DNA of 64,000 nt from Kutzneria viridogrisea. GTDB lineage: Bacteria > Actinomycetota > Actinomycetes > Mycobacteriales > Pseudonocardiaceae. Location of the stretch: assembly GCA_014138725.1 (NCBI GenBank), contig JACJID010000001.1, positions 1 through 64,000 on the forward strand, given 5' to 3'. This document shows, in pieces, positions 1 through 64,000 of this stretch. The notes under the pieces are model-generated. The model made no database searches and was not told the origin of the DNA. It saw only the letters and a program-made list of their open reading frames with translations. The position numbers and the translations under genes were made by a program. Position 1 is the first letter of the stretch. Each line of letters starts with the position of its first letter.

Positions 1-1
1 G

Positions 2-1639
2 CGGCACAGCACCTCGGCGTACAACCTGGCCTGGCACCTCACCGGCAACGCGGCGGAGGCCGACGACCTGGTGGCCGAGGCGTTCGCCCGGGTGCTCAGC
101 GCGCTGCGCGGGGACGGCGGACCGAACTCCGCGTTCCGCACCTACCTGTTGACGACCCTGCGCAACATCGCCTACGAGCAGCACCGCAGGGACAGCCGGG
201 TCAAGCCGCAGGCCGACATGGCCGGGCACGAGCCGGTGGAGGTGCCGCCGGACCCGGTGCTGGCCGCGGCCGAACGCTCCCTGGTGGCGAAGGCCTTCAG
301 CCGGTTGCCAGAGCGCTGGCGCGCGGTGCTGTGGCACACCGAGGTGGAGGGCAGCAGCGTCACCGAGATCGCGACCCTGCTCGGGCTCACGCCCAACGGC
401 GTGTCCGCGCTGGCCTACCGGGCACGCGAGGGGCTGCGCCAGGAGTACCTCCAGGCACACCTGACCGAGACCCAGTCCACGGCCTGCCGGTCGGCGGTGC
501 CGCTGCTGGGCCGGTGGACTCGAGGCGGGCTCAACCGCCGCGAGACGGCTCAGGTCGAGGCGCACCTGGACAGCTGCGGGCGCTGCCGGGGCATGGCCGC
601 GGAGCTCACCGACCTCAATACGACCCTGCGCGCCGTGGTCGGCCCGCTGGTGCTGGGCGGTGTCGCCGCCTCGTACCTGGCCAGCACCCCGCCCGCCGCC
701 GCGATCACCCTGGCGAAGACCAGTTGGCTGCACGCGCTCGGCTGGCACAGCGCCGCCCTGGTCACGGCGGTGGTCATCGGTGTGGTGGCCGTGGACACCG
801 ATGCCATGCTGCCCGCGATGGCCGGTCCGGACACGTCGGTCGGCGCGGGCCTGCCCCCGTTCGCGGTCAGGACGCTGCCGCCGACCAGCCCCGCGACCAC
901 GACCACCGCGGCGGCGGCGCCCGCGAACTCCCCGGGCGCGGTCGCCATCCCGCCGCGGCCCGCCGCCTTCGCCATCAAGTCCACAGTGGACAGTGTGACG
1001 CTGGTGCGCGGCGGCAGCCCGGTCGACCTGCCGATCACCTTGCACAACAGCGGTGAGCGGGCCAGCGGCGTGCTCAGCACCACCCTGGCCCTGCCGCCGG
1101 GCGTGCGGTACCGGGGTGACGGCACCTGCACCCAGCGCGACGCCGCGCTGACCTGCCGCAGCGCCAAGGGGTTGGGGCCCAACGAGTCCAGCATGCTGAC
1201 CGTGCCGCTGGTGGCCGACAAGTCCGCGACCAACGGCATCATCACCGGCTCGGTCTCCGACGGGGCCGCCAGCGCGCGGCTGGGTGAGGTGCGGGTGGAC
1301 GTCACGCACGTCAACCCCTGGTCGGTGCGGGCCGGTTCCATCGACGTGGCCCAGCGCATCGCCAAGTTCTGGCTGACCGTCAGCAATTCCGGGGACGCCG
1401 CGGCCGAGGCCGCCATCGAGATCAGCGGCCCGCCCGGCGCGATGTTCGAGAACCTGGACTTCCTGCACTGCACGGTGATCGGCCCGCAGATGCGCTGCAA
1501 GGCCACCGTGGCCGCGCGCGGCGAGTTCGTGACGGGTGTGTGCGTCCAGTCCTTGGTCAGTGCCCTGAGTTCGGTGCAGGTGCGGGTGGTGTCCGGCGAG
1601 GACGAGACGCGGCGCTCGTTCCCCATCGGCTTCCAGTGA
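2..1639 (+). CDS. ECF sigma factor fused to anti-sigma-like zinc finger, membrane helix and outer domain (5' end cut by window)
   Basis: The reading frame is open from base 2, and the codons before the first possible start (GTG at 71) already encode conserved sigma region 2 (…NLAWHLTGN, then EADDLVAEAF), so the true start lies upstream. Numbering from base 71: region 4 helix-turn-helix lies near residues 80-125 (LPERWRAVLW, then VTEIATLLGLTPNGVSALAYRAR). A zinc-binding HxxxCxxC segment (HLDSCGRCRG) lies near 165-173, a hydrophobic helix near 222-242, a Thr/Ala/Pro linker, and then about 230 residues resembling DUF11/CARDB-type beta domains. Zf-HC2 plus a helix is the usual anti-sigma architecture, so sensor, inhibitor and sigma factor appear joined in one chain. 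Sigma factors with such C-terminal extensions are known in actinobacteria. The gene probably reports envelope state and precedes surface-polymer genes. Confidence 0.85.
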   Translation, partial: RHSTSAYNLAWHLTGNAAEADDLVAEAFARVLSALRGDGGPNSAFRTYLLTTLRNIAYEQHRRDSRVKPQADMAGHEPVEVPPDPVLAAAERSLVAKAFSRLPERWRAVLWHTEVEGSSVTEIATLLGLTPNGVSALAYRAREGLRQEYLQAHLTETQSTACRSAVPLLGRWTRGGLNRRETAQVEAHLDSCGRCRGMAAELTDLNTTLRAVVGPLVLGGVAASYLASTPPAAAITLAKTSWLHALGWHSAALVTAVVIGVVAVDTDAMLPAMAGPDTSVGAGLPPFAVRTLPPTSPATTTTAAAAPANSPGAVAIPPRPAAFAIKSTVDSVTLVRGGSPVDLPITLHNSGERASGVLSTTLALPPGVRYRGDGTCTQRDAALTCRSAKGLGPNESSMLTVPLVADKSATNGIITGSVSDGAASARLGEVRVDVTHVNPWSVRAGSIDVAQRIAKFWLTVSNSGDAAAEAAIEISGPPGAMFENLDFLHCTVIGPQMRCKATVAARGEFVTGVCVQSLVSALSSVQVRVVSGEDETRRSFPIGFQ

Positions 1640-1697
1640 CCTGGCTCACATCGCACGTCCTGGCGTCATCGCGGCACCGCAATTCCATCTGTACCGC

Positions 1698-2885
1698 ATG
1701 ATGCTCCCCGAGGTCCACCTGGTCTGCGGCACGCGTCCGGAGGCCGTCAAGCTCGCCCCGGTGGCGCTGGAGCTGCTCAGCGCGGGCCGGATCCGCCCGG
1801 TGCTCGTGGCCAGCGGCCAGCACCCGGCGATGGTCCGCCAGGCGCTGGCCGCCTTCGGGCTCACCCCGGACGTGGAACTGTCGCTGCACAGGGAAACCGG
1901 CGAACAAGCCGAGCTGTACTCGGGTCTGCTGCCCGAACTGGACGGACTGTGGGCGCGCCACAGGCCCGGCGCCGTGCTCGTGCAGGGGGACACCGCCACC
2001 ACCGTGGCCGCCGCGCTGGCCGCGTTCTGGCGGCGGATCCCCGTGGTGCACCTGGAAGCCGGGCTGCGCTCGCACGACATCGGCTCCCCGTTCCCCGAGG
2101 AGGCCAACCGCAGGCTGGTGAGCGTGCTGGCCGCCCTGCACCTGCCGCCCACCGACCGCGCCGCCCGGCACCTGGCCGACGAGGGCGTGCCGCAGGACAG
2201 GACCCTGGTCGTGGGCAACACGGTCGTGGACGCGATCCGCACGGTGTCCCGCCGTGGACGCGCTTTCACCGAACCGGCCCTGGTCGAGGTGGAGCGCCGC
2301 GCCCGCGCCGGGGAGCGCAGACTGGTGCTGGTCACCGTGCACCGCAGGGAGAACTGGGGCGGCCCGATCGCCTCGGTGCTGGCCAGCGTGCGCACCCTCG
2401 CACGGCGTTACCCGGACCTGGACGTGGTGCTGCCCGCACACCCCAACCCCGTGGTGTCCCAGCAGGTCCGCGAGGCGCTGCGGGATTGCCCGCGCGTGCT
2501 GGTCACCGAGCCGCTGGAGTACTCGGACCTGGCTCGGCTGCTGGGAAGTTGCACCCTGGTGCTGTCCGACTCCGGCGGCATCCAGGAGGAGGCGCCCAGT
2601 TTCGGCGTGCCGGTGCTGGTGCTGCGCGAGTCCACCGAGCGGCAGGAGGCCCTGGACGCGGGCTGCGCGCTGCTGGTGGGCACCGACGAGGAGCTGATCC
2701 TCGACGCGGCGCACCGCATCCTGAGCAGCCCCGAGGTGGCCGCCTCGATGGTCAGCGCGGGCAACCCCTTCGGGGACGGCCAGGCCGCGCGGCGCACCGA
2801 GGAGGCACTGGCCGTGCTGCTGGGGCTGGACACCCGGCTGCCCGACCGGTTCGAGCCGGGACAGCACCGTGCCCTCCTCCGGTGA
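1698..2885 (+). CDS. wecB: UDP-N-acetylglucosamine 2-epimerase (non-hydrolysing)
   Basis: This enzyme interconverts UDP-GlcNAc and UDP-ManNAc in the cytoplasm and supplies ManNAc-type sugars for surface polymers. At 395 residues it is close to the family length. The N-terminal VCGTRPEAVKLAPV, the central HLEAGLRS and FPEEANRRL, VTVHRRENWG, and SDSGGIQEEAPSFGVPVLVLR near residue 290 are hallmarks of the family, and the catalytic acidic residues of these motifs are present. Two consecutive ATG codons (1698 and 1701) are possible starts. The gene ends inside the next reading frame (17-bp overlap), and the downstream glycosyltransferases and exosortase suggest that its product feeds a cell-surface glycan. 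Confidence 0.93.
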   Translation: MMLPEVHLVCGTRPEAVKLAPVALELLSAGRIRPVLVASGQHPAMVRQALAAFGLTPDVELSLHRETGEQAELYSGLLPELDGLWARHRPGAVLVQGDTATTVAAALAAFWRRIPVVHLEAGLRSHDIGSPFPEEANRRLVSVLAALHLPPTDRAARHLADEGVPQDRTLVVGNTVVDAIRTVSRRGRAFTEPALVEVERRARAGERRLVLVTVHRRENWGGPIASVLASVRTLARRYPDLDVVLPAHPNPVVSQQVREALRDCPRVLVTEPLEYSDLARLLGSCTLVLSDSGGIQEEAPSFGVPVLVLRESTERQEALDAGCALLVGTDEELILDAAHRILSSPEVAASMVSAGNPFGDGQAARRTEEALAVLLGLDTRLPDRFEPGQHRALLR

Positions 2886-3618
2886 CGTGCTGCTGCGCTG
2901 GCGGGACCGCAGCGTCGCCAGCGGCTGGGCCTTCCCGCGCGACTGGATCCTGTGCGAGGCCGAGGACGTGGTGGACGCGCTGCTCTCCGGCGCCGACCTG
3001 ACCGGTCCGCTGGGGCGGCTGGGCCGGGCGCGGGCCAGGGCGGGCTGCGACCTGCGTGAGTCCCTGCAGGACGTGACGGCGCTGTACTCGCTGGTCGGCG
3101 AGGTGCAGGTCGAGCAGGACCTGCCCATCGGCTGGCTGCGCGCGGTGGCCACCGGCTGGGCCGACGAGGCGGTGCGCGGACTGGGCCGCACCAGGGTGGA
3201 CGACGGGCTCACCGGGTTGGTCACCCGCGCCTACCTGCGCACCCGGCTGGCCGAGGTGTACCAGGAGGACCAGGCCCGCGGAACGTCCACACCGGACCGT
3301 TACGCCCTGGTGGCCGTCTCGGTGGACCTGACCGAACTGCCCCGGCTGTCCCGGCTCAGCGCGCTGGTGCTGGTGGCCAACGCACTGCAACTGGTCTTCC
3401 ACGCTGGGGAGACCAAGGCGCTGGTCGCCCCGGCCACGGCCGCCGTGCTGGTCCGCACCTCGGCGCTGCCCGAGGGCCGGATCAAGGACGCGCGCCAGCT
3501 CATCGCGCAGCGGCTGGCGGCCGACGGGCTGTCCGCGGCGCGGGTCCGTGCCTGGAGCCAGCGGCTGCCCGCGCGTTACGAGTCGGCCTGTGATCTGGTC
3601 AACAGCCTTCGCGGCTGA
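2869..3618 (+). CDS. Degenerate GGDEF-like regulatory protein
   Basis: A 249-residue soluble protein with a GTG start that overlaps the epimerase gene by 17 bp, so it is probably translationally coupled. Residues near 108-125 (DDGLTGLVTRAYLRTRLAEV) match the typical beginning of a diguanylate cyclase GGDEF domain (D-x-LTGL-x-NR-x-x-L). The following YALVAVSVDL and LVANALQLVF fit the next strand and helix of that fold. No GG(D/E)EF signature is visible where it should be, so cyclase activity is unlikely. It may have become a binding or scaffold domain. The first hundred residues are helical and match nothing I recognise. The assignment rests on motif reading only. Confidence 0.55.
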   Translation: MPSSGDVLLRWRDRSVASGWAFPRDWILCEAEDVVDALLSGADLTGPLGRLGRARARAGCDLRESLQDVTALYSLVGEVQVEQDLPIGWLRAVATGWADEAVRGLGRTRVDDGLTGLVTRAYLRTRLAEVYQEDQARGTSTPDRYALVAVSVDLTELPRLSRLSALVLVANALQLVFHAGETKALVAPATAAVLVRTSALPEGRIKDARQLIAQRLAADGLSAARVRAWSQRLPARYESACDLVNSLRG

Positions 3619-3699
3619 GGTTTTTCGCGCAACCGCGTCACCGCCGGCCCCGTGCTGCATCTGGAACACGTCGCACAAGTCGGTTCGATCGGAGTGGTC

Positions 3700-4227
3700 A
3701 TGACCGTGTCACGCATCGCACGTGCGCTCAGCGGGGCGGTGTTGCTCGCGGCGGCCGGGCTGCTGCTGGCCTGGAGCGGTGTCCGCCAGTTGGAGTCCGA
3801 ACTTTTCGCCGCGCTGACCCGAACCACCATCGACTCCGGCGCGTACAGCTCCTCGGACGCCGCCGTGGTCTACCTCAACGCGGGCACCAGGGGCATGTTC
3901 GGGTTGGAGATCACCTCCTCCTGCACGATCGCCTACCCGCTGGCGGGTTTCCTGCTGCTGCTGGCCTTCCTGGCCCAGGTGCCGCGCTGGTCGCTGGCCA
4001 GGGTGTGGCTGGCCGGGCTCGGCTCCACCGCGGTGCTGGTCGCGGTCAACCAGGTCCGCCTGCTCGGCATCGCCTTCGCCAGCAGGGAATGGGGCCTGCA
4101 GACCGGGTACGAGATCAGCCACCGGGTGGTCGGCACCGTGATCACCCTGGTCGGCCTGGTGCTGGCCATCGCCATCGTGTTCGCCGTGATCGGCCGGGAC
4201 TCCCGCGCCGCACGGGCCGCCGCCTGA
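3700..4227 (+). CDS. Exosortase/archaeosortase-like membrane transpeptidase
   Basis: Exosortases are integral-membrane cysteine enzymes that recognise a C-terminal sorting signal and process or anchor exported proteins, often in bacteria that make exopolysaccharide. This 175-residue protein has four to five hydrophobic helices and shows the family triad in order: Cys75 (ITSSCTIAYPLAG), Arg120 (VNQVRLLGIAF) and His141 (YEISHRVVGT). The ATG at 3700 was preferred over an in-frame GTG at 3652 because GGAG lies five bases before it and the protein then starts just before the first helix. It is shorter than proteobacterial exosortases and close to the minimal catalytic core. It sits between a nucleotide-sugar epimerase and two glycosyltransferases, with a sorting-signal-like mini-protein directly downstream. 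Confidence 0.75.
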   Translation: MTVSRIARALSGAVLLAAAGLLLAWSGVRQLESELFAALTRTTIDSGAYSSSDAAVVYLNAGTRGMFGLEITSSCTIAYPLAGFLLLLAFLAQVPRWSLARVWLAGLGSTAVLVAVNQVRLLGIAFASREWGLQTGYEISHRVVGTVITLVGLVLAIAIVFAVIGRDSRAARAAA

Positions 4228-4243
4228 GGGAAGGACTGAGCTG

Positions 4244-4417
4244 ATGTACACCGTGGGACCCATCACGATCGGCGGTACCGGGGCCGGACTCGCCACGGCC
4301 ACCCTGGCCGCCACCGGGGTCAACTCCCTGTCCATCGGCATGGGCGGCGCGATCCTGCTGATCACCGGCGCGGTGCTGGTGCGGGCCGGGTCGATGAAGC
4401 GGCGGCGGGACAAGTGA
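4244..4417 (+). CDS. 57-residue protein resembling a free-standing C-terminal sorting signal
   Basis: This short gene starts 17 bp after the exosortase-like gene, with a strong GGGAAGGA ribosome site at 4228-4235. Its stop overlaps the GTG of the next glycosyltransferase gene (GTGA), so it sits fully inside the operon. The product has a short Gly/Thr-rich start, LAATG near residues 21-25, a hydrophobic helix (about 30-46) and a basic tail, KRRRDK. This is the tripartite layout of a cell-wall or exosortase sorting signal; LAxTG is also the motif class used by class E sortases of actinobacteria. There is no room for a mature domain, so it may be a small anchored peptide, a processed signal or a cofactor for the adjacent enzyme. 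The role is inferred. Confidence 0.65.
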   Translation: MYTVGPITIGGTGAGLATATLAATGVNSLSIGMGGAILLITGAVLVRAGSMKRRRDK

Positions 4418-5727
4418 TCAGCGTCGTCTCCGGCGTGGTCATCGCCATCGGGCTGTGCTACTTCCTGCTGGCGATGGTGCTGGGCATGCGCTACGCCCGC
4501 GTGCAGCGCCGCGAGCACGAGCGCACCCGGCGTGCGGGCGTCGTGCCGCACGCCCCGCGCATGGAGCTGTACTTCCTGGTGCCCTGCCTGAACGAGGAGC
4601 GGGTCATCGGGGACACCGTGCGCACCCTGCTGCGCGAGGCCCCCGGCTCACGGGTCGTGGTGATCGACGACGGCTCTGACGACGACACGGTCGGCCAGGC
4701 CCGTGCCGCGGGCGGCGGGCAGATGCTGCTGGTGCGCCGGATCCTGCCCGACGCGCGCAAGGGCAAGGGCGCCGCGCTCAACCACGCGTACCGGCACGTG
4801 ATGGCCGATGTGCGCAAGCGCGGGCTGGACCCGGAGAAAGTGCTGGTGTGCGTGATGGACGCGGACGGACGCGTCTCGGCAGGCGCGATCCCGCACGTGC
4901 TGCGGCTGTTCAGTGACTCGACGGTCGGCGGTGCGCAACTCGCCGTGCGCATCCGCAACCGCGACTCGTTCATCACCCGCATGCAGGACGTGGAGTTCTG
5001 GTCGGTGGCCGCCATCGCCCAGTACGGCCGGTCCTACACCCGCTCGGTCAGCCTCGGCGGCAACGCCCAGTTCACCCGGCTGTCCGCGCTGATCGACCTG
5101 GGCCGCGACCCGTGGTCCAGCTCGCTCACCGAGGACCTGGACCTCGCGCTGTGCCTGATGGCCAAGGGCTGGGCGCTGGTCACCACCCCGCACGCCTGGG
5201 TGGAGCAGGAGGCCGTGGACACCTGGCGGCGGCTGATCCGCCAGCGGACCCGGTGGTACCAGGGCCACATGATGTGCATCAACCGGCTGCCCGCGGTGTG
5301 GCGCTCCACCAAGCTTTCGCACATCGCCGCGCTGGAGGCCTCCCTGTACGTGCTGATGCCCTGGGTCACCGTGCTGCCCTGGTCGCTGATCTTCCACTAC
5401 ACCCTGTTGCAGACCGTTTTCGTGTGGAGCTACGTGGGCACCGACCAGTTCCTGGGCTCCACCGGGCTGTCCCGCGTGCTGTTCGTGCTCGTCTGGTACC
5501 TGCTGTCCTTCCTGCCGCACATCGTGGCCGGGTACGCCTACTCGCGGCGCAGTTCCGGCACGAGCCGGTTCAAGGCCGTGCTGTACGGACACGCCCTGGT
5601 GGCCTCGGGCTACGTGACGATCGCCGCCGCGTGGAGCGCCCTCGCCAAGATCATCGAGGGCTACTCGGGCTGGGCCAAGACAACGCGCAGCGCGGTGCAG
5701 GCCCCCGCCCGCTCGGAGGCGGCATGA
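4414..5727 (+). CDS. Processive family 2 glycosyltransferase, membrane-bound
   Basis: A 437-residue protein starting with a GTG that overlaps the preceding stop by 4 bp. An N-terminal helix (about 1-22) is followed by a GT2 domain with FLVPCLNEE, VVVIDDGSDDDT (nucleotide and metal site), the MDADGR donor-binding acid, TEDLDLAL with the catalytic acid, and RQRTRWYQGH, equivalent to the Q/RxxRW motif of processive synthases such as PgaC, hyaluronan and cellulose synthases. At least three C-terminal helices follow. It probably polymerises or transfers a sugar at the inner membrane face. The epimerase upstream makes a HexNAc-containing product plausible, but the donor cannot be read from sequence. 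Confidence 0.88.
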   Translation: MISVVSGVVIAIGLCYFLLAMVLGMRYARVQRREHERTRRAGVVPHAPRMELYFLVPCLNEERVIGDTVRTLLREAPGSRVVVIDDGSDDDTVGQARAAGGGQMLLVRRILPDARKGKGAALNHAYRHVMADVRKRGLDPEKVLVCVMDADGRVSAGAIPHVLRLFSDSTVGGAQLAVRIRNRDSFITRMQDVEFWSVAAIAQYGRSYTRSVSLGGNAQFTRLSALIDLGRDPWSSSLTEDLDLALCLMAKGWALVTTPHAWVEQEAVDTWRRLIRQRTRWYQGHMMCINRLPAVWRSTKLSHIAALEASLYVLMPWVTVLPWSLIFHYTLLQTVFVWSYVGTDQFLGSTGLSRVLFVLVWYLLSFLPHIVAGYAYSRRSSGTSRFKAVLYGHALVASGYVTIAAAWSALAKIIEGYSGWAKTTRSAVQAPARSEAA

Positions 5728-7772
5728 TCGGACTGCTGATCGCGCTGGCCGCCGTGCTCTTCGGCGCCGCGCTGCTGGCCGCCTGCTTCGGCCTGCGCAG
5801 GCGCTCCGACGTGGTCACGGCCGTGCTGGTGCTGTTCTTCCTGGCACTGGCCACGCTCGGCAAGCTGCTCGGCCTGCTCGGCGGCCTGCGCTCCGAGCCG
5901 ATGTTGTTGGCAGCACTGGGTTTCTGCGTCGCCGCCGCGATCGTCGCGCTGTTCGTGCCGATGGCCAACCGCGGGTTCATGGCCACGCTGCGGCTGTTCG
6001 CCCCGCCCTACCCCAACGCGCTGCACGCCCCGCTGGTGTGGATCGCCGCCCTGGGCGCCATGCTCGCGCTGGGCTACCGGTTGTTCGTCGCGGTCCGGTT
6101 GCCGCCCAAGGACTACGACTCGATCTTCTACCACCTGGTGAGCGTGTCCCAGTGGGTGCGCACCGGCTCGCTGTCCCGCCCGTTCCTGGACCTGGCGGGC
6201 ACCAACCCCTACACCGTGATCTGGGCCGACTCGTACCCCAAGGACGCCGAGCTGATCTCCACCTGGAGCGCGGTGTTCCGGGGTGACCTCCAGTACACGC
6301 AGGTCACCCAGCTGGCCTTCGCCGTGCTGCTCGGCTTCGCCGGGTACGGGCTGGGCCGCAGACTCGGCGCCAGCGCCGCCTGGTCGGTGCTGGCCGCCTG
6401 CACCGTGATCACCATCCCGGCCGCCCTGCTCCAGTTGGACACCAACTACGTGGACGTGGCGATGTGCGCCGCCGTCGTGGCCGGTGCCCAGTTCGCCGTT
6501 GCCGCACTAGGTATTGGTGGCGGTGACCGTCCACTGTGCACCGGAACCGGCAACTACGCGCTGCTGTCCGGCCTGAGCTTCGGCCTGGCCGCGGGCATCA
6601 AGGCCACCGGGGCCGCCTTCGGCGGGGTCACCCTGCTGGTCGTCCTGGTCTTCGCCATGCTGCACGTCCGCTGGCACAACCTGCGCCAGCGCCCCGGCGA
6701 GGGCATCGGCCTGGACCGCTGCGCCTCACGCCGCGCCACCCGCCTCGCCCTGGCGATGGCCGTGCCGCTGCTGCTGTTCGGCTCCTTCTGGTACCTGCGC
6801 ACCTGGTGGCACTGGGGATCCCCGTTGTGGCCCATGGCCTTCGGCCCGATGCCCGGCCCGATCGACCCGACCTACTTCTACCAGACGGTGAACCTGCCCG
6901 AGGCCTGGCAGACCGACCCGGCCCCGCTGGCCGCCGTCAAGATGTGGGGCTCGGCCGTCACCGCACCCTTCCAGCCCTGGAACCTGCTCTACCAGCAAGG
7001 CGGGCTCGGCGTGGTGTGGCTGTTCCTGGCCCTGCCCGCGCTGCTGTGGCTCTACGCGAGGCCGAGCAGGCACCGTGACGCCGCAGTCGGCCTGCTGCCG
7101 TTGGTCCTCGCCTCGTTCGTGGCCGGTTCCTACGTCGTGCCACGTTTTTCGCTGCCACTGGCCGTCGCGGGCACCGTCGCACTCGCCGTGCTGGCCACCT
7201 CGCTGCGTGCCCCCGCCTTCTCGGACAGCGCACGTCACCGGCTGCGCCAGGAGCCCAAGCTCTCGGCGAAGGCCAAGTCCGCACTGGCCTCCGTGCTCGC
7301 CGGCCTCGCCGTGCTGGGGCTGACCTTCAACGCCTCGTGGGCCACCACGGCGGGCAACTGGGACGTCACGCCCGGAAAGCGCTCCGCGGGCGACGTGATC
7401 ACCGCCGCGGTCGCCCCGGCCGAGCAGCGCCAGAAGATCTCCTACTGGGAGCAGTCCCAGCGGCTACAGGACAAACTCGTCGGCCACGCGCCCGTTGCGT
7501 TCCTGGAGAACGCCCCGCTCTGGCAGACCCTGACCACCACCGGCCTGGACATGCGGCGCGCGCTCTCCGTACTGCCCGCGGTGTCCAGTGTGGACCAACT
7601 GGCCAAGTCACTGCACGAGCGCGGACTGCGCTACGTGTACCTGTCCCAGGACTCCCCGGACCTGGTGTCGCAGCTGAAGTCGCCGACCGGCGGGCAGCGG
7701 TTCCGCCCCGTCTCCGACATCGACCGCGGCCAGGTCTACGAGCTGATCGATCCCCGAGGTGACCAGTCATGA
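5724..7772 (+). CDS. Multi-pass GT-C type glycosyltransferase-like membrane protein
   Basis: The ATG at 5724 overlaps the GT2 stop (ATGA) and gives a 682-residue protein. The same frame extends upstream to 5112, but that part lies in another frame of the GT2 gene and is not used. About eleven to thirteen hydrophobic helices are visible, and a large first outer loop carries PPKDYDSIFYHL, where the acidic pair resembles the DD/DE motif of GT39/GT83-like, lipid-phosphate-sugar-using transferases. The final 160 residues form a soluble outer domain. It probably adds a sugar to the polymer or protein handled by this operon. The donor and acceptor are unknown. Confidence 0.72.
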   Translation: MIGLLIALAAVLFGAALLAACFGLRRRSDVVTAVLVLFFLALATLGKLLGLLGGLRSEPMLLAALGFCVAAAIVALFVPMANRGFMATLRLFAPPYPNALHAPLVWIAALGAMLALGYRLFVAVRLPPKDYDSIFYHLVSVSQWVRTGSLSRPFLDLAGTNPYTVIWADSYPKDAELISTWSAVFRGDLQYTQVTQLAFAVLLGFAGYGLGRRLGASAAWSVLAACTVITIPAALLQLDTNYVDVAMCAAVVAGAQFAVAALGIGGGDRPLCTGTGNYALLSGLSFGLAAGIKATGAAFGGVTLLVVLVFAMLHVRWHNLRQRPGEGIGLDRCASRRATRLALAMAVPLLLFGSFWYLRTWWHWGSPLWPMAFGPMPGPIDPTYFYQTVNLPEAWQTDPAPLAAVKMWGSAVTAPFQPWNLLYQQGGLGVVWLFLALPALLWLYARPSRHRDAAVGLLPLVLASFVAGSYVVPRFSLPLAVAGTVALAVLATSLRAPAFSDSARHRLRQEPKLSAKAKSALASVLAGLAVLGLTFNASWATTAGNWDVTPGKRSAGDVITAAVAPAEQRQKISYWEQSQRLQDKLVGHAPVAFLENAPLWQTLTTTGLDMRRALSVLPAVSSVDQLAKSLHERGLRYVYLSQDSPDLVSQLKSPTGGQRFRPVSDIDRGQVYELIDPRGDQS

Positions 7773-8464
7773 CCAGCGCTGTGCCCCAGCAGCTCGCCCC
7801 CGTCCAGCCACTGGCGGGCCGGGTCGCCCCGCCCCGCGTGCTCGTGGTGGGCCGCGCCCCGCTGACCGCCGAGGGCATCGCCCGCGTGCTCGAACGCGCC
7901 ACCGGCGTGGTCCTCGCCGGGGTCACCTGCTCCATGTCCGTGGCGGTCAACATGATCGCCATGCGACACCCCAGCATGGTGGTGCTCGACGAGCAGATCG
8001 ACCCCAGCCTGTGCTCGGTGACCCGGTTCGCGTCCCGGCACGGGGTCGGCGTCGTGCTCGTGCTCGGGCCCAGCGGCCCGCCCACCGTGCGCGCCTCGCT
8101 GGGCAGGCGGGCCGGGGCCAACGCCGTGGTCTCCAGCACCGTCGCGCCCGCCGAACTGCTCGACGCCATCCGGCACACCGCCGCTGGCCGGCCGTTCGTG
8201 ACGCCCGAGCTGCGCACCGGCAGGCCCGTGCGGCTCGCCGGGCTCGGTGGACCGGGCGGCGCCCTGTCCCCGCGCGAGTCCGAGGTGCTGCACCTGATCG
8301 CCGAGGGCATGGACAACCACGGCATCGCCGCCGCGCTCGGCGTCTCGCTGGAGACCGTGCGGACCCACGTCAAGAACACCGCCCGCAAGCTCGGCGCCCG
8401 CGACCGCTCCCAGGTCGTGGCCATGGCCTACAAGTCCGGCTTCGTCGACCGCTTCACCCGGTGA
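7769..8464 (+). CDS. LuxR/NarL-family response regulator-like transcription factor
   Basis: The 231-residue product starts with an ATG overlapping the membrane glycosyltransferase stop by 4 bp, so it is the last gene of the surface operon. The N-terminal half has an alternating beta/alpha pattern like a receiver (VLVVGRAPLTAEGIARVLERA, then MVVLDEQIDPS), but the acidic pocket is incomplete because no acidic pair follows strand 1, so ordinary phosphorylation is doubtful. The C-terminal 65 residues are a classical LuxR helix-turn-helix (LSPRESEVLHLIAEGMDNHG, then VRTHVKNTARKLGARDRSQ). No histidine kinase is adjacent. It may control its own operon or the polyketide operon beginning 1.1 kb downstream. 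Confidence 0.85.
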   Translation: MTSAVPQQLAPVQPLAGRVAPPRVLVVGRAPLTAEGIARVLERATGVVLAGVTCSMSVAVNMIAMRHPSMVVLDEQIDPSLCSVTRFASRHGVGVVLVLGPSGPPTVRASLGRRAGANAVVSSTVAPAELLDAIRHTAAGRPFVTPELRTGRPVRLAGLGGPGGALSPRESEVLHLIAEGMDNHGIAAALGVSLETVRTHVKNTARKLGARDRSQVVAMAYKSGFVDRFTR

Positions 8465-8475
8465 GCGCCCTGGTG

Positions 8476-8526
8476 CCATGAAAGTGCCGTTCGAGGCATC
8501 TAACGCCACGAACGGCACTTTCATGG
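8476..8526. repeat. Perfect 18-bp hairpin repeat between convergent genes (family copy 1)
   Basis: The arms at 8476-8493 and 8509-8526 are perfectly complementary over 18 bp, with a 15-base loop. The stem core TGAAAGTGCCGTTC recurs in another perfect hairpin at 42234-42278. This copy lies between the ends of two convergent genes and could act as a bidirectional terminator, although neither arm is followed by a T run. The reuse of the same stem sequence 34 kb away points to a dispersed palindromic (REP-like) family. Confidence 0.85.
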
Positions 8527-8532
8527 CGCGGG

Positions 8533-9309
8533 TCACTCGGCGGTGATCGGGTCCTTGCGGAAGCGGCGGTAGAGGCCGAAGCCGACCAGTCCGGCGAGGG
8601 CGGCGCCACCGGCGCTCATGGCTACGCCGTCACCGAGCGGCACCGGGGGCTTGGGCACGTTGGGGCCGCAGGTGGTCTTGGCGAACTCCAGGGAGACGCC
8701 CTTCTCACCGAGCACGTTGACCGACAGGGCGGTGACGGTGATGACCCCCTCCTTCTCGGTCTGCTTGTTGATCAGGACCTCGCCCAGCCCACCAGGCAGT
8801 TGCACCCCGGTCTGCTTGCCGGGCCGCACCTCGACGGGCACGTCGACCAGCGGGGCACCGGGCAGCAGCGCCACCCTGACGTGCACACTGGCCAGGTTGA
8901 AGGTGCCCTTGAGGTCACCGCCGTCAGCGGTGCAGCCCACGTCGAGCGAGGCCTCGGTGATCTCCACGCGGGGGCCGCCCGGGATGCCCACGGTCAGCTT
9001 GGCGTCGGCGTAGTTCACGTCCGCCTTCGAGTACCCCTTGGCGGTGTCCCCGCTGGCCGCCGCGCCAAGGCCGACCAGGTCCAGCCGGGCGATACCCAGG
9101 TCGACGGTGGGCTGGGTGATCTTGCCGCCCGGCGGGTACTCCACCTGCACGGGGCTGATCGCGGTGCCCAGCACGGAGCCGCGGATCACCTCCGCCTTGG
9201 CGTAGGCCTTGCCGGTCTCCTCGGCGAACGCGGGGGCGGCTCCGACCACCAGCCCGAGCCCGGCCACCCCGGCCGCGGCCAGCGCCCTGCGCGCAATCCT
9301 TGATCGCAC
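8533..9309 (-). CDS. Secreted protein with C-terminal membrane anchor (choice-of-anchor-like)
   Basis: The 258-residue product starts at the GTG at 9309, six bases after AAGGAG; an upstream in-frame start at 9357 lacks a ribosome site and would spoil the signal peptide. The N-terminus is a signal peptide (basic IARRAL, a hydrophobic core, then APAFAEE). The mature part is predicted beta-rich. The C-terminus has a Pro-rich spacer (PKPPVPLGDG), a hydrophobic helix and the basic tail YRRFRK, the layout of an anchored surface protein; no LPxTG is present. It resembles actinobacterial choice-of-anchor proteins. Its position facing the exosortase operon makes it a candidate substrate, but this is inference. 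Confidence 0.65.
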   Translation of the reverse strand: MRSRIARRALAAAGVAGLGLVVGAAPAFAEETGKAYAKAEVIRGSVLGTAISPVQVEYPPGGKITQPTVDLGIARLDLVGLGAAASGDTAKGYSKADVNYADAKLTVGIPGGPRVEITEASLDVGCTADGGDLKGTFNLASVHVRVALLPGAPLVDVPVEVRPGKQTGVQLPGGLGEVLINKQTEKEGVITVTALSVNVLGEKGVSLEFAKTTCGPNVPKPPVPLGDGVAMSAGGAALAGLVGFGLYRRFRKDPITAE

Positions 9310-9421
9310 TCCGATCTCCTTCCTCACCTGGGGAGCCCGCCGCGACGCGAGGGGCACGGCAGCAACCCTCGGTGGCGCGAACGTGTTGTGGGAAGCCAGG
9401 AAGGGGACAACACCCCAGCAC

Positions 9422-9466
9422 GGTGAGCGGTGCTCACCCAGCGGGGGGAGTCGCGGGAATTTCCCG
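9422..9466. promoter_or_regulatory. Two perfect palindromes in the divergent promoter region of the polyketide operon
   Basis: GGTGAGCGGTGCTCACC occupies 9422-9438 (7-bp arms, 3-base centre) and CGGGAATTTCCCG occupies 9454-9466 (6-bp arms, 1-base centre). Both lie in the 233-bp space between the divergent anchored-protein gene and the ACP gene. They are plausible operators for a dimeric regulator. No footprint or family consensus supports a specific protein. Confidence 0.4.
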
Positions 9467-9542
9467 TTGTGGCGGCGTAATGGCGGGCGCCCAGCCTCAT
9501 CTACGCCGCATCGAACAGTACTGGCACTGGAAGGGGTTGGCC

Positions 9543-9947
9543 ATGGTCGACCGGGATCCCGTTGTCGTCGTGCACACCGCGATCGCGGACGCGCTGGGCC
9601 TGGAGCCCGAGGAGGTCAGCGGTCCCGCCACGCTGATCAACGACCTCGGCGCCGAGTCCATCGACCTGCTGGACATCCTGTTCCGGCTGGAGCGCGGCCT
9701 CCAGGTCAAGATCGAGGCCGCCGAGCTCGCCGAGTACGTGCAGGGCGGCATCCCGGACGAGGAGTTCGGCGACGAGAGCGAGATCGTCACGGCGGCGGGG
9801 CTGGCGCAGCTCAAGCTGGTGATGCCGCAGATCGACACGGCCGCGCTGGTGGGCAGGCTCAAGGCCGACCAGGTGATGGGCCTGTTCACCGTGGACAACC
9901 TCGTGCGACTCGTGCTGGCCAGGCTCTCGGCCGAGGTGGTGCGGTGA
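9543..9947 (+). CDS. Acyl carrier protein with C-terminal extension, first gene of the polyketide operon
   Basis: The ATG at 9543 follows GGAAGGGG (9529-9536); an in-frame start further upstream would read through promoter DNA. The 134-residue protein has the carrier signature DLGAESIDLLDILFRLE, with the phosphopantetheine serine at residue 39. Typical ACPs have 80-90 residues, and here about 45 extra residues follow, ending in a helix (TVDNLVRLVLARL) that looks like the usual ACP last helix. The extra stretch may therefore be an insertion between helix II and the end. It would carry the growing chain. The stop overlaps the next GTG by 4 bp. Confidence 0.88.
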   Translation: MVDRDPVVVVHTAIADALGLEPEEVSGPATLINDLGAESIDLLDILFRLERGLQVKIEAAELAEYVQGGIPDEEFGDESEIVTAAGLAQLKLVMPQIDTAALVGRLKADQVMGLFTVDNLVRLVLARLSAEVVR

Positions 9948-10390
9948 ACTTCCACCTGGTCGACCGGATCGACCTGATCGAGCCGAGGCGGCGGGTGCTC
10001 GCGTGCAAGCTCACCTCGTTCGCCGAGCAGTACTGGCGCGACGACGGCCGCGGCGTGGAGATGCCGCCCGCGCTGGTCCTGGAGGCCCTGTGCCAGGCGG
10101 GGAACTGGCTGGTGCTGGCCTCCACCGGGCTGTCCCGCAGCGCGGCGCTGCTGTCGGTGGACCGCACCAGGTTCGGCGCTCCGGTGCGGCCCGGCGACGT
10201 CCTGGTGCTGGACGGGGTAGTCGAGTCCTTCGGCGCCGACACCGCCGCCATCTCCGGCACGGTCCGGGTGGACGGCCAGGAGGTGCTGGCCGCCGACACG
10301 ATCCTGTGCGCGCTGATCCCCAGCGAGGAGTTGGACGATCCGGCCGCGCTGGGGTGCCGCCTCGAAGCGCTGACCGGTGGTGCCCGGTGA
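9944..10390 (+). CDS. Hotdog-fold 3-hydroxyacyl-ACP dehydratase-like protein 1
   Basis: A 148-residue GTG-start protein of the FabZ/FabA hotdog superfamily. It opens with a FabZ-like strand (FHLVDRIDLIEPRRRVLACKLTS), has the central helix MPPALVLEALCQAGNWLV and ends with the paired strands VRPGDVLVLDGVV and VDGQEVLAADTIL. FabZ normally has a catalytic His in HFP-x-x-P followed by a helix Glu. Here the HFP segment is replaced by AEQYWRDDGRGVEMPP, so the His is missing while Glu (LEALCQAGN) is retained. It may act with the second hotdog gene as a heteromeric dehydratase. Confidence 0.75.
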   Translation: MNFHLVDRIDLIEPRRRVLACKLTSFAEQYWRDDGRGVEMPPALVLEALCQAGNWLVLASTGLSRSAALLSVDRTRFGAPVRPGDVLVLDGVVESFGADTAAISGTVRVDGQEVLAADTILCALIPSEELDDPAALGCRLEALTGGAR

Positions 10391-11610
10391 GGCGCGTGGC
10401 GATCACCGGCGTGGGCGCGGTCACCCCGCTGGGGCTGACGGCGGAGTCCACTTGGGACGGACTGCGGGCGGGCCGGTGCGGGATCACCGGGTTGGACACG
10501 TTCGACGCGCGGACCTTCCCGGTGCGGATCGCCGGTCAGGTAAGAGGATTCGACCCGGAGTCGGCGATCCCCGCCGACCACTCGCGGCGGCACCTTTCGC
10601 GTGCCGCCCAGTTCGGGGTCGCCGCGGCGTACCAGGCCCTGGACGACGCTGGCGCCGACTGGTGGCTGGTGCCGCCGCACCGGCGAGGCGCCGCGGTCGG
10701 TGCGACGGTGGGGCGGCCGGAGTTGCAGGACCTGGTCGACATGTCGCACCGGCTGGCCACCACTGGGGAGTTGCCGAGGCAGGCGCCAGGCGAGGTGTTG
10801 CGCAGGGAACAGAACCTTGGCGTGCGCTCCATCGCGCTCGCTGGGGACTGCCGTGGGCCGGTGCTCAGTCTCAGCACGGCTTGCGCAGGTGCCGGGCACG
10901 CCATCGGCGAGGCGTTTCGGTCCATTCAGGACGGTGACTGCGACCTGGCGCTGGCGGGCGGGTTCGACGCGCTCACCACGTGGATGGACGTACTGGGCTT
11001 CACCCTGCTCGGGGCGCTGAGCCCGGACGGGTGCCGACCGTTCGACGCGACCCGCTCGGGCTTCGTGCTCGGTGAGGGCGCGGTGCTCGTCGTGCTGGAG
11101 GAATGGGACACCGCCCAGGCCCGTGGCGCACGTGTGCACGGCGAACTCGTCGGCTACGGCAGCTCGCTCAACGCGTACCGGCTCACCGACTCCCCGCCGG
11201 ACGGCGGCGGCGCGATCAGTGCGATGAGCAGCGTGCTGGCCGAGGCCGGGCTCGCCCCGTCGGAGATCGACTACATCGCGGCGCACGGCACCGGGACGCG
11301 GGGCAACGACCTGAGCGAAACCGTTGCCATCAAGCAGGTGTTCGGCCGGACGCGGGTGCCGGTCAGCTCGCCGAAGTCGATGACCGGGCACCTCACCTCG
11401 GCGGCTGCCGGGGTCAACCTGTTGGCGGCGCTGGGCGCGATCCGGACTGGGATGCTGCCGCCGACGATCAACCTGCACACCCCGGACCCGCGCCTGGACC
11501 TGGACCACGTGCCGCTGCGCGCAAGGCCGCACCCGGTGCGAGCCGCGCTGGTCAACGCCTTCGCCTTCGGTGGCAGCAACGCGTGCCTGGCCGTGCGGCG
11601 GGCCGCATGA
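10387..11610 (+). CDS. Active type II beta-ketoacyl-ACP synthase (FabF-like)
   Basis: A 407-residue ketosynthase that condenses malonyl-ACP with the acyl chain. The complete catalytic set is visible: Cys166 in LSTACAGAGHA, His300 in AAHGTGTRGND, Lys330 and His335 in SPKSMTGHLT. The C-terminal NAFAFGGSNAC is the usual FabF glycine loop. It is the clearest stand-alone active KS of the operon. The GTG start overlaps the dehydratase stop by 4 bp. Pairing with one of the degenerate KS-like proteins downstream as a KS/CLF heterodimer is likely from family precedent. Confidence 0.92.
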   Translation: MRRVAITGVGAVTPLGLTAESTWDGLRAGRCGITGLDTFDARTFPVRIAGQVRGFDPESAIPADHSRRHLSRAAQFGVAAAYQALDDAGADWWLVPPHRRGAAVGATVGRPELQDLVDMSHRLATTGELPRQAPGEVLRREQNLGVRSIALAGDCRGPVLSLSTACAGAGHAIGEAFRSIQDGDCDLALAGGFDALTTWMDVLGFTLLGALSPDGCRPFDATRSGFVLGEGAVLVVLEEWDTAQARGARVHGELVGYGSSLNAYRLTDSPPDGGGAISAMSSVLAEAGLAPSEIDYIAAHGTGTRGNDLSETVAIKQVFGRTRVPVSSPKSMTGHLTSAAAGVNLLAALGAIRTGMLPPTINLHTPDPRLDLDHVPLRARPHPVRAALVNAFAFGGSNACLAVRRAA

Positions 11611-11978
11611 CCCCGGTGGACAAGGTGATCGCGCTGGACCCCGGCGAGCACGCCATGGCCGTGCGCAACGTGGCGTCCACATTGGACGTGTTCCGCTCGC
11701 ACTTCCCGCGCCGCCCCGTCCTGCCCGGGGTGCTGATCCTGGACGACATGGTGGCCGTGGCCAGGCTGGCGCTCGGCGAGGTGGACGGCCGGTGGACGCT
11801 GGTGCGGGCGGATCGCCTGCGCTACCGGCACTTCGTGCGACCGGGGCAGGCCATGGGCATCCGGGTGGACGTGGTCGGCATCGCCGGGGACACGGCTACC
11901 TGCCGCGCCGCGGTGTCGGTCGGCGACCGGGTGGTCACGACGGCGGACGCGCTCGTCCTGCGCCGGGAGGTGCGATGA
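11607..11978 (+). CDS. FabZ-like 3-hydroxyacyl-ACP dehydratase 2
   Basis: A 123-residue hotdog protein beginning at an ATG that overlaps the KS stop. It carries FRSHFPRRPVLPGVLILDDMVAVA, which is the FabZ active-site segment H-F-P-x-x-P-x-x-P-G. The His is present, and the expected helix Glu is replaced by Asp (LDDMVAVA). The second half (YRHFVRPGQAMGIRVDVV, then VGDRVVTTADALV) completes the hotdog. With the upstream hotdog protein it would remove water after ketoreduction, giving trans double bonds. Confidence 0.85.
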   Translation: MTPVDKVIALDPGEHAMAVRNVASTLDVFRSHFPRRPVLPGVLILDDMVAVARLALGEVDGRWTLVRADRLRYRHFVRPGQAMGIRVDVVGIAGDTATCRAAVSVGDRVVTTADALVLRREVR

Positions 11979-13231
11979 GAGCCGTTGCGGTGACGGGGAT
12001 CGGGCTGCTGACCCCGCTGGGCCCTGGCACCGCCGAGACCTGGAAGCGGCTGCTGGCCGGTGACTCGGCGATCGGCCCGATCCGCTCGTACGACCCGAGC
12101 CCGTTCCACTGCCAGCTCGGAGCGGAGATCGCCGAGTTCGATCCGGAGCGGTTCGCCAGTCCTCGCCTGCTGCGCACGACCACCCGCAACGACCAGTTGG
12201 CCATCGCCGGTGCGGTGCTGGCCGTCGAGGATTCCGGTGTGGACACCACTGCGGTCGACCTCGATCGGTTCGCGGTGTTCGTGGGCGGTGCGAAGGAGAT
12301 CTCGCGGCCCGAGGACCTGATGACCGCCAGCCTGTCGGCACGGCGCGAGGACGGCACGGCCGACCACGGACTGCTCGGACGCAACGCGCGCTCGGCCTTC
12401 TCGCCGAGGTTCTACCTCGAAGGGCTCCAGTCGGCCTCGCTGTTCTACCTGTCCTCGATCTTCGGAGCGCGCGGGCCAAGCACGTACTTCCACGGCACGG
12501 CCGACGCCAGCGCGTGGGCGGTCGCCCGCGCGTACCGGTCCATCGCGCGCGGTGAGTCCGACCTGGCGATCGCCGGTGGCGCCGACGACGCCGTGTCCTG
12601 GTGGTCAATGTCCAAGATGGACGGTCTCGGCCTGATCGCCTCGAACGGCGAGTTCCGTCCGTACGACGTGCGGCGCAGCGGGACCGTACTGGGGGAAGGT
12701 GCGGCGTTCCTCGTGCTGGAGTCCGAGGAGTCGGCCCGGCGGCGAGGCGCACACGTCTACGCCACGGTGCGGGCGGCCAGCACGACCTTCGACCCGCACG
12801 GGTTGGCCACCCCCGACCCGACTGGCGCCCCGTTGGCCGACGCCCTGCGCCGCGTGGCGGATCCGTCCGAAGTGGACTACGTGGCCACGCACGGCTCGGG
12901 CACGCCGCTCGGCGACGTCAGCGAGGCGCGGGCGCTGCGCGAGGTTTTCGGCGAAACGGGGTACTGCGCCAGCAGCGTCAAGCCCGCTACCGGTCACCTC
13001 ACGGCCGCAGCCGGTGCGCTGAACGCGGCGGTGTGCGCGCTGGCGGTCGACGCCTCGGCGGTGCCGCCGCTGCTCAACCTGGAGCGTGTCGACGTGGACT
13101 GCGCCGCGCCATGGGTCCTCGGCCAGGCAAGGGAGTTGCGGGTGCGCACGGCGGTCGCACTCGCGCGCGGCCTGCTGGGGCAGCAGGTCGCCGTCGTACT
13201 CGGTCGGGCAGCACAGAGGAGCAGGACATGA
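11975..13231 (+). CDS. Ketosynthase-like protein with active Cys replaced by Ala (CLF-like)
   Basis: A 418-residue thiolase-fold protein. Aligning GPSTYFHGTADASAWAVARAYR with the active KS upstream places Ala176 at the nucleophilic cysteine. His306 (ATHGSGT), Lys336 and His341 (SVKPATGHLT) are kept. Loss of the Cys with the rest of the pocket retained is typical of chain-length-factor subunits, although classical aromatic CLFs usually carry Gln there. A Cys-to-Ala KS may still decarboxylate malonyl-ACP. It is probably the partner of the KS at 10387 or of the didomain protein that follows. It overlaps both neighbours by 4 bp. Confidence 0.85.
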   Translation: MRAVAVTGIGLLTPLGPGTAETWKRLLAGDSAIGPIRSYDPSPFHCQLGAEIAEFDPERFASPRLLRTTTRNDQLAIAGAVLAVEDSGVDTTAVDLDRFAVFVGGAKEISRPEDLMTASLSARREDGTADHGLLGRNARSAFSPRFYLEGLQSASLFYLSSIFGARGPSTYFHGTADASAWAVARAYRSIARGESDLAIAGGADDAVSWWSMSKMDGLGLIASNGEFRPYDVRRSGTVLGEGAAFLVLESEESARRRGAHVYATVRAASTTFDPHGLATPDPTGAPLADALRRVADPSEVDYVATHGSGTPLGDVSEARALREVFGETGYCASSVKPATGHLTAAAGALNAAVCALAVDASAVPPLLNLERVDVDCAAPWVLGQARELRVRTAVALARGLLGQQVAVVLGRAAQRSRT

Positions 13232-15444
13232 CGATCGCCGTGGTGGGCACCGGGGCCGTGACGGCACTCGGCCCCAGCGCCCAGGATCTGTGGCAGGGCG
13301 CGCGCTCCGGGCGCGTGGCCATCGGCCCGGTCCGCGGGCTGCCCATGCAGGAGTACCGCACGCGGGTCGCGGGCGAGGTGGCCGAGATCCCGTTCAGCGG
13401 CACAGGATGTCGCGACCGAGCACTGGAACTGGCCATCGCGGCGGCGCACGAGGCGCTCGGTGACCTGCCTCGATCCGTTCCGCCCGAGCGCTGCGGCATC
13501 GTGCTGGGGACCTGCAACGCCGGGGTGATCAGCGCCTGGCAGTGGCTCAAGGCCACGGTGTCCGGCGAGTACGTGGACCCGCGTCTGGTGGCGGGCAGCA
13601 CCCCACAGGCGCTCGCCGAGGCGCTCGCGGTCCACTTCAGCTTCCAGGGCCCGGTGCTCGCCGTGAACACCGCCTGCGCCTCGGGCACCAACGCGATCGG
13701 CCTCGCCGCCGACCTGATTCGCCTGGGGCGGGCCGACTTCGTGCTCGCCGGTGGCACGGACGGGCTGTCCGAGGTGGCGTTCGCCGGGTTCGACGCGCTC
13801 GGCTCGCTCTCCGAACAGGCCGCCGCCCCGTACTGCGGCAGCAGGTCCGGCCTGTCCCTTGGCGAGGGCAGCGGCATGGTGGCCCTGGCCAGTCCCGTGC
13901 TGGCCCAGGACTCCAGATGGCCGGTGCTCGCCGAGGTGCTGGCCTACGGGCTGTCCGCCGACGGCTACCACGTGACGGCGCCGCGTCCGGACGGATCCGT
14001 TGCCGCACAAGCGATGCGTTCCGCCCTCGCCCGAGCGGGCGCCCGCACCTCGAAGGTGGGGTACGTCAACGGGCACGGCACGGGCACCGGCAGGAACGAC
14101 AGCGCCGAGACCAAGGCGATCCGGCTGGCGTTCGGCGCCCACGCGGACCAGTTGCTGGTGAGTAGCACCAAGTCGGTGATCGGCCACCTGCTCGGCGCGG
14201 CCGGGGCGGTGGAGGCGATCGTCACCGTGCGGGCACTGGCCGAGGGCGTGGCCCCGCCGACCGCGGGCTACACCCGGCACGACCCGGACTGCGACCTGGA
14301 CTACGTCGCCGGTGACGCGCGGCGGTTCGAGGCCGACCTCGCCGTGTCGAACAGCTTTGCCTTCGCTGGCGCCAATGCCTCGGTCGTGCTGGCGAAGCCG
14401 GGCAGTTGGCGGGTCCCCGAACCCACAGCCGACCGCGTGGTGATCACTGGCATGTCGGTGATCACGCCTGCTGGCAACGAGATCGAGTCCGCGTGGCAGG
14501 CGCTGCGCCGCGGAGTTCCCGTCCGGTCCGGGGTGCGGGTCGACCCCGATCCGCACCTGGACCGCCGTGCACGCCGCAGGATGGACCGGCTCGCCGTGTT
14601 CAGCGTGATCACCGCGGCCAGGGCCCTCGCCAGTGCGGGGATCACTGACCCGGAGTCCGCCGGGATCGTGTTCGGCACCGGCAACGGGCCCATGGAGGCC
14701 ATGGCGGACTTCGCCCTGCCGCTGCTCGCCGAGGGCCGGTCCGCCGCGAACCCCGGCGTGTTCCCCAACACCGTCTACAACCAGGCCGCCGGGCAGGTCG
14801 CCAAGCACCTGGGCCTGCGCGGGCCGACCAGTACCCTGTCGGTCGGTCACGCCACAGGCGCCGCGGCGATCAGCTACGCCGCCGACCTGGTGGCGACCGG
14901 CCACGGCGACACGCTGCTCGTCACCGTCACCGACACGGTGTCCGCCGAGGTCGTGCAGGCCTACGCGGACAACGGTCTGCCGCCGACCTGCCTGCTCGCG
15001 GAGGGCAGCGTCACACTGGTTCTGGAGCGACGATCCACGGCGCTGGCCCGCGGTGCCACGGTCCTGGCGGAACTGCTCGGGTCCGGCACGGCCTTCGACG
15101 GCAGGCCGAGGCGTCCCTGGGACCCGCGCGGTACCGGTCTGGAGCGGGCCATGCACAACGCCATGGCCGACGGGGACAGCAAGCCGGAGGAGATCGACAC
15201 CTTGTGGCTCAACGCCTGCGGGCTGGCGTGGGCGGACCGCGCCGAGCAGCGGGCGGTGCACCGCGTGTTCACCGAGCAGCCCACCACGTACGAGCCGAAG
15301 CGCGTGCTCGGTGAGCCAGCAGGGGTCGGCGGGGCGCTGAGCACGGCGCTGGCCGTGCACGGGTTGGCGGGCGGGACCGCGCTGGTGAACAGCTCCTCAC
15401 TGGGTGGGACCCACGTGAGCCTGCTGCTGGGAGCGGACCGATGA
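13228..15444 (+). CDS. KS / CLF-like didomain fusion
   Basis: At 738 residues this is two ketosynthase folds in one chain. Domain 1 (about 1-392) is active-looking: Cys150 (VNTACASGT), His283 (NGHGTGTGRND), Lys315 and His320 (STKSVIGHLLGAAG). A short linker (WRVPEPTA) leads to domain 2 (about 403-738), which begins again with VVITGMSVITPAGN. In domain 2 the nucleophile position holds His541 (LSVGHATGAA), the first His is lost (LNACGLAWADR) and the last becomes Glu (VLGEPAGVGG). Domain 2 therefore looks like a structural CLF partner. Type II KS and CLF are normally separate chains. No base suggests a frameshift artefact: the linker is in frame and the codon usage is uniform. Confidence 0.88.
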   Translation: MTIAVVGTGAVTALGPSAQDLWQGARSGRVAIGPVRGLPMQEYRTRVAGEVAEIPFSGTGCRDRALELAIAAAHEALGDLPRSVPPERCGIVLGTCNAGVISAWQWLKATVSGEYVDPRLVAGSTPQALAEALAVHFSFQGPVLAVNTACASGTNAIGLAADLIRLGRADFVLAGGTDGLSEVAFAGFDALGSLSEQAAAPYCGSRSGLSLGEGSGMVALASPVLAQDSRWPVLAEVLAYGLSADGYHVTAPRPDGSVAAQAMRSALARAGARTSKVGYVNGHGTGTGRNDSAETKAIRLAFGAHADQLLVSSTKSVIGHLLGAAGAVEAIVTVRALAEGVAPPTAGYTRHDPDCDLDYVAGDARRFEADLAVSNSFAFAGANASVVLAKPGSWRVPEPTADRVVITGMSVITPAGNEIESAWQALRRGVPVRSGVRVDPDPHLDRRARRRMDRLAVFSVITAARALASAGITDPESAGIVFGTGNGPMEAMADFALPLLAEGRSAANPGVFPNTVYNQAAGQVAKHLGLRGPTSTLSVGHATGAAAISYAADLVATGHGDTLLVTVTDTVSAEVVQAYADNGLPPTCLLAEGSVTLVLERRSTALARGATVLAELLGSGTAFDGRPRRPWDPRGTGLERAMHNAMADGDSKPEEIDTLWLNACGLAWADRAEQRAVHRVFTEQPTTYEPKRVLGEPAGVGGALSTALAVHGLAGGTALVNSSSLGGTHVSLLLGADR

Positions 15445-16214
15445 CCGCGCTGGCGGGCCAGGTCGCGCTGGTCACGGGCGGCTCGCGGGGCATCGGCGCG
15501 GCCGTGTGCCGGGCGCTGGCCGCCGACGGGGCCGCGGTGGCCGTCAACTACCGAACGTCCGAAGTGGACGCTCACAAGGTCGTCGACGAGATCGTGGCGG
15601 AGGGCGGCCGGGCGCTGGCCTTCGGCGCGGACGTGGCCGACGCCGAGGCGGTGCGGGCCATGACCCGCCGCGTGCTGGACGAGCTCGGCGGACTGGACGT
15701 GCTGGTCAATAACGCCGGTGTGGCAAGGGACGGCCTGCTGCACACGATGGCCCCGGAGGACTGGATCCCGGTGATGCACACCAACTTCGGCGGGGTCTTC
15801 AACTGCACCACCAGCGTGCTGCCGCACTTCATGGCCAAGGGCTCCGGCGTGATCGTCAACGTGTCCTCGGTGCTGGGGGAGCGGGGCTGGGTCGGCACGG
15901 CCAACTACGCCGCGTCCAAGGGAGCGATCAACGCCTTCACCCTCAGCTGCGCCGTGGAGCACGCCCGGTTCGGGGTGCGGGTCAACGCGGTGCTGCCGGG
16001 CTTCACGCCCACCGACCTGGTCGGTGATCTCGCCGGGGGTGAGGCCGCGCGGGGGATCCGGCGCCAGGTCCCGATGCGGGCACTGGCCGGGGTCGAGCAG
16101 GTGGCCAAGGCCGTGCGCTTCCTCAGCGGCCCCGAGTCGGACTACCTGACCGGCGCGCTCGTGCCGGTGGACGGCGGCGCCACGGCCGCGCTGGGCCTGG
16201 GCAGGCCGCGGTGA
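15441..16214 (+). CDS. 3-oxoacyl-ACP reductase (FabG-like SDR)
   Basis: A 257-residue short-chain dehydrogenase that would reduce the beta-keto group on ACP with NADPH. The TGGSRGIG cofactor loop (residues 13-20), the NNAG motif, the catalytic Ser in NVSSVLGERG and YAASK (Tyr/Lys) are all intact, and the C-terminal YLTGALVPVDGG is typical of FabG. The ATG overlaps the didomain KS stop, and its own stop overlaps the following GTG. With two dehydratases and no enoyl reductase in the operon, its presence points to a polyene chain. Confidence 0.92.
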   Translation: MTALAGQVALVTGGSRGIGAAVCRALAADGAAVAVNYRTSEVDAHKVVDEIVAEGGRALAFGADVADAEAVRAMTRRVLDELGGLDVLVNNAGVARDGLLHTMAPEDWIPVMHTNFGGVFNCTTSVLPHFMAKGSGVIVNVSSVLGERGWVGTANYAASKGAINAFTLSCAVEHARFGVRVNAVLPGFTPTDLVGDLAGGEAARGIRRQVPMRALAGVEQVAKAVRFLSGPESDYLTGALVPVDGGATAALGLGRPR

Positions 16215-17692
16215 CCGACTACGACGCCGTGGTGGTCGGTAGCGGGCTCGGCGGCTTGACGGCAGCAGCTTTCCTTGCCAGGGCGGGACTTCAGGTGCTG
16301 GTGGTGGAGCAGGGCGACGGCCCCGGCGGGTACGCGCACGCCTTCACCCGCGAGGGCCGGTACTTCGACCCGGCGATCCACGTGGTGCCGGGCGCCAACG
16401 AGGGCGGCACGATCGACACCGTGCTGCGGCACCTGGACGTGCGGGACCGTTGCCAGTTCGTGGAATCCGACCTGCTGTACCGGGCGGTGGTCGGCACGCA
16501 CCGGTTGGACGCGCCGTTCGGAGCTGAGGCGTTCATCGAGTCGCATGTGCGGGCCTTTCCCCACCAGGCGACGGGAATCCGCGAGTTCTTCCGGCTCTGC
16601 GAACGGTTTCTGGCCGAGGCGCACCAGGTCCCGCTCAAGCTCTCGCTGCGTGAACTCGGTGAGGCGGTGGAACGGTTCCCGGTGCTGTTCGCGCACCGTT
16701 CGGCCACACTGGCACAGGTCGTCAACCGGTACATCACCGACCCGGCCTGCGCCGCCGTGTGCACCGCGAGTTGGCCGTACATGGGATTGCCGCCCTCGCT
16801 GCTGTCCTTCGAACTGTTCGCCCGCTTCCTGTTCACCCAGATGCACGGTCTGTACCACTGCGTCGGCGGCTTCCAGCGACTGGTCGACGCGTTCACCGCG
16901 GCGATCACTCGCGACGGCGGCAAGCTCGTCTACGGCAAGGCGGTGCAACGGGTTCTGCTCGAACAGGAACGGGTCGCCGGTGTCGTGCTCGATGGCGGTG
17001 AGGTCGTTCGCGCGCCGGTCGTCGTGTCCAATGCGGACGCTCGGCAGACCTTCCAGCACATGGTGGGCCTGGAACACCTGCCCACGCGGTTCGTGCGCCG
17101 ACTGAACTCGCTGCAACCCTCCCTGTCGATGTTCGTGCTCTACCTGGCCACCACCAACGACTTGACCGGTGGCACGCATGAGACCTTCGTCTTCGACAGT
17201 GCCGACCACGACAGCACCTTCCGCGCCTTCGAACGCGGTCAGGCCCCGGCCACGGTCGTGGCAGCCCCGACCCTGCTCGATCCTTCCCTTGCCCCGCAAG
17301 GCGAACACCTGATCACTTCGACCGCGCTGGCGCCCTTCGAACCGGGCACGCCGTGGCCGCAACTGCGCCCCGTGCTGACCGAGCGGTACCTGGACCTGGT
17401 GGAGCGGGTCTACCCGGGCACCCGCGAGGGGCTGACCTTCGTGTCCAGCTCGACCCCGCTGACCTTGCGGCGGTACACCGGCAACGACCGCGGGGCCGCG
17501 TACGGCTGGGAGAACACACCCAAGCAGGCCGGGAGCAAGAGGTTGAGCTACCAGACGCCGATCCCCGGACTCTACCTGGCCGGGCACTGGGCACAGGCGG
17601 CCAGCGCGCTGCGCGTGATCGTCTCCGGCGGGCACGCCGCGCAACAGGTGCTGCGTGACGCCGGGCGGACCGAGTGTGGACCCGAGTTGTGA
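16211..17692 (+). CDS. CrtI/phytoene desaturase-like FAD oxidoreductase
   Basis: A 493-residue flavoprotein. The N-terminal dinucleotide motif is complete (DAVVVGSGLGGLTAAAFLARAG, with Glu at VVEQGDGPGGYAHAF), and the C-terminal half ends with PGLYLAGHWAQAA, the second FAD-contact motif. These are features of the phytoene desaturase/carotenoid isomerase family. No phytoene synthase or prenyltransferase is nearby, so a carotenoid role is unlikely. Desaturation or isomerisation of the ACP-bound polyene is more plausible. CrtI-like proteins also accompany cinnamoyl-lipid and proposed ladderane gene sets. The substrate is inferred only from context. Confidence 0.82.
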   Translation: MTDYDAVVVGSGLGGLTAAAFLARAGLQVLVVEQGDGPGGYAHAFTREGRYFDPAIHVVPGANEGGTIDTVLRHLDVRDRCQFVESDLLYRAVVGTHRLDAPFGAEAFIESHVRAFPHQATGIREFFRLCERFLAEAHQVPLKLSLRELGEAVERFPVLFAHRSATLAQVVNRYITDPACAAVCTASWPYMGLPPSLLSFELFARFLFTQMHGLYHCVGGFQRLVDAFTAAITRDGGKLVYGKAVQRVLLEQERVAGVVLDGGEVVRAPVVVSNADARQTFQHMVGLEHLPTRFVRRLNSLQPSLSMFVLYLATTNDLTGGTHETFVFDSADHDSTFRAFERGQAPATVVAAPTLLDPSLAPQGEHLITSTALAPFEPGTPWPQLRPVLTERYLDLVERVYPGTREGLTFVSSSTPLTLRRYTGNDRGAAYGWENTPKQAGSKRLSYQTPIPGLYLAGHWAQAASALRVIVSGGHAAQQVLRDAGRTECGPEL

Positions 17693-17703
17693 GAGGACAC
17701 GAC

Positions 17704-18216
17704 ATGCAGGACCTGGGCCAGCGGGCTCGGTGGATCACCGACCAGCTGTTCAACCTCGGCAACCTCGATGCGGCGCGGACCTGTGCGCCGGACTTCCTCG
17801 GGCACCTGCCGGACTATCCCGACGCCCACGGCCCGGACGGGCTCGCCGAATTCGTGCGCGGGCTGCGCACCTCGTTCCCGGACTTCGGGCACAAGGTGCA
17901 CGTCAGCGTCTGGGAGGGCGACCAGGTCTTCCTGCGCTCCAGCCTGACCGGCACCCAGCGCGGCGAGTTCCTCGGCATACCGCCGACCAACCTGCCCGTG
18001 CTGATGTCGGAGATGCTCTGGCTGCGCTTCGACGCCGACGGGCGGCTCGCCGAGCTGTGGCGGGAGACCAACCCGGTGGCCGCCCTGGACCAGATCGGCG
18101 TGGTGCCGCCGGACGGGGTGGGCCCGGCGGGCCGGTTCGGGCACACCCTGAAGACCGTGGCCAGGCTGGCGGCACTGACCGCTCGGCAACAGCTCGCACA
18201 GCGGAGGTCGGCATGA
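17704..18216 (+). CDS. SnoaL-like cyclase/isomerase-fold protein 1
   Basis: The ATG at 17704 follows GAGAGGA (17691-17697), the only visible gap (11 bp) in this operon. The 170-residue product has the alpha+beta-barrel pattern of the SnoaL/NTF2 superfamily: FNLGNLDAARTCAPDFLGH, LRTSFPDFGHKVHVSVWEGDQVFLRSSLTGTQRGEFLGIPPT, and the ending ELWRETNPVAALDQIGVVPP. Family members catalyse aldol cyclisation, hydroxylation or isomerisation, or simply bind ligands. It lies directly before a second member, so the pair probably work together on the polyketide. The reaction cannot be assigned. Confidence 0.75.
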   Translation: MQDLGQRARWITDQLFNLGNLDAARTCAPDFLGHLPDYPDAHGPDGLAEFVRGLRTSFPDFGHKVHVSVWEGDQVFLRSSLTGTQRGEFLGIPPTNLPVLMSEMLWLRFDADGRLAELWRETNPVAALDQIGVVPPDGVGPAGRFGHTLKTVARLAALTARQQLAQRRSA

Positions 18217-18719
18217 GCCAGGAGCAGTTCTTCCGGGAGCGGGTGATCGAGTTCGTGAACCGCTCGTGGAGCGTGGCCGATCCTGCCGCGCTGGACACGC
18301 TGGGGGAGCTGGTGGCACCCGGCGTGCGGTTCACCATCGGCAGCCGGGCGGAGGTGAGCACGCTGGCGCAGTTCCAGGCCCTGGTGCGGCAGATCAAGGT
18401 TGGGCAGCCGGACCTGGACTACCGGATGGTGGACATGGTGGTGCAGGGCAACCTGATCGCGTACCGGCTGATCGTCACCGGCACGCACCTTGGCATGTTC
18501 GCGGGGGTCTACCCGCCCACCGGCAGGAGGCTCACGCTCAGCGCGATGGTGCAGGTCCGCCTGGACGAGCAGGGGTGCCTGGTCGAGGCGTGGCAGGAGG
18601 GCGACTTCCTCGGCGTCCTGGCACAGGTCGGCGCCATCCCGCCCACCGGGACCGGACCGCTGGGCCAGGTGCTGCACTCGGCGCGCACCTCCTGGCGCCT
18701 GGCCAGGGCGGGCCGGTGA
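18213..18719 (+). CDS. SnoaL-like cyclase/isomerase-fold protein 2
   Basis: A 168-residue paralogue-like neighbour starting at an ATG that overlaps the first SnoaL-like gene. It shows VIEFVNRSWSVADPAALDTLGELVAPGVRF, THLGMFAGVYPPTGRRLTLSAMVQVRLDEQG, and the ending VEAWQEGDFLGVLAQVGAIPPTG, closely parallel to the same positions in its neighbour. Its stop overlaps the P450 GTG. The two could form a heterodimer or act on successive intermediates. No catalytic residue can be named with confidence. Confidence 0.75.
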   Translation: MSQEQFFRERVIEFVNRSWSVADPAALDTLGELVAPGVRFTIGSRAEVSTLAQFQALVRQIKVGQPDLDYRMVDMVVQGNLIAYRLIVTGTHLGMFAGVYPPTGRRLTLSAMVQVRLDEQGCLVEAWQEGDFLGVLAQVGAIPPTGTGPLGQVLHSARTSWRLARAGR

Positions 18720-20062
18720 CCCGGCTCGTGCCCGGTCCGCGCGGGCTGCCGCTGCTCGGGTCGGGGCCTGACCTGGTCCGCGACCTGGTGGGCACCTTCA
18801 CCCGCGGCTGGCGTGAGCACGGTGACGTGGTGCGGTTCCGAGTGCCGGGCAAGGAGCTGTTCCTGCTGGTGGACCCGGAGCACGTCAAGCACGTGCTCGC
18901 AGACAACCAGCCGATCTACCCCAAGGACCCGCAGTCGGTGGGCAAGTTCGAGGAGTTCGTGGGCCAGGGCCTGTTCACCTCCAACGGGGAGTTCCACTTC
19001 CGGCACCGCAGGCTGGCCCAACCGGCCTTCCAGGGCACGCGCATCGCCGGGTTCGCCCCGGACATGGTCGCCGCCGCCGAGGACCTGGTGCGGGACTGGC
19101 GGCCGCTGGCCTGGAAAGAGTCCACAGTGGACATCGTGCCGGAGATGATGCGACTCGCGCTGACCATCGTGATGCGCACCCTGTTCAGCACCGACGTGTC
19201 CGCGCAGGCCGGGCACATCGCCGCCGCCGTGCGCACCTGCAACGCCTACACGAACCTGCGCCTACAGCGGTTCGTGGAGCTGCCCCGGATCGGTCCGAGC
19301 CGCCGCCGCAGGGAGTTCGCCGCCGCCCGCGCCCGGCTCGACGAGTTCGTCTACGCCCTGGTGGCCCGGCGCCGCGCCCAGGGCACCGACTCCTCTCGGG
19401 ACCTGCTCTCGCTCTACCTGGCCGCCCGCGACGAGCAGAGCGGCTACCGGATGAGTGACCGCCAGCTGCGCGACGAGGTCGTCACGATCTTCCTCGGCGG
19501 TTACGAGACGACCGCGCTGTCACTGGTGTGGACGTTCTGGCTGCTGGCCAGGCACCCCGATGTCGAGCGGCGGGTCCGCGCCGAGCTGGAGCACGTGCTG
19601 GGCGGCCACGAGCCGACGGCCGCCGACCTGCCCCGCCTGGAGTACCTGCGCGCGGTCTACGCCGAGGCACTGCGGCTCTACCCTCCTGTGTGGACGTTGT
19701 CCCGGACCCCGTTGCGGGAGGACGTGATCGGTGGCTACCGGGTGCCACGCGGCGCGCAGGTGTTCATCAGCCCGTACCTGGTGCACCGGCACCCTGGGCA
19801 CTGGCCGGACGCCGAGCGCTTCGACCCGGACCGGTTCCTGGGCAAGCGGCCCGGCGGCTGGGCCTACCTGCCGTTCGCGCGCGGCCCACGCGTGTGCCCC
19901 GGCTCGTCCATCGCCTGGCTGGAGGGCCCGCTGGTGCTGGCCACGATCCTGCGCAGCTACCGGCTGACCGTGCCGCCGACGCACCAGGTCCGGCCCAGGT
20001 CCAACGTGTTCCTCTACCCCAGCGGAGGCATGCCCATGCGGATCGAGGAGGTCGAGCCGTGA
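18716..20062 (+). CDS. Cytochrome P450 monooxygenase 1
   Basis: A 448-residue soluble P450 without a membrane anchor. It has the proline-rich start PGPRGLPLLG, the oxygen-binding I helix FLGGYETTALSLVW (intact acid-alcohol pair ET), the K-helix ExxR in YAEALRLYPPVW, and the haem loop FARGPRVCPG with Cys394 as ligand. It would hydroxylate, epoxidise or couple the finished chain. No ferredoxin or reductase gene is adjacent, so electrons must come from elsewhere. The GTG start overlaps the upstream stop by 4 bp. Confidence 0.93.
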   Translation: MTRLVPGPRGLPLLGSGPDLVRDLVGTFTRGWREHGDVVRFRVPGKELFLLVDPEHVKHVLADNQPIYPKDPQSVGKFEEFVGQGLFTSNGEFHFRHRRLAQPAFQGTRIAGFAPDMVAAAEDLVRDWRPLAWKESTVDIVPEMMRLALTIVMRTLFSTDVSAQAGHIAAAVRTCNAYTNLRLQRFVELPRIGPSRRRREFAAARARLDEFVYALVARRRAQGTDSSRDLLSLYLAARDEQSGYRMSDRQLRDEVVTIFLGGYETTALSLVWTFWLLARHPDVERRVRAELEHVLGGHEPTAADLPRLEYLRAVYAEALRLYPPVWTLSRTPLREDVIGGYRVPRGAQVFISPYLVHRHPGHWPDAERFDPDRFLGKRPGGWAYLPFARGPRVCPGSSIAWLEGPLVLATILRSYRLTVPPTHQVRPRSNVFLYPSGGMPMRIEEVEP

Positions 20063-21342
20063 CCCTGCCACCCGGCCCACGTGGTCACTTCCTGCTCGGC
20101 TCGGCGCTGGGCTTCCGCCGCGACCCGCTGGGCACCTTCGAGCGGGCCTGGCGCGAGCACGGCCGCCTGGTCCGGTTCCGCGGTCCGGTCGAGGTCTACC
20201 TGGTCACCGACCCGGCACACCTGGAGCGGATCCTGGTGTCCAATGTGGACAACTACCCGCACCCCGCCGACTTCGACCGCAAGGTGGGGGCCTTCGTGGG
20301 CCGTTCGCTGGTCACGACGAACGGTACCGAGTGGGAGCGGCACCGCGCTGCCGTGGAGCCCGCGTTCCGCCGTGAGCCGCTGCTGGGGTACGGGCAGGTC
20401 GTCACCGAGCGCAGCACCGCCATGCTGGACCGCTGGCAGGCCGCGCGCGGGCCGTTCGACCTCGGCGCGGAGATGCGCGTGCTCACCCTGGACGTGTTGG
20501 CGCGCAGCCTGTTCGACGCCGAGTGGTCGGAGCAGGCGCCCGAACTGGCCGAGGCCGTTCGCGTGGGCATGGAGTACCTCAACCAGGAGCTGATCTCCGT
20601 GCTGAGCCTGCCCGAGTGGCTGCCGACTCCGCGCAACCTGCGCCTGCGCAAGGCCCGTGCCCGCCTGGACCGTTCTGTGTACGCGCTGATCGCCGAGCGG
20701 CGCCGTACCGGAGGCAGCGACCTGCTGTCCATGCTGCTGTCCACTTCGGACAAAGAGGTTCGGGACCACGTGGTGTCGATGTTCGTGGCCGGTCACGTGA
20801 CCGTGGCCGCCACACTCACCTGGGCGTTCACCGCGCTGTCGCGGGAAGTTGAGGTGGTGGAGCGGATCCGCGCTGAACTGTCCGAAGTGGTCGGTTCACG
20901 GCCGCCCACTGGCGCTGATCTTCCGCACCTGAGGTACCTGCGCATGGTGGTGCAGGAGGTGTTGCGGCTGTACCCGCCGCTGTGGCAGGTGCCGCGCACG
21001 CCGGTCCGTGCCGACGAACTCGGCGGCCACCGCATCCCGGCTGGGTCGTTCCTGCTGTTGAACACGTACCTGGCGCACCGTGATCCGGAGTACTGGGAGC
21101 GACCCGAGCGCTTCGAGCCGGAGCGGTTCGAGCGCGGCCGGTCCGCGCGACGGCCGCGCTTCGCGTACCTGCCCTACCTCGGCGGCCCCCGGTCCTGTGT
21201 CGGGCTGGCCCTGGCGAACCTGGAGCTGACCTTGGTACTTGCCGCTGTCCTGCAACGGTTCTCGGTGGACGTGCCCGGTCCGGTGCGGCCGAGCCCGGAC
21301 CTGGTGCTGGAACCTCGCGACGTGCTGGCCTCGGTCCGGTGA
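20059..21342 (+). CDS. Cytochrome P450 2 with altered oxygen-activation motif
   Basis: A 427-residue relative of the preceding P450, with the same proline-rich start (PPGPRGHFLLG), ExxR (VQEVLRLYPPLW) and haem loop YLGGPRSCVG with Cys380. In the I helix the usual (A/G)G-x-(E/D)-T reads AGHVTVA, so Val247 replaces the conserved acid while Thr248 is kept, and the first haem-loop residue is Tyr instead of Phe. Loss of the acid is rare and is seen in P450s with unusual chemistry or poor oxygen activation. The pair probably arose by duplication. Confidence 0.9.
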   Translation: MTLPPGPRGHFLLGSALGFRRDPLGTFERAWREHGRLVRFRGPVEVYLVTDPAHLERILVSNVDNYPHPADFDRKVGAFVGRSLVTTNGTEWERHRAAVEPAFRREPLLGYGQVVTERSTAMLDRWQAARGPFDLGAEMRVLTLDVLARSLFDAEWSEQAPELAEAVRVGMEYLNQELISVLSLPEWLPTPRNLRLRKARARLDRSVYALIAERRRTGGSDLLSMLLSTSDKEVRDHVVSMFVAGHVTVAATLTWAFTALSREVEVVERIRAELSEVVGSRPPTGADLPHLRYLRMVVQEVLRLYPPLWQVPRTPVRADELGGHRIPAGSFLLLNTYLAHRDPEYWERPERFEPERFERGRSARRPRFAYLPYLGGPRSCVGLALANLELTLVLAAVLQRFSVDVPGPVRPSPDLVLEPRDVLASVR

Positions 21343-22400
21343 GGGCGCACGTCATCGGCACGGGCGCCCACCTGCCCGGTGAGCCGATCGAGACCGCGCT
21401 GATCGAGGAACTGGCCGGGCCGCTGCCCGCCGAGGTACTGGACGGCCTGTCCGTGGACCGGCGGCACTGGATGATCGACCCGCGCACCGGTGAACACCTG
21501 GACAGCAACTCCGGCATGGCACACCGGGCAGCGCTGCGTGCGCTGGAGTCGTGCGGGGTCGAACCCGGCGAGGTCGATCTGCTCGTACTGTCCACCGGAA
21601 CGCCCGACTACCCGTTGCCGCAGGTGGTCAACCTCGTGCAGGAACGCCTCGGGCTGCGGCGCTGCGCCACACTGGAACTGCGCTCCGGCGGGGCGGGGGT
21701 GGTGCAGGGCATGGACATCGCACGGATGTACCTGGAGCGCGGCGTGCACCGGACCGCCCTGGTGATCGGCAGCGAGGCCATCTCGCCGGTACTCGCTCCG
21801 GTCTACCTGGGCACCGAGCCGGAACGGATCCGCATGCGCGACCGGATGCCGATCTACATGTTCGGTGACGGCGCCGGAGCTGTTGTGCTGCGCGCCAGCG
21901 AGGAGCCGGGCGGCGTGCTCGGCGCCGCCATGTCGGCGATCGGCGGGGACCGGCCGCCGGGCATCCAGTCGATCGGTGGCGGGACCCACGCGCCGCTCCG
22001 CGCGCAGCAGGCGGCTCGGCGCCTGGTGGAGTTGAAGGTCGACGTGGTCGGCGCTGGGCAGTTCACGCCCGCGATGGTGGTCGAGGCGATCTCCGAGACG
22101 TTGGCGAGCTGCGGTGTCGCCGTGGACGACGTGGACGCGTGTGTCGTACCTGAGGGCAACGTGGGCTGGCTGCTCGATTCGCTGCACGCGGCCGGGCTGG
22201 ACACCCCGCAGTGGCAGGCCCTGGACGGCCGGATCGTGGACAGCCTGCGCACCATGGGCGCCGTCGGCAGCGCAGCGGTCCCACTGTTCCTGGACGAGGC
22301 CGTGCGGAGCGGGCGGATCAGTGCCGGGGACCGCGTCATGCTGGTGGGAATCGAAAGCACGAAGTGGATCTACGCGGGGCTGGTGTTTGACGCGAGGTGA
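21339..22400 (+). CDS. KSIII/FabH-like protein lacking the catalytic triad
   Basis: A 353-residue thiolase-fold protein and the last gene of the operon. The KSIII nucleophile segment (…AACxG in FabH) reads ELRSGGAG, placing Gly118 at the cysteine. The PHQAN His motif reads VPEGN and the GN-x-x-AA Asn motif reads GAVGSAA. The overall fold signature (STGTPDYPLPQVVNLVQERLGL, FGDGAGAVVL) is otherwise well kept, so it is not a recent pseudogene. KSIII relatives with altered triads act as acyltransferases or halt at priming. It may select the starter or release the chain by ester formation. No other priming or release enzyme is visible. Confidence 0.82.
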   Translation: MRAHVIGTGAHLPGEPIETALIEELAGPLPAEVLDGLSVDRRHWMIDPRTGEHLDSNSGMAHRAALRALESCGVEPGEVDLLVLSTGTPDYPLPQVVNLVQERLGLRRCATLELRSGGAGVVQGMDIARMYLERGVHRTALVIGSEAISPVLAPVYLGTEPERIRMRDRMPIYMFGDGAGAVVLRASEEPGGVLGAAMSAIGGDRPPGIQSIGGGTHAPLRAQQAARRLVELKVDVVGAGQFTPAMVVEAISETLASCGVAVDDVDACVVPEGNVGWLLDSLHAAGLDTPQWQALDGRIVDSLRTMGAVGSAAVPLFLDEAVRSGRISAGDRVMLVGIESTKWIYAGLVFDAR

Positions 22401-22423
22401 GGGGGTGGGGGGTTCTTTGGCGA

Positions 22424-22660
22424 GGTGAGTTCCGGGCTGGGGTGGGCGAGTCCCGGTCTCCGGCAAGCGAGTCCCGGGCTGAGGGGCGTGAGTCCCGTGT
22501 GAGGTGGGTGAGTCCCGGTGTGTGGGGTGCGAGTCCCGGTGTGAGGAGCGCGAGTCCGGGCGTCTGGGGTGCGAGTCCCGGCGTGAGAGGCGTGAGGCCT
22601 GGTGTGGGTGGGCGAGTTCCGGGCTGGGGTGGGTGAGGCCCGGCTTCTGCCGAGTGTTGG
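22424..22660. repeat. Tandem array A: about eleven 20-22-bp GAGTCCCG units
   Basis: Degenerate units of the form GCGAGTCCCGGTGTGAGGAGC follow one another directly after the polyketide operon. The period is close to 21 bases, so all frames stay open and the minus strand reads as repeats of the type RDS/GTR. No ribosome site or gene-like start was found, so translation is not supported. A second array of the same unit begins near 23258. Confidence 0.8.
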
Positions 22661-22702
22661 CGTTTGCGGGGTGCACACGGGGTGTGTCGGGGTTGGGGGT
22701 GT

Positions 22703-22820
22703 GGGGTTGGTTTGGTGCGGGTCCCTCGCGGCGGCCGTAATCGGGGTAGTCGGGCCGTGGAGGACGCCCCGATTTCGCCAGCCAGCGTAAGGCCGCCGCT
22801 ACCCGCACAAAACCAACCCC
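22703..22820. other. 118-bp structured element, copy 1
   Basis: The outer arms at 22703-22736 and 22791-22820 pair almost throughout (GGGGTTGGTTT with AAACCAACCCC, GTGCGGGT with ACCCGCAC, GCGGCGGCC with GGCCGCCGC). Inside is a hairpin ATCGGGG (22740-22746) with CCCCGAT (22767-22773), followed by a 17-base single strand ending AGCGTAA. A second 118-bp copy at 42444-42561 keeps the inner core but has different outer-arm sequences that still pair. Compensatory change of this kind implies selection on the fold. Confidence 0.8.
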
Positions 22821-22879
22821 GGGTTGGTGAGGGGCGTACGGGGGTTGGTGGTGGGCGGCACGCGGGGGTTGGTGGTGCG

Positions 22880-23250
22880 GCACGTGGGAGTTGCGGTGCG
22901 TGTCGGACGTTGAGGGGTGGTGTGTTGGACGCTGCGGGGTGGTGTGTCGGCGGCTGCGGTGCGGCGTGCTGGAGGTTCTGGGGTGGTGTGTTGGACGTTG
23001 GGGTGCGGTGTGTTCGGCGTTGCGGTGTGGTGTGGTGGACGCTGCGGGGTGGTGTGTCGGCGGCTGCGGTGCGGCGTGCTGGAGGTTCTGGGGTGGTGTG
23101 TTGGAGGTTCTGGGGTGGTGTGTCGGACGTTGGGGTGCGGCGTGTTCGGCGTTGCGGGGTGGTGTAGCGGACGTTGGGGTGCGGCGTGTTCGGCGTTGCG
23201 GTGTGTTGGAGGTTGGGGTGCGGAGTGTCGGCGGCTGCGGGGCGGCGTGT
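22880..23250. repeat. Tandem array B: GT-rich 21-bp units, with a 70-bp perfect duplication
   Basis: Units such as GCTGCGGGGTGGTGTGTCGGC repeat with a period near 21. The plus strand is strongly G+T biased with many GGGG runs. Bases 22926-22995 and 23036-23105 are identical (70 bp, offset 110), showing a recent duplication. Overlapping open frames on both strands result from the period and lack starts with ribosome sites. Confidence 0.85.
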
Positions 23251-23257
23251 CCCGCTG

Positions 23258-23470
23258 ACCGGAGCGCGAGTCCCGTTCTGGGGTGGGTGAGTCCCGGTGT
23301 GAGGAGCGCGAGTCCCGTTCTCGGTGGGTGAGTCCCGGGCTGGGGAGGGCGAGTCCCGTTCTCCAGCAAGCGAGTCCCGGACTGAGGGGCGCGAGTCACG
23401 GTGTCTGGAGCGTGAGTCCCGGTGTAGGAGGGCGAGCTCCGTTCTGGGATGGGTGAGTCCTGGGCCCCGG
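23258..23470. repeat. Tandem array A', second block of GAGTCCCG units
   Basis: About ten further units of the 22424-22660 type (for example GCGAGTCCCGTTCTGGGGTG) flank array B on the other side, so the order is A, 118-bp element, B, A'. The array stops about 110 bp before the DUF222/HNH gene. Confidence 0.8.
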
Positions 23471-23566
23471 TGAGGGGTCTCGTCGACTGGCCAGGGTTGG
23501 GTTTGTGGTGCGGTCACCCACATGGGTAGGCATTGGCATGCAACGGTTTTGAGGTGGATTGGGGAG

Positions 23567-23572
23567 TAGAAT
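23567..23572 (+). promoter_or_regulatory. TAGAAT -10 box, probably leaderless start of DUF222/HNH gene 1
   Basis: TAGAAT ends 7 bases before the ATG at 23580, the spacing expected when transcription begins at or next to the start codon. The second DUF222/HNH gene has the same hexamer 6 bases before its ATG (42596-42601). No convincing -35 box is present. Confidence 0.5.
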
Positions 23573-23579
23573 TGTTGGT

Positions 23580-24719
23580 ATGGCAGCGTTTGTGGACACC
23601 CCTAGCGTCACGGAGTTGTGGCGGTGGGGTGACGCGGAGCTGTTGGGGGCTATGCAGGAGGCGGAGGGTCGGCTTCGGCGGGAGTACGCGGGGTTGCTCG
23701 CGATGATCGCGGAGGCGGACGCGCGGGGTGTGGCGGAGCGGGTGGGGTATCCGAGCCTGAGTGAACTGTTGCGGAGCGTTCTGCTTGTGAGTAAGCGGGA
23801 GGCGAAGCAGAGGATTGTGCATGCGAGTGTTCCGGTGCCGGTTCCACTTGAGCCGGAGCAGTTGTCGGTGATCGACCGGGTGCTGCGGGAGTTGCCGCCA
23901 CACGTGGATCAGACCGAGCGCGGGCACGCCGTGGAGGTCCTGGCGGCAGCGGCCCAGTCGCTGGACGCCTCCAACCTGGTGCCGCTGGGCCGGGAGATCG
24001 TCAACCGGCTGGACCCCGACGGGGCGCTACCGGGTGAGGACGAGCTCGCCCATCCCCGACGCGAGTTCCGGTACGACACACGGCGCGACGGGTCAGTGCG
24101 GTTCCACGGGTACCTGGACGCGGAGACCGGCGCACTGCTGGGGGCAGTCCTCAGCCCGCTGGCGAAACCACACAACGCCCACGACACACGCAGCCTCACG
24201 GAACGGCAAGGGGATGCGTTCGCGGAACTGCTGGAGACTAGCACTACGCCGACGGAGGGCGGGGAACGGCCCCACATCGCGGTGACCGTGCCGTACGAGA
24301 CCCTGCGAACAGGGCTCGGCAGCGCCGAACTCAGCCCATCGGCGATCCGCCGACTGGCCTGTGACGCGAAGGTGATCCCAGTGGTACTGGGTAGCAACTC
24401 CGAACCGCTCGACATCGGGCGGATCAGCTACACCGTGCCGCCCCACCTCCGACGAGCACTGATCGTCAGGGACCAGCACTGCGCATTCCCGGGGTGCAGG
24501 CGGCGGCCGAGCACTTGCCACGCACACCACATCGTCCACTGGGCGAATGGTGGAGCGACCGCACTGTCCAATCTGGTGCTGTTGTGCGGGATGCACCACA
24601 GGCTCGTCCACCACAGTGCCTGGACAATCCACCTGGTCAACGGCAGACCGGAGTTCACTCCGCCGAGCTGGCTCAGGCGAGGGCGGAGTCCCGGTTGGTG
24701 CTCCGACCAGAGCGCATGA
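23580..24719 (+). CDS. DUF222 / 13E12-type HNH endonuclease 1
   Basis: A 379-residue protein with an N-terminal helical DUF222 domain (about 10-270) and a C-terminal HNH domain: RDQHCAFPGCRRRPSTCHAHHIVHWANGG, then NLVLLCGMHHRLVHH, giving the Cys pairs, the His-His core, Asn and the terminal HxxH region. This matches the mycobacterial 13E12 repeat family, whose cellular role is unsettled. ATG at 23580 is used rather than the upstream in-frame codon at 23559 because of the TAGAAT box and conserved start. Codon use is less GC-biased at its beginning than in the neighbours, which suggests mobility. It stands alone, flanked by repeats. Confidence 0.88.
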   Translation: MAAFVDTPSVTELWRWGDAELLGAMQEAEGRLRREYAGLLAMIAEADARGVAERVGYPSLSELLRSVLLVSKREAKQRIVHASVPVPVPLEPEQLSVIDRVLRELPPHVDQTERGHAVEVLAAAAQSLDASNLVPLGREIVNRLDPDGALPGEDELAHPRREFRYDTRRDGSVRFHGYLDAETGALLGAVLSPLAKPHNAHDTRSLTERQGDAFAELLETSTTPTEGGERPHIAVTVPYETLRTGLGSAELSPSAIRRLACDAKVIPVVLGSNSEPLDIGRISYTVPPHLRRALIVRDQHCAFPGCRRRPSTCHAHHIVHWANGGATALSNLVLLCGMHHRLVHHSAWTIHLVNGRPEFTPPSWLRRGRSPGWCSDQSA

Positions 24720-25093
24720 TCGCCACCTGCTGTGCAAGGCAGCGTGGGGCGCTGGTGGCTGCGGCGACCGCCGTTACAGTACGTGCCGCATCAGGAAGTG
24801 GACGCGGCACGTCAACGAACGGGCCTGGGCGCAGACCGCGGTGCGAGCGCTCGGACAGGGGGCCGGATGTCCCAGGTCAGGGGCCGGGTTCTTGATCACT
24901 GCCACGTCCGGCACGGCTCCCAAGCTGTGGTTATCGGTGGAACCCGTAACGCCAGGCGGTTCAAACCGATGCTGATCAATGCGTCAAATGAGGTGGTGAC
25001 GTGGCGAGTACGTGGTTTCCATGGAGTCCGGGAGACCTCCCGACCAGGATTGATCTCATGGAAGCGGCGGTCGTAGCGCGAGAGAGGGAATGC
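24720..25093. other. Intergenic region, 374 bp
   Basis: No gene with a credible start and codon bias was found here. Short frames run through the region but share no family motif. The last 90 bases probably contain the promoter of the FHA-kinase-chaperone operon; an in-frame ATG at 25058 is an alternative start of that operon. Confidence 0.5.
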
Positions 25094-25861
25094 GTGAAGT
25101 CACGTGTCACCTGCTTGTGGATCACTTCTCCGGACGGTAGGAAGTGGACCCACGAGCTGGCCGGGGGGCGCACGAGGATCGGCAGGGCCACCAGGGACGG
25201 GGCACCGGAAGTCGCACTGGAGCCCGACGAGCAACGCCTGGTCAGCAGGGTGCACTGCGTGCTGGACCACCGCGACGGCTGCTGGACGCTGACCGACAAC
25301 GCCTCCGCGAACGGCACCCTGCTGCGCCGCAACGGGGAGGTGACGAGGGTGCTGGGCAGCGCCGAACTGCGGCACGGGGACTCCGTGCTGATCCTGGGCG
25401 ACATCAGCGAGGACGGCAAGCCCGGCTACTGGAAGCTGAAGTTCGACGACCCGTTCCGCACCCAGGTCGCGCCCACGGACATGCCGCAGCCCACCGCCGA
25501 GGCCGCGCCGCACCTGACCTACGACTGGATCCAGTTCAAGGTCTTCCGGGTGACCGGGGCCGAGCGGGTCGAGGTCACGGGCCTGTCCCCGCAGGCGCAC
25601 AAGCTGATCCGGTACATGGCCGAGCTGAGCAGGCTCAACAACGGCTCCGCCGTGGCCTGCCCGCACAACGAGCTGATCCAGATGATGTGGGGCAGACCCG
25701 AGGAGTGGCCGCCGGGACGCGCCTACGACGAGACCAACCTGCGCAACATCGTCAACGCCGCGCGCAAGCGGATCGAGCCGGACCCGGCCAACCCGGTGCT
25801 GCTGCAGACCGAGCGCAACATCGGCTACCGCTTGATCATCAGGGCATCGGGGGCGCCGTGA
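25094..25861 (+). CDS. FHA domain fused to winged-helix DNA-binding domain
   Basis: The GTG at 25094 follows AGAGGGA (25083-25089); ATG at 25058 would add 12 residues. The 255-residue product has an N-terminal FHA domain, which binds phosphothreonine: TRIGRA, then LVSRVHCVLDHRDG (Arg, Ser and His of the pocket) and NASANGTLL. A C-terminal winged helix follows (about 155-250; LSPQAHKLIRYMAEL, RNIVNAARKRIEPDP, TERNIGYRLI), resembling OmpR-type DNA-binding domains. The kinase encoded 52 bp downstream is the obvious source of phosphothreonine. Together they suggest a phospho-dependent transcription switch for this operon. Confidence 0.83.
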   Translation: MKSRVTCLWITSPDGRKWTHELAGGRTRIGRATRDGAPEVALEPDEQRLVSRVHCVLDHRDGCWTLTDNASANGTLLRRNGEVTRVLGSAELRHGDSVLILGDISEDGKPGYWKLKFDDPFRTQVAPTDMPQPTAEAAPHLTYDWIQFKVFRVTGAERVEVTGLSPQAHKLIRYMAELSRLNNGSAVACPHNELIQMMWGRPEEWPPGRAYDETNLRNIVNAARKRIEPDPANPVLLQTERNIGYRLIIRASGAP

Positions 25862-25917
25862 CCGAGCTTGCGAGTCAACCACTGAGCACAGCGTTCGCCA
25901 GCGAGGTGCGGGGATGA
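25858..25917 (+). CDS. Possible 19-residue coupling peptide
   Basis: This minimal frame starts with a GTG inside the FHA gene stop (GTGA) and ends with a TGA inside the kinase ATG (ATGA), so it bridges the 52-bp gap with 4-bp overlaps on both sides. The peptide (starting VTELASQPLST) has no recognisable motif. It may exist only to carry ribosomes from one gene to the next. It could also be chance, since the odds of a 19-codon open frame in this DNA are not small. Confidence 0.35.
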   Translation: MTELASQPLSTAFASEVRG

Positions 25918-27008
25918 GCCTGCTGGAGATCGGCCAGAAGATCAGTCGCAACTACACGGTGGAGCGTTTCCTGGGGCAGGGCGCCTTCGCCGAGGTCTAC
26001 CGGGTCAAGCACCGCTACCTGGGCCGACAGGCGATGAAGGTGTTCAAGCGGATCGGCACCGTCGAGGAGATCGAGGCGATGCTTGGCGAGGCGATCCTGC
26101 TCTCCAAGATCGGCCACCCCAACATCGTGCGCGTGTTCGAGGCCGACACCGTGACCACCTCGGCGGGGCAGTGCGGGTTCTTCACCATGGAGTACGTGGC
26201 CGGCGGCAACCTGCACCGGTTCCTGACCTCGCACTACTCGGGTTTCGTTCCGGTGGAGGTGGCGGTGCGCATCCTCAGCCAGATCTGCGAGGGCCTGGCC
26301 GTGGCGCACTCGGAGGACCCGCCCATCATCCACCGCGACGTGACCCCGCAGAACGTGCTGATCGGTGACGACACCAAGGGGCTGCGCGCCAGGGTCAGCG
26401 ACTTCGGGCTGGCCAAGCGCACCGACCCGCTGACCCTGCTGGCCAGCACCAAGGGCACGCTGGCGTTCAAGGCGCCGGAGTCCCTGCGGGACCTGCGCAG
26501 CGACTCCTGCGCGGGCGACGTGTGGGCCATCGGCACCATCGCCTACCTGGTGCTGACGGGCAAGCTGCCCTACGAGGGGGCCGACGGGCCCGCCTCGTTC
26601 TTCGGGGCGCCGTTCCTGACCAAGCCGCAGCGGCCGCAGGAGATCAACCCCGAGATCGACGACGGGCTGGCCGAGATCGTGCTGCACGCCCTGGAACCAG
26701 ACCCGGCCAAGCGCACCCCGCACGCGGGTGCGATGGCCGACGAGTTCTCCCAGTGGCGGCTCCTGCGTGGGCGGACCAAGCAGTCCGAGCGGGTGCACAC
26801 CTTCTCGCGGGCGCCCGACCCGCAGGTCGTGCCGCTGGACGAGGCGCGCGGCAGGCAACTGGTCGGGCAGGCGCTGGAACTGGGGCGCCAGGGCAGCACC
26901 CTCACCGAGGCGATCGCTCTGCTGGAGCAGGCGTTCCGCGCCTGGCCCGCGCTGCGTGCCGAACACGAGCGGCGGTTGTGGTTGTGGCGCAAGGGCATCG
27001 TGAGCTGA
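25914..27008 (+). CDS. Soluble Hanks-type Ser/Thr protein kinase
   Basis: A 364-residue kinase with a complete catalytic domain: glycine loop G21QGAFAEV, Lys42 (MKVFK), His140-Arg141-Asp142 with Asn147 (HRDVTPQNVL), DFG at 163-165, the APE-like KAPESLR and GDVWAIGTIAYLVLTG. The catalytic loop reads DVTPQN where DLKPEN or DIKPSN is common, which is acceptable. Instead of a membrane helix and PASTA repeats it has a 90-residue helical tail (GQALELGRQGSTLTEAIALLEQAFRAW) resembling a short TPR-like hairpin. It is flanked by an FHA regulator and a J-like protein, both possible substrates. Confidence 0.92.
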   Translation: MSLLEIGQKISRNYTVERFLGQGAFAEVYRVKHRYLGRQAMKVFKRIGTVEEIEAMLGEAILLSKIGHPNIVRVFEADTVTTSAGQCGFFTMEYVAGGNLHRFLTSHYSGFVPVEVAVRILSQICEGLAVAHSEDPPIIHRDVTPQNVLIGDDTKGLRARVSDFGLAKRTDPLTLLASTKGTLAFKAPESLRDLRSDSCAGDVWAIGTIAYLVLTGKLPYEGADGPASFFGAPFLTKPQRPQEINPEIDDGLAEIVLHALEPDPAKRTPHAGAMADEFSQWRLLRGRTKQSERVHTFSRAPDPQVVPLDEARGRQLVGQALELGRQGSTLTEAIALLEQAFRAWPALRAEHERRLWLWRKGIVS

Positions 27009-27031
27009 GCAGAGGAGCACGGGGGATACCG

Positions 27032-28588
27032 ATGAATCCGACGGATTCCGCACTGGACGAAGCCCTGCGGCCACTGGCGGGCGTGAACCTGTACCGCGCC
27101 AACATCTTCCGGATCAGCGGCCTGCCGACCTCGGCCACCGCGGCGCAGGTCAACAGCAGGCGGCGGGAGGCCACCATGCTGGCCAAGCTGGGCACCGCCG
27201 CGCCCCCGCCGCGCGCGGGCGAGCTGCCGCTGCCGAGCCCGCCGGACGAGGAGGCGCTGCGGGCAGCCTTCGAGGCGCTGCGCGATCCGGTGACGAGATT
27301 CGTGCACGAGGTGCTGTGGCTGTGGGGCGGGGAGAAGGCGGCCGCGCACGACGAGGCGATCCGCGCGCACTGCACGGCACTGGAGGAGGAACGGCCGGGG
27401 GAGCCCAGGTCGCCGGCCGAGCTGGAGCGGCTGGACCAGTTGTGGCGGCAGGCGTTGAAGGCATGGGCCTCGGTGCTCTACGCCGCGCGGACCTGGGACC
27501 GGCCCAGACAGCGGGTACGGGAGATCGACGACCCCCGGTTGACCATCGGCACGCTGCGCAGACTGGAGGCCAGGTTGCCGCTGCACGTGGTGACCACCCT
27601 GGTTGAGCTCGCGGCCAGGACGGCGGAACTGGACAGCGAGGACGCGGCGGACCGCTACCTGGAACTGCTCGACGACTCCCCGTTCGGCGAGGACCTGGTC
27701 GAGAAGGCCGTGCTGGCGGTGTCCCGTACCGCCGAGGAGCGGGTGTTCGCGGCCTGCACCGCGGCGGAGAACATGGTCGTCTCCTCCTCGGAAAGCGGGC
27801 TGACCGCCGCCCGCACGCTCATCGACCGGGCCACGCCGCAACTGCGCGTGGTCTCCGCACTGCTGGGGCCGGACAACCCGGCCACCTCGGCGGTGCACGA
27901 CGCGGTGGCCGCCGGGATCAACCAGTGCGCCGTGGCCTACTGGAACGCCAAGGACCAGCCCCCCGGGGTGGTGGCACTGCTCCGCGAGGCGCAGGACCTC
28001 GCCAGGGAGAGCACCACCAGCGCGCAGATCAGCCGCAACCTGAACACGTGCGGCTCGGAGTTCGTGCTGGTGCAGGTGCTCGACCTGTGCAAGGCGAAGG
28101 ACGTGGACGGTGCCGCGGACCGCCTGCGCGCCTGGCGCGAGCGCACCACGGACCCCGAGCTGGACGCGCACCTCGGCACGCTCCTGGACGACCCGTTCGC
28201 GCTGCGCGGCCCGATCCAGTCGGCCCCGTTCACCGGCAACGTCTTCGGCATCGGCGTGACGGCAGTGGGACAGCGGGCCCGTGCCGCCGACGGCAGCTAC
28301 ATCGCCACCTACTGCTTCACGATCATCTTCCTGCTCATCCCGATGGCCGCCTACCACCGCGACGCCCGGTACGTCTACGCCAAGGTGCCGCTGAGCCGGT
28401 TCGCGCGCTGGTGGCGGGTGGCGATGCTGGTGCTGCTGCCGACCCTGTTCGCGCTGGTCTTCCTGAGCGGCACCGCCGCGCTGTGGGTCGGCGCGCTGGC
28501 CGGGATCACCGCCGGGGTCGCGCTGCTGGCCAGGCAGAAGGTGTTGTCCGACTGGGTGGCCGAACGGTCCGCGATGGAAGAGGTGTGA
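27032..28588 (+). CDS. J-like membrane protein of the chaperone operon
   Basis: A 518-residue protein that begins 23 bp after the kinase, downstream of AGAGGAG. Residues about 20-100 (NLYRANIFRISGLPTSATAAQVNSRRR, then EALRAAFEALRDP) resemble the helix pattern of a J domain (Y-x-I-L-G-L-x-x-x-A-T-x-x-x-I), but the HPD tripeptide that stimulates Hsp70 is absent. A long helical middle follows. Near the C-terminus are about three hydrophobic helices (YCFTIIFLLIPMAAY; VAMLVLLPTLFALVFL; ALWVGALAGITAGVALLA). Beside GrpE-like and Hsp70-like genes it is probably the membrane co-chaperone. The family call is weak on sequence alone. Confidence 0.6.
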   Translation: MNPTDSALDEALRPLAGVNLYRANIFRISGLPTSATAAQVNSRRREATMLAKLGTAAPPPRAGELPLPSPPDEEALRAAFEALRDPVTRFVHEVLWLWGGEKAAAHDEAIRAHCTALEEERPGEPRSPAELERLDQLWRQALKAWASVLYAARTWDRPRQRVREIDDPRLTIGTLRRLEARLPLHVVTTLVELAARTAELDSEDAADRYLELLDDSPFGEDLVEKAVLAVSRTAEERVFAACTAAENMVVSSSESGLTAARTLIDRATPQLRVVSALLGPDNPATSAVHDAVAAGINQCAVAYWNAKDQPPGVVALLREAQDLARESTTSAQISRNLNTCGSEFVLVQVLDLCKAKDVDGAADRLRAWRERTTDPELDAHLGTLLDDPFALRGPIQSAPFTGNVFGIGVTAVGQRARAADGSYIATYCFTIIFLLIPMAAYHRDARYVYAKVPLSRFARWWRVAMLVLLPTLFALVFLSGTAALWVGALAGITAGVALLARQKVLSDWVAERSAMEEV

Positions 28589-29070
28589 ACCCCGTGCTGA
28601 CCAGTTTGCTCGAACGGGTGCGCCAGCGGCGCTTCCCACCCGAGTTCCGCATCGCGCAGGTGCTGGCGCCACTGCCGGTACCGCCGCAACCACCACCCGT
28701 GCCACGGCCCGAGCAGTCCGGGGACTTCTCCGACGCCGCACTGGCCGACCTGGCCACCAACCTGTGGCGCACGGTGCGCAAGATCGCGCCGGAGGGCCAG
28801 GAGGACCTGCCCCGCGCGCAGCGGCAGGCCGCACGCCACCTGCGCGCGATGAGCGAGGTGCTGGCCGAGTCCGGGGTCAGCGTGCAGGACCACGACGGAC
28901 TGGCCTACGACCCCGGGCTGACCCTCGACGTGCTCGCGTACGAGGAACGGCCCGGGGTGACCAGGGAGGTCGTCGTGGAGACGATCCGCCCCTCCGTGTA
29001 CCGCTCCGGCCGCACCATCCAGATCGGGCAAGTGATCGTCGCCCAACCCGAACGAGGGGGAGAGCAGTGA
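28585..29070 (+). CDS. GrpE-like nucleotide exchange factor
   Basis: A 161-residue protein starting with a GTG that overlaps the J-like gene. A Pro-rich segment (residues 30-45) precedes a long helix (AALADLATNLWRTVRKI, then AQRQAARHLRAMSEVLAESG). The C-terminal beta segment YEERPGVTREVVVETIRPSVYRSG, then IQIGQVIVAQP resembles the GrpE head domain, which ends in a pattern like V-x-R-P-A-x-V-x-V. Canonical GrpE is slightly longer and has a better-kept head. Its stop overlaps the Hsp70 gene, which supports the assignment. Confidence 0.65.
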   Translation: MNPVLTSLLERVRQRRFPPEFRIAQVLAPLPVPPQPPPVPRPEQSGDFSDAALADLATNLWRTVRKIAPEGQEDLPRAQRQAARHLRAMSEVLAESGVSVQDHDGLAYDPGLTLDVLAYEERPGVTREVVVETIRPSVYRSGRTIQIGQVIVAQPERGGEQ

Positions 29071-31577
29071 GCCGTCAGACCGTCGACTTCGGCATCGACC
29101 TGGGCACCACCACCAGCGCCATCGCGGTGAGCACCGGTGCGGGCGCGGAGGTGGTGCGGGATGCGGCCACGCAGCGGGACTTCACCCCCTCCGCGGTCTA
29201 CGTCAGCAAGAACTCCAAGGTGTTCGTCGGGGACAAGGGCCGCGAGCGGGCCGAGTCCGACCCGGACAACGCCTGCGTGGAGTTCAAGCTGCAGATGGGC
29301 ATGCGCGGCACGCACAAGCACTTCGCCGCCGCTGGCCGGGACATGAGCCCGGAGGAGCTGTCCGCGGAGGTGCTCAAGTCCCTGCGCGGCAACGTGCAGC
29401 AGGCCACCGGTGAGGCCATCTCCGCCTCGGTGATCACCGTGCCCGCGGCCTTCGAGCTGGACCAGTGCGACGCCACCCGCCGGGCCGCCGCGCTGGCCGG
29501 GCTGGAGTTCGCCCCGCTGTTGCAGGAGCCCACGGCCGCGGCCTGGGCCTACAGCGTGCACCACAAGCCCGAGCGCGGGTTCTGGCTGGTCTACGACTTC
29601 GGCGGCGGCACCTTCGACGCCGCGGTGGTCAGCTTCCGGGACGGGGAGTTCGTCGTGGTCAACCACGAGGGCGACAACTTCCTGGGCGGCAAGCTGATCG
29701 ACTGGGCACTGGTGGAGCAGGTGCTGATCCCCGCCGCCCGCGAGGAGTACGGGCTGACCGGGCTCAGCAGGGGCGACGCGCGCTGGCGGGGCACCGTGGC
29801 CAAGCTCAAGCAGGCCGCGGAGAACGCCAAGATCCACCTGTCCACGGCGCAGACCGTGGAGGTGGACGTGCAGCTGGACCCGCCGGGCGGGGAGCGGGTC
29901 GACTTCACCTGGGAGCTCACCAGGGCCGACGTGGAGCGGGCGTCCATGCCGCTGTACCGCAGTTCCATCGAGCTGTGCCGCCGGGCGCTCACGGAGAAGG
30001 GCCTGGCACCCGGGGACATCGAGCGGGTGCTGCTGGTCGGCGGCACCACCATCGCCCCCGGCCTGCGCGCGCTGGTCGCCGACCCGACCGAGGGCCTGGG
30101 CATCCCGGTGGACCACAGCCTGGACCCGGTCACCGTGGTCGCCAAGGGGGCCGCGATCTTCGCAAGCACCCAGCGCGTACCGCACGGCACGCACGTGGCC
30201 GCGCCCGGCGAGGTCGTGCTGGAGATGGAGCACGAGCCGGTCGGCCAGGACCTGGAACCCCTTGCGGGCGGCCGGTTGCGCGCCGAGGCCGCGCGGGACT
30301 GGTCGGGCTGGACGATCGAGTTCGTCAACGAGCAGGCGCAGCCCGTGTGGCGCAGCGGCCAGGTCGCGGTCAGCGGCGAGGGCACCTTCGCCACCCGGCT
30401 CGCCGCGGTGCACGCCGCCACCAGCACCTACCAGGTGCTGCTGCGCGACCAGCACGGCACGCAGGTGCCCACGGTGCCCGCGACCGTGGAGTACCGGCAC
30501 AGCGTCGGCCCGCTGGGAACGTCCACAGTGCTCAGTCACTCGGTGGGTGTCTGGCTGGAGGGCAACGAGGTGCAGTGGTTGCTGCGCAAGGGAACCGAGC
30601 TGCCCGCCAGCAAGCAGATCGTGCTGCACTCCACTGTGGACGTACGGCGCAACACCCGCAGCGGCCTGATCCGCGTGCCGATCGTGGAGGGCGAGCGGTC
30701 CAGGGCCGACCGCAACACGCTGATCGGGCGGCTGGACATCCGCGCCGACGAGGTCAAGCGGGACGTGCCCGCGGGCAGCGAGGTGGAGGTGCACCTGCGC
30801 ATCGACCGCAGCTTCACCCCGCGCGCCGACGCCTACGTGCCGCTGCTGGACGCGGAGTTCGACATCCAGGTGGAACTGGGCCGCTCGGCGGCGCCGGACG
30901 TGGCCGAACTGCGCGAGGAGGCGCGGGAACTGGTGCAGCGGCACGGTGACCTGCGCGCCAGGGCCACCCAGTTCGGTGCGACCGACGCGGGCGCGCTGCT
31001 GGACCGGTTCGACCGCGCGGGCGTGCTCAAGGAGGTGCAGGGCATGGTCGCCGCGCTGGAGGTGGACCTGGACGCCGTGCAGACCTGCCAGGTGCGCCTG
31101 CGCGACGCCCAGAACCAGCTCGACGAGGTGGAGGAGGCGCTGGTCCTGCCCGAGATGATCAGCCACGCCCGTGCGCTGGTGCAGCAGGTGCGGGAGATGG
31201 CCAAGGACTGGGGCGAGCCGGGGGACCAGCGGGACCTGACCGCGGCGGCATCCTCGGTGGAGGACGCCATCGCGGCGGGGGACCGCAGTGTGCTGCAACG
31301 CCAGATGGAGGTGGTGCGCGGCATCGGCCTGCGCATCCTGCGCGACACCGGGCGGCTGGACGCGGTGATCTTCGGGCAGCGCGAGGCCCAGCTCAGCGGC
31401 AGCAGCGACCCGCAGGTGCAGCGGGTGCTGGCCGAGGGGCGGCTGGCGCTGGACTCCGGGGACGGGGCCCGGCTGCGCCAGGTCAACCGGCAGCTGGACG
31501 CGTTGCTGCCCGAGGACGAGACCACCGCTGACGTGTTCGGCATGAAGAGCACCGTGACCATGGGAGATCGGCGTTGA
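29067..31577 (+). CDS. Divergent Hsp70 (DnaK-like) chaperone with long C-terminal region
   Basis: An 836-residue protein whose N-terminal 375 residues are an actin-fold Hsp70 ATPase: FGIDLGTTTSAIAV (phosphate 1), VITVPAAFELDQCDATRRAA, LLQEPTAAAWAY, LVYDFGGGTFDAAVVS (phosphate 2), and VLLVGGTTIAPGLRALV (adenosine motif). The rest differs from DnaK. A beta-rich portion (about 430-610) could be a modified substrate domain, and about 230 residues of helix follow. Housekeeping DnaK is about 620 residues and ends differently. The GTG start overlaps the GrpE-like stop. With its own J-like and GrpE-like partners this is a dedicated second Hsp70 system. Confidence 0.88.
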   Translation: MSRQTVDFGIDLGTTTSAIAVSTGAGAEVVRDAATQRDFTPSAVYVSKNSKVFVGDKGRERAESDPDNACVEFKLQMGMRGTHKHFAAAGRDMSPEELSAEVLKSLRGNVQQATGEAISASVITVPAAFELDQCDATRRAAALAGLEFAPLLQEPTAAAWAYSVHHKPERGFWLVYDFGGGTFDAAVVSFRDGEFVVVNHEGDNFLGGKLIDWALVEQVLIPAAREEYGLTGLSRGDARWRGTVAKLKQAAENAKIHLSTAQTVEVDVQLDPPGGERVDFTWELTRADVERASMPLYRSSIELCRRALTEKGLAPGDIERVLLVGGTTIAPGLRALVADPTEGLGIPVDHSLDPVTVVAKGAAIFASTQRVPHGTHVAAPGEVVLEMEHEPVGQDLEPLAGGRLRAEAARDWSGWTIEFVNEQAQPVWRSGQVAVSGEGTFATRLAAVHAATSTYQVLLRDQHGTQVPTVPATVEYRHSVGPLGTSTVLSHSVGVWLEGNEVQWLLRKGTELPASKQIVLHSTVDVRRNTRSGLIRVPIVEGERSRADRNTLIGRLDIRADEVKRDVPAGSEVEVHLRIDRSFTPRADAYVPLLDAEFDIQVELGRSAAPDVAELREEARELVQRHGDLRARATQFGATDAGALLDRFDRAGVLKEVQGMVAALEVDLDAVQTCQVRLRDAQNQLDEVEEALVLPEMISHARALVQQVREMAKDWGEPGDQRDLTAAASSVEDAIAAGDRSVLQRQMEVVRGIGLRILRDTGRLDAVIFGQREAQLSGSSDPQVQRVLAEGRLALDSGDGARLRQVNRQLDALLPEDETTADVFGMKSTVTMGDRR

Positions 31578-32446
31578 CCATCACCGAGGCCGCCTCGTTC
31601 GCCCGCAGGGGGCGTTACACCGAGGCGAGTGCCGTGCTCGCCGGGCTCGGGGGCCTGGGCAGCACCGATCCCCGGGTGCTCGACCTGCTCGCCAGGGTGT
31701 ACGCCCAGCAGGGCGATCTGGTCGCCGCCGACGAGTGCTGGGCCGCCGTGCAGCGGTTGGACGGGGACCACTCCGCCGCCGACGCGGGCCGCAGGCGCAT
31801 CGCCGAGCTGCGGTCGCGGCGGCACCGGTCCGGCACGGCGCGGACCGTCGGGCTGGTGGCGCTGGCCGGGGTCGTTGGCGTGCTCGCCGGGGTGGCGCTG
31901 CGCCCGGGGGCCGACCCCGACTTGGCCGCGCAGCTGCACCGCGTGCAGGACGGGCAGCAGGCGCTGACCGGCAAGGTCAGCGACCTGTCCGCCAAGCTCA
32001 GCCAGGAGTCGACCCACCGCGAGCAGTTGCTCGCCGAGGTCCGCGCCGCGCTGTCCGGCGGCCCGGTCTCGGCGAGCGAGGGGCACGGCGGGGTCGAACT
32101 GTCCTTCCCCGAGGGCCTGTTCTCCGTGCTGGACCGGCTCTCGCCGGCTGGCCGCGCGGCCCTGACCGACCTCGCGGGGCGGCTCAAGAAGTACTGCGCC
32201 GAGCTTCGTGTGCAGATCGTCGGGCACACCGAGAACGCGCTGGTCTCGCCGGACAGCGGGTTCGTGGACAACACCGACCTCGCGCTGCGCCGGGCCCGGA
32301 TCGCCGCCGAGCAGTTGGCCGAGGCCACCGGCCTGCCCGCGTCCGCCTTCCAGCTCGGTGCGGGTGGTGCGGTCTTCGACCAGACCAAGCCCGGCGCCGA
32401 CCCCGCCCGCAACCGCACGGTCACCCTGCTGCTGCACCCCGCGTAG
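31574..32446 (+). CDS. TPR-like/transmembrane/OmpA-domain protein
   Basis: A 290-residue protein with a rare TTG start overlapping the Hsp70 stop (TTGA). Residues 1-80 look like two helical TPR-type repeats (FARRGRYTEASAVLAGL, YAQQGDLVAADECWAAV). A single helix follows (TVGLVALAGVVGVLAGVAL), then a coiled coil (LSAKLSQESTHREQLLAEV), and a C-terminal OmpA/MotB domain (LRVQIVGHTEN, then LALRRARIAAEQLAEATGLP, and NRTVTLLL). OmpA domains bind peptidoglycan, so the protein probably ties the cytoplasmic chaperone to the wall. It is the last gene of the operon. Confidence 0.82.
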   Translation: MTITEAASFARRGRYTEASAVLAGLGGLGSTDPRVLDLLARVYAQQGDLVAADECWAAVQRLDGDHSAADAGRRRIAELRSRRHRSGTARTVGLVALAGVVGVLAGVALRPGADPDLAAQLHRVQDGQQALTGKVSDLSAKLSQESTHREQLLAEVRAALSGGPVSASEGHGGVELSFPEGLFSVLDRLSPAGRAALTDLAGRLKKYCAELRVQIVGHTENALVSPDSGFVDNTDLALRRARIAAEQLAEATGLPASAFQLGAGGAVFDQTKPGADPARNRTVTLLLHPA

Positions 32447-32448
32447 CA

Positions 32449-32469
32449 GGCCGTTTCGCGCAGACGGCC
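32449..32469 (+). terminator. Weak hairpin after the chaperone operon
   Basis: GGCCGT (32449-32454) pairs with ACGGCC (32464-32469) across a 9-base loop, three bases after the last stop codon. The stem is short and no T run follows, as is common in high-GC actinomycetes. Confidence 0.35.
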
Positions 32470-32531
32470 GCTGTGGCCCATACCGGAACGCAGGCATGAT
32501 CACAGGTATGGGCAGGTGAGAGGGGCTCTAC

Positions 32532-33041
32532 GTGGGGTGGTTGGACGCGGTTCAGGTCAGGCAGGCACGCACCGAGGACCTGGGTGCACTGGTCGAGGCG
32601 CTGGGCGAGGAGGACTTCTTCGCCGACCGCCTGGCCAGACAGCGGGCCGGTCGCGGGATCCAGCTCACGGCCTGGCTGCGCGGCACGCCGATCGGCGGGG
32701 TGTACCTGTGGTGGGACCCCGCCGAGGAACCCGAGGTCCGTCGACACCTGTCCGGCGTGCCGCTGCTCAACCACGTGGAGGTGTGCGCGCGGCACCGCAA
32801 CCGCGGGGTCGGTACCAGACTGGTGCTCACCAGTGAGCGGCTGCTGCGGGAGCGCGGGTTCGACCGGGTGGCGCTGGCGGTGCGCATCGACAACCCGGAC
32901 GCGGGCAGGCTGTACCAGCGGCTCGGCTACCAGGTGTGGCCCCACCCGCCGGTGATCTGCCGCTACGAGGTGAAACTGCCCGACGGGACTCGCAAGCAGT
33001 GCTCGGAGACCTGCGACATGCTGGTCAAGCCGCTGTGCTGA
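32532..33041 (+). CDS. GNAT-family N-acetyltransferase
   Basis: A 169-residue protein from a GTG start, with the GNAT fold: VQVRQARTEDLGALVEAL, the central strand pair, and the acetyl-CoA loop VCARHRNRGVGTRLV (R-x-x-x-G-x-G/A), then DNPDAGRLYQRLGYQVW, a signature of GNATs acting on small molecules or protein N-termini. A Cys-rich tail follows (KQCSETCDMLVKPLC). It lies alone, and its last 17 bases overlap the end of the convergent minus-strand glycosyltransferase-like gene. The substrate is unknown. Confidence 0.85.
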   Translation: MGWLDAVQVRQARTEDLGALVEALGEEDFFADRLARQRAGRGIQLTAWLRGTPIGGVYLWWDPAEEPEVRRHLSGVPLLNHVEVCARHRNRGVGTRLVLTSERLLRERGFDRVALAVRIDNPDAGRLYQRLGYQVWPHPPVICRYEVKLPDGTRKQCSETCDMLVKPLC

Positions 33042-34152
33042 CCACGTGTGCCAGGCCCAGTTCGGCCAGCGCCTTGTCCAGGTCGGTGTCGGTGCCCTGG
33101 GCGTCCAGGTGCCGGCGCCACAGGTCCCGGTCGCGCTGCCAGGCCCGCAGGTAGGACACGCACAGCCCCGGTTCGATCAGCAGGCTGCGGCCCTGCGCCG
33201 CCTTCAGCGCCGCGATCATGCGAGCCCGTTCGTCCGTGGCCATCTCCACCGAGCTGAGACGGCCTGCCACCTCCGCGATGAACAGCCTGCGGTTGTGCAG
33301 GAACTCACGCCAGTAGGAGCGCGTGGCCCCGCGCAGGCCCTTGCCCGCGTCCAGCAGCCCGAACACGCCCTCGGCCAGGCAGTCGCCCAGTTCCTCCGAG
33401 CGGGCACGCCTGGCGTCGCGGAACGGGTCGTAGGGCGCCTGCACCGCCAGCCCCGTGATCGCCGTCGGACGCAGCCGGTCCTCACCGAGCAGGAAGAACC
33501 AGTCCTCGTTGTAGATGTTGGGGAAGAACGAGGAGTAGGACTCGGTGCCCACCGCCAGCGCCCCGCCCCCGACGAAGGTGTCCTGCTGCCCGTTGACGGT
33601 GCGGAAGGCGTGGCACACCACGGAGTTGTCCGGGTAGCCGCCGTTGGCCAGCCCGACGCCCGCGTACCGGTCGAGCAGCCCGGCGGCGTCGGTGAGGTCC
33701 TCGGGCCTTGGCACGCTGATGTCGTCGTCGAGGAAGACCACCCGCTGCCAGCCGACGACCTTGGCCAGCAGCAGGCCCAGGTTGCGCTTGAGGCTGGTGT
33801 CGGTGCGCCGCTCGAACCGGGTGTTGCGCAGCATCAGGCAGGTCTGGAACTCCGGGACCAGCCCCGCGGGCAACTCGTCCACGTCGATGGCGAGCACGTC
33901 CACCCCGGCTGCCCCGGCCAGGGCCACGGTGTGCTGCGGGGAGGCGAGCTTGCTGCACAGTGCGACCAGGGTGCAGTCCAGTCGCGAGGCGAGGGCGATC
34001 GCCTTGCGCAGGTAGGCGGCGGGCCGTGCGGTGGGCACGATGATCGCGTCCACCTCGTGTTGCGTCGTGGGCTTGCCGGTGGCAAGCAGGTTGCGGTGGG
34101 AGCCCTGGTGGTGTGCCGAGTGCACGGTGGCCGTGGCCACGGGGGTGTTCAC
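33025..34152 (-). CDS. GT-A glycosyltransferase-like protein paired with an XRE regulator
   Basis: The GTG at 34152 overlaps the stop of the upstream XRE gene (GTGA) and follows GGAG by 7 bases, giving 375 residues; the frame continues upstream but only as a shadow. DAIIVPTARPAAYLRKAIALASRLDCTLVALCS and later VVFLDDDIS, with the DxD-like cluster, fit a GT-A nucleotide-sugar fold. LANGGYPDNSVVCHAF and GGGALAVG, then NEDWFFL, resemble later acceptor-site and ED motifs of family 2-type enzymes. The C-terminal helical part is unassigned. Its coupling to a DNA-binding sensor is unusual for a glycosyltransferase. Confidence 0.65.
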   Translation of the reverse strand: MNTPVATATVHSAHHQGSHRNLLATGKPTTQHEVDAIIVPTARPAAYLRKAIALASRLDCTLVALCSKLASPQHTVALAGAAGVDVLAIDVDELPAGLVPEFQTCLMLRNTRFERRTDTSLKRNLGLLLAKVVGWQRVVFLDDDISVPRPEDLTDAAGLLDRYAGVGLANGGYPDNSVVCHAFRTVNGQQDTFVGGGALAVGTESYSSFFPNIYNEDWFFLLGEDRLRPTAITGLAVQAPYDPFRDARRARSEELGDCLAEGVFGLLDAGKGLRGATRSYWREFLHNRRLFIAEVAGRLSSVEMATDERARMIAALKAAQGRSLLIEPGLCVSYLRAWQRDRDLWRRHLDAQGTDTDLDKALAELGLAHVVSTAA

Positions 34153-35234
34153 AGAATTGCTCCAGACCATTCCAGGAGGCGCGTCTCGGCGAGCGTCCAG
34201 TCCGGGGTGAGCGCCTTGCCACCCACGATGGTGACGCGGGTGATGATCCCGAAGGAGTCGGCGCCCGCGGAGTGCTCTCGCAGGTAGGCGTCGTTGCGGT
34301 CGCGGAACCGCGCGTCGGTCAGCGCACGCACCGCGCCCAGCGTGCCCCGCCCGAACATGCCGTTGCAGACGGTCACCGTGCGCTTGACGTTGAACGGGCT
34401 GCGACCGCGGTAGAACAGCGCCACGTCCTCGGTGAGCTGCCCGTTGCGGGACAGTTGCGGCGCGAACAGCGTCTGACTGCCCTCGCGGTTGATCTCGAAG
34501 CCGCCGACCGTCGAGTCCGCGTGCCTGTCCAGTTGCCGGACCGGCAGTTCGGCGCGTTCGATCAGGTCCTTGGTCACCACGTTCCAGTCCACCCCACCCA
34601 GCAACACCAGATGTGAGGTGTAGTCGTCCTGCTCCATTGCCTGTGCGGTGCGGAAGTTCACCTGGTTGTTCGGGTTGAAGGCACGCAGGTGGCCGTACAG
34701 CTCGATCAGCGCGTCCAGATCCGAGTAGGTGTACAGCTCCACGTAGTCCGGGCTGTCGGGGTCGGTGTAGGGCAACTGGCTGCGCAGTTCCTGCGGGAGC
34801 CGGGCGCACACGATCGTGATGACCTGGTCCTCGGGGAAGCGCAGCAGGCCGCCTCCGCTGGGCCCGACCGGGGCAACCGCTTCCGGTTGTTGCAGCGCGG
34901 CGGAGCGCAGGTCGGTCAGCTCGCGCAGCAGCGCCTCACGGGTGAGGCGTTCCTGCTCGGTGAGCTGGTCGGCGGACAGCACCCGGTAGGGCTGCTGGGC
35001 CAGTGACCGCCTGGTGGCGAAGAAGGTGGCGTAGGCCGTGAGCCGGGGGGCCGGCGGGGTCGTCGGCTTCGCGACGTTCTCCCAGGAGGAGATCAGCGCG
35101 ACGCTCAGCGGTTTCTTGCCGCCCAACGCCTCGGCGAGCTGGAGCTGGGTGATCCCCTGACCAGACCAGTGCTCCTCGCGCAGCTCCCGGAGCCGTCGGG
35201 CCAGCGTCTGACGCGGGTTCTCCGAGGCCAACAC
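34149..35234 (-). CDS. XRE-type helix-turn-helix protein with large C-terminal sensor-like domain
   Basis: A 361-residue protein with a GTG start. Residues 8-60 form an XRE helix-turn-helix (LARRLRELREEH, then ITQLQLAEALGG, VALISSWEN). After a linker (about 110-130), an alpha/beta domain of about 230 residues begins with VITIVCARLP and contains DYVELYTYSDLDALIELYGHL, SHLVLLGGVDWNVVTKDLI and IITRVTIVGGKALTPDWTL. The strand-rich pattern suggests a nucleotide-binding or Rossmann-like fold, but I do not recognise the family. It is divergent from a class III cyclase-like gene across a palindrome-rich spacer and is coupled to the GT-like gene. Confidence 0.7.
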   Translation of the reverse strand: MLASENPRQTLARRLRELREEHWSGQGITQLQLAEALGGKKPLSVALISSWENVAKPTTPPAPRLTAYATFFATRRSLAQQPYRVLSADQLTEQERLTREALLRELTDLRSAALQQPEAVAPVGPSGGGLLRFPEDQVITIVCARLPQELRSQLPYTDPDSPDYVELYTYSDLDALIELYGHLRAFNPNNQVNFRTAQAMEQDDYTSHLVLLGGVDWNVVTKDLIERAELPVRQLDRHADSTVGGFEINREGSQTLFAPQLSRNGQLTEDVALFYRGRSPFNVKRTVTVCNGMFGRGTLGAVRALTDARFRDRNDAYLREHSAGADSFGIITRVTIVGGKALTPDWTLAETRLLEWSGAIL

Positions 35235-35419
35235 GGTGCCGAAACCTCCAGTGAGTTTCAGTTGAATGAGCTGAATATGGATCGTACACGTGAACTCCCG
35301 GTTGCCACCAGGGGGCCACGACCCGGACGGCGTGCAGGTCGCGCCCGGTTTAGGCCACGCGCGCGTATTGCTACAGCCCAGTACGTAGCTTACAGTCGAA
35401 GCACAGCAAAAGTCGAGTC

Positions 35420-35446
35420 AACTTCACTGAAGTTACTGAAATTCAG
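35420..35446. promoter_or_regulatory. Adjacent palindromes in the XRE/cyclase divergent promoter
   Basis: AACTTCACTGAAGTT (35420-35434) is a perfect 7+1+7 palindrome, and CTGAAATTCAG (35436-35446) a perfect 5+1+5 palindrome. A related TTCAG…CTGAA pair lies at 35257-35275 near the XRE start. The shared half-site TTCAG/CTGAA and the low local GC suggest operators for the XRE protein. This is an inference from symmetry and position. Confidence 0.55.
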
Positions 35447-35472
35447 GGCAAGAGGTATGTTGGGAGCTCGAG

Positions 35473-36078
35473 ATGACAACACTGGCCGCGGTGCTGCCAC
35501 TGCACCGAACCATCATGGCGGTGGACATCGAGGGATCCACCACGAGGACCAACCCGGTGCGCGCACGCAACCGCCAGCTGATGTACGAACTGGTCGAACA
35601 GGCCCTGCACCTGGGCGGGATCGCCGCCGAGCACCGCGACGAGTTCCACGACCTCGGCGACGGGGTGCTCGTGGTGATCCACCCCGTGCCGCAGGCGCCG
35701 AAGACGGTGCTGCTGAACACGGTGATCCCCACGCTGCGCGAGCTGCTCGCCGAGCATGCCGCGCGGCACCCCGAGCAGTCCTTGCGGCTGCGCGCGGCGG
35801 TGCACACCGGGGACGTGCACTACGACGCGCGGGGGTGCTACGGCGAGGACGTGGACATCACCTTCCGGCTGCTCAACTCGCAGAAGCTGAAGACGCTGCT
35901 GCGGCAGAGCAGTGACCCGCTCGTGCTGGTGGTCTCCCAGGACGTGCACCGCTCGGTGATCCGGCACGGCTACGAGGGCATCGACGACAGCGCGTTCGAG
36001 CCGCTGGTCAGCGTGCGCATCGCCGGGCAGCGCCAGCGCGGCTGGGTGCACGTGCCCAGCCAGCGGCTGCCCAACTGA
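35473..36078 (+). CDS. Class III nucleotidyl cyclase-like protein
   Basis: A 201-residue single-domain protein. IMAVDIEGSTTR matches the first metal-binding segment of class III adenylate/guanylate cyclases (D-I-x-G-x-T). DLGDGVLVVI matches the G-D-(G/A)-V second segment, RAAVHTGDVHYDARGCYGEDVDITFRLL the dimer and catalytic segment (HTGxV-x-x-x-x-x-x-G-x-x-V-x-x-A-x-R-L). Key metal-binding acids are therefore plausible, while the transition-state Arg/Asn region is less clear. Such stand-alone domains are common in actinomycetes and the nucleotide made is often unknown. The divergent XRE/GT pair could sense or respond to it. Confidence 0.72.
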   Translation: MTTLAAVLPLHRTIMAVDIEGSTTRTNPVRARNRQLMYELVEQALHLGGIAAEHRDEFHDLGDGVLVVIHPVPQAPKTVLLNTVIPTLRELLAEHAARHPEQSLRLRAAVHTGDVHYDARGCYGEDVDITFRLLNSQKLKTLLRQSSDPLVLVVSQDVHRSVIRHGYEGIDDSAFEPLVSVRIAGQRQRGWVHVPSQRLPN

Positions 36079-36129
36079 CCGCCACTGGGATACTCCCGTG
36101 ATCGGGGCGGGACTACTGGAGGTCGGTCG

Positions 36130-37872
36130 GTGTTCACCGGGGATGTCGGGCTGGAGTTGGGCGGCAGGGTCGCGGCGGCACTGCGCACCGCGCTGGACGT
36201 GGAGATCACCGCGGAGCAGGCGCTGATCCGCCCCTCGGCCGCCGGGCGAGGCGCCGACTACCAGTGCAACGCCGCGATGAGCCTGGCCAAGCGGGTGGGC
36301 CGCGCGCCGCGCGAGGTGGCCGAACTGATCGTGACCCACCTGGACGCCGCCGATCTCGTGGAACCGCCGGAGGTGGCCGGTCCGGGCTTCGTCAACTTCA
36401 CGCTGCGCCGGGAGTGGTTGCAGCAGTGGGCGACCGGGCTGTTGGCCGACCCCCGGCTGGGCGTGCGCAGCGCGCCGCAGCCGCGTCGCTACGCCATCGA
36501 CTACGGCAGCCCGAACGTGGCCAAGGAGATGCACGTCGGCCACCTGCGGTCCTCGATCATCGGTGACGCCATCGTGCGCATGCTGGAGTTCGCCGGGCAC
36601 GAGGTGATCCGGCACAACCACCTTGGCGACTGGGGCACCCCGTTCGGCATGCTCATCGAGCACCTGGTCGACGAGGGCTGGGCCGCCGGCGGCGAGCACT
36701 CGATCAGCGACCTGAACAGCTTCTACCAGGCGGCGCGCAAGAAGTTCGACGCCGACCAGGACTTCGCCGAGCGGGCCAGGCGCCGGGTCGTCGCGCTGCA
36801 GAGCGGGGACGAGGCCACGCTGGGGCTGTGGCGCGAGCTGGTCGGCGAGTCCGAGCGCCACTTCGCGCAGGTCTACCAGTTGCTCGGTGTGAAGCTGACC
36901 GCCGAGGACTACTACGGGGAGAGCTTCTACAACCCGTTCCTGGCCGACACCATCGCGGAGCTGGAGGCCAAGGGGCTCACCGAGCTCAGCGACGGGGCGG
37001 TGTGCGTGTTCCCGCCCGGCTTCAGCAACCGCGAGGGCGACCGGCTGCCGCTGATCGCGCGCAAGAGCGACGGGGGCTACGGCTACGCCAGCACCGACCT
37101 GGCCACCGTGCGGTACTGGACCCGCGACCGGCAGGCCACCGACCTGCTCTACGTGGTGGGATCCCCGCAGGCGCAGCACTTCCAGATGGTGTTCAAGGCC
37201 AGCGAGCAGGCCGGGTGGCTGGACCAGGCGCACCGGGCCGTGCACATCGGCTTCGGCTCGGTGCTCGGCTCGGACGGGCAGATGCTGCGCACCCGCGCGG
37301 GCAGCACGATCAAGCTGGTGGACCTGCTGCGGGAGGCCGTGGACCGGGCCGCCGCCGTGGTCGCCGAGCGCACCGAGCTGGACGAGCGGCAGCGGGCCGA
37401 GGTCGCGCGGGCGGTCGGCATCGGCGCGGTGAAGTACGCCGACCTGTCCAACGACCGGGTCAAGGACTACGTGTTCGCCTGGGACCGGATGCTGGCCATG
37501 GAGGGCAACACCTCCGTGTACCTCCAGTACGCCAACACCCGGGTGCTGTCGATCATCGGCAGGGCGGGCAGGTCCGCGCCCGAGGGCACCGAGGTGGTGC
37601 TGCACGCCGCCGCCGAGCGCGCGCTGGTGGTCAAGCTCCTGCAACTGCCCGCCGCGCTGGCCGCCGCCACCGAGGAGTTCGCCCCGCACAAGTTGTGCAC
37701 CTACCTGTACGAAACGGCTGCGGCGTTCTCGGCCTTCTACGAGAATTGCCCCATCCTGAAAGCGCCCGACGACCGCACCCAGCTGTCCCGGCTCGCGCTG
37801 GCCCAGCTGACCTCGCGCGTGCTCACGCTCGGCTTGGCGTTGTTGGGCATCGACACCCCGGAGCAGCTGTGA
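36130..37872 (+). CDS. argS: Arginyl-tRNA synthetase
   Basis: A 580-residue class I synthetase that charges tRNA-Arg. The N-terminal Add1 domain is followed by the HIGH-type motif in YGSPNVAKEMHVGHLRSSIIGDAI and the ArgRS-specific HLGDWGTPFGMLI. The KMSKS position is replaced by GSDGQMLRTRAGSTIKLVDLL, as in most ArgRSs, which lack the canonical lysine motif. A C-terminal DALR anticodon domain (VYLQYANTRVLSIIGR, then LCTYLYETAAAFSAFYENCPIL) is complete. GTG at 36130 follows a GGAGG-like site. Whether it is the only copy cannot be told from this window. Confidence 0.95.
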   Translation: MFTGDVGLELGGRVAAALRTALDVEITAEQALIRPSAAGRGADYQCNAAMSLAKRVGRAPREVAELIVTHLDAADLVEPPEVAGPGFVNFTLRREWLQQWATGLLADPRLGVRSAPQPRRYAIDYGSPNVAKEMHVGHLRSSIIGDAIVRMLEFAGHEVIRHNHLGDWGTPFGMLIEHLVDEGWAAGGEHSISDLNSFYQAARKKFDADQDFAERARRRVVALQSGDEATLGLWRELVGESERHFAQVYQLLGVKLTAEDYYGESFYNPFLADTIAELEAKGLTELSDGAVCVFPPGFSNREGDRLPLIARKSDGGYGYASTDLATVRYWTRDRQATDLLYVVGSPQAQHFQMVFKASEQAGWLDQAHRAVHIGFGSVLGSDGQMLRTRAGSTIKLVDLLREAVDRAAAVVAERTELDERQRAEVARAVGIGAVKYADLSNDRVKDYVFAWDRMLAMEGNTSVYLQYANTRVLSIIGRAGRSAPEGTEVVLHAAAERALVVKLLQLPAALAAATEEFAPHKLCTYLYETAAAFSAFYENCPILKAPDDRTQLSRLALAQLTSRVLTLGLALLGIDTPEQL

Positions 37873-39209
37873 AACAGATCCTCGCCGTGCTCGGCCTGCT
37901 CCTCGCGCTGGCCGTGCCCGCGCAGGCAGCCGAAGGACCCGCCCACGTCACCGGATCGCTCAACGGCGGCTCGACCTACGTGATGGACGTGCCCGCGCGC
38001 TGGAACGGCACGGTGTTGCTGTGGAGCCACGGGCTGAACTTCACCCCGGAGACGCCGACTCCGCCCAACCCCGCGCAGAACGCGCCGACCGGCGCCACGC
38101 AGGCCCTGCTGGACCAGGGCTACGCGCTGATCGGCTCCTCGTACGTGACCGCGGGCTGGGTCGTGGCCACCGCGGTGCCCGACCAGGTCGCCACGCTGGC
38201 CGCGTTCCAGCAGCGGTTCGGCAGGCCCAAGCGGACCATCGCCTGGGGCGGCTCGATGGGCGGGCTGATCACCACCAAGCTGAACGAGGACTACGGCTCC
38301 CTGCTGGACGGCTCGGTGTCGCTGTGCGGTGCGGTGATGGGCGGACCGGGCATCTTCAACTCCATGCTGGACGTCAGCTTCGCGCTGCGCACGCTGATCG
38401 CGCCCGAGCTCAAGCTGGTGGACTACACCGACCGCGCCGACGGGCTGGCCGCGATGCGGCAGCTGGCCAAAGCCGTCACCGCGGCCCAGGCCACGCCCGA
38501 GGGCAGGGCCCGCATCGCGCTGGCCGCCGCACTGTACGACGTGCCGGGCTACAACGACCCCAGCCAGACCAGGCCCGCGCCCGGTGACGCGGCGGCGGCC
38601 GAGGTCAACCAGTTCCAGTTCGTGTCCACGGTGATCGCCGCGATCGACACCGCCGCCCGCCAGGACACCGAGGGCAACCTGGGCGGCAACCCCTCGTGGA
38701 ACACCGGCGTGGACTACCGCAGGCTGCTGGGCCAGTCGCGGGTCGCCGAGGAGGTCGGCCAGCTCTACTCCGCTGCCGGGCTGTCCCTACACGGTGACCT
38801 GGACGCGCTGGCGGCTGCCCCGCGGATCTCCGCCAACCCCGCGGCCAAGGAGCTACTGGCCCGCTCCTCCGCGCTGACCGGACGGCTGACCAAGCCGCAG
38901 ATCACCCTGCACACCACCGGCGACGGGCTGGTCCCGATCGAGGGGGAGCAGGCGTACCGCCAGTACTCGGGTGACAGCCCGCTGCTGCGTCAGACCAATG
39001 TGGACGGTCCAGGGCACTGCGCCTTCGCGCTGCCCGAGGTGCTCGCCGGGCTCAAGGCGCTCGAACAGCGACTGGACTCCGGCCGCTGGGGCGACACCGG
39101 GGCCGCCGCCATGAACGCCCGCGCCCGCGCCGCCGACCCCACCGCGACCCCGCGGTTCACCGAGTTCAAGCCCGGCCCGTACCAGCGGCCGTACCAGTTG
39201 CGGCGCTGA
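37869..39209 (+). CDS. Secreted alpha/beta hydrolase
   Basis: A 446-residue protein starting with a GTG overlapping the argS stop. A signal peptide (VKQILAVLGLLLALAVPAQAAE) indicates export. The hydrolase fold shows TVLLWSHGLNF (oxyanion region), the nucleophile elbow WGGSMGGLIT (Ser in G-G-S-M-G-G), the acid in HTTGDGLVPIEGE and His in DGPGHCAFA. Size and nucleophile context fit secreted peptidase or esterase relatives. The substrate is unknown. Its coupling to argS is probably only transcriptional. Confidence 0.82.
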   Translation: MKQILAVLGLLLALAVPAQAAEGPAHVTGSLNGGSTYVMDVPARWNGTVLLWSHGLNFTPETPTPPNPAQNAPTGATQALLDQGYALIGSSYVTAGWVVATAVPDQVATLAAFQQRFGRPKRTIAWGGSMGGLITTKLNEDYGSLLDGSVSLCGAVMGGPGIFNSMLDVSFALRTLIAPELKLVDYTDRADGLAAMRQLAKAVTAAQATPEGRARIALAAALYDVPGYNDPSQTRPAPGDAAAAEVNQFQFVSTVIAAIDTAARQDTEGNLGGNPSWNTGVDYRRLLGQSRVAEEVGQLYSAAGLSLHGDLDALAAAPRISANPAAKELLARSSALTGRLTKPQITLHTTGDGLVPIEGEQAYRQYSGDSPLLRQTNVDGPGHCAFALPEVLAGLKALEQRLDSGRWGDTGAAAMNARARAADPTATPRFTEFKPGPYQRPYQLRR

Positions 39210-39213
39210 CACA

Positions 39214-39246
39214 CGTGTGGCGCGCACCCCGGGTGCGCGCCACACG
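39214..39246. terminator. Perfect 16-bp inverted repeat between convergent genes
   Basis: The arms at 39214-39229 and 39231-39246 (CGTGTGGCGCGCACCC and its complement) pair perfectly around a single base. It lies just after the hydrolase stop and seven bases before the end of the sugar porter gene, so it can terminate transcription from both sides. Confidence 0.85.
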
Positions 39247-39252
39247 AGTTCG

Positions 39253-40650
39253 TCAGTGCCCGTAGACCAGTTCCTGGCCGATGTCCTCCAGGCTGCGGCC
39301 CTTCGTCTCCGGCATCAGCTTCTTGACGAACAGGAACGCCAAGCCCGTCATCACCGCGAAGAACAGGAAGTTCAGGCCCGCGCCGAACTTGTCCAGCAGC
39401 GCGGGGAACACCAGTGCCACCAACAGGTTGAACAGCCAGTTGAAGGTCACGCAGAGCCCGACCGCCCCGGCCCGTACGCTCAGCGGGAACAGTTCCGGCA
39501 GGGCCACCCACTGCACCGGTCCCCAGGACACCGAGAACGAGGCGATGTAGACCGCGATGCCGAGCAGGGTGAGCCCCAGCAGCAGCGGCCCGGTGGACAG
39601 CCCGGCCAGGTTCACCGCGGCGAGCAGGACCATCGCCCCGCACATGCCCAGCGCACCGTAGAGCAGCAGCGGGCGCCGCCCCACCTGGTCGATGAGCCGC
39701 ATCGCGGGCAGGGTCATCACCATGTTGATCGCGCCGATGCCCACGTTGGCCAGGATCGCCCCGTTGGCACTGAAACCCACGTTGGTGAGCAGGGTCGGCG
39801 CGTAGTAGATGATCGTGTTGATGCCCACGAAGTTCTGGAAGAACACCAGCAGCATGCCCACGACGAACAGCGGGCGCAGCCGCCCCTTGACCAGCATGCG
39901 CAGTTGCAGCGGCTCGGCCTGTTCGGCCTCCTTGCGCGCGCTGGCCTGGATCTCGGCGAGCTCGGAGTTGGCGGCCTGCTCGTCACCGCGCAACGAGGTC
40001 AGCACCTTCTTGGCCTCGTCCGCGCTGCCCTTGTTGACCGCCAGCCAGCGCGGGCTCTCCGGCTGGGTGTAGATACCGATCATGAGCAGCACCGCGGGCA
40101 GCACGCCCAGGCCGATCATCCAGCGCCACGCCCCCGCGTCGGCCAGCGCGTAGTCGGTGGCGTAGGCGACCAGGATGCCCACGGTCACCAGGAGCTGCAT
40201 GAGTGAGGTGAGCTTGCCCCTGGCCTCCTTGGGTGCGAGCTCCGACAGGTACATCGGCACGACCACCGAGGCGATGCCGACACCCACACCCATGATGAAG
40301 CGGAACGCGACCAGGAACTCCGCGTTGCCCGCCAGCGCGGCGCCCAGTGTGCCGACCGTGAAGACCACGCCCGAGGAGAGGATCATCTTTCTGCGGCCGA
40401 GGGAGTCGGCGAGCTTGCCCGCCAGACCCGCGCCCAGCATCGAGCCCGCCAGCAGTCCCGACACGACTGTGCCCTGCACGATCGGGCTCAGCGGGATGTC
40501 GTCCTTGATGTAGAGCAGGGCACCGGAGATCACTCCTGTGTCGTAGCCCCAGAGGATGCCGCCCAGCGCGCCGAAGAACCAGATCCCGATGTTCCTCCTG
40601 CTGTGCCGCGCCCTGGCGACCACAGTGGAGGAGTCCGTTCCGGGAGACAT
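39253..40650 (-). CDS. Sugar porter-family MFS transporter
   Basis: A 465-residue twelve-helix permease. Family motifs are present: GGILWGYDTGVISGAL in helix 1, GKLADSLGRRKMIL between helices 2 and 3, YLSELAPKEARGKL after helix 4, PESPRWLAV after helix 6, QNFVGINTIIYYAPTLL in helix 7, and PMYLSE/PELFPL-type loop segments with the final PETKGRSLEDI. The Q-x-x-G-x-N-x-x-x-Y-Y segment lines the hexose site in characterised porters. It probably imports a monosaccharide by proton symport. It is transcribed alone, with a perfect palindrome just upstream of its start. Confidence 0.93.
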   Translation of the reverse strand: MSPGTDSSTVVARARHSRRNIGIWFFGALGGILWGYDTGVISGALLYIKDDIPLSPIVQGTVVSGLLAGSMLGAGLAGKLADSLGRRKMILSSGVVFTVGTLGAALAGNAEFLVAFRFIMGVGVGIASVVVPMYLSELAPKEARGKLTSLMQLLVTVGILVAYATDYALADAGAWRWMIGLGVLPAVLLMIGIYTQPESPRWLAVNKGSADEAKKVLTSLRGDEQAANSELAEIQASARKEAEQAEPLQLRMLVKGRLRPLFVVGMLLVFFQNFVGINTIIYYAPTLLTNVGFSANGAILANVGIGAINMVMTLPAMRLIDQVGRRPLLLYGALGMCGAMVLLAAVNLAGLSTGPLLLGLTLLGIAVYIASFSVSWGPVQWVALPELFPLSVRAGAVGLCVTFNWLFNLLVALVFPALLDKFGAGLNFLFFAVMTGLAFLFVKKLMPETKGRSLEDIGQELVYGH

Positions 40651-40668
40651 CTTTGTCCCTTCTCTCGG

Positions 40669-40682
40669 AGGGTGATCACCCT
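40669..40682. promoter_or_regulatory. 14-bp perfect palindrome upstream of the sugar porter
   Basis: AGGGTGATCACCCT is perfectly symmetric and starts 19 bases before the porter start codon on the minus strand. The position suits an operator that blocks transcription when sugar is absent. The 260-bp divergent space otherwise shows no clear feature. Confidence 0.45.
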
Positions 40683-40910
40683 AGGGCTGACCGTGGTGCC
40701 CAGCTACTCGGAAGCACTCGCTGCCGCCGATGCGTGGTGCTCTGGGGCAGTCTCGGGTCACGGGACTTGACAAGCTTTCCGTGCAACCGAAGCAGGCTCA
40801 CACGGCATGACAGGGGCTCAGCGAGGCCGCCGGTTGCACGGGATCGCTGCCGTGTACAGAACTTCACAGTCACGGGCTGGCAGGGTGTTTGCGCTGGCAG
40901 CATCGGTGCG

Positions 40911-42137
40911 GTGACCAGTACAGCCCTGCCCCGACGGCAGCACAAGACGGTCTCGGAGCTGCTGCGCGGGGACTTCGGCCGGGTGCTCGTCCACGTCCTG
41001 TGCTGGCAGCTGGCGATGACCCTGCTCGGGGTGCTGATGGAGCAGATGCTCGGCGTCGGCGGCAAGTACACCGGGGACGTGGCGCCCGCCGGGGCGAACC
41101 TGCTCACGCACACCTACCGCTGGGACGCCGCCTGGTTCCGGGACATCGTCCTGCACTGGTACCAGTTCCGCGCGCAGGAACCCGTGTTCTACCCGGTGTT
41201 CCCGTTGGCCGTGCTGCTGGTCAACTGGTTGAGCCTGGGCACGGCCGGTCTGCTCGTCTCCGGCCTGGTCGTCAACACGGTGTCCAGCTGGCTGGCCGTG
41301 ACCGCGCTGGTCAAGATCGTGCGGTACCACGTGGACGGTCCGCACGAGCGCAGGCTCGCGCTGCTGGCCTTCCTCGCCGCGCCCGCCGCCTTCTTCCTGC
41401 ACATGTTCTACAGCGAGGCCGTGTTCGTCGCCTTCGCTTTCTGGGCCTACCTGTTCGCGCTGCGCAGGCAGTGGCGGGCCATGGCCCTGTGCATGATCCC
41501 GATGATGGCCACGCGGGTCACCGCCGTGCTGTTCCTGGGCCTGTGCTTCCTGGAGTTCTGGCGTGCCGGTCAGTGGAGACCCCGCGCGCTGCTGAGCTGG
41601 AACCTGCTGTGGTTCCCCGTCGGCCTGGCCGGGCTCGGGCTGTACGCCTTGTTCCTGCACGCCGTGACCGGCGACGCGCTCGGCATGTTCACCGCGTACC
41701 ACAAGGGTCCTGACTGGGCGTACCACGTGTTCAACCTGAACTTCCCCGGCACGATCCTCGACCAGGTCCGGCAGCTGTGGCGCGAGCTGACCGGTGTGGA
41801 CCAGGTCTACGTGCGGACCTTCACCGACCGGCTGCTGCCGCTGCCCTACCTGGCCGTGACCGCGGCCAGCTCGGTCTACCTGCTGGTGGTGCGGCGGTCG
41901 GCCGCGGTGCCGTTGGCGGCCTTCGGGTTCGCGTCGATCGTCATGTTCACGCTGAACAGCAACCTGATCTCGGTGTACCGCTACCTGTTGCCCTGCATCA
42001 CGATCTACATCGCGCTCGCCGAACTGGTCGGGCGGCGGCCGTCCTGGCGGTACCCGGTGTACGGGCTGCTGGTGTGCGGCGGGGCGTTCCAGGTGGCGCT
42101 GGTCGCGACGTTCGTGTGCTATCGGTGGGCGGGGTGA
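40911..42137 (+). CDS. PIG-V-like GT-C mannosyltransferase
   Basis: GTG at 40911 (VTSTALPRRQHKTV) is preferred over a frame extending to 40653, which would precede the first helix with implausible sequence. The 408-residue protein has eight to ten membrane helices. The first outer loop TYRWDAAWFRDIVLHWY, followed by PVFYPVFPLAVLLVN, matches the PIG-V pattern (W-D-x-x-W-Y…F-F-P-L-x-P), in which the Asp is the catalytic residue of GT-C enzymes using polyprenyl-phosphate mannose. A C-terminal SVYRYLLPCITIYIAL segment is also typical. It probably mannosylates a lipid or secreted protein. Confidence 0.78.
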   Translation: MTSTALPRRQHKTVSELLRGDFGRVLVHVLCWQLAMTLLGVLMEQMLGVGGKYTGDVAPAGANLLTHTYRWDAAWFRDIVLHWYQFRAQEPVFYPVFPLAVLLVNWLSLGTAGLLVSGLVVNTVSSWLAVTALVKIVRYHVDGPHERRLALLAFLAAPAAFFLHMFYSEAVFVAFAFWAYLFALRRQWRAMALCMIPMMATRVTAVLFLGLCFLEFWRAGQWRPRALLSWNLLWFPVGLAGLGLYALFLHAVTGDALGMFTAYHKGPDWAYHVFNLNFPGTILDQVRQLWRELTGVDQVYVRTFTDRLLPLPYLAVTAASSVYLLVVRRSAAVPLAAFGFASIVMFTLNSNLISVYRYLLPCITIYIALAELVGRRPSWRYPVYGLLVCGGAFQVALVATFVCYRWAG

Positions 42138-42233
42138 GGGGTGGATTTGTGGGGTGCTGGCGGCTCGCCTCGGAACCTTGACCGTGTCTCGCCGGCGACC
42201 ACCCAGCCACGCCCGCCGACACAGGCCGTGTCG

Positions 42234-42278
42234 TGAAAGTGCCGTTCAGGACACTGGATGTCCTGAACGGCACTTTCA
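42234..42278. repeat. Perfect 20-bp hairpin repeat (family copy 2)
   Basis: Arms at 42234-42253 (TGAAAGTGCCGTTCAGGACA) and 42259-42278 are perfectly complementary with a 5-base loop. The stem shares TGAAAGTGCCGTTC with the hairpin at 8476-8526. It lies 97 bp after the mannosyltransferase stop and may serve as its terminator. Confidence 0.85.
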
Positions 42279-42443
42279 TGGCACCGCGGCCTCGGGCCGG
42301 ACCAGATACCAGGTCAATGATGCGCGACGCGCCACTAGCGGGGCTTTCCGAGGTCGACCCGTACAGGGAGCTCTCGGCCCTGCTGCTGTACGTACCCGGC
42401 GCAGTCGACGGGGGCCGCGCAGGCTGAGTCGCAATGTGGTTTC

Positions 42444-42561
42444 GGGGTGGTTTGTCCTGGGGCCCTGGCGATGGGCTGTGATCGGGGTAGTTGGGGCGTG
42501 GAATTCCGCCCCGATCTCGCCGACGAGCGTAAGCCCATCGCCACCCAGGAAAAACCACCCC
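42444..42561. other. 118-bp structured element, copy 2
   Basis: The outer arms 42444-42476 and 42533-42561 pair (GGGGTGGTTT with AAACCACCCC, TCCTGGG with CCCAGGA, GGCGATGGGC with GCCCATCGCC). The inner hairpin ATCGGGG (42481-42487) pairs with CCCCGAT (42509-42515), followed by a 17-base strand ending GAGCGTAA. Compared with copy 1 the core is about three-quarters identical, while the outer helices differ in sequence yet remain paired. It ends 34 bp before the -10 box of the following HNH gene, so it is probably not within that transcript. Between 42138 and 42607 nothing else gene-like is seen. Confidence 0.8.
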
Positions 42562-42595
42562 TGAGGATTCACTCATTCGTGCGCTCAATTCGGCG

Positions 42596-42601
42596 TAGAA
42601 T
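42596..42601 (+). promoter_or_regulatory. TAGAAT -10 box, probably leaderless start of DUF222/HNH gene 2
   Basis: TAGAAT ends 6 bases before the ATG at 42608, repeating the arrangement found at the first DUF222/HNH gene. No ribosome site intervenes, which fits leaderless translation. Confidence 0.5.
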
Positions 42602-42607
42602 GGTGGC

Positions 42608-43690
42608 ATGGGGCAGCGGAAGATCGCGGAGCGGATGCTGGAGGCGTGGAAGCGCCTCGTGTCCGTCGAATTCGATCTGCTCTGCTGTGCCGCTGAGATC
42701 GGTGATCCGCATGAGATCGCGTTGTTGCTGCGCATTCCGCTCGGGAGGGCTCGTCGGCTTCAGGAGCAGGCGGTGGCAATGGAGCGGTTGCCGGTGTTGG
42801 CTGGGTTGATGCGGGACGGGTTGCTGGACCTGGACCGGTTCGAGGTGGTGCGGAAGCTGACCGAGAACCTGGACGAGGAGAAGGCCCGCCGGGTGGATGC
42901 CCGGCTGACCGGTGCCGCCGAACTGAACTCCAGGGAGTTGAAGGTCGAGGTTGGGCGGCTGGTGTGTCTGGTTGATCCGTCGGGAGCTGAGGTTCGGCAC
43001 GTCAAGGCGGTGAAACGGTCCGAAGTGCGGTACCGGTCGATGCCTGATGGCATGGCGGAGCTGATCGCCTACCTGGACGCCGTGGAAGCACGGCGGATCT
43101 TCGACCAGGTCAACGCCGACGCTGAGACGCTGCCGGAGGACGGTCGGTCCTGGGGCGAGAAGCAGGCCGATGTGTTCGTCGATCGGGTGCTGGGATCGGG
43201 TCGGCCGGTGACGGTGCGGACTGATGTGACCGTGTCCGCGCGGACACTGCTCGGGTTGACTGCCGATCCTGGATACATCGCGGGTGTCGGATACGTTGAC
43301 GCGAACTTGGCGCGTGAAATCGCCGCGCAGGGCGACTGGCGTAAAGTGCTCACCGATAAAGTCGGGATGCCGATTGGTGTCGGTCGGAAACGGTATCGTC
43401 CGCCGAAGGCGTTGCGGGATTTCGTGATGGTGCGGGACCGGGTCTGTCAGGCGCCGGGCTGTCTGCGGCCGGTGGCGGAATGTCAGATCGATCATGCGCG
43501 AGGTTTTGCCTCGGGTGGTGTGACGGATGAGCGGAATCTTGGTCCGTTCTGCGATGTGCACCATTACCTGAAGACGATCGGCAGGTACCGGTTCGAGCGG
43601 GATGCGGATGGGGTTCGACGGTGGATCACGCCGCTGGGGTTCGAGTACGAGACCCGGGCGAAGGCCATCGCGGAACCGGACCCGCCGTGA
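42608..43690 (+). CDS. DUF222 / 13E12-type HNH endonuclease 2
   Basis: A 360-residue protein with the helical DUF222 domain (MLEAWKRLVSVEFDLLCCAAE, then LLRIPLGRARRLQEQA, VRKLTENLDEEKARRVDARL) and a C-terminal HNH module: RDRVCQAPGCLRPVAECQIDHARGF, then NLGPFCDVHHYLKTIGRY. The first metal-site His of gene 1 is Asp-His here (QIDH), which is an accepted HNH variant. GC content and T-rich third positions differ from neighbouring genes, suggesting acquisition. It stands alone, 28 bp from the convergent regulator gene. Confidence 0.88.
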   Translation: MGQRKIAERMLEAWKRLVSVEFDLLCCAAEIGDPHEIALLLRIPLGRARRLQEQAVAMERLPVLAGLMRDGLLDLDRFEVVRKLTENLDEEKARRVDARLTGAAELNSRELKVEVGRLVCLVDPSGAEVRHVKAVKRSEVRYRSMPDGMAELIAYLDAVEARRIFDQVNADAETLPEDGRSWGEKQADVFVDRVLGSGRPVTVRTDVTVSARTLLGLTADPGYIAGVGYVDANLAREIAAQGDWRKVLTDKVGMPIGVGRKRYRPPKALRDFVMVRDRVCQAPGCLRPVAECQIDHARGFASGGVTDERNLGPFCDVHHYLKTIGRYRFERDADGVRRWITPLGFEYETRAKAIAEPDPP

Positions 43691-43717
43691 GCGACGGATC
43701 GGAAGGCGGGCGGCCCG

Positions 43718-45643
43718 TCAACCAACCCGGGGGCGACCGTGCGACAGGGACCAGCGCAGTTCGTCCACGGCCTTGTGCAACGCATCGGTGCAGTCCCGCA
43801 TGCTCAGGGCTCGCAGGGTGCCGAGTTCCCTGCGGTACCAGGCGAGTCCGCGCGCCGTGGCGGAGGGCTCACCCAGCAGCTCCAACTGGGCCTCGACCAG
43901 ACCGACATAGTGCCGGACCACGCGCGACACAGCGGCCTCAGCGTCCACATCGGACGGTTGCTGTTCGCGGGCGACAAGCCGGACCATGTCGGGGATCCGG
44001 TAGCTGTCGATACGCAGGCGCTCCACCAAACCGGCGTCCACCAACCGGTCGACGACAGCCTCGGCGCGCTCGACATGCTCACCGAGCAGGGCGGCAAGCA
44101 CATGCTCGGACACGACAGGCAGGTCGAGCACGCCGAGCAGGCTCAGGGCGGTGATGGCGGAGCGATCCGCCCACCGGTGCAGCAGCCGCACCCCGGCGTG
44201 CAGGCTGGCGCGCACACTGTGGCCGCCGTGGGCGAGCAGGTCGAGGCGGCGGCGTGGGTCGGCGAGGCGGGCGGCGAACTCGTGCAGCCGCCATTCGGGG
44301 CGGGTGGCGAGCCTCGCGGCGGCCAAACCGAGTGCCAGTGGCGAGTACTCGCACAGCCGCGCCACCTCCGAGGCAGCGGCCCGCTCGGCGTCGACGCGCA
44401 CGGGCCCGAGCGCGGAGCGCAGCAGGCTCAGCGCGGTGTCGGCGGTCATCCGTCCCAAGTGGACATGCCCGCGCGGGCCGACTGAGTCGAGGGCGAGACG
44501 CCCGCCGATCAACAGGGCGCTACCGGGAGCCGGGTCCAGCAGCGGCCGTACCTGCTCGGGATCGCCCACGTCGTCGAGCACGACCAGCACGCGCTGCGCG
44601 GAACCGCTGAGCCTGCGCACCGCATCGACCACCTCCTCGGGCCGCATCGCCCGGTCGGCGGCCGAACCCCGTACGTCGAGGTACACCTGCCCGTCGGGGA
44701 AGTGCGGGGCCAGCGCGTGGGCGGCCCGCAGCAGCAGGGTCGTCTTGCCCGCACCGGCGAGCCCGTGTACGGCGCACACCTGTTCGCCGCCGCTCAGCAG
44801 TGACACCACGGCGTCGAGTTCGGCCGTGTGCCCGACGACCCCGTGCACGGTCGGCAGCGGCCGGACCACCTCCACCGGCTTGGGGCGTGCGGGCTCGCGA
44901 CCCCGCACCAGCTCCGGGTCCTCGACGAGGATGCGCTGGTGCAGTTCGCGCAGCGGCTTGCTGGGTTCGATGCCCAGCTCGCCGACGAGCAGCCGCCGCA
45001 GGTCCCGGTACGCGCCGAGCGCGTCGGCCTGGTGCCCGCAGCGGTAGAGCACGAGCATGAGGTGGGCGTGCAGCCGTTCCCGCAGCGGGAACTGGGCCAC
45101 CAGCTGCTTCAGCTCCGGCAACAGTGCCTCGTGCTGGCCCAGCCCGATCTGCGCGCCGATCCGCGCCTCGATCACCGCCAGCTGCGACTCCTCCAGCCGG
45201 GCGCGTTCGGCCATGACCGCGGGGCTCAGCGGCACGTCGGCCAGCGGCACGTCCCGCCAGATCGCCAGCGCGCGGCCGAACGAGCTCGCGGCCGCGGACA
45301 GGTCGCCCTCGGCGGCGCTGGCCCGCCCCTGCGCCACGAGCCGGTCGTACTCGTGCACGTCCAGCATCCCCTGCGGCACCAGCAGCTGGTAGCCGGGGGC
45401 GCGGGTCTGCAACACGGTGCCGGTCAACTGCTTGCGCAGCCGCCACACGTAGCCCGCGAGCAGCCCGCTGGCCGAGGCCGGGGCCCGGTCCGGCCACAGC
45501 TCGGCCAGCAACCGGTCCACCGGCACCACCTGGTTGGCGTGCAGCACCAGCGTGGCCAGCAGCGCGCGCTGCTTGGCCGAGGCGATCGGGGACCACTCGC
45601 CACCGTCGAGGTACTCGACCGGTCCCAGTATGCGCAGCCTCAT
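43718..45643 (-). CDS. AfsR/SARP-family regulator with NB-ARC ATPase
   Basis: A 641-residue regulator. The N-terminal winged helix (MRLRILGPVEYLDGGEWSPI, then KQRALLATLVLHANQVVPVDRLLAELW) and the BTAD domain (about 95-245) define a SARP. An NB-ARC ATPase follows with P-loop HGLAGAGKTTLLL and Walker B RVLVVLDDVGD. The C-terminal TPR region of full AfsR is largely absent. SARPs activate antibiotic clusters through direct repeats overlapping -35 boxes. It sits 28 bp after the adenylation gene, at the end of the minus-strand arm, and is the likely cluster activator. Confidence 0.92.
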   Translation of the reverse strand: MRLRILGPVEYLDGGEWSPIASAKQRALLATLVLHANQVVPVDRLLAELWPDRAPASASGLLAGYVWRLRKQLTGTVLQTRAPGYQLLVPQGMLDVHEYDRLVAQGRASAAEGDLSAAASSFGRALAIWRDVPLADVPLSPAVMAERARLEESQLAVIEARIGAQIGLGQHEALLPELKQLVAQFPLRERLHAHLMLVLYRCGHQADALGAYRDLRRLLVGELGIEPSKPLRELHQRILVEDPELVRGREPARPKPVEVVRPLPTVHGVVGHTAELDAVVSLLSGGEQVCAVHGLAGAGKTTLLLRAAHALAPHFPDGQVYLDVRGSAADRAMRPEEVVDAVRRLSGSAQRVLVVLDDVGDPEQVRPLLDPAPGSALLIGGRLALDSVGPRGHVHLGRMTADTALSLLRSALGPVRVDAERAAASEVARLCEYSPLALGLAAARLATRPEWRLHEFAARLADPRRRLDLLAHGGHSVRASLHAGVRLLHRWADRSAITALSLLGVLDLPVVSEHVLAALLGEHVERAEAVVDRLVDAGLVERLRIDSYRIPDMVRLVAREQQPSDVDAEAAVSRVVRHYVGLVEAQLELLGEPSATARGLAWYRRELGTLRALSMRDCTDALHKAVDELRWSLSHGRPRVG

Positions 45644-45671
45644 CTCGCCCCCTAGCGACGAAGCACCAAGC

Positions 45672-47216
45672 TCACTGCCGGATCTCGGCGGCCAGCCTGC
45701 GTCGGTCCACCTTCCCGCTCGGGTTGATCGGGAACCCGGTCACGTGCAGGAAGCTCTGCGGTGTCATGTACTCCGGCAGCCTGCGGCGCACCGCCGCGGT
45801 CAGCTCGGCCTCGCCGAGCCGCTCACCGGTGTAGATCGCGTGCAGTTCCAGGTCCTCGCCCCGGCCGGGAATGGCCAGCACGACCACCTCCCGCACGCCC
45901 GCGCAGCCACGCAGCACCGACTCGACCTCGGCGAGCTCGATACGGTACCCGCGGATCTTGACCTGGTCGTCCAGCCGCCCGAGGTGCACCAGGGCCCCGT
46001 CCTCCAGCCGCACCCGGTCCCCGGTCCGGTACCAGTCCCGGGTTTCCGGCGTGCCCGCCAGCACCTCGGCGGTACCGCCCTCGTACCGCACGAACCGGTT
46101 CGGGTCGTGCGCCGGATCCAGGTAGCCGTCGAACCGCTGGCTGCCGCGCACGCACAGCTCCCCGTCCTCGGTCGCCTGGCCCTCCGGGGTGAGCAGCACG
46201 CCGTCCAGGTGCTCGTAGACGGTGCCGATCGGCACGGTCCCGTTGGAGGTCTCCGGCCACTGTTGCTGGTCGGCGGGCAGCCGGTAGCCGACGCAGGTGA
46301 TCGTCAGCTCGGTCGGCCCGTAGATGTTCTCCACGGTGCTGTTCGCCGCGGCCACCAGCCAGTCCCGCGCCTGGTCCAGGGTGAGCTGTTCACCGGCGAA
46401 CAGGCTCCACCGCAGGCTGGGCATGGAGCCGGGCTCCAGGGCGTGCAGCCTGCGCGAGAAGGAGATCACCGAGGGCACGGAGAACCAGTGCGTGATCTGC
46501 CTGTCGACGACGAACCGGATCGGCACCATCACCTCGTCCGAGCGCGGCACGACCAGGGCCGCACCCGAGGTCCAGGCCACGAACATGTCGAACACGGACG
46601 GGTCGAAGGTCATCGCGAACGCTTGGGACAGACGGGATCCCGGCCCGGCCCCGTACCGGCTCACGCAGTGCGCCAGGTAGTCGCGCAGGTTGCGGTGCCG
46701 GATCGGCACCCCCTTGGGCGTACCGGTGGAGCCGGAGGTGAACAGGGTGTAGGCCACGTCCTCCGCGGTGCCGGTGTACGGCTCCTGCCAGGGCTCGGGC
46801 AGCGCCGCCAGCCAGTCGTCCGCCAGCAGCCGGACCTCGGTCATGCCGGTACCGGCCAGCGCGGCCCCGGCGTGCGGTGCGCCCTCGTCGTCGACCAGCA
46901 CCACCGACACCCCGGCCGACTGGCACATGGTGCGGTTGCGCTCGGCGGGGAAGGTCGGGTTGAGCGGCACGACCCCGGCGCCCAGCCGCAGCGCCGCCAG
47001 GTACCCGGCGTACGCGGCGAGGCTGCGCAGGGTCAGCAGCCCGACCGCGCCGGGCACGCCACCGGCCTCGCGCACGATCCGCGCGGCCAGTCGATCGGCC
47101 ACAGTGGACAGTTCCCGGTAGGACAGCACGTGCTCGCCGACCTCCAGGGCGGTGGCCTCGGGGAACCGCTCCACGGTGTCCCGGAACCACGTGTGCAGGG
47201 TGCCCTCGGGGTTCAC
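45672..47216 (-). CDS. Stand-alone amino acid adenylation enzyme
   Basis: GTG at 47216 overlaps the MFS stop by 4 bp, giving 514 residues; the longer open frame upstream is a shadow. All ANL core motifs are present: YTLFTSGSTGTPKGV (A3), FAMTFDPSVFDMF with the Asp that fixes the alpha-amino group (A4), NIYGPTELTI (A5), GELCVRG (A6), YRTGDRV (A7), GRLDDQVKIRGYRIELAEVE (A8), and NPSGKVDRR with the catalytic Lys (A10). No fused carrier domain is present. It would load an amino acid onto a free carrier such as the PCP at 51749. The specificity code cannot be read reliably here. Confidence 0.9.
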   Translation of the reverse strand: MNPEGTLHTWFRDTVERFPEATALEVGEHVLSYRELSTVADRLAARIVREAGGVPGAVGLLTLRSLAAYAGYLAALRLGAGVVPLNPTFPAERNRTMCQSAGVSVVLVDDEGAPHAGAALAGTGMTEVRLLADDWLAALPEPWQEPYTGTAEDVAYTLFTSGSTGTPKGVPIRHRNLRDYLAHCVSRYGAGPGSRLSQAFAMTFDPSVFDMFVAWTSGAALVVPRSDEVMVPIRFVVDRQITHWFSVPSVISFSRRLHALEPGSMPSLRWSLFAGEQLTLDQARDWLVAAANSTVENIYGPTELTITCVGYRLPADQQQWPETSNGTVPIGTVYEHLDGVLLTPEGQATEDGELCVRGSQRFDGYLDPAHDPNRFVRYEGGTAEVLAGTPETRDWYRTGDRVRLEDGALVHLGRLDDQVKIRGYRIELAEVESVLRGCAGVREVVVLAIPGRGEDLELHAIYTGERLGEAELTAAVRRRLPEYMTPQSFLHVTGFPINPSGKVDRRRLAAEIRQ

Positions 47217-48475
47217 GAGGCGCTCACCTCGACCGGCTTGTCCACATCCGCGATCGCGCCCGTGGTGACGACGCGCAGGAACGGGATCACCAGCAGGGCG
47301 CACACCACGGCGAACAGGCCGAACGCCAGCTGGTAGCCGAGCACCTGCGCGAGCACCCCGGCCAGCGCGGCGGCCACCGGGGTCATGCCCCAGGAGATCA
47401 ACCGGCTGGCGGAGCTGAACCGCCCCAACAGGTTCTGCGGCACACAGGACTGCGCGATCACCCGCGAGTTGACCGTCCACATGGTACCGCCCGCCCCGGC
47501 GACGAAGGCCGCCGCGCCGATCACCCACGCGCTGTCGGCCGTGGCTGGCAGCACCGCGGGGGCGGCCACCAGCGCGAAGGAGCCCACGATGTCCACGAAC
47601 ATCGCCCAGCGCCTGCCCAGCAGCCGGTTGGCCGGGCCGGTGAGCACGGTGCCGACCACCCCGCCCGCGCCGAGGCAGGTCAGCAGCAGGCCGTAGCGCT
47701 GGGAGTCCAGGCCGAGCGGGCCGGTGGCGTAGACCGGGATCAGTGCGAGCCAGGCCGCCCAGCACCCGGCCATCACGGTGATCAGGAAGGACATGCCGCG
47801 CAACAGCTTGTGCTGCCACAGGAAGGCCAGGCCGTCGCGGATCTCCACGTGCACCGACTTGCGCTCGGACACCTTGCTGACGGCGAAGTTGCCGGTCAGC
47901 AGCACCAGCAGCAGGGCACCGGCCACGTACACCAGCCCGGTGCTGCCCAGCGCGATGGCGAACCCGGCGGCGACCAGGAAGCCGCCGACCGGGGCGCCCA
48001 GGAAGCTGTTGCACAGGTACTCCACTGCGGTGATCCGCGCGGTCACCGACTGCCAGCGGCTGCGCGGCACGGCGGAGGGCACGATGGAGGCCCCGGAGAT
48101 CAGCGCCACCACCTCGGCCACACCGAGTACCAGCGCGACCAGGTAGATCAGCGGCAGGCTCACCAGGTTCAGCAGCACCGCGAGCAGCAGCACGGCGACC
48201 GAGACCATGCGCGCGGTCTCCGCCCCGATCATCAGCGAGCGCCGGTTGTGCCGGTCCACGAACACGCCGATGTGCAGCGCGGTCAGCAGCCAGGGCAGGG
48301 TCAGCGCGATCACCACCCCGGACACCAGCGCGGGCGAGCTGGTCAGTTGCACGGCCAGCAGCGGCAGTACCACCTTGGTCACCGCGTCGGCGATGTTGGT
48401 GGTGCCGGTGAACAGCACCAGCAGCCACTCGTTGCGGCGGCCCACCTCGGCGGTCACCGGTTCGGCTTCGGTCAT
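47213..48475 (-). CDS. MFS efflux transporter (EntS-like)
   Basis: A 420-residue permease with eleven to twelve helices of the MFS_3/EntS exporter type. It includes TNIADAVTKVVLPLLAVQL in helix 1, GVFVDRHNRRSLMIGAE (motif A) between helices 2 and 3, and SMIDIVGS-like and RFSSASRLISWGMTP segments in the second half. The position between the PRMT-like and adenylation genes, with 4-bp overlaps on both sides, suggests export of, and self-protection from, the product. Confidence 0.88.
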   Translation of the reverse strand: MTEAEPVTAEVGRRNEWLLVLFTGTTNIADAVTKVVLPLLAVQLTSSPALVSGVVIALTLPWLLTALHIGVFVDRHNRRSLMIGAETARMVSVAVLLLAVLLNLVSLPLIYLVALVLGVAEVVALISGASIVPSAVPRSRWQSVTARITAVEYLCNSFLGAPVGGFLVAAGFAIALGSTGLVYVAGALLLVLLTGNFAVSKVSERKSVHVEIRDGLAFLWQHKLLRGMSFLITVMAGCWAAWLALIPVYATGPLGLDSQRYGLLLTCLGAGGVVGTVLTGPANRLLGRRWAMFVDIVGSFALVAAPAVLPATADSAWVIGAAAFVAGAGGTMWTVNSRVIAQSCVPQNLLGRFSSASRLISWGMTPVAAALAGVLAQVLGYQLAFGLFAVVCALLVIPFLRVVTTGAIADVDKPVEVSAS

Positions 48476-49566
48476 GGGGTGCGCACCTCCCGGTCGGTGC
48501 CCACGCAGACCCGCTCGCGGTCGTGGAACACGTGCAGCGGGACCGGGATGCCCGCCTCGCAGCGCAGCGGGGCGGCGAAGGTCTGCACGGCCTGCCGCCA
48601 GTGCGTGTCCGGGTGCAGCGGGCTGTTGGACAGGGTCACGCCCGCGCCCAGGTCCAGCTCGAACCAGATGGCGATCGCGTCGCAGTCACCGTCCACTGTG
48701 GGCAGTGCCTTGACCAGTTCGCGGTTGGGCGGGCAGTCGGCGCCGAAGTCCACGTCCAGCAGCGGGAAGGGTTCGGTCAGCGCCAGGTGCGGGTAGTTGT
48801 GCAGGTAGGTGGAGAAGTACTCCATCGAGCGCAGGTTGTTGAACCCGCTGACGTCGAACCCGCACGCGGTGGACACGTGGTTGTGCGAGCGCAGCCGGTC
48901 GCTGGACACCAGCTGGCCCCACAGCCTGCCGCGGCCCGGCACGATGCGCGGTTCGGCGACCAGCAGCTCCTCACGGGCGTGCTCCAGCGTGGGCAGCGCG
49001 TTCTCGCCGAGCAGGGCGCAGTCGAAGATCTCGGTGACCAGCACGTCGGCCCTGCGCGGCAGGTCGACGCCCAGCCGCAGGTCGGTGGAGGCCTTGTTGA
49101 CCACGGTGATCCGCGTGTCGAACCCGTTGGCCCGCACGATCTGCTCGGCCACGGTGGCGATCAGCGGCTCCACCTCGCAGGTGACGACCTGCGCGGCACC
49201 GGCCCTGGCCGCGAGCAGGGCCAGCAGCCCGCTGCCGGTGCCGATGTCCAGCACCAGGTCGCCGGGGCGCACCGAGGCCATGATCGCGTCGTGGTAGGCC
49301 TGGTTGCGCTCCACGTCGTTGAGCATCGCGAAGTGCCAGCGCGGCACCAGCTTGCGCACCGCCCGGTTGAGCAGCAGCGATGGCAGCGAGTCACTGCCCT
49401 CGGCCAGCCGCTCGGCCAGCCCGAAGTAGTCGGCCGCGCTGCCGTAGTCCTGGCGGTCCATCGACACGCGGCCGCGGGCGAGCAGGGTCTGCACCAGGTC
49501 CTCGGTGTCCATCGCCGGGACCCGTGCGGGTCTGCTGGGGGGCATCACATCCACTTGCTGCTGCAC
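48472..49566 (-). CDS. PRMT-like protein arginine methyltransferase-family enzyme
   Basis: A 364-residue SAM enzyme with a GTG start. Motif I VLDIGTGSGLLALLAARAGA, the ribose acid in VTCEVE, and the double-E-like loop TEIFDCALLGENALPT (two Glu, nine residues apart) place it nearest to PRMT-type enzymes, especially the PRMT7-like branch, rather than small-molecule O-methyltransferases. A beta-barrel-like C-terminal half (LWGQLVSSDRL, then FDLGAGVTLSNSPL) follows. Arginine or guanidine methylation of the product is plausible. PRMTs are rare in bacteria, so its presence in a biosynthetic operon is notable. Confidence 0.8.
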   Translation of the reverse strand: MQQQVDVMPPSRPARVPAMDTEDLVQTLLARGRVSMDRQDYGSAADYFGLAERLAEGSDSLPSLLLNRAVRKLVPRWHFAMLNDVERNQAYHDAIMASVRPGDLVLDIGTGSGLLALLAARAGAAQVVTCEVEPLIATVAEQIVRANGFDTRITVVNKASTDLRLGVDLPRRADVLVTEIFDCALLGENALPTLEHAREELLVAEPRIVPGRGRLWGQLVSSDRLRSHNHVSTACGFDVSGFNNLRSMEYFSTYLHNYPHLALTEPFPLLDVDFGADCPPNRELVKALPTVDGDCDAIAIWFELDLGAGVTLSNSPLHPDTHWRQAVQTFAAPLRCEAGIPVPLHVFHDRERVCVGTDREVRTP

Positions 49567-49573
49567 GGCATCC

Positions 49574-49894
49574 TCACTGAGCTAGGACCATTGTGTTGGT
49601 GGCCACCGGGTCCGCACCGCCGTCGGGCAGGTACGCGATCACGTGCGGGCCCCGTTGGACGGTGGACACGCCGCGCGTGCACAACCGGTCCACCCGGAAG
49701 CTGTTGCCGTGCCAGGGGCAGCGCAGGCCGTTGCCCTCGACCTCACCCAGGTGCAGCGGGCCGCCCCGGTGCGGGCAGCGGCTGGCGATCAGGTGCACCG
49801 CACCGTCGCGCTCCAGCCCGAAGTAGCGCTGCTCGCCCACCACCACGACGTTGTGCCGCGGCCAGGTGAGTTCCACGCGGACCGCGGCGCTCAC
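49574..49894 (-). CDS. Rieske [2Fe-2S] ferredoxin
   Basis: A 106-residue single-domain protein. The cluster ligands are complete: CPHRG and CPWHG (two Cys, two His). Its GTG start overlaps the stop of the diiron oxidase-like gene upstream, so both are probably made in equal amounts. It has no oxygenase domain and would serve as an electron donor, most likely for that oxidase. Confidence 0.93.
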   Translation of the reverse strand: MSAAVRVELTWPRHNVVVVGEQRYFGLERDGAVHLIASRCPHRGGPLHLGEVEGNGLRCPWHGNSFRVDRLCTRGVSTVQRGPHVIAYLPDGGADPVATNTMVLAQ

Positions 49895-51234
49895 CGGTCG
49901 CTGACCGCGATGCTCGCGTCGGACTCGGCACGCAGCCCGTACAACCGTCCACTAGGGACGGTCACGGCCTCACCCTGCTTGACCTGCAAGGGATCGCCGG
50001 TGGGGCTGCGGTACAGGTCGACCACCCCGCTGAGCACGCTGACCGTGGTCTCGCCCGCGGCCATCCGCGTCTCGAAGAAGCTGGCCGGCCCGAGGTCGCT
50101 GACCACGCCGGTGCGGGCGGCGTCCCCCTCGGCGGTGTGCGTGCTGGGATCCCACTGCAACTGGGCGAGCAGGTCGTTGTCCGCCAGCACACCCAGCAGC
50201 CGGATCTCCTCGACCCCGCGGATCAGCCCGTGCGTGGCGACCGGCCCGTGCTTGCGGGCCAGCGGCAGCAGCAGGTCGTGCACTGCCATGCGCCCGTGGT
50301 GCTGGTCGATGTGCGCGTGCTCGTCGCAGTAGCGGGTGTCCACGTCCTCGCCGTAGACCACGCGCAGGGTCTTCGCCAGCTGCGCGAAGTACGGGGCGAA
50401 GGTGGCCTCCAGCAAGGCCATCGCGCCGATGTAGCGGAAGAACCCGGTGCGGTTCTGGGTGACCCAGTAGAAGTAGTTGTTCACCGCGATCGAGCTGGGC
50501 AGGTAGTAGAACCAGTAGTGGTGCGCCCTGGTCGACATGTCCGCGCTGGCGCACAGGTCGGTGAACAGCTTGCTGTGCTTGGCGTCGAAGACCCCGTAGC
50601 CGAACTCGTCGATGAAGATCTTGAACAGCTCGCTCTGCTCGGGACCGAAGGCCCCACCGAGGTTCTGCGACATGGCGGTGGCCTCGGTCAGCCCGTCCAG
50701 CGCCATCTGCGCGATCAGCGTCTCCGCGGCCCGCCTGCGGTCCGGAGCCGCCTCGATCGCCCTGAGGATCGTGCGCTCGGCGGTGACCGCCTCGGTGATC
50801 GTGGCCTCCAGGTGCGCCTCGGTGGCGGCCATGTCCCAGTCGCCGTTCACCCGCACGCTGGTGTCCAGGAAGCTCAGCGCGTAGTGCTCCACGTCGTGGC
50901 GCGCGCGGTCGGCGAGCAGCCGGTTCTGGGTGGAGTAGAAGGCCTCGAAGTCGCGTTCCTTGCCGCGCAGGCCGTCCTCGGGCAGGAACAGGGCCCCGCT
51001 CTCGTAGACGTTCATCAGGAAGCGGTTGGCCATCAGGCTCTCGTCGGCGGCGAACTGGTCCTCCCGCAGCGGCGTGCTCAGGTCCAGCCGGGTCAGCCTG
51101 CCCGCGTCCAGCGGCCGCCGGTACGGGTTGTCGCGCACCCACGGCGCGGCGACTCCCCGGTACGGCTGGCTGCCCGCGAATTCCGCGACGGCGGCGGCGA
51201 CCGAATTATCCAAGCCGACCTCAGAGATAGTCAT
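49891..51234 (-). CDS. Haem-oxygenase-like diiron oxidase (HDO) fused to a cupin domain
   Basis: The ATG at 51234, eight bases after GGAG, gives 447 residues. Residues about 60-360 are helical and contain AMALLEATFAPYFAQLAK and RYCDEHAHIDQHHGRMAVHDLLL, with the E…H-x-x-x-D-x-x-H type ligands of haem-oxygenase-like diiron enzymes. The final 70 residues (TRMAAGETTVSVLSGVVDLY, then VKQGEAVTVPSGRLYGLRA) form a cupin. HDO enzymes are N-oxygenases or C-C cleaving oxidases, and the HDO-cupin fusion I know best is the azomycin N-oxygenase RohS. Conversion of an amine to hydroxylamine, nitroso or nitro is a reasonable expectation, with the adjacent Rieske protein as reductant. Confidence 0.78.
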   Translation of the reverse strand: MTISEVGLDNSVAAAVAEFAGSQPYRGVAAPWVRDNPYRRPLDAGRLTRLDLSTPLREDQFAADESLMANRFLMNVYESGALFLPEDGLRGKERDFEAFYSTQNRLLADRARHDVEHYALSFLDTSVRVNGDWDMAATEAHLEATITEAVTAERTILRAIEAAPDRRRAAETLIAQMALDGLTEATAMSQNLGGAFGPEQSELFKIFIDEFGYGVFDAKHSKLFTDLCASADMSTRAHHYWFYYLPSSIAVNNYFYWVTQNRTGFFRYIGAMALLEATFAPYFAQLAKTLRVVYGEDVDTRYCDEHAHIDQHHGRMAVHDLLLPLARKHGPVATHGLIRGVEEIRLLGVLADNDLLAQLQWDPSTHTAEGDAARTGVVSDLGPASFFETRMAAGETTVSVLSGVVDLYRSPTGDPLQVKQGEAVTVPSGRLYGLRAESDASIAVSDR

Positions 51235-51748
51235 CGGTGATTCTCCATACCCCAGCCTCGCAGCAGCTCTACAGGCCCGTACGTGCGATGTTCCCATTCG
51301 CGGGACGTGCCGCAACTATTCCTGGTCGACAACCATTCGTCTAGTACCGATCTCTTGGTGACCGATCAATCACACTGTGCGACCGCTGTTTCTTCTCGGC
51401 GCGGGTGTGTTCGTCCAACCCCGTTGTACAACGGGGCAGACCTGCTGTGTTCATGAATGGATTCCGAGCTGGCGCTGGAACGTCGACCTGCGGTTGTGTC
51501 ATCCGCTGAACGGGGTAAGGCCCCAGGTCGGCGCTGTGTGAATGGGCAGGCGGGTGGAGTAGAACAGGCAATCTGTTTCTGTTTCTGCGAACGCGTGAAT
51601 CCGAAGCGTGACGGCCTTGACCCATTACTGCGATCGGCGGAGTGACCCGTTCGGTACACCGCGGCTGCATCCAGAAAACATCGAGAAAACATCGGCCGCG
51701 GAGATGCTCTCCGGCGCCGGGATCGGATTAGAAGGCGGAGATACAGCC
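51235..51748. other. 514-bp divergent control region of the second biosynthetic cluster
   Basis: This spacer separates the two operons of the cluster and has lower GC than its surroundings. It contains a perfect 18-bp palindrome (51419-51436). No gene with a convincing start was found; the in-frame extension from 51608 into the PCP gene lacks a ribosome site. Confidence 0.6.
51419..51436. promoter_or_regulatory. 18-bp perfect palindrome between the divergent operons
   Basis: CCCCGTTGTACAACGGGG is perfectly symmetric. Its central position between two divergent biosynthetic operons fits an operator for a dimeric regulator that controls both. The local SARP would instead use direct repeats, so another regulator may be involved. 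Confidence 0.5.
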
Positions 51749-51991
51749 ATGACCGCACCACTGGACCTTGACGCCACGATCGGCAAGTACGCCACCGGGG
51801 CCTTCGACGACAGCACGCCGCTGCTGGAGGTGGGCCTGGAGTCGCTGTCCCTGCTGCGGCTGGCGGTGGAGGTGGCCGCCGACGACGACGCGGAGATCGA
51901 CGCGACCCGACTGGCCGAGCTGCGCGTGGTCGGCGACCTGAAGGCCTGGCTTGGCGACCTGGCCGTGGTGGACGGGGCCGCGTCGTGCTGA
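51749..51991 (+). CDS. Free-standing peptidyl/acyl carrier protein
   Basis: An 80-residue carrier protein with ATG at 51749 after GGCGGAG. LLEVGLESLSLLRLAVEV holds the phosphopantetheine site, Ser32. The last 7 bases overlap the NRPS start. It may be the acceptor for the free adenylation enzyme at 45672, with the NRPS condensation domain taking its cargo as donor. Confidence 0.88.
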   Translation: MTAPLDLDATIGKYATGAFDDSTPLLEVGLESLSLLRLAVEVAADDDAEIDATRLAELRVVGDLKAWLGDLAVVDGAASC

Positions 51992-54900
51992 CCGAACAGC
52001 AGGCCGACCTGGCCATCACCGAGTCCCAGAAGGGACTGCTGGTGCTGGACAGCCGCGTGGCCGCCAAGCACCTGTACAACCAGATCATCCAGTTCGACCT
52101 GGACCCGGCGGCGGTGCCCGCCGAGGCGGTCGGGCCCGCGCTGCTGGCGCTGGTGGCCGTGCAGCCCGCGCTGCGCCAGGTCTTCACAGCGCTGCCCGCG
52201 ATCCACGCCCGGCTCACCGCGCCGCCCACGGCCGAGGGCTTCCCCCTGACCCACCTCGACGTGCCCCCGCAGGACTACCCCGAGGCGGTGGCCGCGCTGG
52301 CCCGCGAGCTCGGGCCGATGGCCTTCGACCTGGCCACGGGCCCGGCGTACCGCTTCGGCACGGTGCGGGCCACCGACAACAGCGCGGCGACCATCCTGCT
52401 GGTCGGCCACCACATCGTCGGTGACGGCGTGTCCATGGGCCCGATCGTGCGCGACCTGGAGGCCCTGTTCACCGGGCGGTTGGCCGGGGAGGCGATCGCG
52501 GCCAAGCAGGTCGAGCGCGAAACCGCGCTGCGCAAGGAACTCCAGGCGCAGAACCGGGTCGCCGCCCAGGACCGCACCACCGAACGCGCCAAGCAGTGGG
52601 CCGCCGCGCTGCGCGAGGTCCCGCCGCTGGTGCTGCAACCGCGCCCGAACCGTCCCACGCAGACCGCCTTCACCGGTGCGCGGGTCGCGTGGCGGCTGGA
52701 CGAGGCCGAGTCGGCCCGCTTCACCCAGACCTGCAAGCGACTGGGCGTCACCTCCTTCGTGCTGCTCAGCGGGGTCTACGGCGCGGTGCTGGCCCGGCAT
52801 GGCGCGGTGTCCAAGGTGCTGGTGGGCAGCCCGTTCATGGCCCGGCGCACGATCGGCGCCTTCGACCTGTGCGGGTTCTTCGTCAACACCTTGCCGGTCA
52901 CCGTGGACGTGGACTGGGCGCGCACCGTGGACGAGCACCTGGCCGAGCACGTGCGGCCCGCGATCGACTTCTGCCGCTCCCACGTGGACGTCAGCTTCAA
53001 CCAGCTCGTGGAGCACGCCCAGCCGGACCGCTCCAGCAACCGAAACCCCTTGTTCTCCGCCATGTTGGCGATGCAGGACACCTTCGACCCGGCCACGGCG
53101 CAGGCCGTCGTCCGGGTCCGCGAACCGGGCAACGGCACCGCCAAGTTCGACCTGTGGCTGGGGGCGACCCCGATCGACGGCCGCTGGCAGCTGGAGCTGG
53201 AGTACGACCGCGAGCTGATCTCGCCCGCGGTGGCCGACGGCCTGCTGGACTCCTTGCGCACCGCTCTGCGCCGTGCCGTGGCCGACGGCTCACGCACCCT
53301 GGCCGAACTGTTCGAGGACGCCCCGCTGGCGGAGAGCCTGCGCACCGACGGCCAGCCCGCCAGGGTCGAGGCCGCCACGCTGAGCCAGTGGTTCGAGCAG
53401 TCCGTGGCGGCCACGCCCCAGGCGGTGGCCATCGAGGACCCGCACAACCGGCTCACCTACGCGGAGTTGGCCGCGGCGGCGACCACCGCGGCGGCGGGGT
53501 TGGCCGCGCACGGCATCGGCCCCGGCGACGTGGTCGGCCTGGCCCTGGACACCCTCGCCGACACCGTGGTCGCGATCATGGCGATCCTGCGCCGTGGCGC
53601 CGTGTTCCTGCCGCTGGACTCCGGGCTGCCCACGGAGCGCCTGGCGTACATGGCGGACAAGGCGGGCTGCCGCACGGTGCTCGGCGCCCCGCTGGTGCCC
53701 GACTTGACCGTGCTGAACATGGCTGAACTCGCTGAAGGCGGCACCGACACCAGCTCGCTGGCCAGCGCCGACAGCCCGGTGTACGTCATGTTCACCTCCG
53801 GGTCCACCGGCCAGCCCAAGGGCGTGCAGATGGGCCACGGGCCGCTGCTCAACCTCACCGGCTGGCAGCACGCCGCGCTGCGGATGGGCCGCCAGACGAG
53901 GTTCCTCCAGTACGCCCCGCTCGGGTTCGACGTGTCGTACCAGGAGATCCTGCCGACCCTGCTGTGCGGGGGCACGGTGGTCTCCCGCGAACCGGCCGAC
54001 CGGCGCGATTTCCCCGCCATGTTGCGGCGTATCGCCGACACGGCCGTCACCCACGTGTACCTGCCGGTGGCCGCGCTGCGCCCGCTGGTGCAGTGCGCCA
54101 AGGCCAACCAGGTGAGCCTGCCCGCGCTGCGGTACCTGTGCGTCTCCGGCGAGCAGTTGCTGGTGGACGAGGAGATCCGCGAGTTCTTCGTGGCGCACCC
54201 GCACTGCACGCTGGTGAACCTGTACGGGCCCACCGAGACGCACGCGGTGACCAGCCACCGGCTGTCCGCCCGGGACGAGCAGTGGCCGCCGCACGTGCCG
54301 ATCGGCCTGCCCTACCCGAACGTGGCCGCCTACGTCGTGGACGTCACCGGCCACCTCGCCCCGGTCGGTGTGCCCGGTGAGCTGTACCTCGGCGGGGACT
54401 GCCCGGCCGAGGGCTACGTCAACGACCCGCAGATCACCGCCGAACGCTTCGTGGCCGACCGGTTCGACGGGGGCACGGCCTACCGCACCGGGGACCGCGT
54501 GGTGCGTGAACCCGACGGGGTGCTGGTCTTCCTGGGCCGCGAGGACACCCAGGTGAAGATCCGCGGGTACCGGGTGGAGCTGGGGGAGATCCAGACCGTG
54601 GCCACGGCGGTGTACGGGGTGCTGGAGGCGGTGGCCGTGGCCAGGGGCAGCGGGGTCGACCGCGAGCTGGCGCTGTTCGTGCTCGGTGAGGGGCCGGTGG
54701 ACCACGAGGCGTTGCGGGCCAAGCTGGCCGAGGCGCTGCCGGAGTACATGGTGCCCACCTGGATCTTCGACCTGGACAGGGTGCCGACCACTCCCACTGG
54801 CAAAACGGATCTGGACGCACTGGTGGCACTGGCCGACGAGCTGGTGACCGAGCGCCGGATCGACTCGGCCGCGGCGCCCGCGGACTACCAGGACGCGCTG

Positions 54901-55122
54901 GAGGCGGAGCTGGCCGGGATCTGGGCCGAGGTGCTGGGCGTGGACTCGGTGCTGCGGGACCGGCCGGTGATGGCCTACGGCGCGCACTCGCTGAACATCT
55001 TCACGGCGCTGGCGCAGGTGCAGGAGCGCTACGGGGTTCCGGTGCCGGTGGTCGACTTCTTCAGCTCGCCGACCGTGGCCACGCTGGCGGGTCTGGTGCG
55101 CACGGCCCTGGCGGGGGCGTGA
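51985..55122 (+). CDS. NRPS module: condensation-adenylation-PCP
   Basis: A 1045-residue single module. The condensation domain (about 8-440) has the catalytic H142HIVGDG148. The adenylation domain (about 465-960) has FTSGSTGQPKG at 603-613, APLGFDVSYQEIL (Asp for the amino group), NLYGPTETHA, YRTGDRV, GREDTQVKIRGYRVELGEIQ and TPTGKTDL with the catalytic Lys. The PCP (about 965-1040) carries Ser1002 in YGAHSLNIF. No epimerase or thioesterase domain is fused. The module would join one amino acid to a donor on a separate carrier, giving a dipeptide-like product. Confidence 0.93.
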   Translation: MLTEQQADLAITESQKGLLVLDSRVAAKHLYNQIIQFDLDPAAVPAEAVGPALLALVAVQPALRQVFTALPAIHARLTAPPTAEGFPLTHLDVPPQDYPEAVAALARELGPMAFDLATGPAYRFGTVRATDNSAATILLVGHHIVGDGVSMGPIVRDLEALFTGRLAGEAIAAKQVERETALRKELQAQNRVAAQDRTTERAKQWAAALREVPPLVLQPRPNRPTQTAFTGARVAWRLDEAESARFTQTCKRLGVTSFVLLSGVYGAVLARHGAVSKVLVGSPFMARRTIGAFDLCGFFVNTLPVTVDVDWARTVDEHLAEHVRPAIDFCRSHVDVSFNQLVEHAQPDRSSNRNPLFSAMLAMQDTFDPATAQAVVRVREPGNGTAKFDLWLGATPIDGRWQLELEYDRELISPAVADGLLDSLRTALRRAVADGSRTLAELFEDAPLAESLRTDGQPARVEAATLSQWFEQSVAATPQAVAIEDPHNRLTYAELAAAATTAAAGLAAHGIGPGDVVGLALDTLADTVVAIMAILRRGAVFLPLDSGLPTERLAYMADKAGCRTVLGAPLVPDLTVLNMAELAEGGTDTSSLASADSPVYVMFTSGSTGQPKGVQMGHGPLLNLTGWQHAALRMGRQTRFLQYAPLGFDVSYQEILPTLLCGGTVVSREPADRRDFPAMLRRIADTAVTHVYLPVAALRPLVQCAKANQVSLPALRYLCVSGEQLLVDEEIREFFVAHPHCTLVNLYGPTETHAVTSHRLSARDEQWPPHVPIGLPYPNVAAYVVDVTGHLAPVGVPGELYLGGDCPAEGYVNDPQITAERFVADRFDGGTAYRTGDRVVREPDGVLVFLGREDTQVKIRGYRVELGEIQTVATAVYGVLEAVAVARGSGVDRELALFVLGEGPVDHEALRAKLAEALPEYMVPTWIFDLDRVPTTPTGKTDLDALVALADELVTERRIDSAAAPADYQDALEAELAGIWAEVLGVDSVLRDRPVMAYGAHSLNIFTALAQVQERYGVPVPVVDFFSSPTVATLAGLVRTALAGA

Positions 55123-55817
55123 TGGCCACCGTCTCGCCCTCGCGGCTGATCCCCTTGGTGCGCAAGAAGAAGCGGCCCAGTTGTGTGCTGCTGCCCGGAC
55201 TGGGCGGCGGGCTGGAGCCCTACCTCCGACTGGCCGCCGCCCTGGGCGAGCAGCGCAACGTGCACGCCTTCCGCGCGGCCGGGCTGATGCCCGAGGAACT
55301 GCCGGAGACCTCGGTCGCCGAGATGGGCGACGCGGCGGCGGCCGTACTGGAGCAGTCCGGGATCCAGCCCGAGCTGGTGATCGGCTGGTCGCTGGGCGGG
55401 GTGGTCGGCTGGGAGCTGTGCACCCGGCTGCCGCACCGGCCGCCGCTGGTGATCATCGACAGCGCGCCCTGCCCGTGGCAGGCCAGCGAGGACAGCCGGG
55501 TGGAGCTGCGTTCGAGCATCACCGGCATGTTGGGGCCCAACCCCGATCCCGGCACGCGGGACCGCGTCTTGTCCACAGTGGACGCCCAGCTCGACGCGCT
55601 GGCCGAGCACAAGACCTCGGTCGGCTACGACGGGCCCGTGCTGCTGCTGATGTGCCAGCCGGACGAGGGCTGGCGCGAGGAGGCGGTCCGGGGCTGGCGG
55701 GCACTGGCCCCGAACCTGCGCACCGCGCGGCTGGGCGCGGGCCACTACGAGGTGTTCGACGCCGGGCGGCTGCCCGAGCTGATCGACCAGATCGCCGAGT
55801 TCGAGGAGGCGTGGTGA
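55122..55817 (+). CDS. Type II thioesterase-like alpha/beta hydrolase
   Basis: ATG at 55122 overlaps the NRPS stop by one base; a GTG three bases earlier is equally possible. The 231-residue protein has the loop CVLLPGLGGGLEPYLRLAAALG, the nucleophile elbow VIGWSLGGVVGWEL (Ser90) and the C-terminal GAGHYEVF (His). Its size and position directly after the NRPS suit chain release or editing. Domain order and spacing are typical of external thioesterases. Confidence 0.85.
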   Translation: MATVSPSRLIPLVRKKKRPSCVLLPGLGGGLEPYLRLAAALGEQRNVHAFRAAGLMPEELPETSVAEMGDAAAAVLEQSGIQPELVIGWSLGGVVGWELCTRLPHRPPLVIIDSAPCPWQASEDSRVELRSSITGMLGPNPDPGTRDRVLSTVDAQLDALAEHKTSVGYDGPVLLLMCQPDEGWREEAVRGWRALAPNLRTARLGAGHYEVFDAGRLPELIDQIAEFEEAW

Positions 55818-56548
55818 CCGGGCCACTGGCCGTGGTCAGCGGCGGGACCCGGGGCATCGGGCTGGCGCTGAGCCATCGGCTGATCAAACTGGGCCACCGG
55901 GTGGTCGCCCTGTACCGCGGCGATGACGCCGCGGCCGAGGCGGTGCGCGAGGAGTCGCTGCACGTGCTGCGGGCCGACCTCGCCGACTCCGGGGCCGTGC
56001 GGGCCGCGGCCCACCAGGTCCTCGCCGAGCACGGTGTGCCGACGGTGCTGGTGCACAACGCGGGCCGCAACATCGACCGGCCGTTCCTGGAGATGAGCGA
56101 GGAGGACTGGCACGGGGTGCTGGACACCAACCTGTCCGGGGTCTTCTACCTCACCAGGGCGCTCGCCCCGGCGATGGTCGAGTCCGGGCAGCAGGGTGTG
56201 ATCGTCACCGTGGGCGCCACCACGGGGATGCGCCCGCGGCTCAACGGCGCCAACTACTGCGCCAGCAAGGCGGGCCTGCTGCAACTGACCAAGTGCCTCG
56301 CCCTGGAGCTCGCGCCCCGGATCCGGGTCAACTGCCTGATCCCCGGCATGACCGAGACCGAGGAACTGGTCACCCGCTTCCGACTGCACGACCCCCAGGC
56401 CCGCGCCCAGGTCGTCGGCGAGATCCCGCTGCGCCGCATCGGCGGCACCGAGGACGTGGCCGACGCCCTGGAGTACCTGGTGAGCCCGCGCAGCGCGTAC
56501 CTGACCGGCCAGAAGATCATCGTGGATGGTGGGCAGTACATGTGGTGA
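55814..56548 (+). CDS. FabG-like short-chain dehydrogenase lacking the catalytic serine
   Basis: A 244-residue SDR with intact cofactor motif SGGTRGIG, HNAG, YCASK (Tyr and Lys) and YLTGQKIIVDGGQ. At the serine position, 13 residues before the Tyr, the sequence reads TVGATTG, so Ala replaces Ser; the next Thr might compensate. It could reduce a keto group on an ACP-bound or free intermediate. GTG start, 4-bp overlap with the thioesterase gene. Confidence 0.85.
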   Translation: MTGPLAVVSGGTRGIGLALSHRLIKLGHRVVALYRGDDAAAEAVREESLHVLRADLADSGAVRAAAHQVLAEHGVPTVLVHNAGRNIDRPFLEMSEEDWHGVLDTNLSGVFYLTRALAPAMVESGQQGVIVTVGATTGMRPRLNGANYCASKAGLLQLTKCLALELAPRIRVNCLIPGMTETEELVTRFRLHDPQARAQVVGEIPLRRIGGTEDVADALEYLVSPRSAYLTGQKIIVDGGQYMW

Positions 56549-57798
56549 CCGAGATCCTGGCCGCGACGAGCGCCGCACGCGACACGGCGCCCGCACCCGG
56601 CGACGAGCGCTACGACTCCTACTGCACCGAGCTGGCCCGGCAGCTGACCGCCAACTGGGACGCGGTGCTGGCCGCCAACGCCGAGGACATCGCGCTGGCC
56701 CGCCAGCGCGGGCTCGGCGAACCGCTGATCGACCGGCTCCAGCTGGGCTACCAGCACCTGGCCCCGTTGCTGGAGCTGGCCGAGCAGACCCGCAAGGCGC
56801 TGCCCGCCGTGACGGCCAGTTCACCCGGTACGCCCGCGTTCGGGCAGAGCGTGGTGCGGCGCAAGCCCAAGCCGCTCGGCGTGCTGCTGATGATCTACGA
56901 GGCCCGGCCCACCGTGACGGTGGAGGGCGCGCTGCTGGCCGTGGCCGTGGGCAACGCGGTGATCCTGCGCGGGGGCTCGGAGATCGCGGCCACCAACGCC
57001 AAGCTCGGTGAGCTGGCCGCGAACGCCGCCCGCGCGGCCGGTCTGCCCGAGGGCATGGTGTCCGTGCTCACCGACGGGGACCGCAGGCTGGTCCGCGAGC
57101 TGCTCAAGCGGCACGACGCCATCGACGCGCTGATTCCGCGCGGCAGCGCCTCGCTGATCGACTACTGCCGCACGGCCTCCACCATCCCGGTGATCGCCAG
57201 CGGCGGCGGGGTCAACCACCTCTACGTGGACTCCAGCGCCGATCCCGCGGTGGCCGCCCGCATCGCCGTTGACAGCAAGCTGACCGAGCCCACCGCGTGC
57301 AACACGCTGGAGATGGTCCTTGCGCACCAGGACATCGCGGCTCAGGTCGTGACGGAGTTGCTGGCGCTGGGCGAGGAGTTCGAGCTGCGCCTGGACCCGG
57401 CCCTGCTGGTGCCCGGCGAACAGGTCAGTGAGCTGTCGGCCCGCGACGACGGCCGCGAGTTCCTGGACCGCTCGCTGGGGGTCCGGCCGGTGGCCGACCT
57501 CGCGCAGGCCACCGCGCACATCCGCCAGCACGGCTCGAAGCACACCGAGGGCATCGTCAGCGAGGACCCCTTGGTGGTGCAGGAGTTCCTGGACACCGTG
57601 GACGCGGCGGCCCTGGTGGTCAACGGATCGCTGCGGTTGCACGACGGCCCGACCATGGGGCTGGGACCGGAGATCTCCATCAGCACCGGCAGGTTGCACA
57701 CCAGGGGACCGGTGGACCTGTCCGCGCTGCTGACCTACAGCTGGGTCATCGAGGGCCACGGAACGGTCCGTGGCAAGGAGAGGGGGAGCGCGTCGTGA
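56545..57798 (+). CDS. ProA-like glutamate-5-semialdehyde dehydrogenase homologue
   Basis: A 417-residue aldehyde dehydrogenase-fold enzyme closely following ProA: YEARPTVTVEGALLAVAVGNAVILRGGSE, LIPRGSASLIDYC, the active Cys252 in EPTACNTLEM, and GPVDLSALLTYSW. ProA reduces glutamyl phosphate to the semialdehyde. No proB is present, so the enzyme may instead reduce an activated acyl intermediate, perhaps on one of the local carrier proteins, to an aldehyde. GTG at 56545 overlaps the SDR stop. It could alternatively supply proline precursor, but its place in the cluster argues for product synthesis. Confidence 0.88.
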   Translation: MTEILAATSAARDTAPAPGDERYDSYCTELARQLTANWDAVLAANAEDIALARQRGLGEPLIDRLQLGYQHLAPLLELAEQTRKALPAVTASSPGTPAFGQSVVRRKPKPLGVLLMIYEARPTVTVEGALLAVAVGNAVILRGGSEIAATNAKLGELAANAARAAGLPEGMVSVLTDGDRRLVRELLKRHDAIDALIPRGSASLIDYCRTASTIPVIASGGGVNHLYVDSSADPAVAARIAVDSKLTEPTACNTLEMVLAHQDIAAQVVTELLALGEEFELRLDPALLVPGEQVSELSARDDGREFLDRSLGVRPVADLAQATAHIRQHGSKHTEGIVSEDPLVVQEFLDTVDAAALVVNGSLRLHDGPTMGLGPEISISTGRLHTRGPVDLSALLTYSWVIEGHGTVRGKERGSAS

Positions 57799-58076
57799 CG
57801 CCTACCCAAGCCCGTCGGGCCGAGGTCAACGACGCCGTGAAGCGCATCGTCGCGCTGGAGTCGCGGCTGTCGCTGGCCCCGCACGAGATCCCCGACGCCG
57901 AACCGCTCAACGGGGACCTGCTCAAGGTCAACTCGCTCGGGTTCCTCGGCATGTTGGTGCGCCTGGAGGACGAGCTGGACGTGACCCTGCCCGACGACCT
58001 GTTCACCGGGCGGACCTTTCACACCGTGGCCGACCTGACCGGGGTCGTGCTGCTCGCGGTGGGGGAGCAGCCATGA
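57795..58076 (+). CDS. Free-standing acyl carrier protein
   Basis: A 93-residue carrier protein with a GTG start overlapping the ProA-like stop. The site reads DLLKVNSLGFLGMLVRLEDEL with Ser47; the usual D-S-L is N-S-L, as in several discrete ACPs that carry amino acids. The rest (VTLPDDLFTGRTFHTVADL) matches the ACP third and fourth helices. It lies directly before the TrpB-like gene and may carry that enzyme's substrate. Confidence 0.85.
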   Translation: MTPTQARRAEVNDAVKRIVALESRLSLAPHEIPDAEPLNGDLLKVNSLGFLGMLVRLEDELDVTLPDDLFTGRTFHTVADLTGVVLLAVGEQP

Positions 58077-59374
58077 GGTGGCGCAGTGTGTTGCCGCGCC
58101 TGGGGTACGAACTGCCGCCGGACCTGACCCCGCCGAGCGCGAACGGCCCGCTCACCCCCTCGGTGCCGCTGGAGCTGATCCGGCAGAGCGTGTCCGCGCG
58201 GGAGTACTGGGACATTCCGGAGCCGGTGGCCGAGCAGTACCGCCGGTACCGGCCGACCCCGCTGTGGCGGGCGACCGCCTTCGAGCGGGCCATCGGCGCC
58301 GAGGTGCCGGTGTACGTCAAGTACGAGGGCGGCAACATCTCCGGCAGTCACAAGCTGAACACCGCGCTGGCCCAGGCGTACTACTACCAGCGGGCCGGGG
58401 TGCGCGAGCTGGTCACCGGCACCGGGGCGGGCCAGTGGGGCACCGCGCTCGCGGCGGCCTGCGCGGCGTTCGGCCTGTCCTGCACGGTGTTCATGGTCGG
58501 CGGCAGCCTGCGCGACAAGCCGTACCGGGGCAGCCTGATGCGGCTGCTTGGCGCGCAGGTGCACGCCAGCCCGAGCGGGCTCACCGAGATCGGTAACCAG
58601 GGCGGGGGCAACAGCCTGGCCCTGGCCATCGGTGAGGCAGTGGAGTACGCCAAGGCCGGTGAAGGGCGGGCGTTCTGCATCGGCAGCGGGGAGAACTACA
58701 GCATCCTGCACCAGTCGGTGATCGGGCAGGAGGCGATCGAGCAACTGTCCACTATGGATGCCGAGGTGGACACGGTGATCGGCTGCGTGGGCGCGGGCTC
58801 GAACTTCGGCGGTATCGCGCTGCCGTTCTTCTCCTGTGACGACCAGGGGCCGACCCTGCTCGCCGCCGAGTCCAGCTCCACGCCCAAGCTGACCCGCGGT
58901 GTCTACGCCTACGACCTGACCGACGCGACGGGCACCGGCCCGATGGAAGCCATGTACACCATCGGCAGCCAGTACTCGATCCCCGCGTCCCACTCGGCCG
59001 GGCTGCGCTTCCACGGGGCCGCGAAGTTGTTGTCCGCCATGCGCCACCGGGGTCAGATCGCGGCCACCGCTGTCGGCCAGCGGGCGGCGCTGGAGGCGGG
59101 CCGCGCGTTCGCGGGCAGCGAGCTGATCGTGCCCGCGCCCGAGTCCGGGCACGCACTGGCGGCAGCGGCCTCGGTGGTCACCGGGCGCGACGCCAAGCAC
59201 CGCGGCGGCCGTGGCGTGCTGGTGTGTGTGAGCGGGCACGGGTTGCTGGACCTGGCCGCGTACGACCAACTGCTCGCCGGGCAGCTCACCGACCTGGCCG
59301 CCGACCCCGAAGCCGTCGAGCTGGCCACGGCCGCGCTGACCCGGGTCGACAACACCCTCGTCGAGGTGAACTGA
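58073..59374 (+). CDS. TrpB-like (TrpB2-type) PLP-dependent beta-replacement enzyme
   Basis: A 433-residue fold-type II PLP enzyme. RPTPLWRATAFER, YVKYEGGNISGSHKLNTALAQAYYY with the Schiff-base Lys94, TGTGAGQWGTALAAACAAFGL and the phosphate loop GCVGAGSNFGG match the TrpB2 branch of tryptophan synthase beta. No trpA is adjacent. Such enzymes catalyse beta-replacement or elimination on serine-like substrates, so it could build a non-standard amino acid, possibly on the flanking ACP. ATG overlaps the ACP stop by 4 bp. Confidence 0.88.
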   Translation: MRWRSVLPRLGYELPPDLTPPSANGPLTPSVPLELIRQSVSAREYWDIPEPVAEQYRRYRPTPLWRATAFERAIGAEVPVYVKYEGGNISGSHKLNTALAQAYYYQRAGVRELVTGTGAGQWGTALAAACAAFGLSCTVFMVGGSLRDKPYRGSLMRLLGAQVHASPSGLTEIGNQGGGNSLALAIGEAVEYAKAGEGRAFCIGSGENYSILHQSVIGQEAIEQLSTMDAEVDTVIGCVGAGSNFGGIALPFFSCDDQGPTLLAAESSSTPKLTRGVYAYDLTDATGTGPMEAMYTIGSQYSIPASHSAGLRFHGAAKLLSAMRHRGQIAATAVGQRAALEAGRAFAGSELIVPAPESGHALAAAASVVTGRDAKHRGGRGVLVCVSGHGLLDLAAYDQLLAGQLTDLAADPEAVELATAALTRVDNTLVEVN

Positions 59375-60429
59375 TGACACCGACCGAGACCCGCCACGGC
59401 GTGTTCACGCCGATCCTGCGCGGGCTGCGTGCCGAGGCGCTGGACTGCATCCAGGCCAACCTGGCCGTGCTGGCCGATCAGCAGGGCGGCAGCGGCACGC
59501 ACCTGGCACTGGGCTCCGCACTGCGCTTTCCTGTCGACTCCACAATGGACACACGGCTGTCCGAGGCTGCCGAACAGGTGGGCGCCGAGGTCGTACAGCG
59601 CTGGGACGACGCCGACGTGCGGGACCTCGCCGAGCAGCACCCCGTGCTCTACGTCGTGGCCGACGCGTACGAACTGCCGTGGGTGCCTTACGCGGGCCAG
59701 CAGCACATGGAGCACTCGTTCCTGCTGCTCGGACCATCCACTGTGGCCGATGCGTACCACAACGACACGCAGTGGGGCGCCGTCCGGCCCGGGGTGTGGA
59801 AGATCGGTGACACGCCCCTGCCGCGGGCTACGGCGTTCACGCTGGAGGTGCGGCCGACCAAGCTGGACCCGGCTGCCGTGGTGGCCGCCAACGCCGCCGC
59901 CATGACCGGGGCCGTGCCCGCGATCGAGGCGTACGTCCAGGGCTGCAACGAGGATCTGCCCCAGCTCGTGCTGGACGTATGGGTGATCGGCCGCTCCCGG
60001 CTGCTGCACGCGGCGTGGCTGGCCAGCGTGGGGCTGCCCGCGGAGGCCGCCGAGCAGCAAGCGCAGGACTGGCTGTCGTTCGCGGCGCAGACCTACGTCG
60101 CGATGCGGCGGGCTCAACGCGGTGGGCCGCTGACCGCGCCGATCGACACGGAACTGCACCGCCTGCTGCACGGCGATGTGGCTCTGGCCCAGGACTTGTT
60201 CGTCCGCAGCACCGTCAACGAGGCGCTGTGCTCCGTGCTGCGCCTGGACGCCGTGCCCGCGGACGGGGCGCTGCGCGACCTGCCCGGCTACAACTCGTTC
60301 AAGCTCGTGGACGTGATCAACCGCGTCGAGGACCGGCTCGGGGTGCAGGTGGATCCGCGCGCGCTGACCGCGCAGAACCTGCGCGACCCGGCCAGCCTGT
60401 GCCGCCTGTTCGTGGCTGGGGAGGCGTGA
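59374..60429 (+). CDS. BtrH-like acyltransferase fused to an ACP domain
   Basis: A 351-residue protein. Residues 18-260 resemble the BtrH family (butirosin side-chain transferase): Cys25 in ALDCIQANLAVLADQQGG, then PVLYVVADAYELPWVPYA and HMEHSFLLLG (His), with TVADAYHN, in family order. The C-terminal 80 residues (RDLPGYNSFKLVDVINRVEDRLGV, then NLRDPASLCRLF) look like a carrier protein with Ser308 at the prosthetic site. Such a fusion would transfer an acyl or aminoacyl group from its own carrier. In butirosin BtrH and the carrier BtrI are separate. The ATG overlaps the TrpB-like stop by one base. Confidence 0.7.
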   Translation: MTPTETRHGVFTPILRGLRAEALDCIQANLAVLADQQGGSGTHLALGSALRFPVDSTMDTRLSEAAEQVGAEVVQRWDDADVRDLAEQHPVLYVVADAYELPWVPYAGQQHMEHSFLLLGPSTVADAYHNDTQWGAVRPGVWKIGDTPLPRATAFTLEVRPTKLDPAAVVAANAAAMTGAVPAIEAYVQGCNEDLPQLVLDVWVIGRSRLLHAAWLASVGLPAEAAEQQAQDWLSFAAQTYVAMRRAQRGGPLTAPIDTELHRLLHGDVALAQDLFVRSTVNEALCSVLRLDAVPADGALRDLPGYNSFKLVDVINRVEDRLGVQVDPRALTAQNLRDPASLCRLFVAGEA

Positions 60430-61847
60430 TGCTGCTGCACGAACTGATCAACACGACCCGCCCGGACGCGATTGCCATCAGCCGGGGCGAGGACGCGCTG
60501 ACCTTCGCCGAGCTGGACCTGGCCGGGCTCCGCGTGGCCAAGTGGTTGCTGGACAAAGGGGTTCGCCGTGGCGACCGGGTCCTCGCCGCGCTGCCGCCCT
60601 CGGTCGAGGTACCCGCGCTGCTCTACGGCTGCTCGCGAGTCGGGGCAGTGTTCAGCCTGATCCACGACACGGCCCCGGCCTCGGCGGTGCAGCACGTCGT
60701 CGACGACTGCGAGCCCGCGCTCGTCGTGGACCCCGCCGAGCTGTCCACTGTGGTCGGATCGGGCGCGGTCCCGGACGAGCTGCCCGCGTCGCCGCTGACC
60801 GTCGACCCGATCTGCCTGATCTACACCTCGGGCAGCACCGGTGCGCCCAAGGCCGTCGTCTCCACGCACGCCCAGGTGACCTTCGCCGCCAGGGCGATCC
60901 AGTCGCGGCTGCGGTACCGGCCCGAGGACGTCGTGTACTGCGCGCTGCCGCTGGCCTTCGACTACGGCATGTACCAGCTGTTCCTCGGTGCCCTGTCCGG
61001 GGCGCGCGTCGAACTGGGCTCCGCCTCGGACGCCGGTCCGCAACTGCTCGGCAAGCTCGCCGCCTGCGGGGCCACGGTGCTGCCCGCCGTGCCCGCGCTG
61101 GCCCGCGGCCTGGCGGCGATGCTGGCCCGGCCCACGGCCAAGGCCCCGGCGATCCGGTTGCTGACCAACACCGGGGCCGCCATGCCCGACACCGTGCTGG
61201 CCACCCTGCGGGCGCGCATCCCAGGGCTGCGCGTGCAACTGATGTTCGGGCTCACCGAGTGCAAGCGGGCGACGATCATGCCGGTGGACGAGGACCTGAA
61301 CCGGCCGGGCGCGTGCGGCGTGGCGCTGCCCGGCACGGAGGTCTACGCCGTGGACCCCGCGGGCGGGCGGCTCCCGGCCGGGGAGGTCGGCGAGATCGTG
61401 GTGCGCGGCCCCAACGTGATGGCTGGCTACTGGCGGCGGCCCGAACTCACCGAGCAGCGGTTCCCGCGCCAGCAAGGGCTTTTCCCCGTCCTGCGCACCG
61501 GCGACTTCGGCTGGCTGGACAAGGACGGCTACCTGTACTTCGCGGGTCGCCGTGACGACCAGTACAAGGAGCACGGGTTCCGGGTCAGCGTGACCGAGGT
61601 CGAGGCCGCGGCTCACCGAGTGTCCGGAGTGGACGCCGCGGCGGTGTTGCCGCCGGGTGCCGAGGAGCACGGGGCCACGCTCGTCGTGGTGTCCGAGCTG
61701 GCGCCGCACGAGGTGCTCGCCGGGCTGCGTGCCGAGCTGGAGGAGTTCAAGATCCCGCGCACCTGCCACGTGGTGGCGGCACTTCCGTTGACCCGCAACG
61801 GCAAGGTCGACCGCGCCGAGTTGGTGAGGGTGACCCGTGCTGGCTGA
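60429..61847 (+). CDS. AMP-dependent acyl/aminoacyl ligase
   Basis: A 472-residue ANL enzyme. CLIYTSGSTGAPKAV (P-loop), LPLAFDYGMYQLF with an A4-type Asp, LMFGLTECKRATIMP, LRTGDFGWLDKDGYLYFAGRRDDQYKEHGFRVSVTEVE, and LTRNGKVDRAEL with the catalytic Lys are all present. The Asp suggests an amino-acid substrate. It is shorter than NRPS adenylation domains and without a carrier domain, so it probably loads one of the neighbouring discrete ACPs. The next gene, a decarboxylase, starts within its last 11 bases. Confidence 0.88.
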   Translation: MLLHELINTTRPDAIAISRGEDALTFAELDLAGLRVAKWLLDKGVRRGDRVLAALPPSVEVPALLYGCSRVGAVFSLIHDTAPASAVQHVVDDCEPALVVDPAELSTVVGSGAVPDELPASPLTVDPICLIYTSGSTGAPKAVVSTHAQVTFAARAIQSRLRYRPEDVVYCALPLAFDYGMYQLFLGALSGARVELGSASDAGPQLLGKLAACGATVLPAVPALARGLAAMLARPTAKAPAIRLLTNTGAAMPDTVLATLRARIPGLRVQLMFGLTECKRATIMPVDEDLNRPGACGVALPGTEVYAVDPAGGRLPAGEVGEIVVRGPNVMAGYWRRPELTEQRFPRQQGLFPVLRTGDFGWLDKDGYLYFAGRRDDQYKEHGFRVSVTEVEAAAHRVSGVDAAAVLPPGAEEHGATLVVVSELAPHEVLAGLRAELEEFKIPRTCHVVAALPLTRNGKVDRAELVRVTRAG

Positions 61848-63048
61848 CCTGGAGACCCCGGCCTACGTCTACGACCTGGACGAGGTGCGCCGCTGCGCGG
61901 CCGCCCTGCGCGCCGCGCTGCCCGAGCCGACCCGGATCTACTACTCCTTCAAGGCGAACCCGCACCCGGCGGTCGTCTCCGCGCTGCGCGAGCAGGGCTG
62001 CCACGCGGAGGTCTGCTCGCCCGGCGAGCTGGCCACCGCGCTGGACGCGGGCTTCCCCGCCGCCGAGGTGCTCTACACCGGCCCCGGCAAGCGCGACCAG
62101 GACGTCACCGAGGCCGTCAAGTCCGGGGTTCGACTGTTCTCGGTGGACAGTCCACACGGGATTGATCAGCTCGATTCGGCCGCCGCCGCACAGGGTGTCA
62201 CGGTGCGCAGCCTGGTTCGGGTCAACGACCTGAGCCCGGTGCCCGGCCAGGGCCTGACGATGACCGGGGTGGCCTCGCAGTTCGGTGCCGACGCGGACTG
62301 GGTGCTGGCCGAGCCCGAGCGCTTCGGCGCCAGGGACCACGTCCTGCCGGCGGGGTACCACCTCTACATGGGCACCAACCTCACCGAGTCCGACGCACTG
62401 CTCGCGCAGTTCCGGCAGTCGGCGAGCACCGCGCGCTGGCTCGCCGAGACCACCGGCACCGCCGTGCAGGTGCTGGACCTGGGCGGCGGCTTCGGTGCCC
62501 CGTTCGCCAAGGCGGGCGTGCTGCCCAGGTTCGACGGCCTGGCCGAGCGGATCGCCGACCTGCTGGACGAGACCTTTCCCGGTTGGCGTGCGGGCAGTCC
62601 CGTCGTGGCCTTCGAGTCGGGGCGCCACCTCGTCGCCACCAGCGGCACGCTCTACACGCGGGTGCTGGACGTCAAGCGCTCGCACGGCAGGGACGTGCTG
62701 GTGCTGGAGTCGGGCATCAACCACCTGGGCGGCATGTCCGGGCTGCGCAGACTGCCGCCGATCACCCCCGACGTGCTGGCCGCCGAGGGCGTTGGCGAGC
62801 CGCTGACCGGCGCGATCGTCGCCGGGCCGCTGTGCACCCCGTTGGACACCTGGTCGCACGCGGCGAGCCTGCCCGCGGTGCGCCCCGGCGACCTCGTGTC
62901 GGTGCCCAACGTGGGCGCCTACGGGCTGTCCGCCAGCCTGCTGGCCTTCCTCGGCCACCCGGCGCCGGTCGAGGCGGTCCGCGAAGGCGGCCGGATCACC
63001 GACGTGTCCCGCTTGCACCTCCACCGACAAGACCTGAACAGGATGTGA
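61837..63048 (+). CDS. BtrK/LysA-type PLP-dependent decarboxylase
   Basis: A 403-residue fold-type III decarboxylase. PAYVYDLDEV, IYYSFKANPHPAVVSAL with the PLP Lys39, AEVCSPGEL, LDLGGGFGAPF (glycine loop), and the dimer-interface GPLCTPLDTW with Cys333, followed by VPNVGAYG, are all conserved. The branch that includes BtrK and VinO decarboxylates amino acids tethered to carrier proteins. The adjacency to a ligase and two ACPs supports that role over ordinary lysine synthesis, because no dap genes are present. GTG start, 11-bp overlap. Confidence 0.9.
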   Translation: MLADLETPAYVYDLDEVRRCAAALRAALPEPTRIYYSFKANPHPAVVSALREQGCHAEVCSPGELATALDAGFPAAEVLYTGPGKRDQDVTEAVKSGVRLFSVDSPHGIDQLDSAAAAQGVTVRSLVRVNDLSPVPGQGLTMTGVASQFGADADWVLAEPERFGARDHVLPAGYHLYMGTNLTESDALLAQFRQSASTARWLAETTGTAVQVLDLGGGFGAPFAKAGVLPRFDGLAERIADLLDETFPGWRAGSPVVAFESGRHLVATSGTLYTRVLDVKRSHGRDVLVLESGINHLGGMSGLRRLPPITPDVLAAEGVGEPLTGAIVAGPLCTPLDTWSHAASLPAVRPGDLVSVPNVGAYGLSASLLAFLGHPAPVEAVREGGRITDVSRLHLHRQDLNRM

Positions 63049-63054
63049 TCAGCC

Positions 63055-63306
63055 GTGGATGCCAACTTCCCCGCCGTGCTCCAGCCGTTCCTGAAGTACG
63101 CGGGCGGTCAGGAGATCACCGGTGAGTCCCGGTTGCGCGACCTGGGCCTGGACTCGATGCAGTCCATCCAGCTGCTGTTCGCGGTGGAGGACGCCTACCA
63201 CGTGTCCCTGCCCGACGAGCTGCTCACCGACGACACCTTCGCCACCGTGGGCAGCCTCTGGGCGGCCATCGAGTCGGTGCGCCCGGCCGCGCAGGAGGCG
63301 TCGTGA
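63055..63306 (+). CDS. Free-standing acyl carrier protein
   Basis: An 83-residue ACP with GTG at 63055. SRLRDLGLDSMQSIQLLFAVEDAY is a full signature with Ser34, and LPDELLTDDTFATVGSLW completes the fold. It follows the decarboxylase by 6 bp and overlaps the acyl-CoA dehydrogenase-like gene by 4 bp. The neighbouring ligase, decarboxylase and dehydrogenase would act on the residue it holds. Confidence 0.9.
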   Translation: MDANFPAVLQPFLKYAGGQEITGESRLRDLGLDSMQSIQLLFAVEDAYHVSLPDELLTDDTFATVGSLWAAIESVRPAAQEAS

Positions 63307-64000
63307 ACCTGGACGAGCTGTTCGCGGTGACCGCCGAGCACGCCGCGCGCACCGACCGCGAGGCCGCGTTCCCGGTTGAGGCGCTGGATGTCATGCGCGC
63401 CAACGGAATGCTGGGCTTCGTCGTGCCGACCGAGCACGGCGGCGGTGGCGGCTCGGTCACCGAGGTGCTGGACCTGACCCTGCGGCTGGCCCGCGAGGAC
63501 ATGTCCGTGGCGATGATCTTCACCATGCACTGCCAGCAGGCGCTTGCCCTGGTGCGGCACGCCAATCCCGAGCTGGCGGCGCGGGTGCTGCCCCGGCTGG
63601 CCCGCGGTGAGCTGTACCTCGCCTCGGTCACCACCGAGCGGGGCAAGGGCGGCCACCTGCTCAGCTCCGAGTCGGTCGTGCACAGCGACGGCAGCCACCT
63701 CAAGATCGACCGCGACGCGCCGATCGTCACCGGTGGCCCGCACGCCGACGCCTACCTGGTCACGGTGCTCGCCCCGGACGCCACCTCGCCCAGCCAGGTC
63801 TCCCTGGTCTACGCGGAACGGTCCGAAGTGGACGTTGAGGTGCTCGGTGGTTGGCAGCCCCTGGGTATGCGTGCCACCCGCAGCGTGCCGATGCGGCTGA
63901 CCGGCCAGGTCCCGGTGCGCAACCTGGTCGGCGAGCCCGGCGGGTTCCGCGAGATCGTCACCGGCACCTTCGGACCGCTGGCCCACCTGGGTTGGTCGGC
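63303..64000 (+). CDS. Acyl-CoA dehydrogenase-family enzyme (3' end cut by window)
   Basis: The GTG at 63303 begins an open frame of 232 codons that runs off the window. NGMLGFVVPTEHGGGGGSVTEVLDLTLRLARED, ELAARVLPRLARGELYLASVTTERGKGG, and LGGWQPLGMRATRSVPMRLTGQVP are ACAD N-terminal and middle-domain features; the FAD and catalytic Glu region lies beyond the end. ACADs in carrier-protein pathways oxidise a tethered aminoacyl group to an enamide or imine. Here it is placed after a decarboxylase/ACP pair, so it could desaturate the decarboxylated residue. The true length is unknown. Confidence 0.85.
   Translation, partial: MNLDELFAVTAEHAARTDREAAFPVEALDVMRANGMLGFVVPTEHGGGGGSVTEVLDLTLRLAREDMSVAMIFTMHCQQALALVRHANPELAARVLPRLARGELYLASVTTERGKGGHLLSSESVVHSDGSHLKIDRDAPIVTGGPHADAYLVTVLAPDATSPSQVSLVYAERSEVDVEVLGGWQPLGMRATRSVPMRLTGQVPVRNLVGEPGGFREIVTGTFGPLAHLGWS

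Follow-up and report, generated by a model that had tools for sequence, protein, structure and literature searches.

HEARO/OMEGA systems place an RNA gene directly 5′ of an HNH-nuclease gene within a mobile unit. REP13E12/HNH endonuclease/DUF222 is a named category of repetitive element (PMC10589994, citing Gordon et al. 1999), and the passages of that paper describing it mention no flanking hairpin. REP elements and REPINs with RAYT transposases are imperfect palindromes scattered through extragenic DNA and associated with a nuclease gene; according to two abstracts, REP elements measure 20-40 bp (PMC3733652) and occur in over 100 copies per genome (PMC2817692).

We analysed a 64,000-nucleotide stretch of the Kutzneria viridogrisea genome (the window; GCA_014138725.1, contig JACJID010000001.1, positions 1 to 64,000) containing two large hairpins, each near a DUF222/HNH nuclease gene. 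As in REP13E12, the DUF222 and HNH gene is multicopy, with 33 PF02720 matches in the genome, some being pieces of one gene (HNH identified by Pfam in protein p1 and by residues in p2), whereas here it is accompanied by a hairpin. Related hairpins in other genera are dispersed extragenic palindromes like REP elements, but are longer, at 115-150 bp (measured examples about 113-149 bp), and number tens per genome, and the nuclease linked to the Kutzneria hairpins is a DUF222/HNH protein. We propose, with a probability of roughly 45%, that the hairpins are foldback ends of a multicopy, probably mobile unit that carries a DUF222/HNH nuclease gene; such a unit is probably selfish.

Both hairpins lie on the forward strand, at the positions given in the preliminary description. 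E1 (type 1) spans 22703..22820, with a covariance-model match at 22704-22819 (E 5.5e-24), and E2 (type 2) spans 42444..42561 (E 2.3e-23); each is 118 bp, E1 only if the outermost pair G22703-C22820 is counted. Their common architecture was correctly recognized, as ATCGGGG, CCCCGAT and AGCGTAA occur in both, and ATCGGGGTAGTNGGG with up to two mismatches matches the window only at E1 and E2 (two matches, 0.22 expected). Fold z-scores are -3.6 for E1 and -7.8 for E2. In E2, the outer stem P1 pairs 42444..42461 with 42544..42561 around one internal G.A mismatch, the inner stem P2 pairs 42467..42476 with 42533..42542, and the conserved AGCGTAA (42526..42532) precedes the 3′ arm of P2. Strand A (ATCGGGG, 42481..42487) is complementary to strand C (CGCCCCGAT, 42507..42515), and strand B (GGGGCG, 42493..42498) to a segment of strand C that overlaps the first. 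The core contains a duplicated strand (A, B) able to pair with strand C in two ways, and family-wide both A and B match C in 84 of 120 testable hairpins (control, 7%). A G.A stem mismatch and the motif AGC[GT]TA recur among hairpins.

The hairpin arms vary in step, pairing being kept while letters differ. This was first claimed as compensatory change between E1 and E2, whose outer arms do differ in letters and still pair. Among nine K. viridogrisea copies (eight distinct), 95.1% of alignment cells are paired versus 39-51% with slid partners, and two-sided change occurs in 23 cells versus 9.2 in shuffles; two of five covariation measures were not above shuffles, their values being reached by 137 and 492 of 500. 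The nine copies form two close groups, and thus these changes represent few events. Stronger evidence comes from 15 hairpins of other Kutzneria genomes, where 97.7% of cells are paired and two-sided change occurs in 8 pairs versus 4.1 shuffled and 0-1 slid, the measure 'further pair types' not exceeding shuffles (150 of 500 reach its value). Aligning the two groups jointly put stem P2 out of register, and that alignment was left out of model building.

The DUF222/HNH genes reported 3′ of both elements are present, with start codons 759 bp (23580) and 46 bp (42608) downstream. The p1-type gene (23580..24719, forward strand; ATG chosen by hand, Pfam scan begun at 23559) matches PF02720 (4.6e-32) and PF01844 (5.8e-6). 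The p2-type gene (42608..43690, forward strand) matches PF02720 and has no HNH domain by Pfam, and carries HNH-like CxxxxC..DH..CxxHH residues in alignment; Pfam returned no further domain in either. DUF222 occurs in 200 of 297 Pseudonocardiaceae genomes sampled (E 1e-6), with up to 58 matches in a single Kutzneria genome, and the literature searched states no function for these genes. A phage origin was rejected, since PHROGs matches are confined to short HNH stretches in p1 and p2, with no match to the protein of locus L140, as was a defence system, PADLOC giving no match for the three proteins.

A -10-like box, TAGAAT, lies 6 bases 5′ of the ATG of the E2 gene (42596..42601), suggesting a leaderless promoter, and 7 bases 5′ of that of the E1 gene (23567..23572), both on the forward strand. 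Such a box is found 5-8 bases 5′ of the start codon in all 34 Kutzneria loci scanned (of 36). Because this predicted promoter-like box falls between element and start codon, in both window genes and in the 34 loci, we reject a 5′ UTR riboswitch, which the preliminary description had already considered unlikely on the strength of E2.

A covariance-model search extends the two reported elements to 22 copies in the K. viridogrisea genome, and strengthens their proposed link to DUF222/HNH genes: each of them is followed, 0.15-1.26 kb downstream and in the same orientation, by a DUF222 match. In type 2 copies, homology starts at the left edge of the hairpin and stops at the DUF222 stop codon. E2 and the copies at L065 and L066 share 83-86% DNA identity over this interval (42444..43690, forward strand, for E2), with no mutual similarity outside it. 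Hairpin and gene are a single dispersed, sharp-edged unit, whose right edge in the E2 type is the stop codon itself. Hairpin and DUF222 gene fill the E2 unit, which holds no known transposase; for the larger units of other species, the scan covered DUF222 alone. Twelve of the 33 K. viridogrisea DUF222 matches (some of them pieces of one gene) have no assigned hairpin, and at L087-L089 the gene is kept and the outer stem is gone. The flanks of the E2 unit do not occur together in 60 relatives among the matches listed.

In four other Kutzneria genomes, many DUF222 genes are flanked by inward-pointing hairpins at both ends. Across 36 Kutzneria DUF222 loci, an upstream hairpin lies within 360 bp in 31, a downstream hairpin is present in 22 and both in 20, and 53 of 53 hairpins are oriented toward the gene. 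In Kutzneria sp. CA-103260, 24 of 24 hairpin matches are oriented toward a DUF222 match, or a piece of one, no more than 1.5 kb away. Computed over 1.3-2.1 kb, within-genome unit identity is 90-93% in K. chonburiensis (5 loci), 89-94% in K. buriramensis (5 loci), 71-96% in K. kofuensis (6 loci) and 76-91% in CA-103260 (9 loci). These ~1.6-2.0 kb units with inverted hairpin ends resemble insertion sequences with long terminal inverted repeats. They differ in carrying a DUF222/HNH gene; moreover, K. viridogrisea has the hairpin upstream only, with no far-end copy found, and comparisons in K. viridogrisea, K. chonburiensis and genus g17 yielded no clean empty site or target duplication. At two K. 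chonburiensis loci the unit is missing from a sister species, where other genes differ as well; flanks on both sides could be compared only in Kutzneria sp. 744, for both loci, and in K. kofuensis, for the second. In Kutzneria sp. 744, hairpins also adjoin pieces of DUF222 (L263, L264), which fits decayed units.

For such a foldback-ended unit, we suggest a mechanism in which the hairpin works as DNA, through cruciform extrusion or folding on the lagging-strand template. Together with the A/B/C core, the recurring G.A mismatch may tell the two strands apart, the DUF222 protein may bind the folded end, its HNH domain may nick it, and subsequent repair or copying would spread the unit. As the E2 hairpin ends just 5′ of the gene's likely promoter, binding there could also limit nuclease expression. 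On this view, hairpins that stand singly in other genera would represent either solo ends or reduced derivatives from which the gene has been lost. A bolder version, which we consider unlikely, casts DUF222/HNH proteins as transposition enzymes of a new kind. In it, the HNH nuclease would recognize a folded DNA end of 115-150 bases from its shape and not its sequence, the A/B/C core would serve as a strand-exchange switch when the DNA is cut, and the solitary hairpins found in related genera would be non-autonomous offspring. Shape recognition would explain why pairing is kept although arm letters vary from one species, and even one copy, to another. Travelling with the DUF222 gene, the structured end is a concrete candidate substrate, which makes binding and cutting directly testable. 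If the protein acts on the hairpin, an HNH enzyme would join the nucleases acting on folded DNA ends, and this could account for a family of large palindromes scattered across Pseudonocardiaceae genomes.

The layout also invites comparison with HEARO/OMEGA (IscB) systems, which, in the part of PMC9755519 that treats them, likewise have a structured element 5′ of an HNH-nuclease gene in a sharp-ended unit. An element encoding a small structured RNA that serves the HNH protein would account for this layout, with a unit stopping at the stop codon, and the two alternative core pairings resemble a switch. In the PDB, the DUF222 profile best matches IscB HNH domains (E 5.2e-5), and p1 weakly matches NCBIfam guided_IscB (23.8 bits, cut-off 175), whereas p2 and the L140 protein do not. 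Several features nevertheless make an RNA improbable. RuvC is absent from the family scans, and both inverted far-end and stand-alone copies exist. Rfam gave nothing at gathering level in the window, nothing up to E 5 at ten other loci, and at four more loci eight matches that all fell below gathering score; among sub-threshold matches only mir-B6 (E 0.8) overlaps E2. Stem mismatches show no G-U preference, with 16 G-T versus 38 A-C occurrences (16 versus 26 contexts), and there is no sign of RNA-level selection. This lack of preference, together with the promoter-like box between hairpin and start codon, makes a DNA-level role likelier than an RNA one. Of the three roles first suggested, recognition site and mobile unit remain the best, and a separate small RNA is disfavoured by the absent G-U bias and the inverted far-end copies. 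The mobile unit, however, is not the hairpin alone as first envisaged; in Kutzneria, hairpin and gene repeat together.

Beyond Kutzneria, such hairpins occur in 10 of 46 Pseudonocardiaceae genera sampled, and several related genera have similar hairpins that lie scattered by themselves. DUF222 is nearby at only 4 of 55 non-Kutzneria hairpin loci examined (19 + 36 loci, the DUF222 profile used on the 36-locus set excluding L144, L081 and L082). The preliminary description had named a random distribution relative to HNH genes as evidence against its proposal, and this is what is seen outside Kutzneria. Across genomes, hairpin and DUF222 presence show no tie (24/32 versus 176/265), and 8 of 32 hairpin-bearing genomes lack any DUF222 match at E 1e-6; therefore another agent may spread or keep the hairpins. 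Conversely, no hairpin with at least 15 of 16 arm positions paired was found at 44 non-Kutzneria DUF222 loci. A class-wide search with covariance model R2 gave only five weak matches beyond the K. viridogrisea genome, all in one genus. A core pattern search of 150 family genomes, superseded by covariance models R1 and R2, was discarded, since beyond the K. viridogrisea genome the matches listed have 2-3 mismatches and look chance-like.

That hairpins spread wider (10/46 genera) than their DUF222 link could mean that DUF222 is a homing-type nuclease, with pre-existing hairpin repeats as landing sites between which the gene is copied by recombination. Genus g30, where the gene lies at one hairpin, downstream and inward, in 2 of 4 loci, is consistent with this. 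However, a homing gene should split its site, and here whole hairpins flank the gene; hairpins also go with DUF222 in K. viridogrisea (22/22) and CA-103260 (24/24), and thus no pool of empty target hairpins is seen. We judge homing to be quite improbable.

The free-standing copies without adjacent DUF222 in other genera also suit an independent REP-like or terminator-like Pseudonocardiaceae repeat, kept at gene ends as terminator or insulator, which Kutzneria DUF222 units merely carry, for example as a shield from flanking transcription. At 34 non-Kutzneria loci without DUF222 and with neighbours called on both sides, the hairpin follows one or both neighbours in 32 (10 with convergent neighbours, 22 with neighbours in the same direction) and sits between divergent neighbours in 2, from crude ORF calls that conflict between some orthologous loci. 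Stable inheritance fits as well: in genus g17, hairpins occupy identical loci in two species, arguing against recent movement. Genomes G055 and G108 both carry the hairpin at all six locus pairs, two more G055 loci having only a partial match to one G108 contig end, and in the g17 empty-site search three sister genomes have different sequence in the intergenic interval. Placement at both ends of Kutzneria units is compatible with insulation. Yet a simple terminator needs neither a 115-150 bp fold nor a repeated core strand, G.A mismatch or AGC[GT]TA, and in K. viridogrisea all 22 elements precede a DUF222 match, on the same strand. Thus, we regard this explanation as rather unlikely, and favour foldback ends of a DUF222/HNH unit. 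Gene-adjacent hairpins do occur outside Kutzneria, in genus g34 (L219, L220) and genus g30 (L236, L237). In the open literature searched, with most subscription journals outside its coverage, we found no account of these hairpins, in keeping with the initial impression that the element was undescribed.

We propose that the hairpin family typified by E1 and E2 would form the folded end of a DUF222/HNH unit, and is likely the substrate of the unit's own putative nuclease. Both hairpins are real structured elements, as the preliminary description held: E1 (22703-22820) and E2 (42444-42561), each of 118 bp, fold far better than shuffled sequence (z-scores -3.6 and -7.8), and their common core occurs twice in the window with 0.22 occurrences expected. 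A covariance model built from nine copies (R1), applied to the 10.25 Mb and 11 contigs of the Kutzneria viridogrisea genome at E up to 1 with 150 of 5250 candidates scored, recovered 22 copies (E 8.6e-25 to 2.7e-15), and matched the identical 22 places on the opposite strand at lower score. The suggested association with DUF222/HNH genes extends to every copy: each of the 22 is followed, 149-1258 bp downstream on its own strand, by a DUF222 match, whereas no more than 0.3% of strand positions fall in the 2 kb preceding a match of this kind. These hairpins use 21 of the genome's 33 DUF222 matches, some of which seem to be fragments of a single gene (such as C1:325792 and C1:326085), and some DUF222 genes in this genome have no recognisable element.

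Repeated DUF222/HNH genes are already known as REP13E12, according to a passage in PMC10589994. The hairpin family had no match above threshold in Rfam 15, and our searches of an open-access library gave no published description of it. We consider it a variant form of dispersed, structured repeat associated with a nuclease gene. Its plan resembles those of REP/RAYT, HEARO and insertion sequences, but for each of these systems a defining feature is absent or unconfirmed here.

The hairpins of K. viridogrisea fall into three subtypes, type 1 (E1) with genes like p1, the DUF222 gene downstream of E1, type 2 (E2) with genes like its counterpart p2, and type 3 with loci L081, L082 and L085. The p1 and p2 proteins share only 30% identity; the plan of their hairpins is nevertheless the same. 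At one locus (L003), tandem hairpins in one orientation (1465-1580 and 2099-2215) both lie upstream of a single DUF222 gene, and in the second, arms of type 1 enclose a type 2-like core and tail, which suggests exchange between copies. Degenerate G-rich repeats around GAGTCCCGG and GGTGTGTTGGA flank E1 on either side (window 22400-22700 and 22830-23480), and similar stretches surround the L003 elements. At L088 a core remnant, GCGTGGAATACCGCCCCGAT (~2388-2407, minus strand), persists upstream of a DUF222 gene, its outer stem gone. Between the PIG-V gene and E2 lies a near-perfect palindrome unrelated to E2 (window 42225-42287; ~20-bp arms, GTGAAAGTGCCGTTCAGGACA...), which matches itself on the opposite strand and gives sub-threshold Rfam miRNA matches (best E 0.0057).

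Pairing of the stems is maintained. Across 15 aligned Kutzneria hairpins 97.7% of cells are paired, a value biased upward because both structures were chosen on these very sequences. The compensatory stem changes first noted between E1 and E2 hold in this set, with 8 two-sided pair changes against 4.1 in shuffled and 0-1 in slid controls, the slid control being safer because shuffling does not preserve the kinship among sequences. Of 177 hairpins, 57 lacked a B-C stem and were set aside; in 84 of the other 120, strand A, located upstream of the central hairpin, has at least 6 bases complementary to strand C, compared with 7.2% after shuffling of that upstream strand. Thus C can pair with either A or B.

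Isolated stem mismatches among the 177 hairpins, which are related copies, include 16 of G-T type versus 38 of A-C type (16 versus 26 distinct contexts), and over all aligned positions there are 151 and 143, respectively. As selection on RNA is expected to tolerate G-U more than A-C, the lack of a G-U excess argues for a fold acting as DNA. Alternatively, the fold may be selected as an antisense RNA. Besides these classes, G.A makes up 75 of 164 isolated mismatches, 70 of them after TT. The hairpin probably lies outside its gene's transcript: 5-8 bases ahead of the start codon, a TANNNT box is present at all 34 Kutzneria loci scanned (the interrupted or partial DUF222 matches L325 and L328 were left out), as against 1.3% of random windows.

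The unit has defined edges. Between E2 and two similar units (L065, L066), similarity begins within ~20 bp of the hairpin's left edge and stops at the stop codon or within ~15 bp of it. In K. sp. CA-103260, K. buriramensis and two genomes that we infer to be K. chonburiensis and K. kofuensis, two inward-pointing hairpins bracket DUF222 genes in units of ~1.6-2.0 kb. The best 80 of 210 DUF222 matches include 36 Kutzneria loci; a hairpin lies upstream (within 360 bp) at 31 of these, downstream (within 520 bp) at 22 and on both sides at 20, with all 53 hairpins oriented toward the gene; the upstream hairpin is absent at L306, L310 and L315. At the other 44 loci, Cryobacterium among them, no hairpin reaches 15 of 16 paired arm positions. 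Six loci compared from another DUF222 group, in Kutzneria sp. 744, likewise show no hairpin of this kind. Units L156-L161 of Kutzneria sp. 744 end at a stop codon that varies among copies (TGA, TAA, TAG), as though the junction or the sequence beyond it had provided this codon. In K. sp. CA-103260, one DUF222 gene between both hairpins is in two pieces ~1.3 kb apart (L287, 2157-3071 and 4348-4884), which would fit an insertion into the unit. The K. chonburiensis units L165-L168 have ends TTCGGT/ACCGAA; one flank is rich in G and has TTAA-like bases, and the opposite flank is rich in C, a composition that hints at a target preference.

The encoded protein joins a DUF222 domain to a C-terminal HNH motif, and its nearest solved relatives by profile are the HNH domains of IscB. 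Our data establish the dispersal of the unit, its edges, the inward orientation of the hairpins and the pairing of their arms, whereas we infer binding, cutting and movement. Movement is supported by dispersal of the unit in many similar copies with unrelated flanks, and, at two K. chonburiensis loci, by its absence from a sister species. In the first case, 3.1 kb containing another gene and the unit corresponds to 24 bp in Kutzneria sp. 744; at the second, Kutzneria sp. 744 has ~1.4 kb of other genes where the unit stands, and a 5.5-kb stretch has 112 bp as its counterpart in K. kofuensis. The sister-species comparison, these loci included, yielded no clean empty site.

A second covariance model (R2), from 15 sister-genome hairpins, detected the family at E 1e-3 in at least 32 of 297 family genomes and at least 10 of 46 genera, lower bounds since 12 candidates were scored per genome under stricter filters. 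Class-wide, at E 1e-5, it matched 6 of 394 genomes, namely K. viridogrisea and five weak matches within one genus. Hairpins in other genera are repeated and frequently longer, with a maximum of 149 bp observed, and stand-alone hairpins predominate among the loci examined outside Kutzneria, where DUF222 is nearby at 2 of the 19 best loci (L219, L220) and 2 of 36 further loci, L226-L261 (L236, L237). Across genomes there is no tie, DUF222 matches (E 1e-6) occurring in 24 of 32 hairpin genomes versus 176 of 265 others. Within one genome, whole arm sets differ between copies with pairing kept (L241 versus L249; L230, L231, L232). Several stand-alone hairpins (L239, L240, L227-L229, L249-L250) have conserved flanks of ~10-60 bp on each side, which makes the repeated element longer than the hairpin itself. 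In genus g17 the hairpin is present in both species at six locus pairs; some stems carry single uncompensated changes and one pair (L281/L285) two compensated changes, which could also stem from exchange between copies. At a place orthologous to a g17 hairpin, a sister genome contains several other very large palindromes (L274), which suggests that different palindrome families turn over in that intergenic space.
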